Of a DNA stretch of 64,000 bases, positions 1-64,000 are shown in pieces. Location of the stretch: contig NW_024468542.1 of NCBI RefSeq assembly GCF_001632365.1, positions 344,627-408,626 of the forward strand, written 5' to 3'. The number at the start of each line of letters is the position of its first letter. The stretch's first letter is position 1. The translations under genes were made by a program, and so were the position numbers. The notes under the pieces are model-generated. The model worked only from the letters and a program-made list of their open reading frames with translations, had not been told where the DNA came from and ran no database searches. This DNA comes from Laetiporus sulphureus 93-53. Lineage: Eukaryota > Basidiomycota > Agaricomycetes > Polyporales > Laetiporaceae.

Positions 1-1644
1 CATTAGCCATGATTGCGTACGGCCTATACAAGTACTTGATCACGGACTTCCTGGATCCGCTTGCCCTGATGTACATGGACTGGTGAGTGTACGCGGCATC
101 GCTTGATCTAATTGTGTCGTCTCATGAACTGGATCACAGGGGCCTTGCTGTACGTCTCCTTTGCGTTGGCAGCCGACGGTTACTGATGTCACCGTCAGAC
201 CGAGCCTATCGTCTCTGTATGTCTACCGGGAACACGTTACGAGTAGCCAATGCTCACATTTTCGCAGGGTATCATAGCCTTCATTGTCTACGAGTGAGTT
301 AGTCATCAGATTGAGCATGTCATAGTGTTGAGATCCCTGCGCAGGTTCCTAATCTACCGCATATGGATGCGTAAGCTATGGTGCCTCTCGACTGTGGCAT
401 GGACTCATTGCGTTACAGTGAACAGACGTTTGGTGATCTGCGTAGTCTTCCTCGTAAGTATTGGAGGAGTAGTGGTGCACTTGTTGCTTGACGCTGATGG
501 CCTTGCTAGGCTGCGTTTTCGCTGTTACCTCTCGGTGAGTGCTTAAAATTGATCTATGGCCTGCGACAAGGCTGAATAAAAACTTTTCTTAGCGCTGGCT
601 TTCGGTGGGTGAGACCTCTGGAATGTCCTGTTCTGCTGCTGATTGTCCGGAATCCAGTTGCATCCCTAAAATCGTGAGTTGACTGCATGCAAAACTGACA
701 TGCCATAGTTGACTGATACCGGTCGTAGAGTTATCGGAGGAGAGCGCCTGTGGACGAGTATAACTGGCCTGAGGGTACGTGGTAAAAGGGCGCATTCTCG
801 AGTAACAGCTTACACAAGCCTCCCTGAAGTGGGTCGCGACCACCGCGGACACCACGACAGCAGCCCTTGATCTTATAATCGCCTGCACGATTTGCTGGCA
901 ACTGTACAAGAGTCGTACTGGCTTCATTCAGTAAGCGCATGATATACAAGAGCGTGAAGCAGGGATCCTGAACGCTCCTCTTGCAGGACCGACAAGATCA
1001 TCCAGAGGCTGACCGTGTATACCATCAACACTGGCCTGCTCCCTACGTGAGCACAGCGCATATTCGTGCTGACGCGTTGGGCTGACTGTACATTTCTCCA
1101 GTATCGTCAGCATTGGAGGACTAATTGCTGTGAGCAATGTTGCCGACATTAGTCAACTACGCCGGTTTGACGTGCAACTTTGATAGTACCTGGTCGCGCC
1201 TGATACGCTCGCATTCGAGGTCTTCAACATCATTGTATCAAAAGGTGCGTTTCTCATGTTTTCAAAGAACGTGAACCTCATAGCTCATCCTCGTAGCCTA
1301 CACAAATACTCTCCTTGCGACGTGAGTGCTGCCAGAGGAGATCCTATATGCTGTTTGCTAAGACTTTGGTACTCAGGTTGAACAGCCGACAGTCCGTGAA
1401 AGGATATGCAACGAATTCTAGCGAAGGATTTTCAGCTCCCAATATGGCTCCTGTCGAGTTCAAAGTGGGCAGGCCAACGTTACCGACTGCTAGATCTGGC
1501 GACTCCTCGATCGACGACCAATCGGAGGAAATGCACTTTGCATCTGTGAGCATGTGGCCTCGAACTCCTGATGATGTATCCGCTGATGAGGCATGTAGGC
1601 GAAGGTTGCCGGGCCTGACTCGGATGCTCGCCCGTACGGTATAA
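1..1644 (+). CDS. DUF6534-type membrane protein, 3' part
   Basis: The gene starts upstream of base 1, so only its 3' part is present. Joining frames over short GT-AG introns gives hydrophobic stretches in order: YKYLITDFLDPLAL, then FIVYEFLIYRIWM, LVICVVFLVSIGG, LDLIIACTICWQLYKSRTGF, RLTVYTINTGLLPT, and finally LLATLNSRQSVKG. The last exon is about 1376-1644 and ends in a hydrophilic tail of about 85 residues. The helix order and the closing LNSRQ..KG motif match the fungal DUF6534 family, predicted seven-helix membrane proteins that are abundant in mushrooms and have no established function. Several internal exon limits (around 177-267 and 540-800) are uncertain. No lesion is obvious in the visible part. 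Confidence 0.78.
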
Positions 1645-2346
1645 CAAGGCAATTCATACCCTAGACGTTCCGCCAAACAGGCTGTCTAGCACCTCGCGTT
1701 CACCTGCGCTATGCGCGTGCATCCCCCCGCGACCATCATCACGACAGTGTCACGATATTCATTTCGGTTCACGCCTAACTAAAGCCGCGAGTCATTGTGC
1801 GGCTTGTGACGGTGTTGGTAGCGATCGATGACTTGTTCCAAGTACTAAGTCCTAGCAAGTTCTTTATTGAAATTTCGTGCCTGTATTATGTCTCGTTATT
1901 TATTTGTGTCGTTAGCTTGTTGACGAAATCAGAATGAGCGAGTCTTGTCTCAGAAGAAAGCACCAGGGTGCCGCCCGGTGGCACAAGCTTGCGTGAGTCC
2001 GGCGCTTGTCCGAGTCGCTTGTTCTTGCCCATCCCGGGCCAGCCAGTCATTCCAATCACTTCAGCTTTTGTACGCTAGCTCTGCTTGCTGTGATAGCGCG
2101 AATGCCATACCGGGCTACGGAAGGTCCTTGTCGACTAGCAAGACTAGGCAAGGCTGGATTCTCATCGTTCTTTATCCGTTGTTTCTGCGGTGATTGACCT
2201 GAAACATATCAAAATTCGACAAGGTTGCGGCTACCGCCCGAAGATGACACTCGGATATGGAAAATTCCCGCAGGAATCCTATATGAAGGCTGCCTTCTTT
2301 CTCAGTGACGTTTCCAGGACGACCCTACAAGCTCTGCTGCCTGCCG
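1645..2346. other. intergenic, no gene seen
   Basis: Spacer between the DUF6534 gene and the GMC start. Open frames between 1945 and 2340 are short and carry no recognisable motif; they are most likely 5' flank of the GMC gene. Confidence 0.5.
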
Positions 2347-4466
2347 ATGTGGCCATTCTCGTCGTACCCGGAACGCTCCGTGCAAGAGCTCGAGGATGTC
2401 TACGACTATATCGTAGTTGGTCGGTCAATCGTATGTCACTTTGGTTTGGAGAGTTGTTGACTGGACAGTAGGAGGTGGCACTGCTGGATGCGTGCTCGCT
2501 AGCAGGCTCAGCGAAGATGAATCTGCAACGGTGCTGCTAGTAGAGCGCGGAGGCGTTCAGGATTCTTGGATCGCACGCGTACCATTGCTTTCCTCTCACT
2601 TCGCATCAGATGGCTCGCGCTCTCGTGTTTGGAAGTCCATTCCGCAGGAACGCGTCAACGGGCGCGCGTTCGAGTTGGCTGGAGGTAACTCGTTGGGTGG
2701 CTCATCCAAGATCAACGCCATGCTGTACACGCGCGGCCTTCCCGCGGAGTACAATTCGTGGAGCCAGGCGGGGCATAAAGGGTGGAGCTACGATGAGATT
2801 CAGCCGTACTTCGTCAAGTCTGAGACGGATCTCGATCAGAACCCAGAAAGTGCCGACGCGTTTCATGGCGTATCTGGTTAGTCTGGTTTCGTCCGTTATA
2901 CATTGCTTTTACAGGAACTGAAAGCGTGTATACTCATACAGGCCCGTGGCAAAACAGATCGTACAAGCAAAATGTTTGGGGTCATACTACTCCGTGAGTG
3001 CTAACATATCGACCTGGCGACCCCAATTGAGCGTTGATTGTGTCTTAGAATCATCGAAGGCGCGAAGGCATTAGGAGTTCCATACGTAGACGATCTCAAC
3101 TCCCCTCTCCATCCCTCACACGGCTGCGCGAAGATGCACTTCAATATTGACCAGCGTGGCTACCGCAGTTCCACCCTCACGGCATTCCTGCCCCAGTCGG
3201 TTGCATCACAGCGTGCGCAGCGCTTGCACATCTGCACACGCACTTCCGTGCTTCGCATTGACGTGCAAAAGGGCGAGAAGGATGTTTCAGAGGCAAGGGG
3301 TATCCATATCCAGGCTCTGAACGGGCGCTCGTCATCAAGGTTCATTGGGGCGCGAAGGGAAGTCATCTTGTCGGCCGGTCCTGTGGTATCTCCTCAGATC
3401 CTGATGCTCAGCTAATGGCTCCATTCCAATAGAAGCTACTGTCTCTGATATTCTCGAGAACACCTTCAGTGGGATTGGCCCGCAAGGACATTTAGAGAAG
3501 CATGGCATTCCGGTCATGAAGCATCTGGCTGGGGTAGGATCTCACCTGGTGAGTTCCTGTGCTCCGCTTATACTCATCGGTTGCATTAATTCTGTGCATT
3601 GTTTCTAGCAAGACCATCTGGGCGTCCCTGTGCAGTATCGGGTGCCATTACGCGACTCTGTGGTGCAGCTGCAAGTTCGACCTTGGTTAATCATCAAGGA
3701 ACTCTTCTTATACCTTTTCTTTGGGCTTGGGATCCTGCTCGCTCCGGTGCTGGAGCTATCCATTTTCCTCCAGTCGCGGCTCTTCGATGCAGACTTTCGT
3801 ACTATCACACCTACTAAGGCAGACGAGGATGCCTCGTTGCCCGTGAATATACCCGATATTGAAGTCATGCCCGTACGTGAGGCTTTCAATCAAACTCTTT
3901 CCGCTGGCTAGATACATATTTTGCAGATCGCTTGGAGCGACATAGCGGCATCAAAAGTCAAAGGCGATGGCGGCCTCGGATTTCTCGTGATACCGCTGAG
4001 GCCAAACTCGAAAGGAACGATTCGATTGGCTTCGAGCGACCCTCGCGATGATCCCGTTGTTGATTTGAACTATCTTGCCACCGACTACGACTGGACGATC
4101 ATGCGCCAGGGTATCCGTTTCACAATGCGCCTCAAGGAGCAAATTTCTGCTAGAGGCTACCCAATCCGTGACTATCTCGTGCCGCCCAGCGAATCCGACT
4201 CCGACGTCAACGAATTCATTCGCCGCTATGCGCAGACGTCGTATCATTATTCGTCTACGTGTAGGATGGCGCCGGAAGACGGCGGAGTTCATGCAGGCGG
4301 GGTGGTCGATGACAGGCTGCAAGTGCATGGCGTGCGGGGACTGCGGATTGCTGACTCTAGCGTGTTTCCACATATCTTGAGCACTCATCTTGCTGCAGCT
4401 ACTGTCGCCGTCGCCGAGAAGTGCGCTGACATGATAAAGGAAGAACATGTCAGCAAGGTCTGCTAG
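2347..4466 (+). CDS. GMC (glucose-methanol-choline) oxidoreductase, probably splice-defective
   Basis: FAD-dependent alcohol or sugar oxidase/dehydrogenase family. Seven exons join at 2347-2419, 2472-2876, 2942-2993, 3049-3411, 3470-3548, 3609-3872 and 3927-4466, which sum to 1776 bases (591 aa), a normal GMC length. The start ATG at 2347 gives MWPFSSYPERSVQEL followed by the FAD motif YDYIVVGGGTAGCVLASRLS. The first GMC signature contains AGGNSLGGSSKINAMLYTRG, the second GPVVSPQILMLS. The C-terminus has the catalytic-His region YHYSSTCRM and a second His in ILSTHLAAAT. A hydrophobic stretch IIKELFLYLFFGLGILLAPV suggests membrane contact. Odd point: the intron at 3412-3469 begins with CT, not GT, and without splicing the frame hits TAA at 3413-3415. 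Unless that intron is removed anyway, only the N-terminal part (297 aa) is made and the substrate and catalytic domain is lost. No signal peptide is evident. Confidence 0.85.
3412..3469 (+). other. intron with mutated donor (CT-AG)
   Basis: The expected junction ...CTCAG|GTAATGG reads CTCAG|CTAATGG, a single G to C change at 3412. The acceptor CACCTTCAG ending at 3469 and the 58-base length are normal. A GC-AG alternative one base earlier puts the next exon out of frame. Confidence 0.7.
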
Positions 4467-5394
4467 AACCCGTTCAGCCTGTGCGATCCCTGGTGGAACA
4501 GCGACGTCGTGTTTTGGTCATTTGTGAGTCTATGTCCTTCCTAAGTCATGCTCAATACCCACTGAAACGTAAAACCACAGTCATGCAATCGTTTTCTTGC
4601 TGGCGTTCATTCGTGGCGATGGCGTACCAAACGACGAGACGTTCACTTACGCGACTCATTGTGGACCGTTGGACGCATCATCCACTTATATCAGAACAGG
4701 AGGTTGTCTACGTGGTGGCAGCTTTAGGCAGCCCCAGAATGAAAACTCTCGAAGAGAAACGTTACCCAAGGTTAATCCAGACATTAACAAAACTTAGCCT
4801 AAATATCCTAGATTGCAATTGTCGTAGAACTTATCATATTGACACATGGAACTTATCTACACAAGCGTAACTAACAGGAATACTTACGGTTAAAGGGCCA
4901 CATCGGTGCCACAGGCACCATAATTGGCTATCGTAATGCTCAGCTCAGCGCGCTCGACTCACTGCTCCTGTCAAAGTCCGTCCACGACGACTGAGATGTC
5001 TTGCTCGCCTTGCTATGCTATCGTTGCAGTCTTCTCGTCTCAAGCCCCTCAAAATCGAGTTCGGGAAGGAGGGTACTAGCTCACGATGAGGATGGTTCGG
5101 TGCAGGCACCTGGTTGACCATGCAATTGACAACGAAGCGGATCTCGCATTATTCAAAGCGTCGGATTGCATCACAACATATAAAGATGATTGAGTCCGAA
5201 GTCCTCACTGGCACTATTCAATCTTTCCGAACCCCTCTCTTCCATTCGTCATGCTGCGCTCTACGCCCTCCCATTCGCCTGTTTCAATCGTGGTCGCTTG
5301 TTACTCGAAAGATAGTGCTGTATGGATGGAGAGATTGAGGGGGAGGGAGTAAAGCTGTGATTAAGACACGACGAAAGACACTCGGACCCTTGAT
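4467..5394. other. intergenic; repeated flank of the alpha/beta segment
   Basis: No gene seen. From about 4600 the sequence is a diverged copy of 8190-8800 and 12720-13260, including the shared string GGGCCACATCGG followed by GCCACAGGCA. This is the 3' flank of the beta genes, duplicated with them. Confidence 0.6.
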
Positions 5395-6146
5395 TCAGGA
5401 AAACGGCTTCGCGATTGCTCCAGCGCGGGGCACGCCTGGCACGTCTGCCCGCACGCCGATCATAGCAATGTCTTTGCACTGAATGCCCATTAGCAGACAA
5501 GGCGACAACGAGGTGTGAATCGAACTCACATTAGCAGCCGTCGAGGTTGCCTCTTGAGACCGCCTTTCTAACTCGGTGGCTTCTCCCAGCGATTGTTCAT
5601 TGACATGAACATGGGCCATAGTCTGCGGCTTCGAACTCGCAAATAGCTTGGTCTCTTGCCCCGAGGAAGTCGCATCCTCGATGCCATGTTTGTTGGGCAA
5701 TTCCATCTGCACGTACGTTAATATATTGTCCGCTCATGTATGTTGATAAAGAACTCACCATGCCTCTAAGAAGCCTTTTGCTAAACTCTGCATTAATGTG
5801 CTGCTCTCTCTCCTTCAATAAGTCCAGAAGGCCTACTTGCAGCTCGGGGGATTGTCGCCTTTGCAGTGGCCGGTCGATCACACCAGGACCGGCTTCATCG
5901 TGAAATGTCTTGATGACCACGGTAAGCACACAGGATAATACGGACGTGTCATGGCTGGTGAACTTACTTGTTTACCCTCATGGGCCGTATATCTCTGTGT
6001 GTTTGCATAGCCAGTGTTGCTGTAATCGTATACAGTCGTGAACCGAAGACGGGGTGGAGCGATCGGTTGCTTGTCGTGCGACAGATGCTCTTTACGTTCA
6101 ATGGCGGTAGTGTTGTCGATACCGAGTCCTTTGAGGGAGTATCCAT
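5395..6146 (-). pseudogene. array-family member beta-1, start-proximal frameshift
   Basis: Exon 1 (6146 down to about 5967) codes in one frame for LSHDKQPIAPPRLRFTTVYD and ends NTQRYTAHEGKQ, in phase with the conserved intron GTAAGTTCACC. Exon 2 is 5908-5759 (SPELQVGLLDLLKEREQHIN, a charged helix), exon 3 5706-5530, exon 4 5478-5395 ending in stop. The ATG at 6146 (MDTPSKDS) is out of frame with that exon-1 frame: compared with beta-2 one base is missing just after AAAGGA. Either the gene is dead or another start is used. The other exon joints keep phase 0. Function unknown. The first 12 bases of the gene match beta-2 exactly, so the duplication is recent. Confidence 0.5.
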
Positions 6147-6642
6147 TTGTATGGTCGAGATACGGCTGAGAATGTGGCGCGTTATCGAAGCTGGATGATG
6201 AGCAGAAGGCGTGTCAAATAGGTATTGTCAGTATGTCGCGTATCCCCATCCAGCTTGTATACCAACTAACATTAATTATCCTCTGCAGGTGCTGAGTGGA
6301 AGTTATGATGAAGGAGGACGCGACGCAAGAGAGCGAGGAAGACACGTTGGCGTTGGGCGCCAAATCCGCCTTGTCCGACTTAGGCTATCGAGTGGCAACC
6401 ACTCATGGAGGGGCCCTCAATTTTCGCGCAATATGGTATCATTATGAAATAACATGTACTGGGATACGATGGTATGTTCTACTTATGACATTGGAACGCC
6501 GGACTAATATGTTTTGCAACTCTTTTGCGAACATCAAATGTTTACCGACATTTCATTGCAGCCTTCCTTCCCGTCTGTAACTAGTCATCATGCGATCGTT
6601 CTCCTTCCGTATATACGTCGCCTCTCGAATCTTGGCGGCGTA

Positions 6643-7408
6643 CTATGCTGTCTCTCGGCTGTTCTCTGATCCGGAGACCTTGTCCTCGATATCCTGCAGG
6701 CAATGAGACATTTTGTACAACTTCAAGCGTTCGATATCACTAACCATGGTACGAATCCTTTTCGTGGGCCTGAGACGTACGGGGCCTTGCTCCGACCATT
6801 TTCCATGGCGCATCGTCTCCGGTTGCGAGGTCGTCCAAAGGGAGTCATCACCAGCTCTATTCATGAAGGCTTGTGCGTCCTCCTGCTTCAGGACCACGAC
6901 TTTCCCGTCCATATCTCGGTATCCCCACTTGCCATGTAGGATACTATCATATGACTGTCGGGCAGGATTCGGCTGGGGCATCATCATCAAGATGGGATGC
7001 AGTCGTAGTTCGCCATGTTCATCATTGGCGGTTTGCTCGCCATCCCCGTCAACTGATTCGGCCCATTTCCAATATTGTTCCCCGGCTTGCAAGGACTTGT
7101 CTTCGGCAAGCGTGATCCAAGATGAGCAGGTGCGGTGTGTCCAACCGCCGAAGTCCTGATCCATTCGACGGTGAGCGCACAGAATGACGCGGACATTGAA
7201 TGCTGACCTGATTAACGGGAACGCCGTCTATGTTCGTGTGATTTTGTGTATTCATAAAGGCTTGTGTGTCGGGACTCTGTTGATCATCGACCTCCGGATC
7301 CCCGTCGTCGCCCCAGTCGATCCATCGACTGAATGATGGCATAGGCGCGTCTCCCTCATAATCCACTGACAAGGTGCTCAACGTGCTCTCCATTCGAGGA
7401 GTGGCCAT
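6643..7408 (-). CDS. array-family member alpha-1
   Basis: Two-exon model, 237 aa. Exon 1 7408-7208 (67 aa, MATPRMESTLSTLSVDYEGD, acidic, ending FMNTQNHTNIDGVPVNQ) joins in phase 0 to exon 2 7155-6643. The latter begins DFGGWTHRTCSSWI, then has a Trp-rich stretch (YWKWAESVDGD), the family's proline motif LRLHPILMMMPQPNPARQSY, the block ILHGKWGYRDMDGKVVVLKQ, and the basic cluster RLRPTKRIRTMVS. The ATG at 7408 is chosen because alpha-2 starts at the same place. The exon 2/3 intron seen in alpha-2 is missing here together with the flanking codons, but the frame is kept. A GTTAGT...TGCAG stretch near the end could be one more intron. No known domain recognised. Confidence 0.6.
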
Positions 7409-7620
7409 AGCGAACTTCAAGGCCTGATCGACTAGATGACGAGTGGCAACGCGACCGAGGTGAACAACGTGAGCAACAGACAGATGTCACGCCCGGGCCT
7501 ACTGTCTAGCGTGTCGCAGAAGGCAAGCGAAGATGATCGACAAGCAGACGTCGAATGCGTGGCTTTTATGCTTGTGGTGAGTGGGCAAGTGGAACGAGTC
7601 AAATCGGACATGTTGATGGC

Positions 7621-7640
7621 CACTAACGCGTCTGTGGCGG
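7621..7640 (-). promoter_or_regulatory. array-family upstream element (alpha-1)
   Basis: CACTAACGCGTCTGTGGCGG, about 215 bases before the alpha-1 ATG. It matches the element seen before zeta, eta and epsilon genes. Confidence 0.5.
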
Positions 7641-9122
7641 CCATCATGCTCGCTTAGGGATACATCAAATTTGGAGTCTTGGATTGAGAAAAGCTAGCGA
7701 AATGTATATATATTGTGAGTGCCTTAAAAACTATGTGACCGAGACGATGTAGTAGACAAAATCTGTTCAGATGTCTCGCGAACATATTGAAAGGCCCGCT
7801 CTTCCTTCCACCCTTAAACAGCCGCTCGCAAACGGTTGATTATCCTTTCATGGCGGCACACATTCTCCCCCCCCTCGTTGTCGTCGTCCAGCATCATCTC
7901 CGAAAGTGGTGGCAACTCAGTGGCTGAGCCCACAAGTCCGCCCAACAAGGCCACTTCGCGTTCATGCGCTCCTTCCAGTTCATCCAGTCGATAGCCAAGG
8001 TGGCACTATGGTGCTCATTATCGGTTTCCCAGGAGATGCCCTTTCCGTTTCAGACCGTGCCAGCTACACGAAAATGGCCGCACAGCGAGCACGGACTTCA
8101 ATACACGATCTCGTAGCGATCCTTCTGCTTCGTTCTGACATGGTTTGACAGCTTGTCTCGCTGGCTGAGATTTACCTTGTCGGTCGTTTGTGGCGATGGC
8201 GTACCAAACAATGACGCTCACTTACGTGACTCGTTATGGACCATTGGAGGTATCATCCACTCATTCCGGAACAGGAGGTTGTCTATGTGTCGGTGATGGC
8301 AGCTGTTAGACGGCTCCGTAATGAAGAGTCTCCGTGAGAAATGCTACAGCAAGGGTTTATCCAGATACTGGCGAACTCAGCGTAGATACCCCAGATTGTA
8401 GTTGTCTTAGTACTTGTCATGTTGAAATAAACTTATCACAGAATCTACCTTTAATCATCAGTGGATAGGGCCACATCGGAGCCACAGGCACCATAATTGG
8501 CTATTGTAACGCTCAGCCTTGCAACGTCAACCGTCTCGAGTCACTGCTCCTGTTGAAGTTCGTCCAGGATGACAGGGATACCTTGCTCGCCTTGCCGTGT
8601 TCTCCTTGTAGTCTGCTCGTCTCAAGGCCCTGGAACTCGGCTTCGCGAAGGATAGTACTACGCTCACGATGACAACGGTTCCGTGCAGGCGCGTAGTTGG
8701 TCGTGCAGGCTGTCTCATCGACGACGAAGCGGACCTCGCGTTGTCCAATGCATCAAATTACAGCGCAGCATACAAAGACGATCAAGTCACATCCTTACTG
8801 TCAACATTAACCCGCTAACTGCCTTCCTTCCATTCCTTGTGTCCCGCCCTACGCCTTTCCATCCGCCTGCATCCATTGTGATCGCTTGTTGCTCGGAAGA
8901 TCATGCCGCACGGACGGAGATGTTGAAGGGGAGGAAGTATGGTTGTGGTGAACGAGATTGGGAAATGCACTTCGACTCTTGGTTCAAGGAAATGACTTCG
9001 TGGTTGCTCCTGGGCGGGGCACGCCTGGCACATCTGCTCGTACGCCGCTCATACTGATGTGGTTGCCATGGACATTCGTTAGCAGACAAGGCGAGAATCA
9101 GATTTGAACTGAACTCACATCA
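7641..9122. other. intergenic, repeated sequence
   Basis: Upstream flank of alpha-1 (paired with 15960-16480 in copy 3), then from about 8190 the 3' flank of beta-2 (paired with 4600-5200 and 12720-13260). On the minus strand around 8000-7930 a short frame with WMNWKERMNAKWPC has a counterpart at 16350-16270 (ISWKEQVDAKWSWWEELW); it could be a stray exon of this family, but I cannot place it in a gene. Confidence 0.4.
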
Positions 9123-10050
9123 TCAGCCGTCAAGGCTGCCTCTTGGGACCGTCTCCACCTCGTCGGCGTTATCCAGCGCTTGTCCATTGGCACAAGCGCA
9201 GGGCACGGTTTGCATCTCTGAACTCGCCAGTAGTTCAGTCTCTTGCCGCGAGGAAGTTGCGGCCTCACTGCGATGTCCGTTGTCCACCTTTTTCTGTACG
9301 CATGTCTATATATCGTCCGTGCTCATGCGTTGCCTTATAACTCACCGTGCCACTAAGAAGTCTCTTCCTGATTTCGGCATTGATATGCCTTTCCCTCTCC
9401 ATCAACAAGTCGAGAAGGCCGACTTGAAGCTCGGGCGATCCTCGCCTCAACAGCGGCCGGTCGATCACTCCAGGATCGGCTTCGTCGCGAAAAGCCTTGA
9501 CAACTACGGTAAGCGCACAGGATAATACGGATGCATCGTGGCTGGTGAACTTACTTGCTGACCATCGCGGGTCGTATTACTTTGTGCACTTTCGTAGGCA
9601 GCCTTGCTGTAATCGTATACGGTCGTGAACCGAAGACGGGGTGGAGCGATCGGCTGCTTGTCGTGCGAGAGATGCTCGTTACGTTCGATGTCGGTGGTAT
9701 TGTCGAGATCGAGGTCCTTTGAGGGAGTATCCATTGTATGGTCGAGATCAAGTTGAGAATGTGGCGCGTTGTTGCAGCTGAACGATGAGAGGAAGCGTGT
9801 CAAATAGAGGTATTGTCAGTATGTCGCGTATCAACATCCAGATTATATACCAACTGACATTATGTGTTCTCTGAAAGTGGCCAGTGGAAGTTATGATGAA
9901 GGGGGACGCGATGCAAGAGAGCGAGGAAGACACGTTGGCGTTGGGCGCCAAATCCGCCCTGTCCGACTTAGGCTATCGAGTGGCAACCACTCAGGGATCG
10001 GCCTCAGCCTTCGCGCAATATGCTCTCATTGTCAAATAATATGAACTCGA
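8180..10050. repeat. alpha/beta segmental duplication, copy 2 (beta part only)
   Basis: Aligned by eye with 4600-6450 and 12720-14460. It stops after the beta upstream region, where copy 1 and copy 3 continue into alpha. Confidence 0.65.
9123..9734 (-). CDS. array-family member beta-2
   Basis: The best preserved beta gene: exons 9734-9555, 9495-9346 and 9293-9123, all phase 0, 166 aa. Exon 1 starts MDTPSKDLDLDNTTDI, contains PIAPPRLRFTTVYDYSKAAY and ends SAQSNTTRDGQQ. Exon 2 codes for a charged helix (LQVGLLDLLMERERHINAEI). Exon 3 is Ser/Glu-rich and stops at LDG. The acceptor before exon 2 (GTCAAG) was chosen because it keeps the frame. Compared with beta-1, exon 3 has a 2-base difference that brings in the stop earlier. 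No signal peptide or known domain; short for the family. Confidence 0.55.
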
Positions 10051-10261
10051 AAACTGTCGTACGTTCTACGTATGATTGCGGAACATTGAGATAAATACAG
10101 TCTGGAAACATTTTTTGCGAACGTCAGATTGCTGTTTAACATTTCTTCGCGATCTTCCCTCTGAACCTCTACCTGCTCCACACGTGATCGTTCAGCCTAA
10201 CGTATTGCAAACGCTTGTGGCCTGCTAAGTCATTTCCTGGCTGTCCTCCGATTCGAGGATG
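9735..10261. other. intergenic; beta-2 upstream and gamma-1 3' flank
   Basis: Contains the beta upstream block with GGGCGCCAAATCCGCC and CGAGTGGCAACCACTC (9945-9990), which is also found at 6355-6405 and, more diverged, near 14400-14450. No gene seen. Confidence 0.5.
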
Positions 10262-11297
10262 TCAGCACGCGCATTCTTCGGCCAGCTTGCCCTCCATACC
10301 CTGCAGCCGGTTCAAAGACTCCTTGGCCGGCTCCAAAGCATCAACATCAATCCCGTTCCGCATGACACGAGGCACCGTATGGCATTGGAGGATAGACGAC
10401 GGGGAAAGTCGGGAGGCAATAGTCCTGTTGGGACTGCCGGTGTTGTAAGCTTCCTCGCGGTTATCGAGTCGCTGATTGATCCTCTCTCTGATTGGAAACT
10501 CGCAAGAGGAGGAGGACAAGGACGAAGACGAGGAGAACCGGCGATTGGGAGCCCTTTGAGAGTTGCGACGTCCGGAGCTGTACGCCCCCTCACGATAGTT
10601 GCACTGCCATTCGGCAGACGGCCTGCCGTAGGAGTCGACGGTCTCAGGGTTCTACGAGCGTTGGTCAGGCGTTGCTCTCATCACACACACCGTGCGGCTC
10701 ACCGATGCCGTTATAACCTCAGCCGCGAGATCCTGGGCTTCTACTTCCACCTGTCTTCTGCACATCTCTACAAGGTTGAATGCAACCGCCATTTGCTCAC
10801 CTCTCAACAAGAGACGCATGAACTCGACTGGCGGAAGGGCCGTCTGGACAAGTTCGCCACCAACCTAGCCATGATATAAGTGCATCAAACGAATGACCTT
10901 CGAAAACAAGGCAGCCTACCATGCTGTAGAAGGATGTTCTATTATCCCTGACAGGCACGATGCATTTCCATTCCATTTCATCGCCCAGCGGTTCTGCTGA
11001 TTCAGTATCGGAAGCTACCTGTGGCGTAGGTCGGATAGTTGGATGTCATATGGTGAGTGCACAGATTAACACGGATAGAGTGGTTGGCTGACTTACTGAT
11101 TGGATTTCGTCGTTCAACTCGTCCGTGTTAATTTGTGTATTCTTCAGAGTAAAGGTGTTGTAGGCGAAGGAAGTAGTCCGATGACCACATGCAGATTCTG
11201 ACAGCTCCGGACGAGGCTGTATGATGAGAAGAACGTATGGTAGTTTTTTGAGTAACGCATTGCGTGCTCTTTTCAAGAACTTGGAACCGAAGGCCAT
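10262..11297 (-). CDS. array-family member gamma-1
   Basis: Clean four-exon model, all phase 0: 11297-11097 (67 aa), 11018-10920 (33 aa), 10864-10703 (54 aa) and 10651-10262 (129 aa), 283 aa in all. The N-terminus is basic then hydrophobic: MAFGSKFLKRARNALLKKL followed by PYVLLIIQPRPELSESACGH. Exon 3 carries ELVQTALPPVEFMRLLLRGE, the family proline motif. Exon 4 starts with SAEWQCNYREGAYSSGRRN, has a Ser/Arg-rich middle and ends in a helix with LNRLQGMEGKLAEECAC. Every exon has a clear partner in gamma-2 (38991-40048). The N-terminal stretch could be a membrane anchor or an amphipathic helix; it does not look like a standard cleaved signal peptide. Function unknown. Confidence 0.7.
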
Positions 11298-11508
11298 CGT
11301 TGAGCGTTCGCGATGAGCGAGAATGAAGACAAAGGACAAAAGGTAAAAGACTAATAAAGCAGTGGCCACGTCGCAACGATGCGTCGTTGAGCTCAATGAG
11401 ATGCGATACTCAGCGCGCGATGCGTTGATCAGGTATAGGGCACTGGTCGTGGTGGGTGGACAAGCCTTGTTTGGGGAGTGGCACGGCCGGCCGAGTCGGT
11501 ATCTGTAT

Positions 11509-11530
11509 GGGCGCTTATACTAAGCGCCTG
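11509..11530 (-). promoter_or_regulatory. array-family upstream element (gamma-1)
   Basis: GGGCGCTTATAC then TAAGCGCC, about 215 bases before the gamma-1 ATG. Read on the gene strand it is GTATAAGCGCCC, TATA-like joined to the GCGCC core. Confidence 0.5.
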
Positions 11531-13592
11531 CCACCAAGCCAGTGCGAGCCACGCGCTATCTCGTGCCAGCTGCGCTCCGTCATCCCGCCTTTTTGCTCTC
11601 TGGAATGTCCTTTTATTTGATGTGTATGCAAAAAAGTAAGCATAAAGGCGTCTGCGCACACCCTCTGTTTTGTCTGCTCAACGTCGATTACGGACTACCA
11701 GAACGCTGCTGTAGACGGTTAATAGAGACTGTCAATTCATTGCATGCATCTGTCACCGATAAGTATATCTATGTTTGGGCTTATGGCTGCGTTCTTCATG
11801 CACTAGAGATAGTTCACATTTCAGAATGTGTGCTGATTACGAACAGTACGCGAACTATGATTTTGGCCGAAAGCAAATGCATTCCGGCAACTTCCATTTT
11901 TTTTCGGGTGGCCGCTATCACTGTAATGTCTCCTCTGCAGAACATCTGACGAAAGGAAAGGAAAAGGGGAAAAAAAGGCACTAAACCCACTATTTCGATA
12001 TATATCTTATCGCATTGATGGTTTCCGCTTGTTGAATGCATCTCCAACGTTTGAGGATTCTCTAGCAATCGTTCATTTTGTACTATGAAGGAGCTACAGG
12101 CAGCTCATAATTCTGTGGTACTTGTTTGACCTGTCTAAGTCATAAATTATGCTGCTAAATCTGATTCATGATACTCGAGAAATGCATCATGCATGGTTTT
12201 CATGCGGCTTGGGATGCCAAGCTCATGTTAAATCAGCAGTCATCATCAATGTATTTCTTCCATAACCCCCTGCCTTCTAGATGCATTCATCGATATTGTA
12301 TTTCAATCTTCGACACAAGAGCCTGGTAGATAGGCGAGACTACTGCTGACCTTGGATCCCACTATCGAGTGGCGCAGAGCCACCGACGCGCGTTGCACAG
12401 CGTCACTGCATCACATGATCGCGTTTCGGACTAGTACACATCGGCGTATCGCTCGAAATCGAAGTTAGATTATATTTGCATGTCGAGGCCGACCAACAAT
12501 TCTTCCTTGTCAAAGGATCCCATGATACTGAGAGCTGTTCATCTACGGTCAGTTATTCTTATGTATTGCATGATTCATCTCTGGCATATTTGAAATTTGT
12601 AGGTCGCGTTCCAAGCACTGAGCGTGTATACACTTATGAGTCTATGTTGAGTCCTTAAGTTATGCCGATTATATACTGAAAAGTAGAACTGGAGACTCGA
12701 GATGATGCAGTTGTCTTCGATGACGTTCGTTGTGATGCATCCCAAACTTACGCAACTCATTGTCGACCGTTGCAGGCATAATTTTGGAATGGGATTGATG
12801 CGTCATCGTCATGAAAAGTCTCGATGAGAAACGTTACGCACTGTTAAACCAGCTTTTGGAAACTCAGCCCAAATGTCCGAGATTGTAGTTGTCTTAGCAC
12901 TTGTCATGTTGACATGGAACTTACCACATAATCTACGTTTCGTTAATGATCGGTGATCTTGAAGGGCCACATCGGCGCCACAGGCAAGTACTGCCGTAAT
13001 TGGCGATTGTAATACTCAGCCTCGCACACTCGAGTCCCTGCTCCTGTTGCTTTTCATCCATGGCGACTGGGATATCTTGCTCGCCCTCTTGTCTTCTCCT
13101 TGCAGTCTGCTCACCTCGAATCTCTGGAATCTGAGCTCGGGAAAGAGAGTACTACGCTCACGTCGATCATGCAGTCTGTCTCATCGATGACGAAGCGGAC
13201 CTCGTGTGTTCAACGCATCGAATTCTATGATAGTGCAGCATATAAAGACGATCAAGTCAGATCCTGACTGCCAACGTCAGCCCTCCAACTGCCTTTCTTC
13301 TGTTCGCTATGTCGTGCTCTATGTCTTCCCATTCGCCTGCATTCACCATGGCCGCTTGTTGCTCGGAGGATCATGCTGTACGGATGGAGAAGTTGAGGGG
13401 AGGGGGCAAAGCTGAGATGGAGAGATGAGGAAAGACATTCGAATTCTTCTTGCAAAAAAACGACTTCGCAGTTACTCGAACGCTGGGTCACGTCTGGCAA
13501 CGTCTGCTCACGCATCGCCCACATTGATGCTCCTGCGTTGGATGCTCGTTAGCATTCAGAGCGACAATCAGGTCCAGAACTGACTCACAGCA
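11531..13592. other. intergenic, no gene seen
   Basis: About 11550-12700 shows only short unsupported frames. From 12720 on it is the third copy of the beta 3' flank repeat. Confidence 0.5.
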
Positions 13593-14191
13593 TCAGCCGT
13601 CGAGTTGGGACTGTCTCTTCATTTTGGTGGCTTTGTCCAGCGATCGTCCGTTGGCCCGAACACGGAGCACGTTCTGCGGCTCCGAAATCGCAGACAGATT
13701 GGCCTTATCCTCCGAGGTAGTTGGATTCTCAGTGCCATGTCCGATGGGTACATCGGTCTGTATGTACATCTGTATATTATGCGCTCTCATATGTTGATAT
13801 CTGACGCACCGTGGCATTGCGAAGCCTTTCCTTATTCTCTGCATGAATTTGCTCTTCCCGCTCCTTCAAGAGGTCAAGAAGACCCACTTACAGCTCGGGG
13901 GAATGTCGCCTCTGCAGTGGTCGGTCGATCACTCCGGCTTCATCATGAAATGCCTTGACAACTATGGTAAGCACACAGGATATTACGAATACATTGTGGC
14001 TGGTGAACTTACTTCGCGACCGTCATGGGCCGTATTGTGCTGTGTGTTTGCATAGGCAGCCTTGCTGTAATCGTATACGGTCGTGAACCGAAGACGGGGT
14101 GGAGCGATCGGCTGCTTGTCGTGCGAGAGATGCTCCTTACGTTTGGTGGCGGTGGTATTATTGAGATCGAGGTCTTCGAGAGAGTAGCCAT
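13593..14191 (-). pseudogene. array-family member beta-3, start-proximal frameshift
   Basis: Exon 1 (14191 to about 14012) has the beta frame PIAPPRLRFTTVYDYSKAAY and ends NTQHNTAHDGRE. Exon 2 contains SPELQVGLLDLLKEREEQIH. Exon 3 starts MYIQTDVPIGHGTEN and stops at LDG (13593). The ATG at 14191 (MATLSKTS) is one base out of frame with the beta frame, at a different place from the lesion in beta-1. An 8-base gap in exon 3 relative to beta-1 produces the early stop. If no in-frame upstream start exists, the gene is not functional. Confidence 0.45.
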
Positions 14192-14865
14192 TGTATGGTC
14201 GAGATCTCGCTGAAAAGTGGCGCGTACTCGCAGCTGAGCGATGAGAGGAAGGTGTATAAATAGAGGTAGTTGTCAGTATTCCGTGTGTTTGCATTCAGCG
14301 CGTACATCAACTAATGTTATGTATTCTCTGAAGGTGCCGAGTGGGAGTTACGATGAAGGGGGACGCGACTCAAGAGGGCGAGGGTGACATGTTGTCATTC
14401 GGCGTCAAGGTCACCCTGTCCGGCTTAGGCTATCGAGTGGCAACCACGCACGGACGGGCCTAAATTTTCGTGCAACATGGTCTCATTGTCAAGTAACATG
14501 TAGTTGTATATGATGGTAAGTTCGAGTAATGACATCGGAGCGTCGAATTAAATACAGGTTTTGAACCTTTTTTTGGCGAACATCAGATGTTCTCCGACAT
14601 TTCATTGCAGTCTTCCTTCCCGTCTGTAACTGGTCATCGTGCGATGAAGCGGAGACTGTCCTCGGAGTGTGGCACTATCACCAATAGGACAATGTCGCGG
14701 ATTCGATCAGTGCGATCCTTCAAGGCGGACTTGGCTGCTCGTCGACGAGATTTAAGTAATCACAGTATGACTAAATCCATGCGGCGCGGCTGAGTTTGCT
14801 TTCAGGTGGACCAGAACACGTCTGTGGCAGATGGATTGTGGTCACAGCGTACGATGGACGCTAGG

Positions 14866-15745
14866 CTAGATGAAGACATCGAGGCACCTTCCTGGACGGC
14901 CACTGCCTCCGTTCTTGGCATATCGGGGTAAATTGTGAATAGAGCTCGCAGCGCTGTGGGCAACGTTTGATGAAGCTTGCAAGTGTTCGACATCACTGAC
15001 GATGGTGCGAACCCTTTTCGTAGGCCTGACACATATGGAGTCTTGCTCCAACCGTTTTCTGTGGTGCATGGTCTCCAATTGGGAGGGCTTCAAAGGGTAT
15101 CTCCGCCAACTCTATTCATGAGAACTTGTGCCTCGTCCTTTCTCAAGACCACGACTTTCCCATTTATATCTTGGTATCCCCACTTGCCGTGTAGGATACT
15201 GTCATATGACTGTCGGGCAGGAATTGGCTGAGGCATCATAATCAGGATGGGACGCAGCCGTAGTTCGCCCTGTTCGTCATTGGTTATTGCCTCGCCAGAT
15301 GCCTACAACGAAATGAGTATCGCAGCAATCCACGAATTCTTCTAGACTCACGGCAGCCCAATATTCTACGAGATTTCTATCCCCATCAACCGATTCGGTC
15401 CATTTCCACCACTGTTCCGCGGCTTCCAAGGATTTGTCATCGGCGGGCATAATCCAAGGAGGACAGGCACGATGCTTCCAACCACCGAAGTCCTGATTCG
15501 ATTCACGGTGAGTCCACAGAATGATGCGGACGTTAACTGCTGACCTGACCAATGGGAACACCGTCTGTGATCGCCTCACTCTGTACACTCATGAAGGATT
15601 GTGTGTCGGAGATCTGTTGATCGTCCACGCTCGGGTCCGGGTCATCGCCCCAATTGATCCATTCATTGAAGGACGGCGTGGGCGCATCTCCTTCATAATT
15701 TACTGACAAGGTGCTCAATTTGTTCTCCATTAGAGGAGTGGCCAT
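14866..15745 (-). pseudogene. array-family member alpha-2, frameshifted
   Basis: Exon 1 15745-15545 (67 aa, same length as alpha-1, MATPLMENKLSTLS), exon 2 15492-15352 (47 aa, DFGGWKHRACPPWI with WWKWTES), exon 3 from 15302 (ASGEAITNDEQGELRLRP, then MMPQPIPARQSY and ILHGKWGYQDINGKVVVLR). At the point matching alpha-1 DSLWTT one base is missing, so translation ends at TGA 15092-15090. The family-like frame resumes after it with CVRPTKRVRTIVSDVE and stays open to 14866. A 1-base deletion in an otherwise well kept gene suggests recent loss, unless an intron removes the lesion. Confidence 0.55.
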
Positions 15746-17089
15746 GACGAATTCAAAGGCCTGACTGATTAGATGACGAGTGGCAATGCGACCGGGTTCA
15801 ACAGCGATGAGCAACAGATAGATATCACGCCCGGGCCTACTGCCTAGCGTTTCGCAGAAGGGCAGAGGAGGCGGTCGACAAGCAGAGGTCAAATGCGTGG
15901 CTTTTATGCTCGTGATGAGCGGGGAAGTGGGACGATATCCAAACAATGCAACTCGAACACGTTGATCTGTGGCGGTCATCACGCTCGCTTACGGATGCAT
16001 CAAATCCGAAGTCTTGGGTTCTAAAGAGGCCGGGAGATTGTGTATATGTTTTGTGCTTGCCTTGCCTTACACTATGTGGTCGAGACGGTGTAGTAGACAA
16101 TATTCTCTCCAGCACGTCTCGCGATCAAATCGAAAGGCCAGCTCCTCCTTCCTCCCTTAAGTGATCGCTCGCAACCCATGATTATCCTTTCATGGTGGCA
16201 TTTTCCCACACCTTCTCCTTGTGGTCGTCGTCCAGCACCATATCCAATAGCGGTCACCGGCCCGGTGGCTGAGCCCATAACTCCTCCCACCAGGACCACT
16301 TTGCATCCACCTGTTCCTTCCAGCTGATGCGGCCAATGGCTAAGGTGGTACTCTAACCCTGAAGTTAGCAAATTATGTCTGGATGTATTCGCCGTTTTCT
16401 CTGCCTGTCTCCGAACGGCACTAACTCTTTGCCTGCATGTTTCATCTGCCAAAAATAATATGTCTTGATTGTGCATCTTGAATTTCTCCAGCGCTTCGTA
16501 TGGCCCTTGCTGGCCTGGTCATTATTTGAAGCACGAGGCGTTGACTCCGACAGAGACATATCTATAATACTGGCCGAAGCAGACGCAGCCTTGGAACTCC
16601 AATGCTTCGGGTCACCTCAAAATGCGTTTAGCTAGATAGAAGAGGGAACTTTAACCTGTCATTGTGTCCAACGAAGGTCGTTTCTACGGCATGGCCTTGT
16701 TTCATGGCTTCATGCGCGTTATCGCTGCACGAACGGACGGGTGGAACGACTATACCACCACTAAATGCTATGTAGCTTAGGATTGAGTTCTTCCTTGTAT
16801 ATGACTGAACCTTAAACACTCAAATCAGACAACCCTCCCATGAGAAAAAATTGTTAGATTTGTTATCGACTTAATGCTCTTTATAAGGATGGCATCTCCA
16901 CGCGTGGAATATTTATGTCTGGAGGCCCGCAGGCATCGCGTTCAGCCACAGCCGCGTCGTTATATCATCACGTGGTCGCGTATTGTGCGATTCAGTGGGT
17001 GCGCGCTTGTTCGACCACTCTCTCTAGCTCTGCTCTGATTTTCAGCGCATAGCATTCGCAGAAATACCCTCTATAAGGCATTCCTTACT
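15746..17089. other. intergenic
   Basis: 15760-16480 is the duplicated upstream region of alpha-2, including CGTTGATCTGTGGCGG near 15960. 16480-17089 shows no supportable gene and leads into the Dad4 gene. Confidence 0.5.
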
Positions 17090-17368
17090 ATGGAGAACCC
17101 ACATGCTGAACGACAGAATATCCTCCTCCAGCGTATCATCAAGAATGCCGTACGTTTCCCGGTTTCTTGTCGGGGTCGGCTGCGTAGTCTTTATTGACAT
17201 AAACCCTAGGATAAATGCACAGAAACCATTATTGAGTTGAATCACTGTCTGGAGGAAATCATCCGCGCAAACTCGCAGGTGAAGACGGCAGCAGATTTGG
17301 TGACGAAATATCGGAAGAATGTGCAATACAATTTGGAGGCGATGAAAGGCTCAGAAGATGCGAAGTAG
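17090..17368 (+). CDS. DAD4: DASH/Dam1 complex subunit Dad4
   Basis: Two exons, 17090-17149 and 17210-17368, separated by a 60-base GTACGT...CCCTAG intron, give a complete 72-residue protein, the same length as yeast Dad4. It starts MENPHAERQNILLQRIIKNA, continues through an internal ETIIELNHCLEEI and ends KNVQYNLEAMKGSEDAK. The MENPH start, the helix after it and the VQ.NLEA motif near the C-terminus are the hallmarks of Dad4. In the DASH complex Dad4 helps couple kinetochores to spindle microtubules in the nucleus. The gene is short and entire, and sits alone among array-family genes. No lesion seen. Confidence 0.93.
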
Positions 17369-19291
17369 CTGTATGTCGTCCAGGAGGGATACGAGGGCTT
17401 TAGATTGTTTCTGAGCTGTGAGTCGATCGCATATCATATTCTTAGCCCCGCCGTTGACACAACTTTTCCAAGTACCAATCGTCAACTTCAGACTGCATGA
17501 ATTGCTAAATATGCTGTACATCTTGTATTGTAGCTGTATAATGTAGACGTTATGGGAGCATCGCTCTTCTCAACGACAACTACTGATGACTGCTATGTGA
17601 AATGGCGATTTTGTTGTCCTTCCTGAATCCTCAAGGCCTCACTCGACAGTCCAACTTGTTGCTTGTATATATAGTGGAGGCACCACTGAATACGACGTGA
17701 CTTCATGCATTTCCAGCTTCACAAACACAGTACTACATATGCCACACACTGCGCACGGATGGCCCACAAGTCCAAACTGATACCATGGTGGTTGCGTTGA
17801 GCTAACTGGTGGCAAGGCGAGCGAAATTTCAACGCCACTGTCGGAAAGTTAGACGCCATCGTGGCGCTCAGCGCGAGAGAGCAGCCCGATCAGAATCTTT
17901 TCATCGAGTTTCTATAGGTTCCTATGGCCGCCATCACTCCTTGCTTTGGTCGCCTCAGACGTCGCCGTCATGACTTGTGCTGTTTGTGTCTGCAGCGTTA
18001 TATGTGGGAAGCTGAGGCGGCGTGCTGTATCAGAAGAGAACTTCAACTGCTTGCGCGATCAACCCTGCCGTAGAGGTCGTTACGTCGTGGTTGGGCCTCT
18101 GGGTTTGCGCCTTGTATTAGAATCGGCACTAGTGAGTAACACGCTCGGACTGCTTCAGTTGTCCATGTTGCATCCTTACTTCCTTCGTGCGTACCTTGCA
18201 ATCGATCTCCTCCCGCCTTCCTCAGTTCGGATAGTTCTTGCGATTTGCAAAGCTGGATAAAGAAGGCGTGCGGAGTATAGGAATCGTGACGTGGAGACGG
18301 AATGAGACGTACCTGCGGCTCCCTGTTTGCATCCTTGCCGACCTGTGGCTAAGGCGCGAAACGCTTCAGATGACAAGGGGAGCTTTCACTACCGTTATCG
18401 AGGTATGCGGGATCTTGCAAACGATTGCGGGTGAACATTTGGGCGTACCCTGATGTCTGTTGATTTTCCAGGGACCCTTTGTGAGTAATGGAGCAAAGAA
18501 GGAGCAGCATACCTTTTTACTGATCCGAATTGTAGTCAGCTCAACAGTGTCGCTCTGACCGCATCCCTCAAACTGGCAGCCTCGCAAAGATCCTACAGCT
18601 GGATTTATATGCTCCACGCCATTTTGAGGTCCTCTTTTCCATTCAATCAATCAAGTCCACGCCTGGGACCGTGGTCTCCGGAAACGGCTTCCGGCGTGAA
18701 AATGGCTAAATGGATAAGCGGACGCGTCAATCCATTGCCTTCTGCTACACCGTTCAGCGTGAATGACATCTCATCAACCTTGGAGAATGCTTACAGATAG
18801 CTGGAAGCTTGTGATTGCAGGGCTAGACGCAGTTACCAGAGGCCGCACATATTCGACCGGACTGCAAGGCACTCGTGAGCATGCAGCATGAAGCGATACC
18901 CACTCGAATCCAGTTGACTTACTGTTGTCTACCAGGTCGCTGTATGCGTTCATGCGGTGATTCACATACCTCAACTCATGACATTCACATTGCGCTTAGA
19001 TGGTGCATTTTTCGGGCAAGTGATCCCATTACCTAGAAATCGGTATGCTCACCATCACATAGTGCAGATGTGAAGGTCTCCAAGATTAAAACTCACCTTC
19101 GTGGCCTCAGTCTTCCCCGTCTTCGCACGCCTTCGGAGAATAATTGAAGCCCCGATGTTCAGGCTGAAGCTTACTGCTCAACGAAGTATCTGGAATGTTG
19201 GCCATATGTCGCAGAGCTAAATGAATAATGGCGGCTGATCTGTGTGCGACGGATCAGGTTCTTCTAGGGATGGCATGTGGCCACTAGACCT
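17369..19291. other. intergenic, no supported gene
   Basis: Several short frames occur, for example a 49-codon frame around 17924-18073 starting MAAITPCFGRLRRRRH, but none carries a motif, a clear intron pattern or a copy elsewhere in the window. Confidence 0.4.
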
Positions 19292-19492
19292 ATGATTATT
19301 GTCCCTTCGAAAGCGAAGAACGCCAAACATCAGAAGGTGTATCCTACTCTATCACTCGTCGACCGGATCAGCGAAGAATATGAGAGGTGGAGCAAAGGAT
19401 GTTGGTGCTCAAGGGCTAAAGAAATGGACAAATTGCGAAATATGCGTTCTGAACTAAGTAAATCCAAGCATCTACGCGCCCGTGGCGAGTAG
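19292..19492 (+). CDS. small hypothetical protein
   Basis: A 66-codon frame from ATG 19292 (MIIVPSKAKNAKHQK...) with a charged, likely helical middle (RISEEYERWSKG) and a basic end. About 70 bases further on, ATG 19564 opens a second frame with NLPDVTIIAPSNFGRCAYII and RLTGNGRQYHKVYLGWKN, which may run into an intron at about 19682. They could be exons of one gene or unrelated chance frames; neither has a counterpart in the window and I recognise no family. Confidence 0.25.
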   Translation: MIIVPSKAKNAKHQKVYPTLSLVDRISEEYERWSKGCWCSRAKEMDKLRNMRSELSKSKHLRARGE

Positions 19493-20183
19493 TGTGACCA
19501 CAGAAACCAAGGGCTATCAGAACGCTAAGTAATTGTCTGTGTAACTCACTCGAGTGAGTTGTACATGAACCTGCCTGACGTTACCATTATAGCTCCTAGC
19601 AACTTCGGCCGCTGCGCATACATCATTCGTCTCACGGGCAATGGGCGCCAGTACCATAAAGTGTATCTGGGCTGGAAGAATATGTGCGTATGTTGTTTTC
19701 TATCATTATTTCTATCTCCAATGCTGCAAGCCGAATGAGGCCTCCTTATACACGTACATGTGTTGGGGTTCACTTGCACACTACGAACTGCCCTCATTTG
19801 TTTCCTCAACGTCATCCGTCCTCCATTGACCATTATAAGACTCTTCGCCAGCCACACCAGCCGTGCTCCCTCTGCCTTTCTTCCCCGATCACGGTACGCC
19901 TCACAGCGAGGCGACTTCACTGCTTTCTTGGTCCTGCGGTGGATCGTAGTGCAGAGCGGCGCAAGGAGCATGACCAGCTATAACGGAAGCTTGATACAAC
20001 TCACCGATAAAGTGCTGTATGCTGTCGATGTCCGGAGAAGTGCCATCCGTCATTGGCATGTGCTCATCAACGCGTTGGTGGTCGCCAATGTGTGCCATTT
20101 ACCACGGATACGCAATGTGAACTCAAACCTCGGGACCGATGTCTTGGATTGAAAGGCCACATTCATCCGTCAAAGCCGTATGT

Positions 20184-21082
20184 CTACCCAGGACCTTCCA
20201 CAGAGAGTATCGCAAGCCAGGGATCTGAGACATCAAACAATTCCTGTGATGAACTACAAAGCGGCGTAGTGTCCTCGGCCTTCCCGAGCGCTCCCGCGCC
20301 TTTCGTGAAGTCAGGGTCTTCGACGTCGAGTACGGCTCCGCCCATCAGCTGACATTGTCGCTCTTTCTCCGGGTCTTCAGTATGGGGGAGTCGCTCAAAG
20401 TCTCTCTGATCGTCGCCCGTGGATTCTTCGCTTGTGCTGTACGATCGGCGTTCAAAATCCTGCTGGCAAAATCGATTGTCGTTCTGATTGTGGTGTACGC
20501 AACGTCTGCTTACCCATTTTCTCGTAACGGCAACATTGTCGGCCGTCTTCTTCGACTCCGCAACCTGCTGATTCCCCGAGTCTCGGCACCTTCCATCTAC
20601 CGGTGGCACCGCTAGTCTCGACGGAGCTGCCGACTTGGATGATGACTTAATGCCATCTACGTAAGTAAATAAACCCAATGATACCTAATGTCAGCTTACA
20701 GTTCGGTTGCAGTCCTCAAGACAAGGTTGATCGCATTGAATGCTGTAGCTGTGCGCTGCACGGCCTAAGGAAACTGCAGAACCTGACGGGCCGGCTGATC
20801 GTGAACGCCGGATTGCAAAACCTTCTAGCCTGTCGTGTCCGCACTGGAGACGTTAACGGTAAGCACAGAAGTTATGACGAACTCAACGACTCGCTGACTT
20901 ACAGGCTGACGTTCGTGGGTCGTCTTTACTTCTGTGCTTGCAGCCTTTGTAGCCGTGAGGATTTTCAATGAGCTTGTTCCATTTGCATCATCTTTCCGCA
21001 TTCGCTTGGCTCTTGGCTCGATGATAAGCAAAAGCCTGCGTTTAATGGCTACTCCAGCCTTCTTCAAAAAGGAAAAGTCCAT
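20184..21082 (-). CDS. array-family member (single copy, 20 kb)
   Basis: Exon 1 21082-20903 (60 aa) starts MDFSFLKKAGVAIKRRLLLI and ends in TTHERQP before GTAAGTCAGC. Exon 2 (about 20857-20714) is Cys-containing, ending LEDCNRT. Exon 3 carries LAVPPVDG, matching the proline motif of the family; its acceptor is uncertain (CATCCAAG keeps phase 0). Exon 4 starts QDFERRSYSTSEES, contains EKERQCQLMGGAVLDVEDPD and ends at 20184. The exon plan and intron 1 resemble gamma-1, but sequence identity is low. Basic N-terminus, acidic C-terminus. Function unknown. Confidence 0.55.
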
Positions 21083-22025
21083 CTATAGACCGTCTCTGGA
21101 TGAAACGTCACGCTGCCATGGTAATGTCAGTATGTGATTCTGTGCTGAATGCACTCGCGGGTATACTGACATAGATTTGGCATGAAATGAGTACGGAAGA
21201 CCGAGTGGCGTACTGAGCGGGTCATGATCAAGTGCGGCATCCCAGAAAGGGATCGCTTATATCTGGGCGCTAACAGTCTTAATGGGCGATTCCAAAGCAA
21301 TCGCAATCTGCCTGAACCCAACGGGCCGGAAAATGGCTTCGAACTCCATGACTCATCTTAGCATGCATAATCTGCCGCTCACCAGTGCAGGGTGCCGTCG
21401 CTAGATACCATGTGTGACGTTCACATCTGGCCTTCATCCGACGTCTCCGCTGCTCTTCAGCTACAGCGCACTTGCTCTGCGTCGTCGACCGCTTATCAGC
21501 AATAGCGTGTCCAAGTGTACCATTCTACACCTTCGCATTCCATCGCCTCGAAAATGATGGGCTGATCCCCTAGCTCGAACCCACCGCATTGTCATCGCTA
21601 ATGAACACATCTAGCGAAACGACCATTTACCATGCAGAATCATACTTGATCTAATCTGGATACCACTTCAGTTTCTGGCTACCCTCGATGCCTCCGGTGG
21701 ATGGTCCGGAATGCAATTCCTCTTCGTTTCTTCGTAGAAATCGTTCATCATAACGCTGGGCTACCGTGAGTGTCGTGGCATATATCCGCACAAAATACAG
21801 CAACGCATTGCAAACTGCATAAGAAAAGCAAGAGAGCATATCGATGTGGCATAGTGCGTAAGTCCTCTCGTTCAACTTGGAGATAGATAGCATAGCTAAA
21901 AATTACTCTCTTTTTGTCGTGTTTTTGGTGGTGAAGAAGGAGGTGGCTAGTCTTTTTTTTGCGGTGTCCATGGTGGTGAAAGGAAGTCATACGTGTGAAC
22001 ATGAGGCCACGGCTGGAATGGTCGC
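21083..22025. other. intergenic
   Basis: Holds the likely upstream element of the 20 kb member near 21265 (CTGGGCGCTAAC). The rest, 21300-22025, has no supportable gene. Confidence 0.4.
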
Positions 22026-23091
22026 CTACCATCCTCTTGACCTGTCGGAGTCCAGCTTCTTGTCAGTACGTGTGCTATGGCTCATCGCACTTGCTGGCAC
22101 GCGGAAGAAAGACTTTGCGCCTCGTCCTCCGCGGCTACGGAATGCTCGACGATATCCCGAAGACGCACGGTATGGTGTATGCCTTCGTTGCTTAGAGAAC
22201 GATTGGCTGCGATGCCTCCCTTCTGATTTCCTCGCTTTCGCTTCGCTGCGGTTCGTGCGCTGCATATCGGAGGAGGCTTCTACTGCGGTCGGTAACTGCT
22301 CCAAATCCTCATCGACGAATGTGTCGCACTCCGAGTGGTCAAGATGGCTCCCAAATTGCTGCTCTTGTGATAAATTGGAGTCTTCGGCGTCTGAGTGGGG
22401 ATCGTATGTGTAAACCTCTGTGTTCGCTTGGCAGCTCGCACATGAGCAGGGCTGACATTTTCGTAATCTGTGAGCCGCTGTTCTCGCCTACTATCTATCA
22501 CGATGAACACTCACCGGTTGCTGGGCGTCTTCAGGCCCAGGCAATTTGTCAAGCAGATTGGGAGCATACTTGTATTTCCAGTCATGCAGTTCGACTGGCA
22601 GTCGTGGGCGCGTCAGGCGTGCTATGGGAGCCACTGAGTCAGGTTCTGTCCGAAAATGACATGCTTCCTCGACGCATCGTTCGGTCTAAACGAGGCTGTC
22701 AGTATGTCTTTAGGGTGGGGCGATAGGTCCGTCGCTCACAATCCAATTTGCGGTCTCTCTGTCATGTTCGTGGTCAGGTTCACTATCATGTCTCCATGAC
22801 GTTCCTTGGCGGATGAAGGAATCCGTTCGTGGATAATGATATGTCTGTGACGAGAACTGTGGTGAGTTACTTGATTGGCATTCATATTTTTTGCGCACTC
22901 ACGGGGTCGTGATTCTCGTTCCACCATCCTTGGGTATTCGCGGGCGTGCAGAGCTGTGATGAACAGGACCATTCTCGTTGTTGCTCATACCAACTACGCG
23001 GAAGGTCAGGATGCGGCACGACTATCATCTTAACGAAAGGAATCTTCTTCTTGATAGCGTCACGGGCTCTTCGCAGGAACTTGAATCCCAT
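22026..23091 (-). CDS. array-family member (22 kb), Arg-rich tail
   Basis: Four exons, all phase 0: 23091-22903 (63 aa), 22856-22740 (39 aa), 22685-22515 (57 aa), 22451-22026 (141 aa); 300 aa. The start MGFKFLRRARDAIKKKIPFV is followed by KMIVVPHPDLPRSW, close in pattern to the gamma and theta N-termini. Exon 3 holds APIARLTRPRLPVELHDW, the family proline motif. Exon 4 has a Cys pair (CSCASCQA), an acidic middle and a very basic tail (SKQRRHTPYRASSGYRRAF). The basic tail would suit nucleic-acid binding or nuclear import; that is inference. The acceptor of exon 3 (GTTTAG at 22686) was chosen as the only one that keeps an open phase-0 frame. Confidence 0.68.
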
Positions 23092-23289
23092 GTGCAAATA
23101 ATGAGGAGGGAAGGGGTATGGAGCGAGGAAGGTGGGAAGAGATTATGAGATGATGGTCGTGCTGCTCGTGGCAAGTATATCATGTAAAACTGATGCAAAG
23201 CCAGCAGAACAAACCCGACAGGTGGCAGCCCGCTTGTTGTAGTCAAGGAAGAAGGTCGAAGCAACACGCGGATTTGCCAAATGCGTACG

Positions 23290-23310
23290 AGCGCTTACAC
23301 GCTTGTGGCG
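23290..23310 (-). promoter_or_regulatory. array-family upstream element (22 kb gene)
   Basis: AGCGCTTACACGCTTGTGGC, about 200 bases before the ATG at 23091. Confidence 0.5.
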
Positions 23311-24822
23311 TATCGTGACAGATGGCTTGAGGCCCGTCTGTTAATGTTGTTTGCGGACCTTTGCATTCTATACTCAGCTTGTCATGAACTGAAGGTAACG
23401 CTAAGGAATGGACACTTGGTGACGTCGCATAGCTCGCCGGACTGATGAATGTTACTGACCGCAATTTCACATGCACTTTGAGATTCATGCACTAACATCT
23501 CGTCACGCAGGCTTCCAACTTCACACGCCTCGCAATCTCGACGAGGGTGCTTGATCTACACTGCGTTTGAATTGCTTGTGTGAGCTATAGTGCATGCTTT
23601 TTTGAGCGTACCGGATCGCTGACGTTCTGCAGGTGACATACCCTCATTCGTCTTCAGAGGTTCTAATGATCGATCACTGCACTAGTCAAGACCCCTCGCT
23701 ACGACTTAATCCACACGCATTCACTACTGTTTGGCACAGTAGGTCAGCAATAACCGCCAATGTTCCATGGCTCGCCTCGTATGCCACAGTCTCAAAAGGT
23801 CATTCCATGAACGAGTATGCCTGGGACAGATCATAATCTGCAAGACTTGGCTTCCATTTGAACAGGATATAAGTGCGCCATTGCGACTATGTCTTGTGCT
23901 TTTCAAACGTCTTTGATCGCATCAGGAATGGATTTACAAAAAGTATTGGTGACTCCCAGTCACGGTGCGGATATTGTTCCCATAATGACAATCGGCGTCA
24001 ACGTGGCGTCCAGAATTTGAAGGAACGTTGGTCAGTACTCTGATTTGAACGGTATGTTGTGTTGTTCTACAAGCTTGATGACGAGATAAGCAGCATGGCA
24101 GTGTAGGAAGCCTGTATCATTAATTTCTGCCGTGTATTGAGAAAGATACCGAGATACTCTGCCAGTATGATCGGAAGCTCAGATTCGATTGTCCGCTGCA
24201 TGGCATGCAATGCTGGAGTAGCACATGTCCTTGTCTTCGTCGTGTCGAACGCATCATGAGGGTAGTTTTGCGACTGAATGACTGTTGAGATGACACGCGA
24301 AAGTTCAGCCTAGACATGTCAGCGCAACATATTCTGTCATTTCTAGCGTTGCTGGACCGCAATATGATGGTGCCACCCACAGGGCCACGCCACCCGCCAC
24401 TGACCGCGCATCACCGGGTCGAGCGCTTCCGAACTCTTTGCACTGCGGCATTGTGGCTACCTTTCTCGACGAAACTCGCTGCATATGATATTTACTCGAC
24501 AGTCTCAAGTATCTGACATCGTTTCATAACGATAAGGCATTGAAAAGATTTGACAGCAACAATCCTCAAGGCATTAAGGGTGACATTTACAAGCGGGGTT
24601 TCGGGCTACAGAGTCAATCATCCGAAAATCTGGATACATTTAAGAATTATTTCAGTCACATACCGCTTCATTTTCATGGTTGCTTCATTCATCACAGTGA
24701 AAAAGTTGCTCCGGGAAGTTTGCCCTCATAGGCCATAGGTATCGCGCATCAAGATGTCCATTTGTGCCTTATTAACGCCTCTTCACACGATCCGTCCCGA
24801 TGTACGGGGATTGTCGCGTTAA
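23311..24822. other. intergenic, no gene seen
   Basis: No supportable frame. The stretch around 24560-24720 resembles 45700-45800 (shared ACAAGCG.G.TTTCGGGC), the 3' flank of the zeta-like remnants. Confidence 0.4.
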
Positions 24823-25180
24823 TTAGACTTCGAAAATGTCTTTCTCGTGGCTGCGAAGAACAAACAGGATTGCTGCAAGTGTATCGTCGGTGGACTCGTT
24901 CCCTTTGTACCGGCCATCCGGCTCATAGAGTCTCCTGGCCGTGGGCGTGCTCACCAGGACCGGCCGCAGGAGCATCTTCCATTCAGCCAACCGGTAGCCA
25001 ATCCAGCCTTACTGTCGAGGGTAAGTCAGATCACTCGGAACTCCTTACTTAACGACACAACTCGCCGGTTTATATCATCTGACGTAGCCTTGCTCACTTC
25101 CTTGCGCCCAGCACCGATCTCCCAAGTGCATTCCCTCTTCCACTCCGCTGGAATATCGTTCATCTGTTCCAAATGAGTGC
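24823..25180 (-). pseudogene. zeta-like remnant 1 (exons 2-3)
   Basis: Around 25170-25085 the minus strand reads IPAEWKRECTWEIGAG, matching PEEWKRDWYLGDRY of zeta exon 2. After a gap with splice-like sites, 25010-24823 reads GWIGYRLAEWKMLLRPVLVS then TPTARRLYE, matching GWVGATWREMPLRTVPLY and TATRPRE of zeta exon 3, and ends in a stop. No exon 1 or tail exon is found next to it. It is probably a decayed copy. Confidence 0.5.
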
Positions 25181-25429
25181 AATCATCCTTGGTTTGGGAC
25201 ACTTAGCTTGGGACATATAGGCAAGCATGCATATCGCTTAGATCTCGTCGCTCTGGCTAATACGCCGATCCCGTTCCGAAGTGTAGTATACAAAACGGAC
25301 AATTGCAGACCACCCAGGAACCTATGCGTTGATGCAGCCTCTGCCTATCTTCTACAAATTCAAATGCATTGTACGACAGCCCCTCTGTAATCTTCACCGC
25401 CGAGCGCTCACCAGTGGCATTGTCGGATC

Positions 25430-26521
25430 TCAAGTATGGCGATCGTAGCTTGTTTCATAGATGATGACTCTGTCGACGGCAGCATTGGTGGGGATATTAC
25501 ATGTTAATGAGGATCGAGCCTGCGCTCGCCTACTCCGCGGACTGTCTGGACGAGCTGGTTGTCCACGCCCCTGTGCTTGCATGTGGGTTGTCCGGGACGG
25601 ATGGCCATGCGCGCTCTCCTCGCAACAAGTACTGCAGCAACGGCGACGATACCTGGACGTCATGGGCGGCAGAGGTTGGAGGCCGGTGAAAAAGATGTTC
25701 TGCGGGCAGCACGCCGACTCGACATAGAGCACCTTCCCAAGGTCGCCGAGTGAGTCTACGGAGGCCTTCTTGGAGAGCCCTACGGTACGTGTCCTGGAGG
25801 GAGCGGAGCGTGTGGCTGCCCTCCGTCGTGCCCTGTGTTTAGTAGACTTTATGGGGGTGACAGTGTCCTTTAATGGGAGGTGAGCTGTCTGAATGCGTAT
25901 GCAGCGGATGATTTGCTTACTGATGCTGAGGCCGCCGTAGTCGTTGTTCCTTCGTTGTGTAGGCTCGGCGCCCTTGACCACTGCTCATCTTCCTCGAGAA
26001 TGTTGCGCAAGAGTGGTTCCGGGAGCGGTACTGATGACATTGCTGCGATCATTTCTTGAGGGTTCTCGATGGGAGGTGATAACCCGGTAATTGGTCCTAC
26101 TGACTGAGCCATCCTTAGCCATCCTGAGGACAAGTACCACATGCTGCTTGACGTACCGGTGGACTTAGGCCACTCGTCACCACCCTACGCCGAAAGTTAA
26201 TGCGGACTGGAATGTGCTCTGGAGGTGTTGCTGTGTTTCCGGTATGGAGTTGGGGTGCCGATCGTGCAAGGAATTCGACACGGCCGCTACTATTCCGGCT
26301 CGCTTTAGTGACCTTATAACAAACGGCGAGCGTACAGGCTTTAACGGGCTAGTCGATTGACTCACTGATCGTCCATCTCCATCCGTTTTGGTTTGTACGT
26401 TCATAGAATCCAGATAGTCGGAGCTCGTAGCAAACTGAGAGTTATTTTGATGCACGCCGGATCGATACTGCGCCACACGTTGAATGGTGGTCCAAGTTCT
26501 GGTTAAGAAGCTGATGATCAT
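25430..26521 (-). CDS. array-family member delta-1, doubtful exon 2 acceptor
   Basis: Exon 1 26521-26366 (52 aa): MIISFLTRTWTTIQRVAQYR, ending QTKTDGDGRS before GTGAGTCAAT. Exon 2 contains RVEFLARSAPQLHTGNTAT and INFRRRVVTSGLSPP. Exon 3 contains LSPPIENPQEMIAAM and LLRNILEEDEQW. Exon 4 begins DTVTPIKSTKHRARRRAATR, then SLGDLGKVLYVESACCPQNI and a Cys cluster (CCSTCC), ending 25430. The acceptor used for exon 2 in delta-2 and delta-3 (CCAG) is replaced here by AATAG followed by TAG, which gives a stop. Intron 1 is open in one frame if retained. This copy is therefore suspect, although exons 3 and 4 are well kept. Confidence 0.5.
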
Positions 26522-26719
26522 TTCGGTGAGCGAACAAGTTGATATCGCGGATTGCAGTGAGTAGATTTCAGTACAAAATGTCGAGCACGTTGATCGTGAG
26601 CAAGAGATGCTTCTATGTGTAGCGAGAGAATCGGGCGATAGTGTAGTGCCGACAAAAAGCGGGACATGCAGTTTTAAGACGCGGAGCAAGTGGCTCATGG
26701 ACTACTCTAATTGTCTAGC

Positions 26720-26735
26720 TGGGCGCTAATACTGC
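26720..26735 (-). promoter_or_regulatory. array-family upstream element (delta-1)
   Basis: GGGCGCTAATACTGCATTGG, about 205 bases before the ATG. The same block, nearly unchanged, precedes delta-2 and delta-3. Confidence 0.5.
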
Positions 26736-28309
26736 ATTGGCCACAGAACAGCGGCCGTTGTTTCAATGTAGCTTCCTTGGCTCATCTTTTAGGATCCGTT
26801 CAGATTGCGCTCATGAACACGGTCAGTCTCGTTTGAGATCGAGCTTGTTCCCAAATGACATATTGAAGGACGTTGATGCATACGGCTGCGCTGGATATAT
26901 TCGTGGTGCTCCCGTCAGATTGTCAGGCAGCGTTTACTTTTTTGAGACTTAAGAGAATTTATAAAGACGGACGATGTTTTTGCGGGGTCATGCAGGCCGA
27001 ACATCAATCTTCTATGCATTGAACATTGATCGCTGATCGATTATCCTGCCGTTGTCCAGTTTGCAGTGAGAGAACTGGCCGGCTTTTTTGAATCGCTCGT
27101 GAAGCAGAGTGAAGCAGGCATGCATCATTATTCAGAGTCGAGCGTAGCTTTGCTCGGTCGACTCGAGGGCATGAACGCAAGCTTTAAAGCACTTGGAGTT
27201 AACAGTTGTAATGTTTCTCAGATATTTCCGGCGAGTTGCACGAGGCATCCTGAGTGTGGCCACGTAGACTTGCTTTCAGCTTGAGAGCAAGCCCTAGTAG
27301 CAATGAGCGAAATACAACTACGATCAACTTTTTAAGCTATAGTAGTGGTTATTAGCGGTGCCACATGGATCGCGCGCCACTGCCAGCAGCTCGAGCGCCC
27401 GGTCACTGAGGGAAAGTCTTTCCTCGCCTTCAGTTCATGACTCCCTCGTAAGCGGGTCATCTGTGAGTAGCGTCTTGTCTGACCTACCAGCCACAACGGG
27501 AACTCATGGTGAAACCGGGAGGGCGATGCTGCGGCCACGGCAGAAAGGGACAAGCCCGGCGAACCGGATGCTCTCAGAAGCGGCCCTTCAAGACTCAGGG
27601 GAAATACCATGTTCGGCGTGTGGCTTATCACAAGCAGCGCCAGGAGCGAGACGAGGTGTTCCATCGCTCAAGGGGAGGCTGCGAGTGGGATCGCCGCTTT
27701 GAAGCCATCTGGGATAGGCAGACAGAGGCATGAAAGGCGTGGGGGAAGGAGGCGGCGGCTAAGATGCTGCACATCTCGCCACGCCTGCCGCTGCTAGGGC
27801 TGGAGTTGGACGATCATGTTGAGAGTGAAGTCGTCGAGTGTCCCTATGAAGAGGACGGCCGTTGATTCTGAGCAGCCGTTGAAGATCCGGAGGAGCGGGG
27901 CCTCGACGCCTGATCGCGAGACGTGTTATAGAACATTGCACTCAACTATTTTATCTCACCACCAAGTATTAGATCGCTCACAATGTAAATATAAGCGCCT
28001 GGCCTGTTATCGAGATCTTCGAGGCGGTGGCATCCATGCGCGGGTGTGACCACCGCCACAGACGCATTGGTCGTTGATCGTTGGTGTTCGCCACGACGTG
28101 TTCGACTCGCGTTATTTGGTTCCAGTGGCACTTCAACTTCCGACGCGAATATAAGGACGGTCGCACCCCAGTTACTCTTAAGCAGCTCAGCCGCTCTTTT
28201 GCACCGCGCAGACTTTTGACTATAGAGTCTTCCTTCTTTGCCTCTGTTACTCCGGCTATTCGCCTATCATTCAATTGCGCATACAGCTGAGCCGTGGCCA
28301 CCTATCCTA
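26736..28309. other. duplicated flanks of delta-1 and epsilon-1
   Basis: 26736-27330 is delta upstream sequence shared with 47910-48400 and 53830-54420. 27355-27445 is shared with 48435-48525. 27470-27960 is shared with 60450-60960 and holds degenerate plus-strand frames. No intact gene. Confidence 0.5.
28050..28072 (+). promoter_or_regulatory. array-family upstream element (epsilon-1)
   Basis: CCACCGCCACAGACGCATTG, the reverse complement of the element seen before minus-strand members, plus AATATAAGCGCC near 27989. It lies about 250 bases before the ATG; orientation follows the gene. Confidence 0.55.
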
Positions 28310-29313
28310 ATGGAATGCGACGGGAACACCACATTAGTGAATCCAGAAAACGATCACCGCAGGATCGCGGCATCCCCCACTGAGTGGAGCAACGAGTCGG
28401 ACTCGTGGTTCGATGATGAGCAAGAATTCGATGCAGAGGCCTTTGCAAATGCACAAAGTGAAACATTCACGGACAGCGACTCCGTAAGTCAGCTCGCCAA
28501 TCAATGTTCGTTTCATCCTGTGCACTCACCAATACATACAGGATCCCGATAACATCGACTATTGCCGCCTGTGGAGGCGCATCAGCCCAGCTCAACCTGC
28601 CAACTTCGAAGAAAGGATTTTGGACTGGAAGAGCCGGACTGATGAAGAAGGGAATTATGTGAGCAGGTGCTTTTGGTAAGTTTCTGTAGCGGGCACGCAC
28701 TCTCAACGATTCTGATGATTCATATCCTGTTAGACGCGCCAACAAGGGTCTTCATGGACAGGTCCGGCAACCCCATGATGTATATGGACGGTTCGCATAA
28801 TGTCCGGCTGATGATGCCCAGGCCGATCCCACCACCGGAGTCATCCTACGCCTTACGGAAGGGACTGTGGGACTGTCATGTAGTGGACGGCAAAGTGGTT
28901 ATCATGCAGCAGACTTTAGAGGAAGCAGGATCCCTGCGGCCTGGATATGTTGATGCGGGAAGTCTATCTAAAGTTTCTCGCTTGCGGGCTTCCGATAGCA
29001 AACGGGTGAGGCAGGTCCCTGTCGGACCAAGGCCTATGAAGAGGCAACCCACTTTGGTGAGCATTGTATACTGTTTTAAATGTCCTGACAATTGCTTACC
29101 GCATACTTTAACTCTTCTCTGCTCATATCACCGATCGTGACCCAGGGTATGCGCTCCAAAACCTCTGCTACACAGAGGGAATACAGCATGGCCGCCGTGG
29201 CTCACTTGAAGGAAGCATCGCAATCTATTTACCGATGCCATGATGCTTTGAATGTCAAGCGTTACGCCGCTGTCATTCACGAGATGGCGATAAGATTACG
29301 TTGGAGGCAATGA
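28310..29313 (+). CDS. array-family member epsilon-1
   Basis: Plus-strand copy. Exon 1 28310-28483 (58 aa): MECDGNTTLVNPENDHRR, then WSNESDSWFDDEQEFDAEAF, ending ETFTDSDS before GTAAGTCAGC. Exon 2 from 28542: DPDNIDYCRLWRRISPAQPA with ILDWKSRTDEEGNY. Exon 3 (about 28747-29056): MYMDGSHNVRLMMPRPIPPP, LRKGLWDCHVVDGKVVIM, then a basic SDSKRVRQVPVGPRPMKRQP. Exon 4 29146-29313: MAAVAHLKEASQS and a basic end. The exon 2/3 joint is uncertain: a weak donor AG|GTGCTT with acceptor CAACAAG keeps the frame in both epsilon copies. Relative to epsilon-2 the first ATG has become GTG and one base is inserted, so the second ATG is used here. Confidence 0.58.
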
Positions 29314-30371
29314 TGTGCGGCGGTGGTGAGCATAAGGGATCTGAATAGAGGTCATTTAATTTGGATTAAATAGTGATTTATTGTATTCTCCACGATAGAA
29401 TGTCGTCTTGTTTGTGAGGGATGGTCGTATGTTGATCATCGTCATTCGCGAATCAACCCCGCAGATCAGAGTCTTCACCACCGCTTGCATGATTCAGACA
29501 GCTTCAGCCACGCTGATGAAGACGAAGTGTATGTGGTGAATATGAGACAATCGATGAAGTAGCAGCCAAGACACACGAACCAGTCGCGCCTCTGAGGCTC
29601 GAGTCTGAGCGGCGGCGCTCGCCCTGACGTGACCACGTGACCTAGCGAGTCCCGCCACACCCGCCACACTCGCCCTGGTTCTCAGTGCTCATCTTCACCG
29701 ACACCGGCCATCATGCTTTCATGATGGATCGACGATGGCCAGCGTATCAATCAGCATTCTATTTTCCACGAGAGGCTTCGCAAAGGCGAATGTTCGGCCT
29801 TCCTTTCTTCAGATAAGTATTGTGCGAAAAGTGCAAACTTAAATACTACTCGTACTGATGCTGTCTCTATTACATTGCCGCATAATGTTGCATCAGCAAT
29901 TTGATGCATAAAGTTTTATTCAGAAGGCACTTTGCAGAAAATTCTGGCCCTGGAATTACACAGGGCTCTTACATTTGTGGGGATAGCTGCTGGGAACTGT
30001 CAGTCCCAGGGACCTCCCACTATCGCCAGAAAAGAGCCATGAGATATATTAGAGATTTTAAAATGAGGTTTTGTGAGAAACTGGCAAGGAGGGGCATTTC
30101 AAAGGGCTGCGTCGAGCTTGGCGCGTTGCATACACGGCGTTCTCATCGTCTCTATCATGTTCGGGCAGACCTGAGTTGTACGCCAGCTTTGAGATGCGAT
30201 TGCGACGACCATAGCAAGGATGACCGGATGATTGATCAAAGGACTCGCTGAACAAGTTGGTCTTTCGTAGGTGAGCTTCGCGTGCCACAGCGGTCCAGGC
30301 TTGCGATTGGCCGCCACACAATCGTGCCACTCCCGCGTCCCCACGACGAAGTAATTCCCCCACTCATTTTT
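29314..30371. other. intergenic, no gene seen
   Basis: 29330-29540 is the duplicated 3' flank of epsilon (paired with 62335-62560). 29900-30100 is A/T-richer than its surroundings and has no recognisable gene. Confidence 0.4.
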
Positions 30372-30863
30372 TCAGAATTTTCTGGCATTCTGTGGCCTGC
30401 TCGGATCGCCATCATCTTGCATGCGATACGTTCTGGGACGGAAAGAAGAAATTCTACACTCGGATTCGATGCCGAAGAGGACCATCCGTGCCTGCGATGA
30501 CGGCTGCAACGTCGAAGAAATATCTGAAGCGTTATCTCCTGACTGGATGTTATGAACTAGGCCTACTCGTCCTATGCATTCCCTCATAGCATCAGTATGG
30601 GGTTCTATCGTCGCCGAAGACCTGTTGGAAACGAATGGGTCTCGAAGTCTCACCCAAATGCTTCCGTGTGACTCGTTGTCTTGAACGCTACCTACAGCCT
30701 CCATTTTCACAGGGTTTTCATCAAGAGAGCTTTCCGCTTGCTCGGATATGCCGCCTAATTCATGCAGTCGACAAACGCGACACGTTCTAATGCGTCTCTT
30801 GATACCAGGCTGTGGCCCTTGGTGCGCGATCACTGCGACAAGCTCGGTCGACCATAAGGCCAT
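30372..30863 (-). CDS. hypothetical protein, possible array-family relative
   Basis: A 163-codon open frame from ATG 30863: MALWSTELVAVIAHQGPQPG, then IKRRIRTCRVCRLHE, an acidic middle (KMEAVGSVQDNESHGSIW) and a hydrophilic end. A GTGAGA donor-like site follows GSIW, so the real gene may be spliced. The hydrophobic-basic start loosely recalls the LLIIQP.PEL N-termini of the array, but I cannot show homology. Confidence 0.3.
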   Translation of the reverse strand: MALWSTELVAVIAHQGPQPGIKRRIRTCRVCRLHELGGISEQAESSLDENPVKMEAVGSVQDNESHGSIWVRLRDPFVSNRSSATIEPHTDAMRECIGRVGLVHNIQSGDNASDISSTLQPSSQARMVLFGIESECRISSFRPRTYRMQDDGDPSRPQNARKF

Positions 30864-31440
30864 CGTTGCCGTCCCATGGCGTATGCGGGACTCCAAAACC
30901 AGAAGACATGTAGACGCGGTTATTGGATTGATCCTGTGGTTTCGTGCGCATACATAATGCTCAGTGGCGTAAGCCTTCACATGATACACGTCAGCGAGGA
31001 CTTCAATGGACTGACCTCCTTCTCAGTCATTCTCAACTCGGAAACCGCTTACAACTTTCCATCTGATTGCGTGCGGATCGTTGGTTGTTAATTTCGGTAC
31101 GGTGGTCGCATTGGTAGAGTGTGACCGTTAGCAGCATCCTCGAGCGAGCCTAGGCTGCGGATCTTGGTGCTCGATCACTGCGATAGCTCGGTCGTTCGTG
31201 AGGCCCTCGTTGCCATGGCGTATATGGGACTCCAAGAGCAGAAGACGCGTAGACGTTATTATTGGGTAGCCTCTTCTGGTTTCGTGTGTACGTATTGCGC
31301 TCAGTTGCGTAAGTCTTCAAATCATTACATCAACAAGAAGTTCAATGGACTGACCTCTTTTTCAGTTATTCCCAACTGTGAAATCGCTTGCAACTTTCCA
31401 AGTGACTGCCTTGACATAGTTGATCTCTAGCATCCGGTAC
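30800..31440 (+). repeat. tandem duplication of about 350 bp
   Basis: 30810-31090 and 31160-31440 are diverged direct copies (shared GACTTCAATGGACTGACCTC or close variants). Each has the same plus-strand frame (MAYAGLQNQKTCRRGYW and MAYMGLQEQKTRRRYYW; ends YNFPSDCVRIV and CNFPSDCLDIV) and each has a perfect intron-like stretch GTAAG..TTCA ... GACTGACC ... CAG. Small unrecognised gene pair or fragments. Confidence 0.45.
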
Positions 31441-32145
31441 TGTGGTCGCATTGGTGACTATTGGCAGCGTCCTCGAGCAAACGTAGGAGCAGGTCTACTG
31501 AGGGGCTCTCCACATCAAGAGTTTCTCCTCCGCCTTCCCTGCACGAGTGGGGCTTCGCTTTCTGGCGAAGAACTTGGATGTTGCAAGGTGTAGCGTGCAG
31601 AATAAGGAAGCCACGAGCAAACAAATTCCCAGAAGCGCGTCATACGTGTCGATTTACGATCAACAAATATCAAGAGATTATTCTGGGCCAGATTACCGAC
31701 GGGGTTGTGGCTGCCCATGGCTGTCATGGAAGGAGAGTCGAGAAGAGAGAGAAAGTCGCGCGTCGACGCTCGCATGAACAGGCGCCTACGCGATTGTGGC
31801 GGAAGTGCCACTCAACGGGCACCCAATTGTTGCTTGGCTAGGCGATTTCGCGGGAAATCCGTTGGTTCTTGGACTTTAATACTGCAAATATGTTCTCAAA
31901 CACAATACGATCAGTAAGTACATATAGCTTATCGACAAAAGATGTAGTTGAATGAAATATTTATCCACAGGCCAACCCCCCAGCTTCATATAGCTTACAT
32001 CTCGCCGCATCACTTGATTACAACAACCTCTCCTACTGTTTTTCTTTCCAACGTTCCGTCCTTCCTCCCGACGAGCCCGTGGCCACATGGCCTATTTGAT
32101 CGCGAAGGGGCCTGTGATCATGCGGGAGCCAAAGGGCGTGCTGAG
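31441..32145. other. intergenic, no gene seen
   Basis: Minus-strand frames around 31515-31811 have no recognisable motif and no counterpart in the window. Confidence 0.35.
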
Positions 32146-33047
32146 CTAGCGCTTCCGTCGGTACGCGTAGGACAGACAACGTTGTCTGTCTTCCTGCGAC
32201 CAGCTCGCGTCCTCCTGCCATTCGTACATGTCCGTCCTGGCAACGTCGACGGAATCGCTATAGGTGCCGACATCGTTTCCCAGGTCAATTTGTGACCCAG
32301 TTGCCGAGAACTCCGCGCAGGGGTCTGCTGTCTCCCCGCGATTGCTTGTTGATGTGACAAGTCTTATAGTCGGTCGTGCAAATGACTGACAATTACTCAA
32401 ATTCTTCAATTCTGAGGCTCCTGTGTTACGTGTTTTCACTCACCGCGCGGGATTCCAATGACGCTGTCCTCCGTCGTCCGTCAAACATTCGCAGACGTAA
32501 GGGATTCGCCCACTCACTCTCGAGGACGTGCTCGTGCTGTATGGGCACGAGCGACACTCTCGACCCTACCGCAGACGCCGTCGGCGTTCCTTGCCTCGAT
32601 GACAGGAACGCGTTAAGGAGCGGGCCTCCAGTCTGTTGACCAGGGATGAAAAATAACGGAGGATACAGTCATCTAGTTCACTTACCATCCAGTCTTCATC
32701 ACGTTCGGGCTCGTACACGCTCTCGCTCCCCCCTACATTCAACCCGTCTAGCGTATCCGCGGGCAGCGGAGGGAGCTGTCGGGTTGGTCATCAATAGTAT
32801 GGTGGTGAGTGCACATATAATGACGGCGCATAGGCACGCAACTGACCGGTTTGTCTTTGCCGCTCGTCATTGATTGTGCACTTACAGTGACCTCGGATGC
32901 GACACTCATGAAAGTCTTCGCTGCAACTGCCTCCTTATACTTTCGCGCCCATTTGGGAGGATCGTGATCCATTCGTTGGGTGGAGGATATCTGTGTGCTC
33001 GTGCTTCTGACCGAGACGCGAGGCTTTTTGAAGAATCCAAGAGCCAT
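32146..33047 (-). CDS. array-family member (32 kb)
   Basis: Exon 1 33047-32886 (54 aa) starts MALGFFKKPRVSVRSTSTQI and ends SEVT before GTAAGTGCAC. Intron 1 is longer than usual but contains TGTGCACTCACC. Exon 2 (30 aa) reads LPPLPADTLDGLNVGGSES and ends DEDWM. Exon 3 (63 aa) contains RVSLVPIQHEHVLESEW and a basic LRLRMFDGRRRTASLES. Exon 4 (about 86 aa) ends in MYEWQEDASWSQEDRQRC and YRRKR at 32146; its acceptor (TTGAAG) is a guess that keeps phase 0. The GCGCTTATTGGATTG element lies about 175 bases upstream. Function unknown. Confidence 0.55.
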
Positions 33048-34127
33048 GGGAAAATTTACAGCACCGATAGGGTTGAGCGTTCGATGTGGTTTACTGAGGA
33101 GAGGCCTTGAGCTCTATGCGCCTTGGAGGATGAAGAGGTAGTAGTTGAGGAAGGCGGAGGTGCAGTCGTCGTGGTTAAGAGGGAAATCGCGCGAGTGGCA
33201 AATCACGATCGATAGCGAGCGCTTATTGGATTGATCGCTGAGGGTGGCGAGTGGCGTCCAATCAATGTCAATGTCCTCTCGGGCATTGGGAGAGCAATAT
33301 GGATTTCAATGCACTGTGAGTACAATGTATATTGGGAATATGACAGTGAAGGTTCATGAGATTGATATATACAAGACATAATGTGCAAAGGCAACGTTAC
33401 TTCTCAATCCTCCGTTCGACTACCTAAAGTGCCAGAGACTGCATTCTGGTGCACCATAGAGCTCGAGACAATATCACACAGAATCCAGAAAAGAAAAATA
33501 ATGCAAACCGTAAGTTCACCCCATCGATCTCGACCATGGTCAATGTTCGAATGCAATCTTGACAGCATTACAGGTCATTGTCCGTTTTTCGCATTTACGA
33601 TCTCCAATGCGTTGTTGTTGATCCTACATAGCACGTAATAGAAGTCACCCTCAGCAATCATTGACATTTGCCGTCTGTCTATCTCCCGAGAGTCGAGACG
33701 TGAAACACTTCGAGGGCTGATGACGCCCCCCTTTCTTAGCCATGCTCTCCACATTCTGTTGCTCGTGCTCATGATCGTCGCACGAATAGTGAGTGTATAT
33801 ATTGTGATGAGTCAGTCTCTGATTGGCTGACTTATCAAATGATCATCCTTGCTCCTCGTTGTTAGAGCGAGCAACGTTCCATATTGAGAAAAGGGAGATA
33901 TCAGGATGGATATAATCTACTTCGGCAATTATTGTTCAATCCTCTATTCAGCACCCCGCCAACACTCGCATGTCATTCACGTTATCCCTGACTCGAAATT
34001 CCTCTTTCATAGGTCCACATTTCAAGCTTGACCACACTGTTGCTACCCGTTCAGTGTCGCTCCTCGCGCATCTTCCTTCGTCAGCAATGAAATTCGTAAG
34101 AAGTGGGCAGGAATGCTGGAAGGAACA
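33048..34127. other. intergenic, one possible stray first exon
   Basis: On the minus strand ATG 33772 opens a 65-codon frame (MSTSNRMWRAWLRKGGVISP) resembling a family first exon in length and basic start, but I found no continuing exons. It is left unannotated. Confidence 0.3.
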
Positions 34128-35082
34128 TCATCTCAAGCGCGACGACGATGGTGGCTCGACATGATTGGAGTTAACGACGACGCCTGTGTCCATATCATGC
34201 GCTGTTTCTGGCCATACAGCAGCAGCTGCGCTGTCATCCGCATTAGCAATGGAATATGCAGAATGAATGGCTGACAGTTCGTCTTGAGTATTGCAGGTCG
34301 CGATCCTCAATCTCTTCTTCCGTTCGGTATTTGTAGCCTCCTGTGATTCGTCGACTATACACATTCTCCTCTTTCTGCACAGATCGATCGACACCTCTCG
34401 ATTTGACACATATACCGGAGCAGTGAACATCGCTGCATGTGCGTCATCCACTTCAATTCCCGGATACTGGTTGCGATGTGGGCCTACGGCTCGGTAAAAC
34501 ACAGTTGGACCCTCGGTCGGCAGCGCGCTCGACTCTTGGAACGGACCTTGCAGGCCAGTGACTTCTCCCTCCCAGATGCCCATGGAAGCCAGTTCAAACA
34601 TGCTCTGCGCACGCACAGGCGCGAACAGAATGGCTCCGGGTCCAGGATCAGGAACGGCGTCATCGTGAATCCCAGAGAACGTTTGCATCTCGAGACAAAT
34701 CAGCCTGCAAGATCTGAGCGCTGCTCGTTCGATGCCAGCTCACCGTCTCACTGCACACATCTTGCTCCTCTCCGAAGCTGTCGATCATGGCTGTCTCTTC
34801 GTGTCGGAGGCCGAACAATCGGGCCTCCGGGAATAGAGGAGACAATGGTCTAGATATGAATGTGTCCTCCCTGCCGTAGCCATCCCCTTGTTGATTCATT
34901 TTGTAAGATCCGTTGTTGGTCGTGCCTGCGGGTGTGCTTACATAGGATATCTCCTGTGTAGCATTCATGGTTACGTCACGATCGGTGTCGAAGACTTCTG
35001 GTAGTTCAATAGGCCTTAAACGCATTGCTATGTCATTTTTCCTGATGTCTTGGAGTTCTTGAGCAGCTAACATATGCGCCAT
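34128..35082 (-). CDS. array-family member (34 kb)
   Basis: First exon from ATG 35082: MAHMLAAQELQDIRKNDI, then MNATQEISY where a GTAAGC donor sits as in other members; the frame is also open if this intron is kept. The next block GREDTFISRPLSPLFPEARL ends DVCSET before GTGAGC. The last block starts at MQTFSGIHDDAVPDPG, with GAILFAPVRAQSMFELASMG (compare DSILFSPLGPNDVVSM in the 43-44 kb member) and a basic cluster CRKRRM plus ERKKRLRIA, ending at 34128. The upstream element AGCGCTTATACAG is at about 35265. The exon 1/2 limit is unresolved. Confidence 0.5.
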
Positions 35083-37418
35083 CTTAGAGTTGTGAACGGT
35101 GTGGCGCGCTTGAACAAGACCAAGGCAACCGAGCCACGAATGAAGTCAGTCTCCTTGCACGTAATTGTTGATTGATAGAGTCAGGAAAGCTTACTACTTC
35201 CTCTGTTTAGGCACGCCACTCGAATTTAGAGGAGAAAAGGATATACCATAGAGTCACGACGGCCAGCGCTTATACAGCAATGTCCCGGTTTGGTCACCAT
35301 TGTCAGTACTTACTGATGAAAAGCATGATTCCCACGCAACCTTGTCTGATCCTTAGAGACCGGGGATAGATCACAATAGTGCTGTGCATAGTTGCGACAA
35401 CGCGGAGGATAAGGTAATCTGGAACAGTTCTACAGGCATCGTCATTCTCTCTTGTACACATGCTTGGTAACGGCTGGCTTGCCCCAATTGATGTATTTGG
35501 ATGTGTCCTTCGCGATTCTCAACTCACAAAGTGGAGAACATAGGTCGCAAGGCGCGCTCAAGCTACTCGATGGTCCCGGGGGTAGATATCATATCGGGCT
35601 GCGAATATGGTCTCAGCGGCATCGTCATCGCCACGATGGCGCAGGTCTCTTTCTTATGATGATTAAAGATCGTCTTTGTTGTTTGAATCATGTCGGCAAG
35701 GCGAGCGTCATTCATTGAATCGCACATACTCTAGAGCCATGATTGATGAGCATTGAATGGCAGCCATTGATTTTCTGAGATACACCAGCGATGATCTCTC
35801 ATGCGGTGGTAGCTGTGGATTTTCCGTTAGACATTTCCCCTGTTTATGTCAGATTGAGACAAGACAGTCGACATTGCATGTCGTACGTCGTCTATTACCC
35901 TTCGTAATCAAGACTTCATGCTAAGTATTATGTGTACGCCTCCTAATATTGCAATACCCTGTATTCACCTTCTGCAAGTCGATGCGACCGTAGACGGTCA
36001 TCCTGAACGATCGTTGAGCAATTGCGAAGCGAATAACGACCGTTGCAGCCTCTATCCGTTCCTATACATGAGGTATTTCGCTCATTACTGCCCATCTTCA
36101 TAATGAACGATCCCAAGGCATTCGTATATTGCTCAGACAAGTAGATGTTGTTCACCAGAAAGAATGACAGTCATACTTCTGCAAGCAGGCTCAGCAGGTG
36201 GTTGGCAGACATGATGCGGGATGTATATTCCATCTGTGAGAATGTATAATAGACTATTCCGTCATCTGCCGGCAATGACGGCTTATGTGCATAAAAGGCA
36301 CATTTATGAAAGACTTGTTGTCTGTAGCTCAGAAATAACCGATCCGGAGCGAAGTAGCCCAGAAACGTTACAGTACTACTGCGTGGCGGATGCTGCGAAA
36401 GATAGACTACTGAGCTATGTGCTGCTGCCTGGTTAGCCTCGTTGGGTGTCCTCGGCTGCAAATGTGTCGGATGGCCTGCGATGTCCTCCGTTGATTGACA
36501 GTGCGTTGGAGCAAAATCAAATGCGCCTGACGGTCCCTTCAAATAGACTCTATGGTCTCATATATATATTTATTTCCTATGGATGATAGTTCTCTGAACT
36601 GTCTTTCTGACCGCTCAGAGGGCAACGACTACTGTATTGCCTAAGACGGTGTTTCAGCTCATTCTACCTTCGAGTATAAGTTTTCAACTTTGCATCGGGA
36701 CTTGGTGGCCACGCGCGAACAGTCGTAGATTTTGGAATAGATCCGTCTGACTCGGATGGCGAAGGCGGCGTAGTACTATACGGCTAAGATGATGGACCCG
36801 GTTGTCCCAAGTGGGTTTCGCTGTGAATTTATTTTCTTACGAAACATATGATTTTACTAGGCTCATCAGAGCAGCTTTCTCTTGCTTGAGTGGAAGTTGT
36901 GCGGCCTGCGATTCACGACAGCGGAGTGATGAACCACGTCAATGCCGCAGCTGGAATCTAGCCATCTTATTGGTCGCCACAATACGTGACTCAACTTCGC
37001 TGCAGGTATTGACGCTCACGGAGGCACAGACTTTGCCAACTGGATGATCTTGCCTGCTCAATGACCGTTGATGCTATTCTCTGTCATGAGATCTGTTTCT
37101 ATAGACCTGCGTCAAAAGATTATCAAGACAAGGCCTTGGCAGCTATGCCTGAACGACCATATCCGTGTCGACTTACTAGTAGAAGGTGAACATCAATCTA
37201 TAGTCAATATTCAAAGACAAACCACGAAGAGCAACTTGTTCCTATTCAACCAGCCTTTCAGAACGTCACCAGCCATCCGTCAACTTCCTGACTTTCAAAA
37301 CTGCGCCTCCTCGCTCAGGCAACTGTCCGTTTCGCTCAACACGTCATTTTCTTGAGTCCGAACCAGTGATAATCCTCCCACAGCACACCATCTGTTTCGG
37401 GGAGTTGAAGAAATGGGC
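35083..37418. other. 2.3 kb without a supported gene
   Basis: Apart from the element near 35265 I see no family motif, intron pattern or conserved frame. The longest frame (minus, 36171-36542) looks like chance. Confidence 0.4.
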
Positions 37419-38524
37419 TTATCTCGAAGTCTCATTCGTCCACAATGTACAGCTTGCATCTCGCGATGGCAGCTCAAGGTCAGATCGCATCGGCGATGAA
37501 GTAGAGGTTGATCCTATGTCGTGCTCGCGTCGAGCAACAGGAACGTGGCTAATATCAAAGGTCAGACATATCGCTCGCTCTATAAGAACGCAGCAGACGC
37601 ACCCAGAAACTCTGCTGGCTTCGAAGTTCGGAAGGGCCGATTGTTCATTATGACCACCAAATACTGCTTCGGCCCTCATTTTCTTGCTTGGCACATTATC
37701 ATCTAGACCCTTCATGTCAATGTCCTCGTCGAATGCCTCAGTGAACTCTCTCTTGTGTGAGCTGTGAAGTCCCTCTTCATTGGACGACTCCGACAGCGTG
37801 TCTGACATATCACTTTCGGCATCGCTCGAGTTGGATTCATCATCCTGCGGATGTAAGGGGTGAGCGAACAACTTGTTACGCTATACCCCACGTGTTCGCT
37901 TACCTCGACGTCATCCAACCATCGCTTTTGACGGCCCTCGCGTAAGGCGCCCATTTCATCCGTCTGTGTGCCCTTCGCGACGGCATCCAAGCCGACCTCG
38001 GGATCAGCAGCTGTACCGGACTCTACAACCGGATAATACGCGGTGTTCTGCTCCTACGTTGGTCGCATAATATGGAGTTAGCATGTCATTGAGCTTTCAT
38101 GTACCTGAGTAACGTACCGTGTGACTGTGCGTGCGTTTACCATCCATGACACCTTCTTCACTCCTGATTTTTGACACGCATCCTTTAGGCCCTGTCTTGA
38201 CATCAAGTGACCGCCGTACGCCACGGTTCGGCTTCATCGCACTGCCTTCTTTCTATTACATGGCAATTTGGCACAAATTAGCACGGAAGAAACGATGGAC
38301 GTCCATGACAGCGCACTCACCGACCGTTCGGACTGGACCAGCAACCTTTTGTTCTTCCTTTTAGGCAATACTATACGAGGGGGCGGCCTCCTGGGACTAC
38401 CGACGACCTCCATGAAGCGCTTGTGGAGTGGATGATCCGTGATATCGTAGCCATTTCCACTTTCCTCGAGCAAATGTCGCAGGTACACTATGGAATGACC
38501 GCCAACGTGGCTGGAGTTACTCAT
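37419..38524 (-). CDS. array-family member (37-38 kb), acidic tail
   Basis: Four exons, phase 0 throughout: 38524-38321 (68 aa), 38252-38118 (45 aa), 38053-37904 (50 aa), 37844-37419 (141 aa); 304 aa. Exon 1 starts MSNSSHVGGHSIVYLRHLLE and has a basic-proline end PRRPPPRIVLPKRKNKR. Exon 2 is basic (GSAMKPNRGVRRSLD). Exon 3 contains YYPVVESGTAADPEVG and TDEMGALREGRQKRW. Exon 4 opens with a strongly acidic-Ser run (DDESNSSDAESDMSDT), followed by a basic PSKKMRAEA and a Cys triplet region (SGCVCC). AAGCGCTTATTC at about 38711 is the upstream element. Exon lengths match gamma-2 and the 22 kb member closely although the sequence does not. Confidence 0.62.
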
Positions 38525-38990
38525 CGTTGCGACTGTCAGACGTGGTGAAGCTTAATGGCCCGTCAGAATAGGTCAGCAGTCCGTTGAATCTGAGAGCCTG
38601 CCTACTGAAGTTGACAGGTATCGAGCGTTACACGCTGCAGAATTAGCTAGAGTGCGAAGTGGGGAAGGGGAGTGATGGAGGGAGCAAGAGGGACGCGTCG
38701 TGGTTCAAGCGCTTATTCTCACATGTCACTTTGGCCGCCGAGTGGCCACGGCCGACGGAGCCTGAAAACATCGCGCGATATGGCCTTATTGTCAGAAGGC
38801 TTAGCCTGAATTATGCCGGTACGTTATATCATTGTTAATGGACATGTAGTTGAATACAGTCTCTTGCACATTTGTCTAGCTACTACGAGCCCATCCGAGG
38901 TGTCTTTGCACACTCCCTGCTCTCCATCTCCACGAGACTATCCTCACCTATATACATGTCAATTCCGTCCGTCTACGCCGTGCCAGATGC
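38525..38990. other. intergenic
   Basis: Promoter side of the 37-38 kb member and 3' flank of gamma-2. No gene seen. Confidence 0.5.
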
Positions 38991-40048
38991 TTACATCGCA
39001 ACCTTTGGCTGCGAAGGCATCTGGACATCCTTTCTGCCATCCTCCGAGATCTCCTTCTGGAAGTCCTGCACCCTGCTCAGAGCATCCATGGCTAGTCCGA
39101 GGATATCGGGATCCACCGCATTCAGGTCGACGCCGCTAGGTATCATGGGAAGCTGGACCAGAGATTGCAATGAAAGCTTGGAAATCATGGACAAGCTGCA
39201 GCGGCCGGTCTCATCCGCTTGCTCGTGGCGGTCGGATTGTCCTGGATTGGCCGTCTCGAACAGCAGACCAGACGTAGGCGATGGGGATTGTTGCGATAGG
39301 GTGGCCCACTGCGAGGTGTGCCGGCCCGAGTTGTGCACCCCCTCACGGTATTCACGCTCCCATTCAGCAGCGGATGACTTGTCGGAGTACACAGTTACCC
39401 ACTCCTATGAGGAAGACTTGTTGAGCTGTCATTTCTTCGCTGTATGATTCACGCCACTCACCGTCTCTGACATATGCCCAGGTTCTACTCCACTGGTTGC
39501 CCCTTCCCCATCCCAACTCGTCCCTTCGTCGCTATCGTCCTCGAGAAAGAATGCATCCACCATGTCGCGACCGCGAGGCAATCGACGCATCAACTCGATA
39601 GGTGGGGGATAGATTTGCACCGGGTGGCCATTGAACTAGTGGCGATGTGAGTTGTGTAGATCACGATCCTCATTCATCATCAAGCTTACCATGCCGTAGA
39701 AGTTGGCACCGCTCTTGTTGAAGTCAATCAGTCGCCTCCAGTCTACTCCATCAACCTCCATGGTGCCAAAAGTTCCCTGTGGCAGCGATATCGGATCGCC
39801 GAGGTATGCATGGTGAGCACACAAGTAATTACGGATGTGGTATTTGGCTGACTCACAGTTTGGATCTCTTCATCCGACACGTCCGTAAATTCTTGTTTTC
39901 TCACAACAGTGGTGAACTTGTGACCAAAAGGAATGGCTTGATGACCGCAAACCGCCTCTGAGAGTTCCGGATGGGGCTGTATAATGAGCAGGATATAAGG
40001 TATCCTTTTCTTGACTGCTTTTTTAATCTTCTTGAGTAATCCAACCAT
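38991..40048 (-). CDS. array-family member gamma-2
   Basis: Four exons, phase 0: 40048-39857 (64 aa), 39776-39690 (29 aa), 39635-39462 (58 aa), 39404-38991 (137 aa); 288 aa. Starts MVGLLKKIKKAVKKRIPYIL then LIIQPHPELSEAVCGH, clearly homologous to gamma-1. Exon 1 ends TDVSDEEIQT. Exon 2: GTFGTMEVDGVDWRRLIDF. Exon 3: GHPVQIYPPPIELMRRLPRG then an acidic FFLEDDSDEG. Exon 4: SAAEWEREYREGVHNSGR, later VDLNAVDPDILGLAMDAL. Both gamma genes keep the SA.EW...YREG motif, suggesting constraint. Unknown function; predicted basic N-terminal anchor or helix. Confidence 0.7.
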
Positions 40049-40899
40049 GACCGTCTTCAATTAGAGGAAAGTCGTGACGAGAGGTAGACGAAGACAAAGG
40101 TGAAGACCAAAGACAAAACTTGCGCAAAAGATGCGTACTGAGATGTATCGATGTTTGGTGAGTAGTGTGTGCGATGAAAAGGACGAGGGAGGACAGGTGT
40201 CTGTTACTTGTCTGGTAGGGAACAAGTGTGCAGGGCAAGTAGCAGCGAGCGGCGCGGTTGGTACCCATATCGCGCGCTTATGTAGGCGCTCGCTGCCACT
40301 CGGACCAAGCCCTATCACATCAACGTTGTCGCCGCCTCGTGTTCTACTCCTAATACAATTGCCGTTTTCCAAGAGTGCCTGAACACTCTAAGGTGGCAGT
40401 TGTCAGAAGGTAACCTTTCAAAGTAGACTTTGGCATGCGAGGCTCACAAATGGCAGTGACAAGGCGGTCACGACCACGGCGCAGGCTGTGCAGGCAACAT
40501 CCAATAAGGCTGTGTGCCCAGTAGTCAGTTATGCTGTGAGTCTCTCTGTTCTATCTCATAGCCGAGAGTTTGACCATTATATGGACTTCAGTGCATACTT
40601 TGATAATGGTCTCGACGCTGGGAGGTCGTGCTGCCGCCGTCACTCTATAGGTCTTCATTGTCACAAGACCCAGGCTGTCGGCTGAATCGTGAGTCTTATT
40701 TCTTAGCGAATATGAGACTATGTAGTTGAATACTCTCTCTATACAAGTAATGGCTGATCGCCACATGTCGCGCAGTTACTTGATCAGGAATCGCAAGAGC
40801 ATTCCAAGGAAAACAACCTCTATAACCTTTCATCAATCACCCAGCTCTGGACGAAATGAGTCGATGTTTTGTAATGGCCCAGATCACATAGAACTCACA
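40049..40899. other. intergenic
   Basis: Contains the gamma-2 upstream element CGCGCTTATGTAGGCGCTCG near 40267-40286. No gene seen in 40300-40899. Confidence 0.45.
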
Positions 40900-41544
40900 T
40901 CAGTTCTCGCTTCGTCGTTGAGTTCGGTTCCTGGAGAGGAAGGTACGAACCACACCTTGACCCTTCTTCTGCCTGGCATGCTCGATTGCAACCCGCCTCT
41001 GTTCTACGATCGCATATGCGGCCATGAAGTCGTAGGCCAATTGCGCGTGCTCTAATTGACGAGTGGCAATGCTAGTGCTGGAGCTGCTTTCCGACGATGC
41101 TATGGTCAACGATGTTTGATCACTCTGGGTTTATTATCAGTATGTGTATTGTGTTGGTTTCGTCTAGCACGGAAAGCTCACCATCGGCTCCTCGCTCTCG
41201 TCCTCGATGCGCATTTCCTCTCCGCTGCCCCATTCCGAACCGTTCGTGATAGGCACTGCGAAGTTATCGGCAACAAAAGCGTTGCCGTACGCATTGAAGT
41301 CGTATCCAAATTGATCGAGCTTGGGAATGTGCACGGTGAGCACGCAGGCGGCTACGGACTAGTTGACGTTTACCTGACTTCCGAGGTGATCGTTCTCGAT
41401 CGTGTCTGTTTGCGTGTTCACAGGCGCGAAAACCTGCGTGATTGTGGATGATTCCTGGTGATTCACTCGAGCGACGCGTGGACGGCGACGAAGTCGACGT
41501 ATGGCACGCTTCATGGCAGTCACAGTGGTTCTGAAGAGGGACAT
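40900..41544 (-). CDS. array-family member (41 kb), helical tail
   Basis: Three exons, phase 0: 41544-41374 (57 aa), about 41328-41191 (46 aa) and about 41121-40900 (74 aa with stop). Exon 1: MSLFRTTVTAMKRAIRRLRR, then ITQVFAPVNTQTDTIENDH. Exon 2 is acidic: NAYGNAFVADNFAVPITNG, EEMRIEDESEEPM. Exon 3: a Ser-rich start followed by a long charged helix (RQLEHAQLAYDFMAAYAIVE, RVAIEHARQKKG) and a basic end. It lacks the proline motif of exon 3 in other members and is the shortest three-exon form, so it is either a diverged lineage or a 3'-truncated copy. Confidence 0.5.
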
Positions 41545-43014
41545 CCTGGAAAAGAACAACAAGATAAGCATATGAGACGTAAGTCAAGCTGCATGCTGCC
41601 ACGCACACTACACGATGAAAGCGTTGGTGGGTGAATATTAGGCTCTCAAAGGGAATTTCAGGACGTCGCTCGTAGTGGTTGAGGACAAAGGCGAGAGCAG
41701 TGTGCGGGCGCGCTGATTGTCTGTGTTTTGGGAGTGGCGACGCATTACGTAAACTCAGCGGCGGCCTGATTGTTGACTCAGAACTCTTCTCTGCATTAGG
41801 CAGTCGTGCCATGCATCATAGCCCGCTTGGCAGGTGCTTGAGACTGCAACGGTGGAGAAGAACCTGCTTCCGTTAATACAGGATTCAAAGATGTTCAAGT
41901 GGTCCGCAGTTCGCACCCTTGTCATTGGCGGGCACCGGTGGCCTCCCATTAGTTTCCCTATGGCTCTTATACAAATACTAAGTGCATACTGGGATGTCCG
42001 TAGACGGTCAGTGCGCTTTGCGCAAGACTGGTGAGTTCGTGCATGCAAAATTATTCCTCCTCCTCCACTGACTCACTTATTTGTGCCAGACTCCACCGCG
42101 GCAATCAAGATGCCATGTCCACTAGTATCCTCTATGAGATACTCCTTAGCTGTATGATACTAGCTTTCTCCTGTATTCTGCGAGATTGAAGGACAACATG
42201 TTCCGTCACCTTCTGCAGGTCACGAATTATGTTACGGTGTAGGTGGCGTATTCTAGTTTTATGTTCTATTGCAAGGCCGCTTTAGCATCTGGCCGTACCA
42301 TTGGAGTACGTCGACGCGAGCGATGATTACTTCAACGGGCGAGAGGACAATGATCGCCGCAGGCTTGTCAAGTAACCCCACGAGAAAAATAGTTTTAGGC
42401 GAAACAGAGGCGACCTGAAACATTTTCCGGTCTTGAATTATTGTATGAATATGCAAATATTCTCATTTGTGTGCACTACAGAAAGACTAAGGTCTGAGAA
42501 TTTGGAGTAGAGATGCCTGTGGCGCGCGCCACAACCGGGTCGCGTTGAGTCTTGGATTATCACATGACCGCGAATAGCGCTGCTCAAGCGCCGAAGTCTC
42601 CGCCGAAGTCTCCGCCCTGCCGCTGACAGCGCTGCGATTCCCTCGAGCGTCTGCGGCATGGATCACTCTTTCTTCGCGATATTAAGTTCCTTGCGAGGTC
42701 GCGATATAGCTGCTAGCATTTTGGATCCCGCTCTCGCACATCGTTGGCAGCACTGCTTTCACCAATTACAAAGGCCCCATCTGAAGGCCCTACGAGACTC
42801 GAGATGCGCCTTCCGAGAACACACGGCGAATTGAACGTCCATTTTCAAAAGGTGAGGATTCACGATTCACTACATGACAAAGTGTGAAAGAAAATAATTT
42901 GACCAACTTCTTTGTATAAGCACAAGTTACAGTACCTTCTGGGATCTTTCCCGCACATCTCATTCTCGCCCCGGTCCTTCTCTCACTTCGCGGTAGGCCA
43001 AGGATCATATTCTT
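41545..43014. other. intergenic with duplicated non-coding block
   Basis: 42410-42960 is a diverged copy of 45170-45680. No supported gene; the frame near 41894-42034 is not convincing. Confidence 0.45.
42519..42532. repeat. 14-bp perfect palindrome GTGGCGCGCGCCAC
   Basis: Reads the same on both strands. An identical copy is at 45277-45290 in the paired block, and a near copy (GTGGCGTGCGCCAC) at 44813-44826. Confidence 0.6.
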
Positions 43015-44510
43015 TCACATCTGAGATTCATACCTATCGCCCACCACGACCAAAAGGTGGTTCAAGGCATCCCTTTCTGCTACATCTTCCTCGCCCAATA
43101 TCTTCCCCGCTGCGGCCTCGAACTCATCGAACGCTCGGGTAGTTCCTGACAGGCCCACATCCCTATCCTCCTGTTCTGCAGCTGTATCGGATATGCTGCT
43201 TGATTTCCTCGCCATCAATTCATGACGTATGCTTGTGGGCAAGTGTCCCCGGTTTTCGCCATCCTGCGATCGGGTGCGAGAAGATAAACAAAGGGGGGAG
43301 GCTGATGGTAGCTGCAAGGGATAGCGACTACCCCTGCATATTGGTGTCAGTGTCGCTTGTATGTGGCCCGTGCTCTTCTTGTGGGCAGAGTCCGCTGCGG
43401 TTGGTGCGTGGCTCGATCGTCTTGTTATCGCTTCCCTCATCGAGCCGAGCCAGTTGAGTGCAGCTGCTGCTTTCGGAGCCAGCTGAGCAGTTTTCGGCAC
43501 CGTTTGACCGGCCTGATGCTGGTGCGATCCGTCGCTTCTCTTATCCAAGCTACGCAATTGTGTGGTGGCGCTCAGCCATGGGGTCTGTCGAAACGAGGTG
43601 TGGCTCGTCTACCGTTGAGCATGCGAAACCATCGGTTGTAAGTAGACAGCTCGAAGAATCTGGAATGACCTCACCGCTTCAGTATGCAGCCGCCCATTAT
43701 TAATATATATGTTCATCTCAGGTTCCGATCCACTGTGCGTGGCCATAGAGACCACGTCGTTTGGCCCCAAAGGCGAAAACAGGATTGAATCAGATTCTGG
43801 CCTAAATGGCGCAGACAACTTCTCGTCTTCATCCTCTAGGTTGACTGGTGGCAACTAAATGGAGGTCAGCATATTCATTGCGATTCTCAGACATGGCTCA
43901 CTGATAGCATCTTGTTGTCCTCCGTCATAGTGGTCATGATTCCATCTCCACGTATGGTCCCAGCTCCATCAAGTTGACTTAGTTTCATCTCCCCTAGGAT
44001 TGGGGAGAGTAGCTCAGGCGGGAAAGCGACTTGCTTGTCGCCTCGTCCATGAGTCTGCATAATACAAGGTAAGCACACAGAATGTCACGGACGTAGCTAG
44101 TCAGGCTGACTGACAGTTTGACCGTTCTTGGCCGTCTCATTTTGTGTGGTTGCGTAGGGAGCAGCGTTCATGAGTGTATTGTCGATACTTGGTAAACCAT
44201 CTAACCACGTATTTCGCGGTAGTCGTGTAGCAGTCCCGCCACCTTTAACGTTGCGCAGATTTATTGGTGCGGACGGAGGTTCGGGTGGCAAGGTAGCGTT
44301 GCGGCGAATATATGGGGTGCTACCTGCTGTCGAGTTTTCGGGACGACGGCGAGACAAAGGCTGCATAGGTACGCGTCGTGCCGCTTTTCGTCCATCGCCT
44401 AGCGGTTGATGATACGCGTAGTGAGCTCCAGATACGTGGGCCATTGAGCGGAGTGTGAGATGTGGCAGGGGAAGAGTGGCGGGGTGAGAGGGAGAGCGCG
44501 ACTTGAACAT
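43015..44510 (-). CDS. array-family member (43-44 kb), longest member
   Basis: Exon 1 ends at 44115 (ATTQNETAKNGQT) before GTCAGTCAGCC. Its start could be ATG 44510, 44444 or 44366; the GGCGCC core just upstream of 44510 favours a downstream start. Exon 2 44054-43902 (51 aa): VAFPPELLSPILGEMKLSQL. Exon 3 43854-43675 (60 aa): LPPVNLEDEDEKLSAPF, then DSILFSPLGPNDVVSMATH. Exon 4 43608-43015 (197 aa): helix-rich, with LAPKAAAALNWLGSMREAIT, MARKSSSISDTAAEQEDRDV and a C-terminal FDEFEAAAGKILGEEDVAER. Up to 440 aa. Intron 1 carries the conserved TTCTGTGTGCTTACC. All joints are phase 0. Confidence 0.6.
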
Positions 44511-45955
44511 GGGCGCCTAGTTCACCGCGGCTTGTGTGCCCACAGTGCCCCCGGAATGGCCCGCCCGAGTGGGCCTGTGCTGAAGGATTTCTCCCGTGAC
44601 GTCGCTAGCATGCGGCTCTGTAAGCTACGGTAGTGTGTCATTGCTCCTCCTTTTTCGGCCATGATATCTGATTACAATTTTGTAGAGTACACTTGACCCC
44701 ATCCAATGAATCTTCATGCCTATTGTAATCTCTCTCCCTCATACATCCTTAGAGTCACTGCAACCTTGATTTCCCCTCTGCGACTCATGGCTTGTCTCGA
44801 TGGCGTGCCGCGGTGGCGTGCGCCACAGACATTGCCGCAGTCGAGACTTGCCCATAAGTTCTTATCATCTGTGCATTTATGGTGAGTGGTATGAGCCCTT
44901 TCCCGTCTTCTCCATCAGCAGATAAAGAAGTTTGAGGAGAACGCCTCTCAGCCGCTCAATCCGTCGCGGAATTGGAAGATTGTGTGGGTTGAAGTGAGGC
45001 GGGACAACAATATGACGCGGCCTACGTTTCCGAGTTCCATCCTTCATTGCAAGGCTCATGAGCATTTGAACACACCGTAAGACCTCATATATAAAACAAC
45101 AATTGCTGCAGACCTTCCTTTTTCGCCGAGGCGCTATACGAGAGCACACAGTTTCCGGCGAAACAGAGGCCACCCTGAAACGCTCTCAAGCCTTGTTTAT
45201 ATTATGCGAATACGGAAGCATACACATTTGTATGTACAAGGAGTCTAAGGTCTGAGAGTTTGGAATAGAGATTTGTGTGGCGCGCGCCACGACCGTGTCG
45301 CCTTGAGTCCACAACAATCACATGACCGCGAATAACGCTGCCCTAACGAGCGCTGCATGGCCGGCCGCTGCGATTCTTTTCAACTGTCGTACGGCCTCCT
45401 CTTTAGCTTCGCGCCATCAAATTCCTCCAGAACTACGATATAGCTGCTGGTATTCTTCATCTCGTTATCGCACACTGTCAACAGCACTGCTTTTCACAAT
45501 AACAAAGGCCCCATCTGAAGGGCGCGCAATTACTATTTGCTTTGGCCCTACGAGATTCGAGACTCCGAGAACACATAACAAGCTGCTCTTGTAGAATGCA
45601 TCGGTTGGACATTCAAATTCAAACGTCAAGACCCAATGACCAATATATGAAAGAATCTAACTTCCTTGCATAGCACCAGTTTCTATACCTTCTGAGATCC
45701 TTCTTCAAGGCAGCAAGGGCATCTACAAGCGAGATTTCGGGCCACAGAGCCAATCATTGGAAAATCTGGAAATATTTAGGAACCTATTTCAATCACACAC
45801 TGCGTTTACGTCCATGGTTGATTCAGTCGACTAGTCAAAAGGTTTCTACAGGAATTTTGACCCAAAAGACCGTATATATCGTACATCAAGTGTCCATTTT
45901 CGATTTTGTGCCTCGCCAACGCATCTTCAAACGATTCGTCCTGATCTACCAGGGA
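44511..45955. other. intergenic
   Basis: Upstream region of the 43-44 kb member, then the duplicated block with the palindrome at 45277-45290, then the flank shared with 24560-24720. The minus-strand frame 44877-45173 is not supported by any family motif. Confidence 0.4.
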
Positions 45956-46330
45956 TTATGGCGTTGAGGCTTCGAAATATGCTTTTATGGCTGCGGAGAA
46001 CAGACGGAATGCTGCAAATGCATCGTCGGTGGACTTGTTTTCCTCATGCCTGTCATCCAGTCTATGGGTCTCATGCTCAAAAGGACGCGCCACAGGGACA
46101 TCTTCGATTCGGCGAACGGGTAGCCAACCCCGGCCGTCGTTTAGGTCGAATGCAAAGTCAGACCACTCTGAACTTCATACGTGACGATACAGCTCCTCGA
46201 TTCGTATCATCCCACGAGTAATCTTCGTCTTTATCCTCCTGTCGCCACCCCCAGCATTGATCTCCCACATACAAGGTCTTCTTCCACTCCGCTGCGATGT
46301 TCTCCGTTCATTCCAGATGAGCACGGTAGT
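45956..46330 (-). pseudogene. zeta-like remnant 2 (exons 2-3)
   Basis: 46142-45956 reads GWLPVRRIEDVPVARPFEHE then a helical AFAAFRLFSAAIKAYFEAS and stop, matching remnant 1 in position and pattern. The exon-2 part near 46330-46250 is shifted in frame compared with remnant 1 (NERRTSQRSGRRPCMW in place of the EWKRE reading). No exon 1 or tail follows. Decayed copy. Confidence 0.5.
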
Positions 46331-46565
46331 GCATGGGCTGAGATATATAGGTAAGCATGCATACCTGCATACCACGTGAATTCCATCGCTCTGGCTGATA
46401 TACCGGTCCGCTTGCGAAGTGATACATAGTCAGTCGCTTCTTCGCGTTTAGGCTTCGATTTGTTGACTAATTAAAACACTTTTACATACAGAAAATCAAG
46501 ATATAATACAAAACGGACAATGACAGAGGAACCTATGCGTCGCACGATAGTCCATCCCGCAATCT

Positions 46566-47702
46566 TCACCGTCGGGCGCGTGTCACCTGTGGCAGCGTCG
46601 GACCTCTAGTCTGTGGATCGCAACTCGTTTCGTAAATGATGACTCCGTCCAAGGCAGTGTTGGTGGGGATATTACATGTTGGTGAGGGTCGGGACTGCGC
46701 TCGCCTGCTCCGTGGACTGTCTGGATGGACTAGCTGTCCGTGCTCATGTGGTCGCATATGGAATCTCCGGGACTGAAGGTGATGCGCGCTCTCCTCGCAA
46801 CAGATACTGCAGCAACGACGACGACGGCTGGTCATCATGGGCTGCAGAGGTTGGAGGCCGGTGAAGAAGATGTTCTGCGGGCAGCACGCCGACTCGACGT
46901 AGAGCACCTTGCCCAGGTCTCCGAGGGAGTCTATGGAGGTCTTCTTGGAGAGTCCTGTGGCACGTGTCCTGGAGGGAGCGGAGCGTGTGGCTGCCCTTCG
47001 CCGTGCCCTGTCTTTAGTAGACTTTATGGGGGTGACAGTGTCCTTTGGTGGGAGGTGAGCTGTCTGAATGCGTGTGCGGTGGATGGTTTGCTTACTGATG
47101 CTGAGGCCGCTGTAGTCGTTGTTCCTCCCTCGTTCCGGCCCGGCGCCCTTGACCACTGCTCATCTTCCTCGGGAATGTTGCGCAGGAGTGGCTCTGGGAG
47201 CGGTACTGATGACATCGCTGCTATCATTTCTCGAGGGTCCTCGATGGGAGGTGATAATTTGGTGGTCGGTTCTAGTGACTGTGCCACCCGTTAGCCATCC
47301 TGAAGACAAGCACTCTGCATGCTGCCTCACGTACCCGCGGACTTAGTTCAGTCGTCACCATCTTACGTCGAAAGTTGATGCGGACTGGGATGTGCTTCGG
47401 TGGTGTTCCCGTGTTTCCGATATGGAGCTGAGGTGCCGATCGGGCAAGGACCTCGACACGGCCACTACCACCACTCTGGTCCGCTTTAGTGATCTTCTAA
47501 CAAACAGTGAGCATACAGGCTTTAACGGGTTTGTCGGTTGACTCACTGACCGTCCGCGTTCATCCGTTTTTGTTTGTGTGCTCATAGACTCCATAGAGCC
47601 GGATGCTGTAGCAGACTGAGGGTTGTTTTGATAGACTCCGGGTTGATATTGTGCCACACGTTGAATGGTGGTCCAAGTTCTGGATAAGAAGCCGATGATC
47701 AT
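46566..47702 (-). CDS. array-family member delta-2
   Basis: Clean four-exon model, phase 0: 47702-47547 (52 aa), 47475-47335 (47 aa), 47278-47096 (61 aa), 47042-46566 (158 aa); 318 aa. Exon 1: MIIGFLSRTWTTIQRVAQYQ, ending QTKTDERGRS. Exon 2 is basic: SGRVEVLARSAPQLHIGNTG, HIPVRINFRRKMVTTELSPR. Exon 3: LSPPIEDPREMIAAMSSVPL, LLRNIPEEDEQWSRAP. Exon 4: DRARRRAATRSAPSRTRATG, SLGDLGKVLYVESACCPQNI, and a Cys cluster RRRRCCSICC. GCTAAC in intron 2 is a textbook branch site. Long antisense frames over exon 4 (plus strand 46740-47294) are shadows. Function unknown; the basic tail may be nuclear. Confidence 0.68.
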
Positions 47703-47898
47703 CGCGGTGAGCGATCAAGTTGATATGACGGATTGCAGTGAGTAGATTTCAGCACCAAAAGATGAGCAGGCCGATTGTGAGCAGAAGATGCTTTTCTAGC
47801 GAGAGAATCGGGCGATAGTGTAGTGCCGACAAAAAGCGAGACAGGCAGTTTTTAAGACGCGGAGCAAGTGGCTCATGGACTACTCTAATTGTCTAGCT

Positions 47899-47912
47899 GG
47901 GCGCTAATACTA
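47899..47912 (-). promoter_or_regulatory. array-family upstream element (delta-2)
   Basis: GGGCGCTAATACTACATTGG, about 200 bases before the ATG and almost identical to delta-1 and delta-3. Confidence 0.5.
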
Positions 47913-49099
47913 CATTGGCCACAGCACAGCGGCCGTTGTTTCAGATTAGCTTCCCTGGCTCATCCTTTAGGATCCGATAGATTGCGCTCATGAACAGGTC
48001 AGACTCGCTTGAGATCGAGCTTGTTCCCAATGACATACTGAACGACGTTGATGCGTATGGGTGCAATGATGTTCGTGGTGCTCCTGCCAGATTGCCAGGG
48101 AATGTGCGCGGTTTGTGATACTTAAAACAATTTGTAGAAACTCGGACGATGTCTTTGCAGCGTCATGCAGGCCGAGCGTCAAATGTTCCATGCACTGAAC
48201 GTTGATTTATGATTGTTGATCATCGAACCTGTCGTTGTTCAGTGTACAATGGGAGAGCTTTGCTTGGTCCGAGACTCGAGGGCATGAACGCAAGCTTGAA
48301 AGCACTTGGAGTTCATAGTTGTAATCTTTCTAAGATATTTCCGGTGGGTTACTCGAGGCATCCTTGCTTTTAGTGGGAGCAAGCCCTGGCGACCAACTTT
48401 CGAAGCTATAGAGTGGCAATTAGCCGTTCAAGCCACATCTTGCCACATGGATCGCGCGCCACTGCCAGCAGCTCGAGCGCCCGGTCACTGAGGGAAAGTC
48501 TCTTTTCGCCTTCAGTTCATGACAGCAATCCGCTCGACATTGCCAAGCTTTACGTTTCCACTTTGATTGTTATCGCGTGCGCTTGGACTCAAGATATTAG
48601 CTCAGGAGGCCGCACAGCCCATCATATCGAAAGCTAGTGCGCCGAACTCTGCCAGTGTTTGGTCCCCTCATGAAGTCAAGAAAACGTGTTCGCAAGCATT
48701 GTCAAGTCAAATCGTACTGATACGCGAAGAGAAGAGGCTAGTGAGAAGAGGCTAGAACTGTCGTCGATGAGTGTCACCGTCCCTCATGATGTTGGGTCTT
48801 GATAGGTCTCTCCATCTTCTTACCATTAGAGAGGTACTACATGCAGCGTAACGACTTTGCAATGAGACGAGACCAGTATGCTTGTTTGCATATCAGATTG
48901 TGTTTGAAAGAGCATCGTATGGGTTACAAGCCCGATCCATGCCTTTACCAGTCAGCTTGCGATCGGATCAAGTCGCTTTGCGTACATGCAAGACCTTGGG
49001 TGCTTTCGTCTGGTATTGATGGATGAGAATAGATCAGGTTTAGAGCAGCCGGGGATTTCTACGATGGTACGCACTTTCACAGTAAACCTTGGAGCTATG
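47913..49099. other. intergenic, delta upstream repeat
   Basis: Shared with 26736-27445 and 53830-54560. 48560-49080 has no supported gene. Confidence 0.45.
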
Positions 49100-49636
49100 G
49101 CATTCATTCATTGTCTAGTATACCCGGCAGGTCGCCGATTACGTCCGGACATTGATTGCCAGCGCATCAATATTATGTTCCGCTCGGCAGTCAGGATGGA
49201 CCTCTATCTGACGTCTTATTGCGACCCTGCCTGCTATGTCTTTGATATCCCTAGTCCTTGTGAAGGACCGGTTCAAAGTGCTCACGAGGGGCATGGGCCG
49301 TGGCATCGTCAGTTTGACCATCCAAGATTCTCAGGCAATTTGTCCCTCAGAGGACTCGAAATCGCGCTCTGTCTATACAAGCGTATAACACAGCAGTCTA
49401 TGAAGGCCTTTAATGGATCTTCGACTGTATACCGGCTCACATGTTCTCCGGCCTCGTTGGTCCATCTTCATCATTCCTGCAGTTGTTCTTCACGGCCGTC
49501 CCACTCTATGTGTTTGCAGAGGTTGCAGGCTGCATAGCTCGCCCACGTTCGTATCAATTTCATCTTCGGGGAAATCCTCTGGTGACTCGTTGAATGTTGG
49601 AAAGGATCGAAGCTCTGTACAGGTCGCCTTAAACAT
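49100..49636 (-). pseudogene. array-family member eta-1 (decayed)
   Basis: Counterpart of eta-2 (54993-55786). Exon 1 from ATG 49636 reads MFKATCTELRSFPTFNESPE DFPEDE in step with eta-2, then diverges. The proline motif is recognisable (VKLTMPRPMP at about 49321) but one base is missing after it, and in the restored register the Trp of the GDW block is TAG. The exon-4 acceptor ACGTAG of eta-2 reads ACGTAA. Three independent lesions make this a dead copy. Confidence 0.6.
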
Positions 49637-50113
49637 GCCGGTCGCCGGAGGTCCTGAAACGTTGGCCAGCCAGGTGAATGTGATGCGTGGCGCGTCGACG
49701 AAAAGGATGGGCTGGTAGCAATGGGAGGTACGCGGACCCTCTTTCAGGCAACGAGGCAATCGTTCGCGACAAACGCTATCGGTCGGTGAGGGCCGTAATG
49801 GTCACAGTACGTCGTTCTGGGAATGGTCGAAGTAGAAGGAGAACGAAAACAGTGCCATCCAAACACGTTGTGTTCTGGCGCCTATGCGCTTGCGGCGAAG
49901 GTGCCACAGTTTGGCCAAGCAGGCTGGGCTGGAGTTCAGCGCGGTGATGTTCTTTGACTGGATGAAATGCAAAGTTGGTGGGCATATTCGCACTCATCAA
50001 ATAGATCGAGCTCATTTGAGTAATTCACAGCTAGTATACGAACATTATTGGCTATTGATCATACGTCTCGACACCTTCCAAAGCTGGCGCTGGCCACACC
50101 CTCCTGGTGAAAT
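49637..50113. other. intergenic with upstream element
   Basis: GGCGCCTATGCGCTTGCGGC at about 49878-49897 matches the eta-2 element. No gene seen. Confidence 0.5.
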
Positions 50114-51243
50114 CTATATGACACTATCATCTGACGATCCCTCAAAGTCATCTCCAAGCAGATCTCTGATCTTTCGATACAAGAGCGTGATTTCCAGCTC
50201 GCTTTCTGCCAATCCCTCTGCGCATGACATACGTCGTTTGGGCGGCGATCCTGGGCCTCGAATTTGAGTCTCGTCGATACCGGTACCGAGCTCTTTGTCA
50301 CCATCGGAAAGCGACGTCGTTGCTGCGGAGGTGCTGCTGGCGGACTCATTGATCTTCTGCACGTCGTGCTCCCAACGAACGATCCTGTTTAACTCGGACG
50401 TGTTGCGCAATTCTTGGAGCTCCTGAGCAAACGTTAGATTCGGAGCTGTGGACGTCTAACGAAGGCAGGAAGAAGTTCATTCACTGTCACCGGCCACAGA
50501 ATCCGAGCATGGTGCTTACCGCATCTTCCAGCTGGCCAACAGAAAATGTTTCTGGTACTGGAACGGCAACTTCTTTATGATGACGTGGCGTCTGAAGACA
50601 TTCGTCAACAATACGCCTTGGACAAAGCACGTAGTCCATCACACACCTCAGGTTGGCTCAGCACGGCTACTGCCGTGTTCCGTTTGGAAGTGTGCACCTG
50701 TTGGAAGTCCCAGTTGCCTTCGATAATGGTACTGAAGCTCTCGCGAGGCCTGGTGGCAGTGGGCATGTGTAACTGGACCGTTCGCGGGGGCATCTTCTGC
50801 CATGTAGCAGACGGGTAGCCGACCCATCCTTCCTGTCAACAATCAAGTCAGATTAGTCTGGCTGCACACTGCGCTGATAACACGTACTGCCTGGTGCCAC
50901 CTCACGTAGTTCTCATCATCGTCAACCTCGCTCGCCCATGCCCAGTAGCGATCTCCCAGGTACCAGTCCCTCTTCCATTCCTCTGGGGCGGTTTCCATCC
51001 ATACCAAGTGGGCCCACTCGTCTTTGGGCTGCATTGCATAGGTAAGCACGCATAACAACACGAACGTCGTCGACTTGGCTCACGTACCACTCCGTTGTCG
51101 CCCGTGTTGGAATGTGTTCTTATAAGGCTCTCATCGTCGCTGAAGTCCTCGATATCTGCTGGGGACTCGATGTAGCCAAAGCTGTCCCAGGAATCTGGGG
51201 AGTCAGGTGGCTCAAAATCGTTTTCAGCAGCGTGGTTGTCCAT
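50114..51243 (-). CDS. array-family member zeta-1
   Basis: Five exons, phase 0, 298 aa. Exon 1 51243-51088: MDNHAAENDFEPPDSPDSWD, IEDFSDDE. Exon 2 (47 aa): PKDEWAHLVWMETAPEEWKR, DWYLGDRYWAWASEVDDDE, NYVRW. Exon 3 (62 aa): EGWVGYPSATWQKMPPRTVQ, LHMPTATRPRESFSTIIEGN. Exon 4 (24 aa): acidic linker VPVPETFSVGQLEDA. Exon 5 (113 aa, ending 50114): FAQELQELRNTSELNRIVRW helix, then SSTSAATTSLSDGDKELGTG, KRRMSCAEGLAESELEIT, ending DDFEGSSDDSVI. The Trp-rich exon 2 and heptad-like exon 5 are the most domain-like parts of the array. Nearly every exon matches zeta-2 in length and register, so the protein is probably still selected. Confidence 0.72.
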
Positions 51244-51473
51244 GAGGTCGTTGCAGTTCAAGTGGCCTGTGGCGGGTGGTGTGACGACAAAGGGAAAAAA
51301 ATTGAGGTCGAGACCAATACGGAGGTGAGTCGCTTGCGAATGACTGAAGAGAGCGAAACAAGTACGAGCGGCAGTATCAAGACACCCCCTTTTAAGGTCT
51401 CGACGATGAGTGGCGATGATGGAACAAGTGGCAGAAAAGCAAGAGCAAGCGCGTCTCTGGCACGTTGTCAACG

Positions 51474-51497
51474 AGCGCTAACACGTCTGTGGCGGTC
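51474..51497 (-). promoter_or_regulatory. array-family upstream element (zeta-1)
   Basis: GAGCGCTAACACGTCTGTGG followed by CGGTCGAACC, about 230 bases before the ATG. Confidence 0.55.
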
Positions 51498-51559
51498 GAA
51501 CCATTGTTCGGCCACTGGCACATGGGAAACGTGTTCCGTTGTCATGTGAGGGTCTGAGA

Positions 51560-52470
51560 AAAGCCATCTGGCGAGCAATCACGATAAAAGTTGGTCTCTA
51601 CAAACGGAGGACATCGTAGATGAACATAATCATTCGATACAAATTCTACTTCGACCCTTCGCCTTGGACTCTCGGTCTGATCATCGCCTCCCTTCACGAG
51701 CGGCGTGGTGACATCGCCTCTCTTTCCCTCTTCCTGTCCTCCAGCGCTCTTTTGGATTGCTCGCGGGACTAACATACGCGTTTTGTCATGACCTTCAGGG
51801 TCTCGAGACAGGCAGCAAGCTCCTCGGCATCACCTTCGTTGTCATCTCGGGACGAGGGGCTGGGTATGGTACCGGAAGATGCCAAGGTCTCTGACGTGGA
51901 CGAGATGACCGAGCGTGGCGAGCGACGGCCTGGGTCGAAAGTGCATTGTAGGCGCAGAGGATGCCCTCGAGTCTCTCCAGCCTTTGGCGAATGCCCACGA
52001 TCATCACCTTCATCCAAGTGCTCTGAGCCTCCTTCGAAAGAGTTGACAGCAGGTGGTACTCCTCGTCATTCTCTTCCATAGCGCTGGGAGCGAGTCCCGC
52101 GCCGCACAAAGTAGGCGAAGAGTCGTCCGAGTCTGAGCTTCTGGTGGTGTTGATTACTTGCAGCTTATGCTGAATAGGCGCAACAGGGCCTTCGTCAGAA
52201 TAGCTCGCAGAGGAATGTGACAGGCTCTGTGAATGCAGACCAGTCATTATTGACTCGGGGAGGTCCACAATGTGCACGGATGACCCACCCATATAGGCTG
52301 AAGTTCTCAATGTTCGTGCCACGGCAAGACTCTTGATTATTATGTTAAAGCTAGCATCTATTGAACTGACCACTGCACAGCTGCATACAAAAAAAGGAAA
52401 CTTAACACATAACGGTACGTTGCAGGCGATCCGGGAACCTATACATCGATAATGCCTCTGCCCATCTTCT
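51560..52470 (-). pseudogene. theta last-exon fragment 1
   Basis: From about 52320 (SSVHIVDLPESIMTG) to 51880 the minus strand matches theta exon 4: SDSDDSSPTLCGAGLAPSAM, EYHLLSTLSKEAQSTWMK, RQRLERLEGILCAYNA. After this the frame is lost against theta (a base change near the poly-Thr/Ser part), and the conserved LKVMTKRV helix ends in TAG. No theta exons 1-3 are found upstream; delta-2's duplicate begins at once. Orphan exon. Confidence 0.55.
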
Positions 52471-52517
52471 ACAACATTCAAACGCGCCGCATGACAATGC
52501 GTTGTAATCAAGCCCAT

Positions 52518-53621
52518 CTAACTGGCAGTAGTGTCGGACCTCATGTTGGGATCGCAGCTCGTTTCGTAGATGATGACTCTGTCAAAGGCAGCATTGGTGG
52601 GGATACATGTTGGTGAGGATCGAGCCTGCGGTCGCCTCACCCGCGGACTTTCTGGATGGACTAGCTGCCCGCTCTCCCGTGCTCGCATATGGGACTTCCG
52701 GGACTGGTGGTCATGTGCGCTCCCTTCGCAACAAGTACTGCAGCAACGACGACGACGCCTGGTCATCATGGGCTGATGAGGTTGGAGGCCGGTGAAGAAT
52801 ATGTTCTGCGGGCAGCACGCCGACTCGACATAGAGCACCTTGCCCAGGTCTCCGAGAGAGTCTATGGAGGCCTTCTTGGAGAGCCCTAGAGTACGTGTCC
52901 TGGAGGGAGCGGAGCGTGTGGCTGCCCTTCGCCGTGCCCTGTCTTTAGTAGACGTTATGGGGATGACAGTGTCCTTTAGTGGGAGGTGAGCTGTCTGAAT
53001 GCGTGTGCAGTGGATGGTTTGCTTACTGATGCTGAGGCCACTGTAGTCATTGTTCCTCCCTCGTGCAGGTCCGGTGCCCTTGACCATTGCTCATCTTCCT
53101 CGAGAATGTTGCGCAGGAGTGGCTCTGGGAGTGGTACTGATGACATCGCTGCGATCATTTCTTGCGGGTCTTCGATGGGAGGTGATAACCCGGCGGTTGG
53201 TTCCAGTGACTGTGCCACCCGTTAGCCATCCTGAAGACAAGCACCCTGCATGCTGCTTCACGTACCGGTGGAGTTAGGCCACTCGTCACCACCCTACGCC
53301 GAAAGTTGATGCGGACTGGGATGTGCTTCAGAGATGTTGCCGTGTTTCCGGTATGTAGCTGGGGTGCCGATCGCGCAAGGACTTCGACACGGCCGCTGTC
53401 ACTCTGGACTATTTTGGTGAGCTTGTAACAAACGGTGAGCGTACAGGCTTTAACGGGTTTGTCGGTCGGCTCACTGATCGTCCGTCTCCATCCGTTTTTG
53501 CTTGTATACTCATAGATATGGTAGCAGACAGAGAGTTGTCTTGACGGGCGCCGACGCGGTATTGTGCCACACGTTGAATGGTTGTCCAAGTTCTGGTTAA
53601 GAAGCCAGTGATCATGGACAT
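52518..53621 (-). CDS. array-family member delta-3
   Basis: Four exons, phase 0: 53621 (or 53615)-53475, 53403-53266 (46 aa), 53209-53027 (61 aa), 52973-52518 (151 aa); about 305 aa. Exon 1: MITGFLTRTWTTIQRVAQYR, shorter than delta-2 by a small in-frame gap. Exon 2: SDSGRVEVLARSAPQLHTGN, HIPVRINFRRRVVTSGLTPP. Exon 3: LEPTAGLSPPIEDPQEMIAA. Exon 4: RARRRAATRSAPSRTRTLG, LGKVLYVESACCPQNIFF, RRRRRCCSTCC. The ATG at 53615 matches the delta-1 and delta-2 starts. TTATAAA about 150 bases upstream may be a TATA box. Closest to delta-2 among the three copies in exons 2-4. Confidence 0.65.
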
Positions 53622-53815
53622 CGCGTGAGCGATCAAGTTGATATCGTGGATTGTGGGAACAGCGGTCAGTACAAATACTGGAGCACGCTGATTGTGAAAA
53701 GATATGCTTCTCTAATGAGAGAATCAGGCGAATGTGAAGTGCGGACGAAAACGCGAGTCAGGCAGTTTATAAGATGCGGTGCGAGTGGCTCATGGACGGA
53801 TCTAATTGTTTATCT

Positions 53816-53830
53816 GGGCGCTAATACTAC
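53816..53830 (-). promoter_or_regulatory. array-family upstream element (delta-3)
   Basis: GGGCGCTAATACTACATTGG, about 200 bases before the ATG. Confidence 0.5.
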
Positions 53831-54992
53831 ATTGGCCACAGCACAGCGGCCGTTGTTTCAAATTGGCTTCCTGCTGGCTCATATTTTAGGATCCGTACAG
53901 ATTGCGCTCATGAACACATGTGTCAGTCTCATTTGAGATCGAGCTTGCCCCCAACGACATATTGAAGGACGTTGACGCGTATGGCTGCAACGATGTTCGT
54001 GGTGCTCCCGCCAGATTGTCGGAGGGATGTTGGCCCTCTCTGAAACCTAGAACATTACTTGGACGACGTCTTTGCGACGTCATGCAGGCCGAGCGTCAAG
54101 TTTTCATGCATTGAACACTGATGATTGATCGTTGATCCTGCCGTTGTCCAGTTTGCAGTGAGAGAACCAGTCGGAAATTCCGGCAGTTTTCTTTGTCGCT
54201 CATGAAGCGTGTGTGCATTGTCAGTCGGAGCTGATCCTAGCTTTGGTTGACTGACTCGAGGCATGATGCATGAAATGCAAGCTCTGAAGCATATATATGT
54301 AGTTTCACAGTTGCAACGCTTCGTAGATTTTCTCAGCGAATTACTCCACTGCACCCTGAGTGTAGTCGCATATATAAATGTACATTGCTCCAGTGAGAGC
54401 AATCAATGAGTGAACTATAACAATTTGAGCCACAGCAGCGATGCTAGTGTGCCGCATCCTAGCCACAGGCCTTGGGCTAGCGCGCCAACGCGTCGCGAGC
54501 GCCCGGTGAGAGAAAGACTTCCAAGTTCTTCACCTCCACTTCATGATAGCATTCCGCTCGACATGTGAAAGCTTTTCGCTGCGACGTTTCCGTCTCAGGT
54601 AGGTATCACACGCTTCCATTCAAGATATTAGCCCCAGGAGGCCGTACGGCCCGCCATGGAAAACAGAATCTAGGGCACCGTACTGTGATCCTGTCAGCAT
54701 TCGGTCTCCTCATTGACTCAACAGAACATGTTCGCAAGCATAATAAGAAAAAATTGCGCTGGAGTACGAGAAGAGAAGGGGTCAGTACCGTCGTTGATAA
54801 GTCCTGTTTCCGTCCCTTAAGGTATTGGGTCTTGATAGATTCCTCCATCCTCTCATCCGCAGGAGAACATTACGAGCAGGATATTGACATTACGAACAGA
54901 ACAGCACGTTGTCCGCGTATCAGACGATGTCGGAAAGAGCATCGTATGGGTAGAATTCCTGGTCCTCGCCTTCGCCGCTCGGCTTGTGAATA
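53831..54992. other. intergenic, delta upstream repeat
   Basis: Paired with 26736-27445 and 47913-48560. 54560-54992 pairs with 48540-49020 and has no gene. Confidence 0.45.
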
Positions 54993-55786
54993 TCATTCCA
55001 AGGTTCTGTCATCTGGTATGGGTGGAAGGTAGACGAGCAGATTAGAGCAGCTCAGGGGTTCCACGATGGTGCGCACCTTCACAGGCGATTTTGGAGCTAT
55101 GGCATTCATTGTCGAGTGTGCTCCGCAGGTCGCCGACTACGTCCGGACATTGATCACCCCCGCGTCAATATTCTATTCCGCTCAGCACTCAAAATGAGAC
55201 GCACCTGTGTCTGACGTGTTACTACGACCATGCCTGCTGTATCCTGGTATCCCCAGTCCCCGTGAAGGATCTGTTCAAAGTCCTCGCGAGGAGGCATAGG
55301 TCGTGGCATCTTGAGTTCGACCGTCTGCGTTTCTAATGCAACCGGACCCTCAGAGGACTCGGAACCACTCGCTCGCGTCTGCGAAAATGTAAACAAAGCA
55401 ATCTTGGAAGAGTAATCGTGGAACTTGCGACCGTGTCCCGGCTCGCATGGACTCCGTGCTCGTTGGTCCATCTACGCCACTCCTGGAACCACTCTTCATA
55501 CAAACGTAGACATGGCTCAAGCCACGGTGGCACCTGTGGTAACTGGGAAGCATTTCATCCGGTGAAATTTGGTAATAGACGGTAAGCATACAGAATGCCA
55601 CGGACATTGTCAAGCCGGCTAACTCACCGATCCACTGTTCATGACCGTGCCACTTTGTACGCTTGCAGAGTTTTCGATGACGCCTACTTCGTTTGCGTTC
55701 GTATAAGTTCTGTCTTCGGGGAAATCCTCTGGCGACCGGTTGAATGGCCGAAAGGATCGAAGCTCTATCCAGATTGCCTTTAACAT
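54993..55786 (-). CDS. array-family member eta-2
   Basis: Four exons, phase 0: 55786-55628 (53 aa), 55542-55432 (37 aa), 55378-55205 (58 aa), 55136-54993 (47 aa); 195 aa, the smallest four-exon member. Exon 1: MLKAIWIELRSFRPFNRSPE, ending VQSGTVMNSGS before GTGAGTTAGCC. Exon 2 is Trp-rich: LPQVPPWLEPCLRLYEEW, FQEWRRWTNEHG. Exon 3: TVELKMPRPMPPREDFEQIL, HGDWGYQDTAGMVVVTRQ, the same block as alpha HGKWGYRDMDGKVVVL. Exon 4: KSPVKVRTIVEPLSC, parallel to alpha RPTKRIRTMVSDI. This member ties the alpha group to the delta-zeta block by shared motifs. Donor of intron 2 (GTCGCA) is weak. Confidence 0.65.
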
Positions 55787-56024
55787 CGCGGTGGCCGGAG
55801 GTTGATAATGGTTGTTCGGCCAGGTGAATGTGGCGCGCGGCGCGCCGACGAGAAGGATGGGCTGGTAGCGATGGAGGCACGCGATCTTTTTATCAGTCAA
55901 TGAGGCACTCGTTCGCGGCAAACGCTATCCGTCGGTGTGGAACGAAATGACCGCAGTTTATCGTTGAGGGAATGGCTGAAGTAGAAAAAGAACGAACGCA
56001 GTGCCACCCGGACACGTTGTTTCC

Positions 56025-56048
56025 TGGCGCCTACGCGCTTGTGGCGGC
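56025..56048 (-). promoter_or_regulatory. array-family upstream element (eta-2)
   Basis: GGCGCCTACGCGCTTGTGGC, about 245 bases before the ATG. Confidence 0.5.
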
Positions 56049-56256
56049 GGTGCCACATTTTGGCCGAGCAGGCCAGATTTCAGGGCCATAATGTATTCTG
56101 ACTGGAGGAGCTTCAAGTCGGTAGGCCTATTCGCCCTCATTACATTCGATCGAGCTCATTTGAGCAATTTACAGCTAGTACACGAACATTCTTGCTATCG
56201 ATTTCACGTCTCGAGACACACCAGAGTCGGCGTTGCCCACATTATCCTGGTGAAAT

Positions 56257-57385
56257 CTATGCGACATCGTCGTTCGATGGCCCCTCAAAGTCGTCCCCAA
56301 GCAGACCTTTGATCTCTCGATACAAAGACTTGATTCTCAGCTCACTTTCTGCCAATTCCTTTGTGCACGACGCACATCGTTCGAGCGGTGATCCTGGGCC
56401 TCGAACATGAGTTTCGACGATACCGGCGACGTCCTCTTCGTCACCATCGGAAAGGGACGTCGCTGCTGTGGAGATGTTGCCAGCGGACTTGTTGATCCTC
56501 TGCATGTCCAGCTCCCAACGAGCGGTCCTGTTTAACTCAGACGTATTGCGCAATTCTTGGAGCTCTCGAGCAAATCTTGCATTCGGAGCTGGGGGCATCT
56601 ACCGAAGGAAGGAAGAAGTTCATCCACTGTAATTGGCAGCAGAATTCGGGCATGATGCTTACCGTCTCTTCCAGCTGGCCAGCAGAAGAATTTTCCTTTG
56701 GTGCAGGAATGGCCATCTCTTCATGATTACGTGTCGTCTGAAGACGTTCGTCAACTATACGCCTTGGACACAGCACTTAGTTCACCACATACCTCAGGCT
56801 GGCTCAAGACGGCTACTGCCGTGTTCCCCTTCGAAGTCGGCACCTCTTGGAGACCCCAGCTACCTTCAAGGATGGTATTGTAGCATTCACGAGGCCTGGT
56901 GGCCGTGGGCATGTACAACGGGACCGTTCGCAGGGGCATCTCCCTCCACGTAGCGCCAACCCATCCTTCCTATCGACAACGAAATAAGATTAGCGTGGCT
57001 CCACGCTCTGCGGATACCACATACCGTCTGGTACCACCTCACGTAGTTGTCGTCATCGTCGACCTCGCTCGCCCATGCCCAGTACCGATCTCCCAGGTAC
57101 CAGTCCCTCTTCCACTCCTCTGGGACGGTTTCCATCCATGCCAAATGCGCCCACTCGTCGTCTTTTGGCTGGGTCGTATAGGTAAGCATGCATAATAACA
57201 TGACACCATCAACCTGGCTAACGTACCGCTCCGTTGTTGTCGTACATGTAATCGTGTGTGCTTGCAGTGCCCTCATCGTCGCTGAAGTCTTCGATATCCG
57301 CAAAAGACTCGATGTAATCAGAGCTGTCCCAGGAATCTGGCGAATCAGGTGGCTCGAAGTGCCTCTCAACGACGTGATCGTTCAT
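56257..57385 (-). CDS. array-family member zeta-2
   Basis: Five exons, phase 0: 57385-57227 (53 aa), 57168-57025 (48 aa), 56969-56793 (59 aa), 56737-56663 (25 aa), 56598-56257 (113 aa); 298 aa, identical in length to zeta-1. Exon 1: MNDHVVERHFEPPDSPDSWD, FADIEDFSDDEG. Exon 2: DDEWAHLAWMETVPEEWKRD, WYLGDRYWAWASEVDDDDN. Exon 3: EGWVGATWREMPLRTVPLYM, TATRPRECYNTILEGSWG. Exon 5: ARELQELRNTSELNRTARWE, MQRINKSAGNISTAATSL, ASCTKELAESELRIKSLYRE. Small in-frame gaps relative to zeta-1 compensate in length, and no stop or broken splice site is seen. Likely acidic N-terminus, Trp-rich core, coiled C-terminus. Function unknown. Confidence 0.73.
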
Positions 57386-57611
57386 GGATTTGTAGCAGTT
57401 CACGCAGCCGCGCGGCTTGTGGCGAGATGATACAGTGTCACAGTGAGGTCCAGAGCAATGTGGAAGCAAGTTGATCGCAGATGACTGTGGAGAGCGAAAC
57501 AGATACGAGCAGTACTACCAAGGCGGCTTTTTAAGGTCCCGATAATGAGTGGCCAAGATGGAACAAGTGGCACACAAGCAAGAGCAAGCGGACGCATGGC
57601 ACGTTGTCAAC

Positions 57612-57635
57612 GGGCGCTAACGCGTCTGTGGCGAT
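57612..57635 (-). promoter_or_regulatory. array-family upstream element (zeta-2)
   Basis: GGGCGCTAACGCGTCTGTGG followed by CGATTGAACC, about 230 bases before the ATG. Best example of the consensus. Confidence 0.6.
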
Positions 57636-57837
57636 TGAACCACCGTTCATGCACGGGCACATGGGAGACGCGCCCCGTTGTCATGCAAGGGTCTGACAAA
57701 AAAACGATCTGTTTCAAGCAAACACAATAACGATTCGTCTACATAAACGCAGGACAATGTAGATGAAAATGACTGTTCGATGCACATTCTGCTTCGAGCC
57801 CTTCGCCCTGGACTCCCGCTCTAGTCGTTACCTCTCC

Positions 57838-58974
57838 TCACAAGCAGCGCGATAAAATTGCCTCCCTTTCCTTCTTCCGCTCCTCCAATGCCTTTTTGGA
57901 CTGTTCGCGGGAATGATGTACGCGTTTCGTCATATCCTTCAGGGCCTCGAGACAGGCAGCAAGCTCCTCAGCATCATCTTCGTAGTCATCTCTGATGGAG
58001 GACGCGAAAGTGTCTGATGTGGACGCCATGGTCGAGCATGGTGAATCGCAGCTTGGGTCGAGAACTGCATTATAAGTGCGGAGGATATTCTCGAGCCTCT
58101 CCAGCCTTTGGCAAATGTCCGCGATCATCAGCTTCGTCCAAGTCCTCCGAGTCTCCTTCGGAAGAGTCGATAGCAGGTGGTACTCTTCGACGTCCTCCTC
58201 CATAATGCTGGGAGCGAGTTCGGCGCGGCACAAAGTAGGCGAAGAGGCGTCTGAGTCTGAGCTCTCCGTTGTGTTCACTATTCGCAGCTCATGCTGAACG
58301 GGGGCAGCAGGGCTTTCATCGGAATAGTTTGCGGAAGAATATAGGTGCTGTGAACGCAGACTGGTCATTATCAACCCGAGGTCCACGATGCACGGCTAAC
58401 TGACCCATAGACTGAAGCTCTCCGTCTTACCGCTGCGGCATGACTGTTGGCCGTTGGTCGAATCCGTGGTCTTGTCTGCCGGGCATCCGCTTTCACCATT
58501 GACTTGCATCTCATGTATCTTCTCAATGGGAGGAAGAATGGGAGCAGCGAGATTACCATTGACCTATCGGCATGTCAGTCATGGTGTATAGTCGAAAGTT
58601 GGAGTGTGACTGACCAAGTTGTAGGATGCCACGGAGTCAAGAGAGTCTTCAACATCTCCTGCCCAGGACGATGCATCACCGTGGTGTTTGTCTAAGTACA
58701 GGAGATCCAAGTACTGAGCCGGTCAAAGGAAATGTAGATGGATACATTGCTCTGGTAAGCACAGTTATCATTACAAAGATGGCATCGGCTGACTTACGGA
58801 TTCCTTGTCCTTCTTTGTATTGATAATTGTGCTAGTGAAAGCGGCCGTCTCGAAGTCGCCTTGATGGCCAGTGCCGTGGCCCGGTAGGTTGGGGTGGGGT
58901 TTCACTATCATAATTATGAAAGGAACCTTGCGCTTGAAGGCCGCTCGAGCCCGCTTCACGAAGCCTAGGATCAT
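57838..58974 (-). CDS. array-family member theta
   Basis: Exon 1 58974-58798 (59 aa): MILGFVKRARAAFKRKVPFI, IMIVKPHPNLPGHGTGHQGD, ending NTKKDKES before GTAAGTCAGCC. Exon 2 58713-58615 (33 aa): DKHHGDASSWAGDVEDSLDS. Exon 3 from 58563: VNGNLAAPILPPIEKIHEMQ, the proline motif. Exon 4 (about 58395-57838): SSANYSDESPAAPVQHELRI, SDSDASSPTLCRAELAPSIM, EYHLLSTLPKETRRTWTK, CQRLERLENILRTYNAV, and a C-terminal helix ALKDMTKRVHHSREQSKKAL, EERKKEREA. The exon 3/4 joint is not resolved: the obvious GTAAG...TTAG gap is only 35 bases and does not keep phase. The charged C-terminal helices suggest coiled-coil pairing. Confidence 0.6.
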
Positions 58975-59181
58975 CTTGTGGTGGCCAGTCGCGAGTGTGG
59001 CGCTCTTATAGTGTCGATGAACTTGTTAATGGCGAGGTAGATATGCTGTTACGGACGCGTCTCAGACAAACGTAGATCAATGGCCAAAGAAAGACAAGCT
59101 GGACACTGTTCCTCTCGTGTGTTGTGGTTGAGAGCAAGTGGGGGTGGAGTGGCAGCGGACGTCGGAGTTGCCTCTATATTT

Positions 59182-59196
59182 GGGCGCTTATATAGT
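59182..59196 (-). promoter_or_regulatory. array-family upstream element (theta)
   Basis: GGGCGCTTATATAGTGGTCG, about 215 bases before the ATG. Confidence 0.5.
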
Positions 59197-59525
59197 GGTC
59201 GCCGGCCAGATGCCACTGTCCAATTGGGGAAGTAGCCTTCGGTGCGAGTCGGTTAGAGCCTCTCAAAATGAAGAGAATTTCCGAAAAAAGCAGACAATGG
59301 CCAGAATGGTAGCACGCAAAGCTGCTGCTCTGTCGCTCCTTCGTCCAATACTCATATCCACAGGTGCAACTATAACGGTACTGCAATCCATTTCATCTCG
59401 TGCTTTGGCTTGTCGTTGTTCTTATATCGGCTGTACCTGCGATCACTTTTCGGCGAGCTAGTAAGGTAGCTCGCTGCAGAGTCGTTGACTTAAAAAGCAC
59501 CTTAATGGTGGTGAGCAAGCGGACC

Positions 59526-59549
59526 CACGCGGGCGCTGACACGTCTGTG
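59526..59549 (-). promoter_or_regulatory. orphan upstream element
   Basis: CGGGCGCTGACACGTCTGTG with GCGGTTGAACCACC, as in zeta-2, but no start codon or exon 1 follows at the usual distance. Probably left behind by a lost zeta copy. Confidence 0.5.
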
Positions 59550-59728
59550 GCGGTTGAACCACCGTTCAGCCACTGGCACATGGAAGACGCGTCCCATTGT
59601 CGTGACAAAAAGCCATCTGGCTCAAGTAAACACAATAACAATCAGTCTTTATAAACGCATGACAATGTAGATCAAAATAACCGTTCGATGCAAATTCCGC
59701 TTCGAGCCCTCCGCCTTAAACTTCCGCT

Positions 59729-60240
59729 CTAATCGTTTCCTCCCTTCACAGGCAGCCGATAAACTGCCTTTCTTTCCTTCTTCCTCTCCTCCAGCACCCT
59801 TTTGGATTGCTCGCAAGACTGATGTACATGTTTCGTCATATCCTTCAGTGCCTCGATACAGGTAGCAAGCTCCTCGGCATCATTTTCGCAGCCAACTCGG
59901 CGCGAGAGGCCGGACGTGGTACCAGAAAATAAAATGCCAAGATTCCTCACATAGACGAGGTGGCCGAGGATGACGAGCCGCAGTCTGGTCCGAGAATCGC
60001 ATTGCGTGAAGAGGATGTTCTCGAACCTCTCCAGCTTTTGACGGATATCGGCGATCATTAGCTTCATCCAAGGGCTCCAGGCTTCTTTCGGAAGAGTCGC
60101 TGACAAGCGATACTCCTCAATGTCCTCTTCCATAGCGTGGTAGGAAGCTCGGTGCATCAGAAAGTAGGGGAAGAGGCATCCGAGTTTGAGCTTCTGGTGG
60201 CGTCCATTGCATCCTTTACCCGCAGCTCATGCTGAGCGGG
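59729..60240 (-). pseudogene. theta last-exon fragment 2
   Basis: AQHELRVKDAMDATRSSNSD, SDASSPTF then, after a break at about 60157, AMEEDIEEYRLSATLPKEAW, KLMIADIRQKLERFENILFT, ELATCIEALKDMTKHVHQSC, EERKKERKAV. This is theta exon 4 in two frames with an internal stop; exons 1-3 are absent. Orphan exon like the one at 51.6-52.5 kb. Confidence 0.55.
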
Positions 60241-61318
60241 CATAGCACGGAAATGAAACAACTGAACAGGCCGATGATGCTGTCCCCGCAATAATAGTGG
60301 AGGCATGATGGTTGCGTGCCCGTGAATCGACGAGCCCATAGCGTGGCGCTCATACATGGCTGCCGTATTCGAGTAGTTGCCGATCCAGGCGGGCAAGACA
60401 CAACGGCTTACAGTAGCCTCCTTCGTAAACGGGTCGTCGGTGAGCAGCATCTCGTCGTCTGGCCTACCAGCGATAACGGGAACTCGTGGTGAAACCAGGA
60501 GGGCGATGCTGCGGCCACAGCAGAAAGCGACGAGGCAGGTGAGTCGGATGCTCCCGGGAGCGGCCCTTCAAGACTCTTGGGAAATACCATGCTGAGCGTG
60601 TGGCTCATCTCAAGCAGCGCGAGGAGTGAGACAAGGTGTTCCGTCTCCTCAAGGAGGCCGAAGGGGAGGCCGCGGTGGGGATGGCCGCCTTGAACCGCGT
60701 GAGCTTTGCCATCTGGGATAGGCGGACAGAGGCATGGAAGGCGTGGAGGAAGGAGGAAGGAGGAAGGAGGAGGCGGCTAAGATGCCGCAGATGTCGCCAC
60801 GCCTGCTGCTGCTAAGGCAGGAGTCGGATGATCATGTTGAGAGTGAAGTCGTCAAGTGTCGCTATGAAGAGGATGGCCGTTGATTCTGAGCAGCCGTTGA
60901 AGGTCCGGAGGAGCGGGCCCTTGACGTCGACCGCGAGGCGTCCTATAGAACATCGCACTCAACTATGTTATCTCACCAGCAAGTATTAGATCGCTCACAA
61001 TGTAAATATAAGCGCCTGGCCTGTTACCGAGATCTTCGAGGCGGTGGCATCCACGCGCGAGTGTGACCACCGCCACAGACGCGTTGGTCGTTGATCGTTG
61101 GTGTCCGCCACAACGTGTTCGACTCGCGTTATTTGGTTCCAGTGGCACTTCAACTTCCGACTCGAATATAAAGGCGGTCGTATCCCGGCTCTTCTGCTTA
61201 CTCTTAATCAGCTCCGCCGCTCTTTTGCACCGCGCAGACTTTTGACTATAGAGTCTTCGTTTTTTGCCTCTGTTACTTAGGCCCTCCCCTGTCACTCAAT
61301 TGCGCATACAACTGAGCC
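60241..61318. other. epsilon-2 upstream region, duplicated; G/A-rich repeat
   Basis: 60450-60960 pairs with 27470-27960. Plus-strand frame pieces include VFRLLKEAEGEAAVGMAALN and SFAIWDRRTEAWKAWRKEE, preceded by VAHLKQREE and a stop; they may be the tail exon of a lost family member (epsilon has MAAVAHLKEAS). A GGAAGGA run lies near 60750-60775. The upstream element (GACCACCGCCACAGACGCGT) is near 61064-61083, with ATATAAGCGCC near 61006. Confidence 0.45.
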
Positions 61319-62336
61319 ATGGCCACTTATCCTATGGAGTGCGACGATAACACCACGTTGGTGAACCCGGAAATCGATCACCGCAGGGTCGTGGCATCCC
61401 CAACCCAGTGGAGCGACGAGTCGGACTCGTGGTTCGATGATGAGCAAGGATTCGATGCAGAGACCTTTGCAAGTGCACAACACGAAACGTTCACGGACAG
61501 CGACTCGGTACGTCAGCTCGCCAATCAATGTCCGTTTCATCCTGTGCACTCACCAATACATAATACAGGATTCCGACAACACGGACTACTGTCGCCTGTG
61601 GAGGCGCATTAGCCCCACTCCGCCTGCCAACCTCGAACAACGGATTTTGGACTGGAAGAGCCGGACTGATGAGGAAGGGAATTATGTGAGCAGGTGCCTT
61701 GTGGTAAGTTTCTGTAGTGGGCACGCACTCTCAATGATTCTGATGATTCATGTCCTGTTAGACGAGCTGTACAAGGGTCTTCATGGACAGGTCCGGCAAC
61801 CCCATGATGTACATGGACGGTTCGCATACTGTCCGGCTTATGATGCCCACGCCGATCCCGCCGCCAGAGTCATCCCATGCCTTACGGAAGGGACTGTGGG
61901 ACTGTCATGTAGTGGATGGCCAAGTGGTTATCACACAGCACACTTCAGAGGAAGCAGGATCCCTGGGGCCTAAATATGTTGATGCGGAAAGTCTATCTAG
62001 AGTTTCTCGCATGAAGGCGTCCGACAGCAAAAGGGTGAGGCGGGTTCCTGTCGGACCAAGGCCTATGAGGAGGCAATCCACTTTGGTGAGTCTTACATGC
62101 TGTTTTGGACGTCCTGGCAATTACTTACCGCATGCTTTAACTCTTCTCTGCTCATGTCACCGATCGTGACCCAGGGTATGTGCTCCAAAACCTCTGCTAC
62201 ACAGGAAGAATACAGCATGGCCGCCGTGGCTCACCTGAAGGAAGCATCGGAGTCTATGTGCAACAGTGCTGCCGATCCCATCCTATGGTGCTCTGAACGT
62301 CAAGCGCTACCGCCGGCTGTCATGCAGTGGTGGTGA
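61319..62336 (+). CDS. array-family member epsilon-2
   Basis: Plus-strand twin of epsilon-1. Exon 1 61319-61507 (63 aa): MATYPMECDDNTTLVNPEID, ESDSWFDDEQGFDAETFASA, ending TFTDSDS before GTACGTCAGC. Exon 2 from 61569: DSDNTDYCRLWRRISPTPPA, LDWKSRTDEEGNYVSR. Exon 3 (about 61790-62085): MYMDGSHTVRLMMPTPIPPP, LRKGLWDCHVVDGQVVITQ, SDSKRVRRVPVGPRPMRRQS. Exon 4 62175-62336 (53 aa): MAAVAHLKEASESMCNSAAD, with an indel that changes the last about 30 residues relative to epsilon-1. The exon 2/3 joint has the same weak donor as epsilon-1. The first ATG is intact here. Looks translatable. Confidence 0.6.
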
Positions 62337-64000
62337 GTATAAGGCATCTGAGTAGAGGTCATTCGAGTTAGATGAAATAGTGATCTATTGTATTCTCCAC
62401 GATAGAATCTCGTCTTGTTTGTGCGGGATGGTTGTACGTTCATCATCGTCATACGCGAATCAATCCCGCAGATCAGAGTCTTCAGCATCGCTTGCATGAT
62501 TCCGACAGCTTCAGCTGCACTGATGAAGATGAAGTGTATGCGGTAAATCTGAGACAATCGATGAAGTAGCAGCGAAGACAGATCTAGACAAACAAGTCGC
62601 ACCTCTGAGCGGCGTGCGCACCGTAGTAGCTATAGCAGGACCCCGAAAATAGTCACCAACGTTTTGAGTCGATCCTTGGATCGTTTTGGAGTAATTTTGG
62701 AATAAAACGTGCACAATTTTGCGCTCTTTTGATCATTGTCAAAACTTGATGCTCAGAAAGCATCCGACATGGCCACTGGCCTGTGCAATGTGACTATCCT
62801 CTATTCAGTCCCCCCGATCCAACTCTTTCTGTAAAACACTCTAGCTGTGATAGATCCCGCGCCCTCAAGTCAGTCATACATTGGTGACCACAAGTACTCA
62901 CGCTTTGAGCCTCCGATTGGCTCGTTAAAACAATGTCCTAAGCCGTCTGGCGATTTACATGCGGCGACGTAGATTGACGGGCTAATTTTGGGTGCTCATG
63001 GTGTCAGATCTGCGAGTATTTGAAAGATAGGTCCCCCCCACCAGCCAGTTGTGACCGTCTAATCGCGAAAGTTCGTGACAAATGTTGGCACCATCCCCAA
63101 AACCAGCTGCCGGATAGCCCGATCGGAAAGTTTTAAGTTCGTCATAAGTTCATAAGCCGTATGATCATCACAACGTTCAATTCGTTCTATCTCGTCGCTG
63201 CAGCATCGGGATATCTTACAAGCATACATGGCAGCCACAGTGAAAACTAATGGGTCAAGAATCGCTTCCTCGAGCCAAACGTCAATGGAGTCGCAATTAT
63301 CGGCTTGCGGGGAGGCTCAAGCAGAGAAGGTAGAACTCATCGACACATTCAAGCTGATCATAAGCGATCACCCCAGACATGGGGCCATTTTTCTGCATGT
63401 AAAATGGAAAGAAAATGTGAATTAGTATTATAAAAATTGGGTATCTATTTGTCAAACCGGCAGATTGCTTTACACATTGGGCATTTGTAAATGATAATGG
63501 GATTATAAAATATGCTTAACCATATCGTAAGGGCAAATCTTATGTCTATTTCATGAATTTAACACAAGGATTTACACACACTACAATTAATGTCACAGAT
63601 TTTGGATATATGATGGGCAACCACACTTTTGCATACTTTGTCTTTTAGAAGGCACTTTGGAACTTATTATCACACAGGATATGCATAGATGGCAGATTAT
63701 GACTCATTATTTGCGCTCGTGACAAAGTACAGACGACTAACTACTGTCTCTTTAAGACATAGATCAGGTCATTATACGACACCGTGATCTCCACCGGCTG
63801 CAGACACGGCTTTTTCTTAGACCTCCAACGAGGCAGCTTCGCTTGAGGCGGCCGTAACACCCATGGCCCCTCGCCACCTGATACTACAAATGCCACTGTA
63901 CCGGTATGTTCACCTGCGATGACCAGGGCATCATTGTTGATTTTGGGAGGGCATGTCTCGAACGACGTCGCAGGAAGTGTGTATCTTCGATAAAGCCCAC
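62337..64000. other. 3' flank and A/T-rich stretch, no supported gene
   Basis: 62337-62560 is duplicated epsilon flank. 62630-63230 has no gene. 63410-63720 is clearly A/T-richer than the rest and may be a mobile-element remnant; a short frame at 63228-63425 (MAATVKTNGSRIASSS) runs into it but has no recognisable domain. Confidence 0.4.

What the first reader, a model, noticed from the sequence alone, without database searches (positions are those of the whole stretch)
5395..62336. A dense array of one unrecognised, hypervariable gene family fills most of the window
About 21 gene-sized copies and six fragments share a four- or five-exon phase-0 plan, exon sizes (about 60/40/58/140 codons), intron 1 sequence, an upstream element and a proline motif in exon 3, but almost no overall protein identity between subgroups. 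This is the pattern of a fast-diversifying, birth-and-death family such as effector or recognition genes. I recognise no known domain in any copy. Seen: structure and motifs. Inferred: common ancestry of all groups and any role.
Basis: partly seen in the sequence, partly recalled or inferred. Interest (0 to 1): 0.92.

Follow-up and report, generated by a model that had tools for sequence, protein, structure and literature searches.

The report
Mushroom gene array with shared foldback
In a wood-rotting mushroom, two stretches of chromosome are studded with dozens of copies of one nearly unannotated gene family whose proteins have drifted almost beyond recognition, while a mirror-image DNA element across the first splice site has stayed largely matched in copy after copy, which gives a testable clue to how such families are held together or controlled.

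Summary
The observation largely holds. The window ends contig C33 of Laetiporus sulphureus 93-53. A covariance model finds 20 copies of one exon 1/intron 1 element here, 6 in the adjoining 20 kb, none significant in 187 kb of control. Genome-wide, 54 of 57 intron-motif hits and 40 of 54 upstream-element hits lie on contigs C33 and C34. A core subfamily (B, E, H, I, relatives) has the exon 3 proline motif; its exons look constrained (dN/dS 0.15-0.39 in 11 of 12 pairs), though some copies are broken. Nine models have no Pfam family above cut-off. New: the end of exon 1 and intron 1 are inverted copies; 13 of 17 pairs show double changes, covariation 0.357 against 0.165 shuffled. This supports common ancestry of groups whose proteins do not align. 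Wobble pairs are not favoured, so a DNA palindrome or template-switch upkeep rivals an RNA splicing hairpin. The effector reading is unsupported: no membrane-like segment in seven models, no positive selection seen, and mating-type genes lie on other contigs.

The parts
5395..6190 (-). group A copy 1, gene-finder model; its ATG is not secure
5921..6007 (-). A1 exon 1/intron 1 inverted-repeat element
   Evidence: cmsearch R1 E 1e-16
7208..7408 (-). B1 exon 1
   Evidence: phase-0 model
6745..7155 (-). B1 fused exons 2-3 with the proline motif
7170..7256 (-). B1 inverted-repeat element
   Evidence: R1 E 1.6e-17
7620..7643 (-). B1 upstream element
   Evidence: PWM 29.9
9123..9734 (-). group A copy 2, three-exon gene-finder model
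9508..9594 (-). A2 inverted-repeat element
   Evidence: R1 E 1.4e-17
11052..11145 (-). K1 inverted-repeat element (K-type gene, exon 1 about 11097-11297)
   Evidence: R1 E 3.8e-10, not in training
13966..14052 (-). A3 inverted-repeat element
   Evidence: R1 E 6.4e-16
15545..15745 (-). B2 exon 1
15352..15492 (-). B2 exon 2
15093..15302 (-). B2 exon 3 (conserved part)
15507..15593 (-). B2 inverted-repeat element
   Evidence: R1 E 2.5e-17
20858..20942 (-). g21 inverted-repeat element
   Evidence: R1 E 3.9e-10, not in training
26325..26405 (-). D1 inverted-repeat element
   Evidence: R1 E 1.6e-8, not in training
28050..28073 (+). E1 upstream element
   Evidence: PWM 29.7
28310..28483 (+). E1 exon 1 (copy broken downstream by frameshifts)
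28444..28530 (+). E1 inverted-repeat element
   Evidence: R1 E 1.4e-20
28745..29062 (+). E1 exon 3 reading frame with the proline motif
32804..32886 (-). g33 inverted-repeat element
   Evidence: R1 E 8.4e-9, not in training
39812..39905 (-). K2 inverted-repeat element
   Evidence: R1 E 3e-4, not in training
41335..41422 (-). g41 inverted-repeat element
   Evidence: R1 E 1.5e-9, not in training
44068..44154 (-). g44 inverted-repeat element
   Evidence: R1 E 1.8e-18
47506..47586 (-). D2 inverted-repeat element
   Evidence: R1 E 2.7e-8, not in training
49878..49901 (-). upstream element of the H1 fragment; no inverted-repeat element found behind it
   Evidence: PWM 24.8
50114..51243 (-). I1 gene: exons 51088-51243, 50888-51028, 50647-50832, 50520-50591, 50114-50422
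   Evidence: highest-scoring family model of the strict gene finder
51041..51124 (-). I1 inverted-repeat element
   Evidence: R1 E 2.1e-12, not in training
51475..51498 (-). I1 upstream element
   Evidence: PWM 35.1
53434..53514 (-). D3 inverted-repeat element
   Evidence: R1 E 3e-7, not in training
55205..55360 (-). H2 exon 3 reading frame with the proline motif
55581..55667 (-). H2 inverted-repeat element
   Evidence: R1 E 7.6e-21
56027..56050 (-). H2 upstream element
   Evidence: PWM 34.0
56257..57385 (-). I2 gene: exons 57227-57385, 57025-57168, 56793-56969, 56663-56737, 56257-56598
57181..57266 (-). I2 inverted-repeat element
   Evidence: R1 E 2.1e-12, not in training
57614..57637 (-). 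I2 upstream element
   Evidence: PWM 35.6
58754..58837 (-). K3 inverted-repeat element (K-type gene; the reading frame 57838-58395 is probably its C-terminal part)
   Evidence: R1 E 6.7e-7, not in training
61067..61090 (+). E2 upstream element
   Evidence: PWM 32.6
61334..62085 (+). E2 gene, exons 61334-61507, 61569-61703, 61762-62085 (end of exon 3 and later exons not settled)
61468..61554 (+). E2 inverted-repeat element
   Evidence: R1 E 2.9e-21

Best explanation
The window is part of an array of one Laetiporus gene family whose motif hits span about 290 kb of contig C33 and 330 kb of C34. The core groups encode small soluble proteins with an acidic N-terminus, probably a small beta-rich module in exons 2-3, and a variable tail. 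The array grows by segmental duplication, and some copies have been lost by frameshift. The groups most likely descend from one ancestor, since they share an aligned exon 1/intron 1 element. That element is an inverted repeat of about 20-nt arms: one arm lies near the end of exon 1, the other lies in intron 1 and ends at the branch-site motif, and the 5' splice site lies near the centre. I think it most likely acts in the pre-mRNA as a foldback that controls use of the first splice site, for example by toggling between the short intron and an in-frame longer one that removes the whole foldback. The pairing and its covariation are shown; the splicing role is inferred.
For: Element in 20 window genes and 6 in the adjoining 20 kb; in 187 kb of control DNA the best hit is E 1.1. 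In 31 of 33 genes tested the best register gives 14-19 of 23 pairs. Over 17 pairs and 31 sequences, 84.1% of cells pair against 73.0% shuffled, 13 pairs have double changes against 7.9, covariation is 0.357 against 0.165, each 0 of 500 shuffles; further pair types are not above shuffles, 26 against 25.1. Own arms beat arms permuted between 12 groups, 16.8 against 14.6 of 23, z 5.4, 0 of 2000. Among the 19 sequences of 87 nt, the stem register scores 1.95 and the best other register 0.80 (1035 windows). Base-level constraint on coding sequence: the majority Thr codon is ACG in 12 of 12 groups (genome 0.34) and the third base is A in 11 of 12 (genome 0.20). dN/dS 0.15-0.39 in 11 of 12 pairs supports real coding exons. 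Genome-wide, 54 of 57 intron motif hits and 40 of 54 upstream hits are on C33/C34. The public protein LAESUDRAFT_715756 is reproduced by an in-frame 128-nt intron that encloses the whole element.
Against: G-U pairs are depleted as much as A-C and other mismatches (z -3.2, -3.7, -3.6), which does not look like an RNA stem. Within group E the exon arm decays while the intron arm stays nearly constant. Single-gene folding z-scores run from -5.4 to +0.8 (33 genes). Ordinary introns reach 15 or more pairs in 29 of 127 cases, against 30 of 33 family genes, so no single gene proves the foldback. L010a and L010b, 2 of 33, do not fit the register. There are no transcript data. The public alternative intron may be a gene-finder artefact; its donor scores 2.57 against 5.88 for mine. 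Outside the core, groups A and D share no convincing protein alignment with the rest.
Confidence: 0.42

Rival explanations
1. The inverted repeat has no function of its own: template switching during DNA replication keeps correcting one arm against the other, so arms stay Watson-Crick matched as genes diverge.
For: Covariation favours Watson-Crick pairs only and is strand symmetric, G-U not tolerated. The process is described for RNA hairpins (PMC8794818, abstract seen) and for coding inverted repeats (PMC8604942, listing only). Uncompensated decay of the exon arm in group E.
Against: Some positions stay mismatched in most genes (column 13, A opposite C in 20 of 31), which repeated correction should erase. 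Intron 1 differs less than intron 2 in 10 of 11 pairs with both introns (pairs not independent). The intron motif itself is conserved as sequence.
Confidence: 0.28
2. The palindrome works as DNA: an internal binding or recombination site, for instance an internal promoter in exon 1/intron 1 that gives a second, shorter protein, as in wtf drivers of fission yeast.
For: Strand-symmetric pairing; intron 1 more conserved than intron 2; wtf drivers carry a transcription-factor motif in intron 1 (PMC9562144, passages).
Against: A dimer site would not need the two arms to covary between groups. No shared ATG at the start of exon 2: E2 has no Met in exon 2. I did not look for recombination junctions.
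Confidence: 0.17
3. The groups are not descendants of one gene: unrelated coding sequences were repeatedly placed behind a common 5' part (exon 1 end plus intron 1).
For: In one search group A has no link to other groups, and D only a 23-residue match to reading frame 51798-52517 (E 1.2e-4) outside its relatives; K copies link to each other. The upstream element is not seen in A, D, K or the g genes.
Against: The element keeps its position at the end of exon 1 in the groups, and is 87 nt in 19 of 31 genes. K2's downstream exons contain IYPPPIEL, a weak look-alike of the proline motif.
Confidence: 0.15
4. Most of the array is dead: a graveyard of pseudogenes with a few live copies.
For: E1 and C33:201 kb carry frameshifts. 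The strict gene finder gives only 2 models above 5 in 64 kb, against 33 over 160 kb of control, though that control was its training set.
Against: dN/dS below 1 in 11 of 12 pairs, but only 11 intact or nearly intact copies were used, so this cannot speak for the rest.
Confidence: 0.12
5. Secreted effectors or a mating-type locus.
Against: No membrane-like segment in seven models. All five STE3 matches are on C87 and all five homeobox matches on C48 and C2.
Confidence: 0.04

Closest known systems
wtf meiotic driver family of Schizosaccharomyces (PMC9562144, passages read)
   Same: Dozens of multi-exon copies in a species with many pseudogenes; a cis-regulatory motif in intron 1 of some.
   Different: The wtf intron 1 motif is a Mei4 FLEX site; here the element is an inverted repeat reaching into exon 1. 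Drive, poison/antidote isoforms and FLEX sites were not tested here.
Structured splice-site RNAs such as the plant GRP7&8 and DEAD motifs (PMC12218528, passages read)
   Same: Covarying stem that overlaps or lies near a splice site.
   Different: Those sit in one gene or a few paralogues conserved across species; this one is shared by a large array in one genome, and G-U pairs are not favoured.
Template-switch-maintained hairpins (PMC8794818, abstract read)
   Same: Inverted repeats kept complementary through double changes.
   Different: Described for RNA genes; here one arm codes for protein and the other is intron.
Stwintron and introner families of fungi (PMC12403724, PMC8469720; listing only)
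   Same: Sequence-similar introns in many genes.
   Different: The listing says sequence-similar stwintrons typically sit at new intron positions; here one intron position, one gene family, one region.

Membership tests
Single gene family (all groups) | Homologous element at the same gene position in every group | tested here: met
   g33 and I2 are weak in the motif scan but match the covariance model
Single gene family (all groups) | Alignable protein across all groups | tested here: not met
   B, C, E, H, I link; K copies link to each other; A does not join, D only by one 23-residue match
Core subfamily (B, E, H, I, C33/C34 members) | Exon 3 motif MPxPxP...GxW and purifying selection | tested here: met
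   H was tested for the motif only
Covarying RNA stem | Double compensatory changes above shuffles and above other registers | tested here: met
Covarying RNA stem | Tolerance of G-U over A-C | tested here: not met
Covarying RNA stem | Known Rfam family | tested here: not met
   0 matches at gathering score in the window
Secreted effector | N-terminal signal peptide | tested here: inconclusive
   hydropathy of seven models only: core models at most 0.39 over 11 residues near the N-terminus, K1 exon 1 1.61; no dedicated predictor was available
Mating-type locus | STE3 or homeodomain genes on the contigs | tested here: not met
wtf-like driver | Poison and antidote isoforms, spore killing | not testable with these tools
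   no transcripts or crosses
Introner | Spread to many unrelated genes genome-wide | tested here: not met
   54 of 57 motif hits on C33/C34
Known protein domain | Pfam match above cut-off | tested here: not met
   nine family models; best sub-threshold E 0.031
Known protein fold | PDB sequence or fold match | tested here: inconclusive
   none; the model is weak overall (pLDDT 52.5)

The most novel reading that the evidence does not exclude
A whole gene array is put under one splicing control: each member carries its own covarying foldback that joins the end of exon 1 to the branch site of intron 1, so one trans-acting factor could switch dozens of otherwise unrelated-looking genes, or allow only one at a time.
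Probability: 0.2. Interest if true: 0.88.

Novelty: new variant of a known kind. Interest (0 to 1): 0.62.

Why it matters
Orphan families that diverge past recognition are hard to trace. Here a nucleotide element outlives the protein similarity and ties the groups together, so it can be used to find members that gene prediction misses: the protein search returned only two public proteins, although 54 places on C33/C34 carry the intron motif. The element is also a natural test of an open argument: are covarying stems kept by selection on RNA, by selection on DNA, or by template-switch mutation? Coding and intron arms in dozens of copies make that directly testable.

Tried and rejected
Mating-type locus: rejected by position of STE3 and homeobox genes. 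Known RNA family: none in the window. Phage-like origin: one block (49489-52335) gave no near match in the phage collection (a weak test). The first self-training of the gene finder collapsed to about one gene per locus and was replaced by a stricter one. A forced model scan gave splinters and was replaced. The short motif GTGAGTCAACC is barely above chance (4 hits, 1.24 expected); the real motif lies further downstream. An intron pattern with the wrong spacing gave one chance-like hit and was corrected. An inner stem around the splice site, seen in some single folds, did not stand out in the register scan. A wtf-like internal ATG in exon 2 is absent in E2. Fold search of the weak model gave nothing. 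A protein search with I1 alone found no protein; the family alignment found two. Names C34_316I and C34_314H were swapped and corrected.

Rows dropped: L010a and L010b were left out of the covariation counts because they do not fit the register; they still match the covariance model (E 4e-8 and 6e-8). Searches used the 19 of 31 sequences of length 87; the covariance model used 15 of 33. Groups D, K2, g21 and g41 stand above control in the motif scan only after retraining on window hits, not with the core-only motif; g33 does not in either. B1 entered dN/dS with exon 1 only. Literature searches for an existing description listed no paper on this array; PMC9602373 on L. sulphureus genomes was seen as passages only.

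Full report
Where it lies. The window is G000:C33:344627-408626, the last 64 kb of a 408,626-base contig in a 38.6 Mb genome. A DUF6534 protein at its left edge is 98% identical to a protein of Laetiporus sulphureus 93-53, a polypore. The two public proteins that match the family are from the same strain; a search with I1 alone found none. Fungal coverage of that collection looks thin (the DUF6534 control gave four proteins), so absence elsewhere is weak evidence.

The array. Self-comparison shows nine sets of duplicated blocks at 68-84% identity and two short further matches. Reading frames of blocks B, E, H, I and C are linked by similarity. Using I1 as query, 18 of 18 hits in the whole genome lie on C33 and C34. 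A C34 member gave 24 of 25 on the same contigs, the other being E 0.196. A K-type query gave 23 of 23. The upstream element pattern gave 54 hits with up to two mismatches, 40 on C33/C34 (10 of 10 exact, 12 of 14 at one mismatch, 18 of 30 at two), against 3 for the reversed pattern. The intron motif with up to one mismatch gave 57 hits, 54 on C33/C34, against 2 for the reversed pattern.

Genes. A gene finder trained on 24 loci of other contigs recovered normal introns (median 55 bases, GTAAGT, CTGAY branch site), but it scores the family poorly: 2 window models above 5, against 33 over 160 kb of its own training loci. That may be why annotation missed them. In 11 curated core copies the introns between the exons checked are canonical and phase 0; E1 and the copy at C33:201 kb are broken by frameshifts. 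dN/dS is 0.15-0.39 in the 11 of 12 pairs where it is defined, two of them with dS above 2. So the exons checked look real and constrained; I see no sign of positive selection over whole genes, and I did not test single sites. Intron 1 differs less than intron 2 in 10 of 11 pairs with both introns.

The element. A motif built from core intron 1 sequences also occurs above control in A1-A3, K1, g44 and H2; retraining on window hits adds D, K2, g21 and g41. Its reverse complement lies about 30-43 bases away, at the end of exon 1. Folding shows a foldback in many copies, with z from -5.4 to +0.8. In 31 of 33 genes the best ungapped register gives 14-19 of 23 pairs; the exon arm encodes x-[TAV]-Q-x-x-T, with Q in 24 and T in 29 of 31. 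The register was chosen by complementarity, but it puts a Thr codon in the same columns in all 12 groups. Between groups, own arms pair at 16.8 of 23 and permuted arms at 14.6, z 5.4, none of 2000 permutations reaching it. Formal counting gives 13 of 17 pairs with double changes and covariation 0.357 against 0.165; the number of further pair types is not above shuffles. Shuffles do not remove relatedness, so I scanned all registers in the 19 sequences of equal length: the stem scores 1.95, the best other 0.80. Ordinary introns pair less (mean 13.6 against 16.5 of 23) but 29 of 127 reach 15. A covariance model then found 26 sense copies, 20 in the window and 6 in the adjoining 20 kb, with no control hit better than E 1.1 in 187 kb. 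Eleven of the 20 window copies were not in the training set.

What the element does. The 5' splice site lies near the centre and the intron arm ends in the branch-site motif. The public protein of one member is reproduced by a 128-base intron that encloses the element and keeps the frame, with a weaker donor than mine. This makes a splicing role my first choice. Against it, wobble pairs are as rare as mismatches, which favours DNA-level pairing or template-switch upkeep. I cannot decide with sequence alone. Third codon positions in the exon arm are constrained beyond the protein: ACG is the majority Thr codon in 12 of 12 groups (P 2e-6) and the third base A in 11 of 12 (P 1.7e-7).

The upstream element lies 367-397 bases before the inverted repeat in B1, E1, E2, H2, I1 and I2 and in part in B2. 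An 11-letter core of it, with up to two mismatches, lies 220-263 bases before the ATG in 11 of 11 curated core genes. Groups A, D, K and the g genes show no comparable match, and five further upstream elements have no inverted repeat at that distance.

The protein. Seven models show no membrane-like segment, and the first 60 residues of the four core models carry a charge of -10 to -15. AlphaFold2 on the public member gives low confidence overall (52.5); seven of the eight ten-residue blocks between residues 71 and 150 average 70-95, with six strands and one helix between residues 69 and 143, built from exons 2-3. No relative was found in PDB sequences or folds, and no Pfam family above cut-off in nine models. 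The biological role stays open.

Noticed in passing
window 9-1325: DUF6534 membrane protein gene at the left edge of the window
   Followed up: partly
window 2347-4466: Gene left of the array that looks like a GMC oxidoreductase (name recalled, not searched); the gene finder splits it, so it may be broken or mis-modelled
   Followed up: no
window 57838-58974, 51472-52150, 59530-60240: K-type genes with a basic first exon and, by eye, a coiled-coil-like C-terminal part, in repeated H-I-K blocks that also occur on C34 at 314-318 kb
   Followed up: partly
L044 (C34:356 kb): Three consecutive 75-base exons with near-repeated sequence (RPRCFSKKVT...SSSK) at the 3' end of one gene-finder model
   Followed up: no
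G000:C15:174552-174574: An exact match to the intron 1 motif outside C33/C34; a possible outlying member or chance
   Followed up: no
window 6389, 9977, 14434: Group A carries its own conserved upstream sequence GGTTGCCACTCGATAGCC about 390 bases before the element
   Followed up: partly
window 62600-64000: The last 1.4 kb before the contig end shows no covariance-model hit
   Followed up: no
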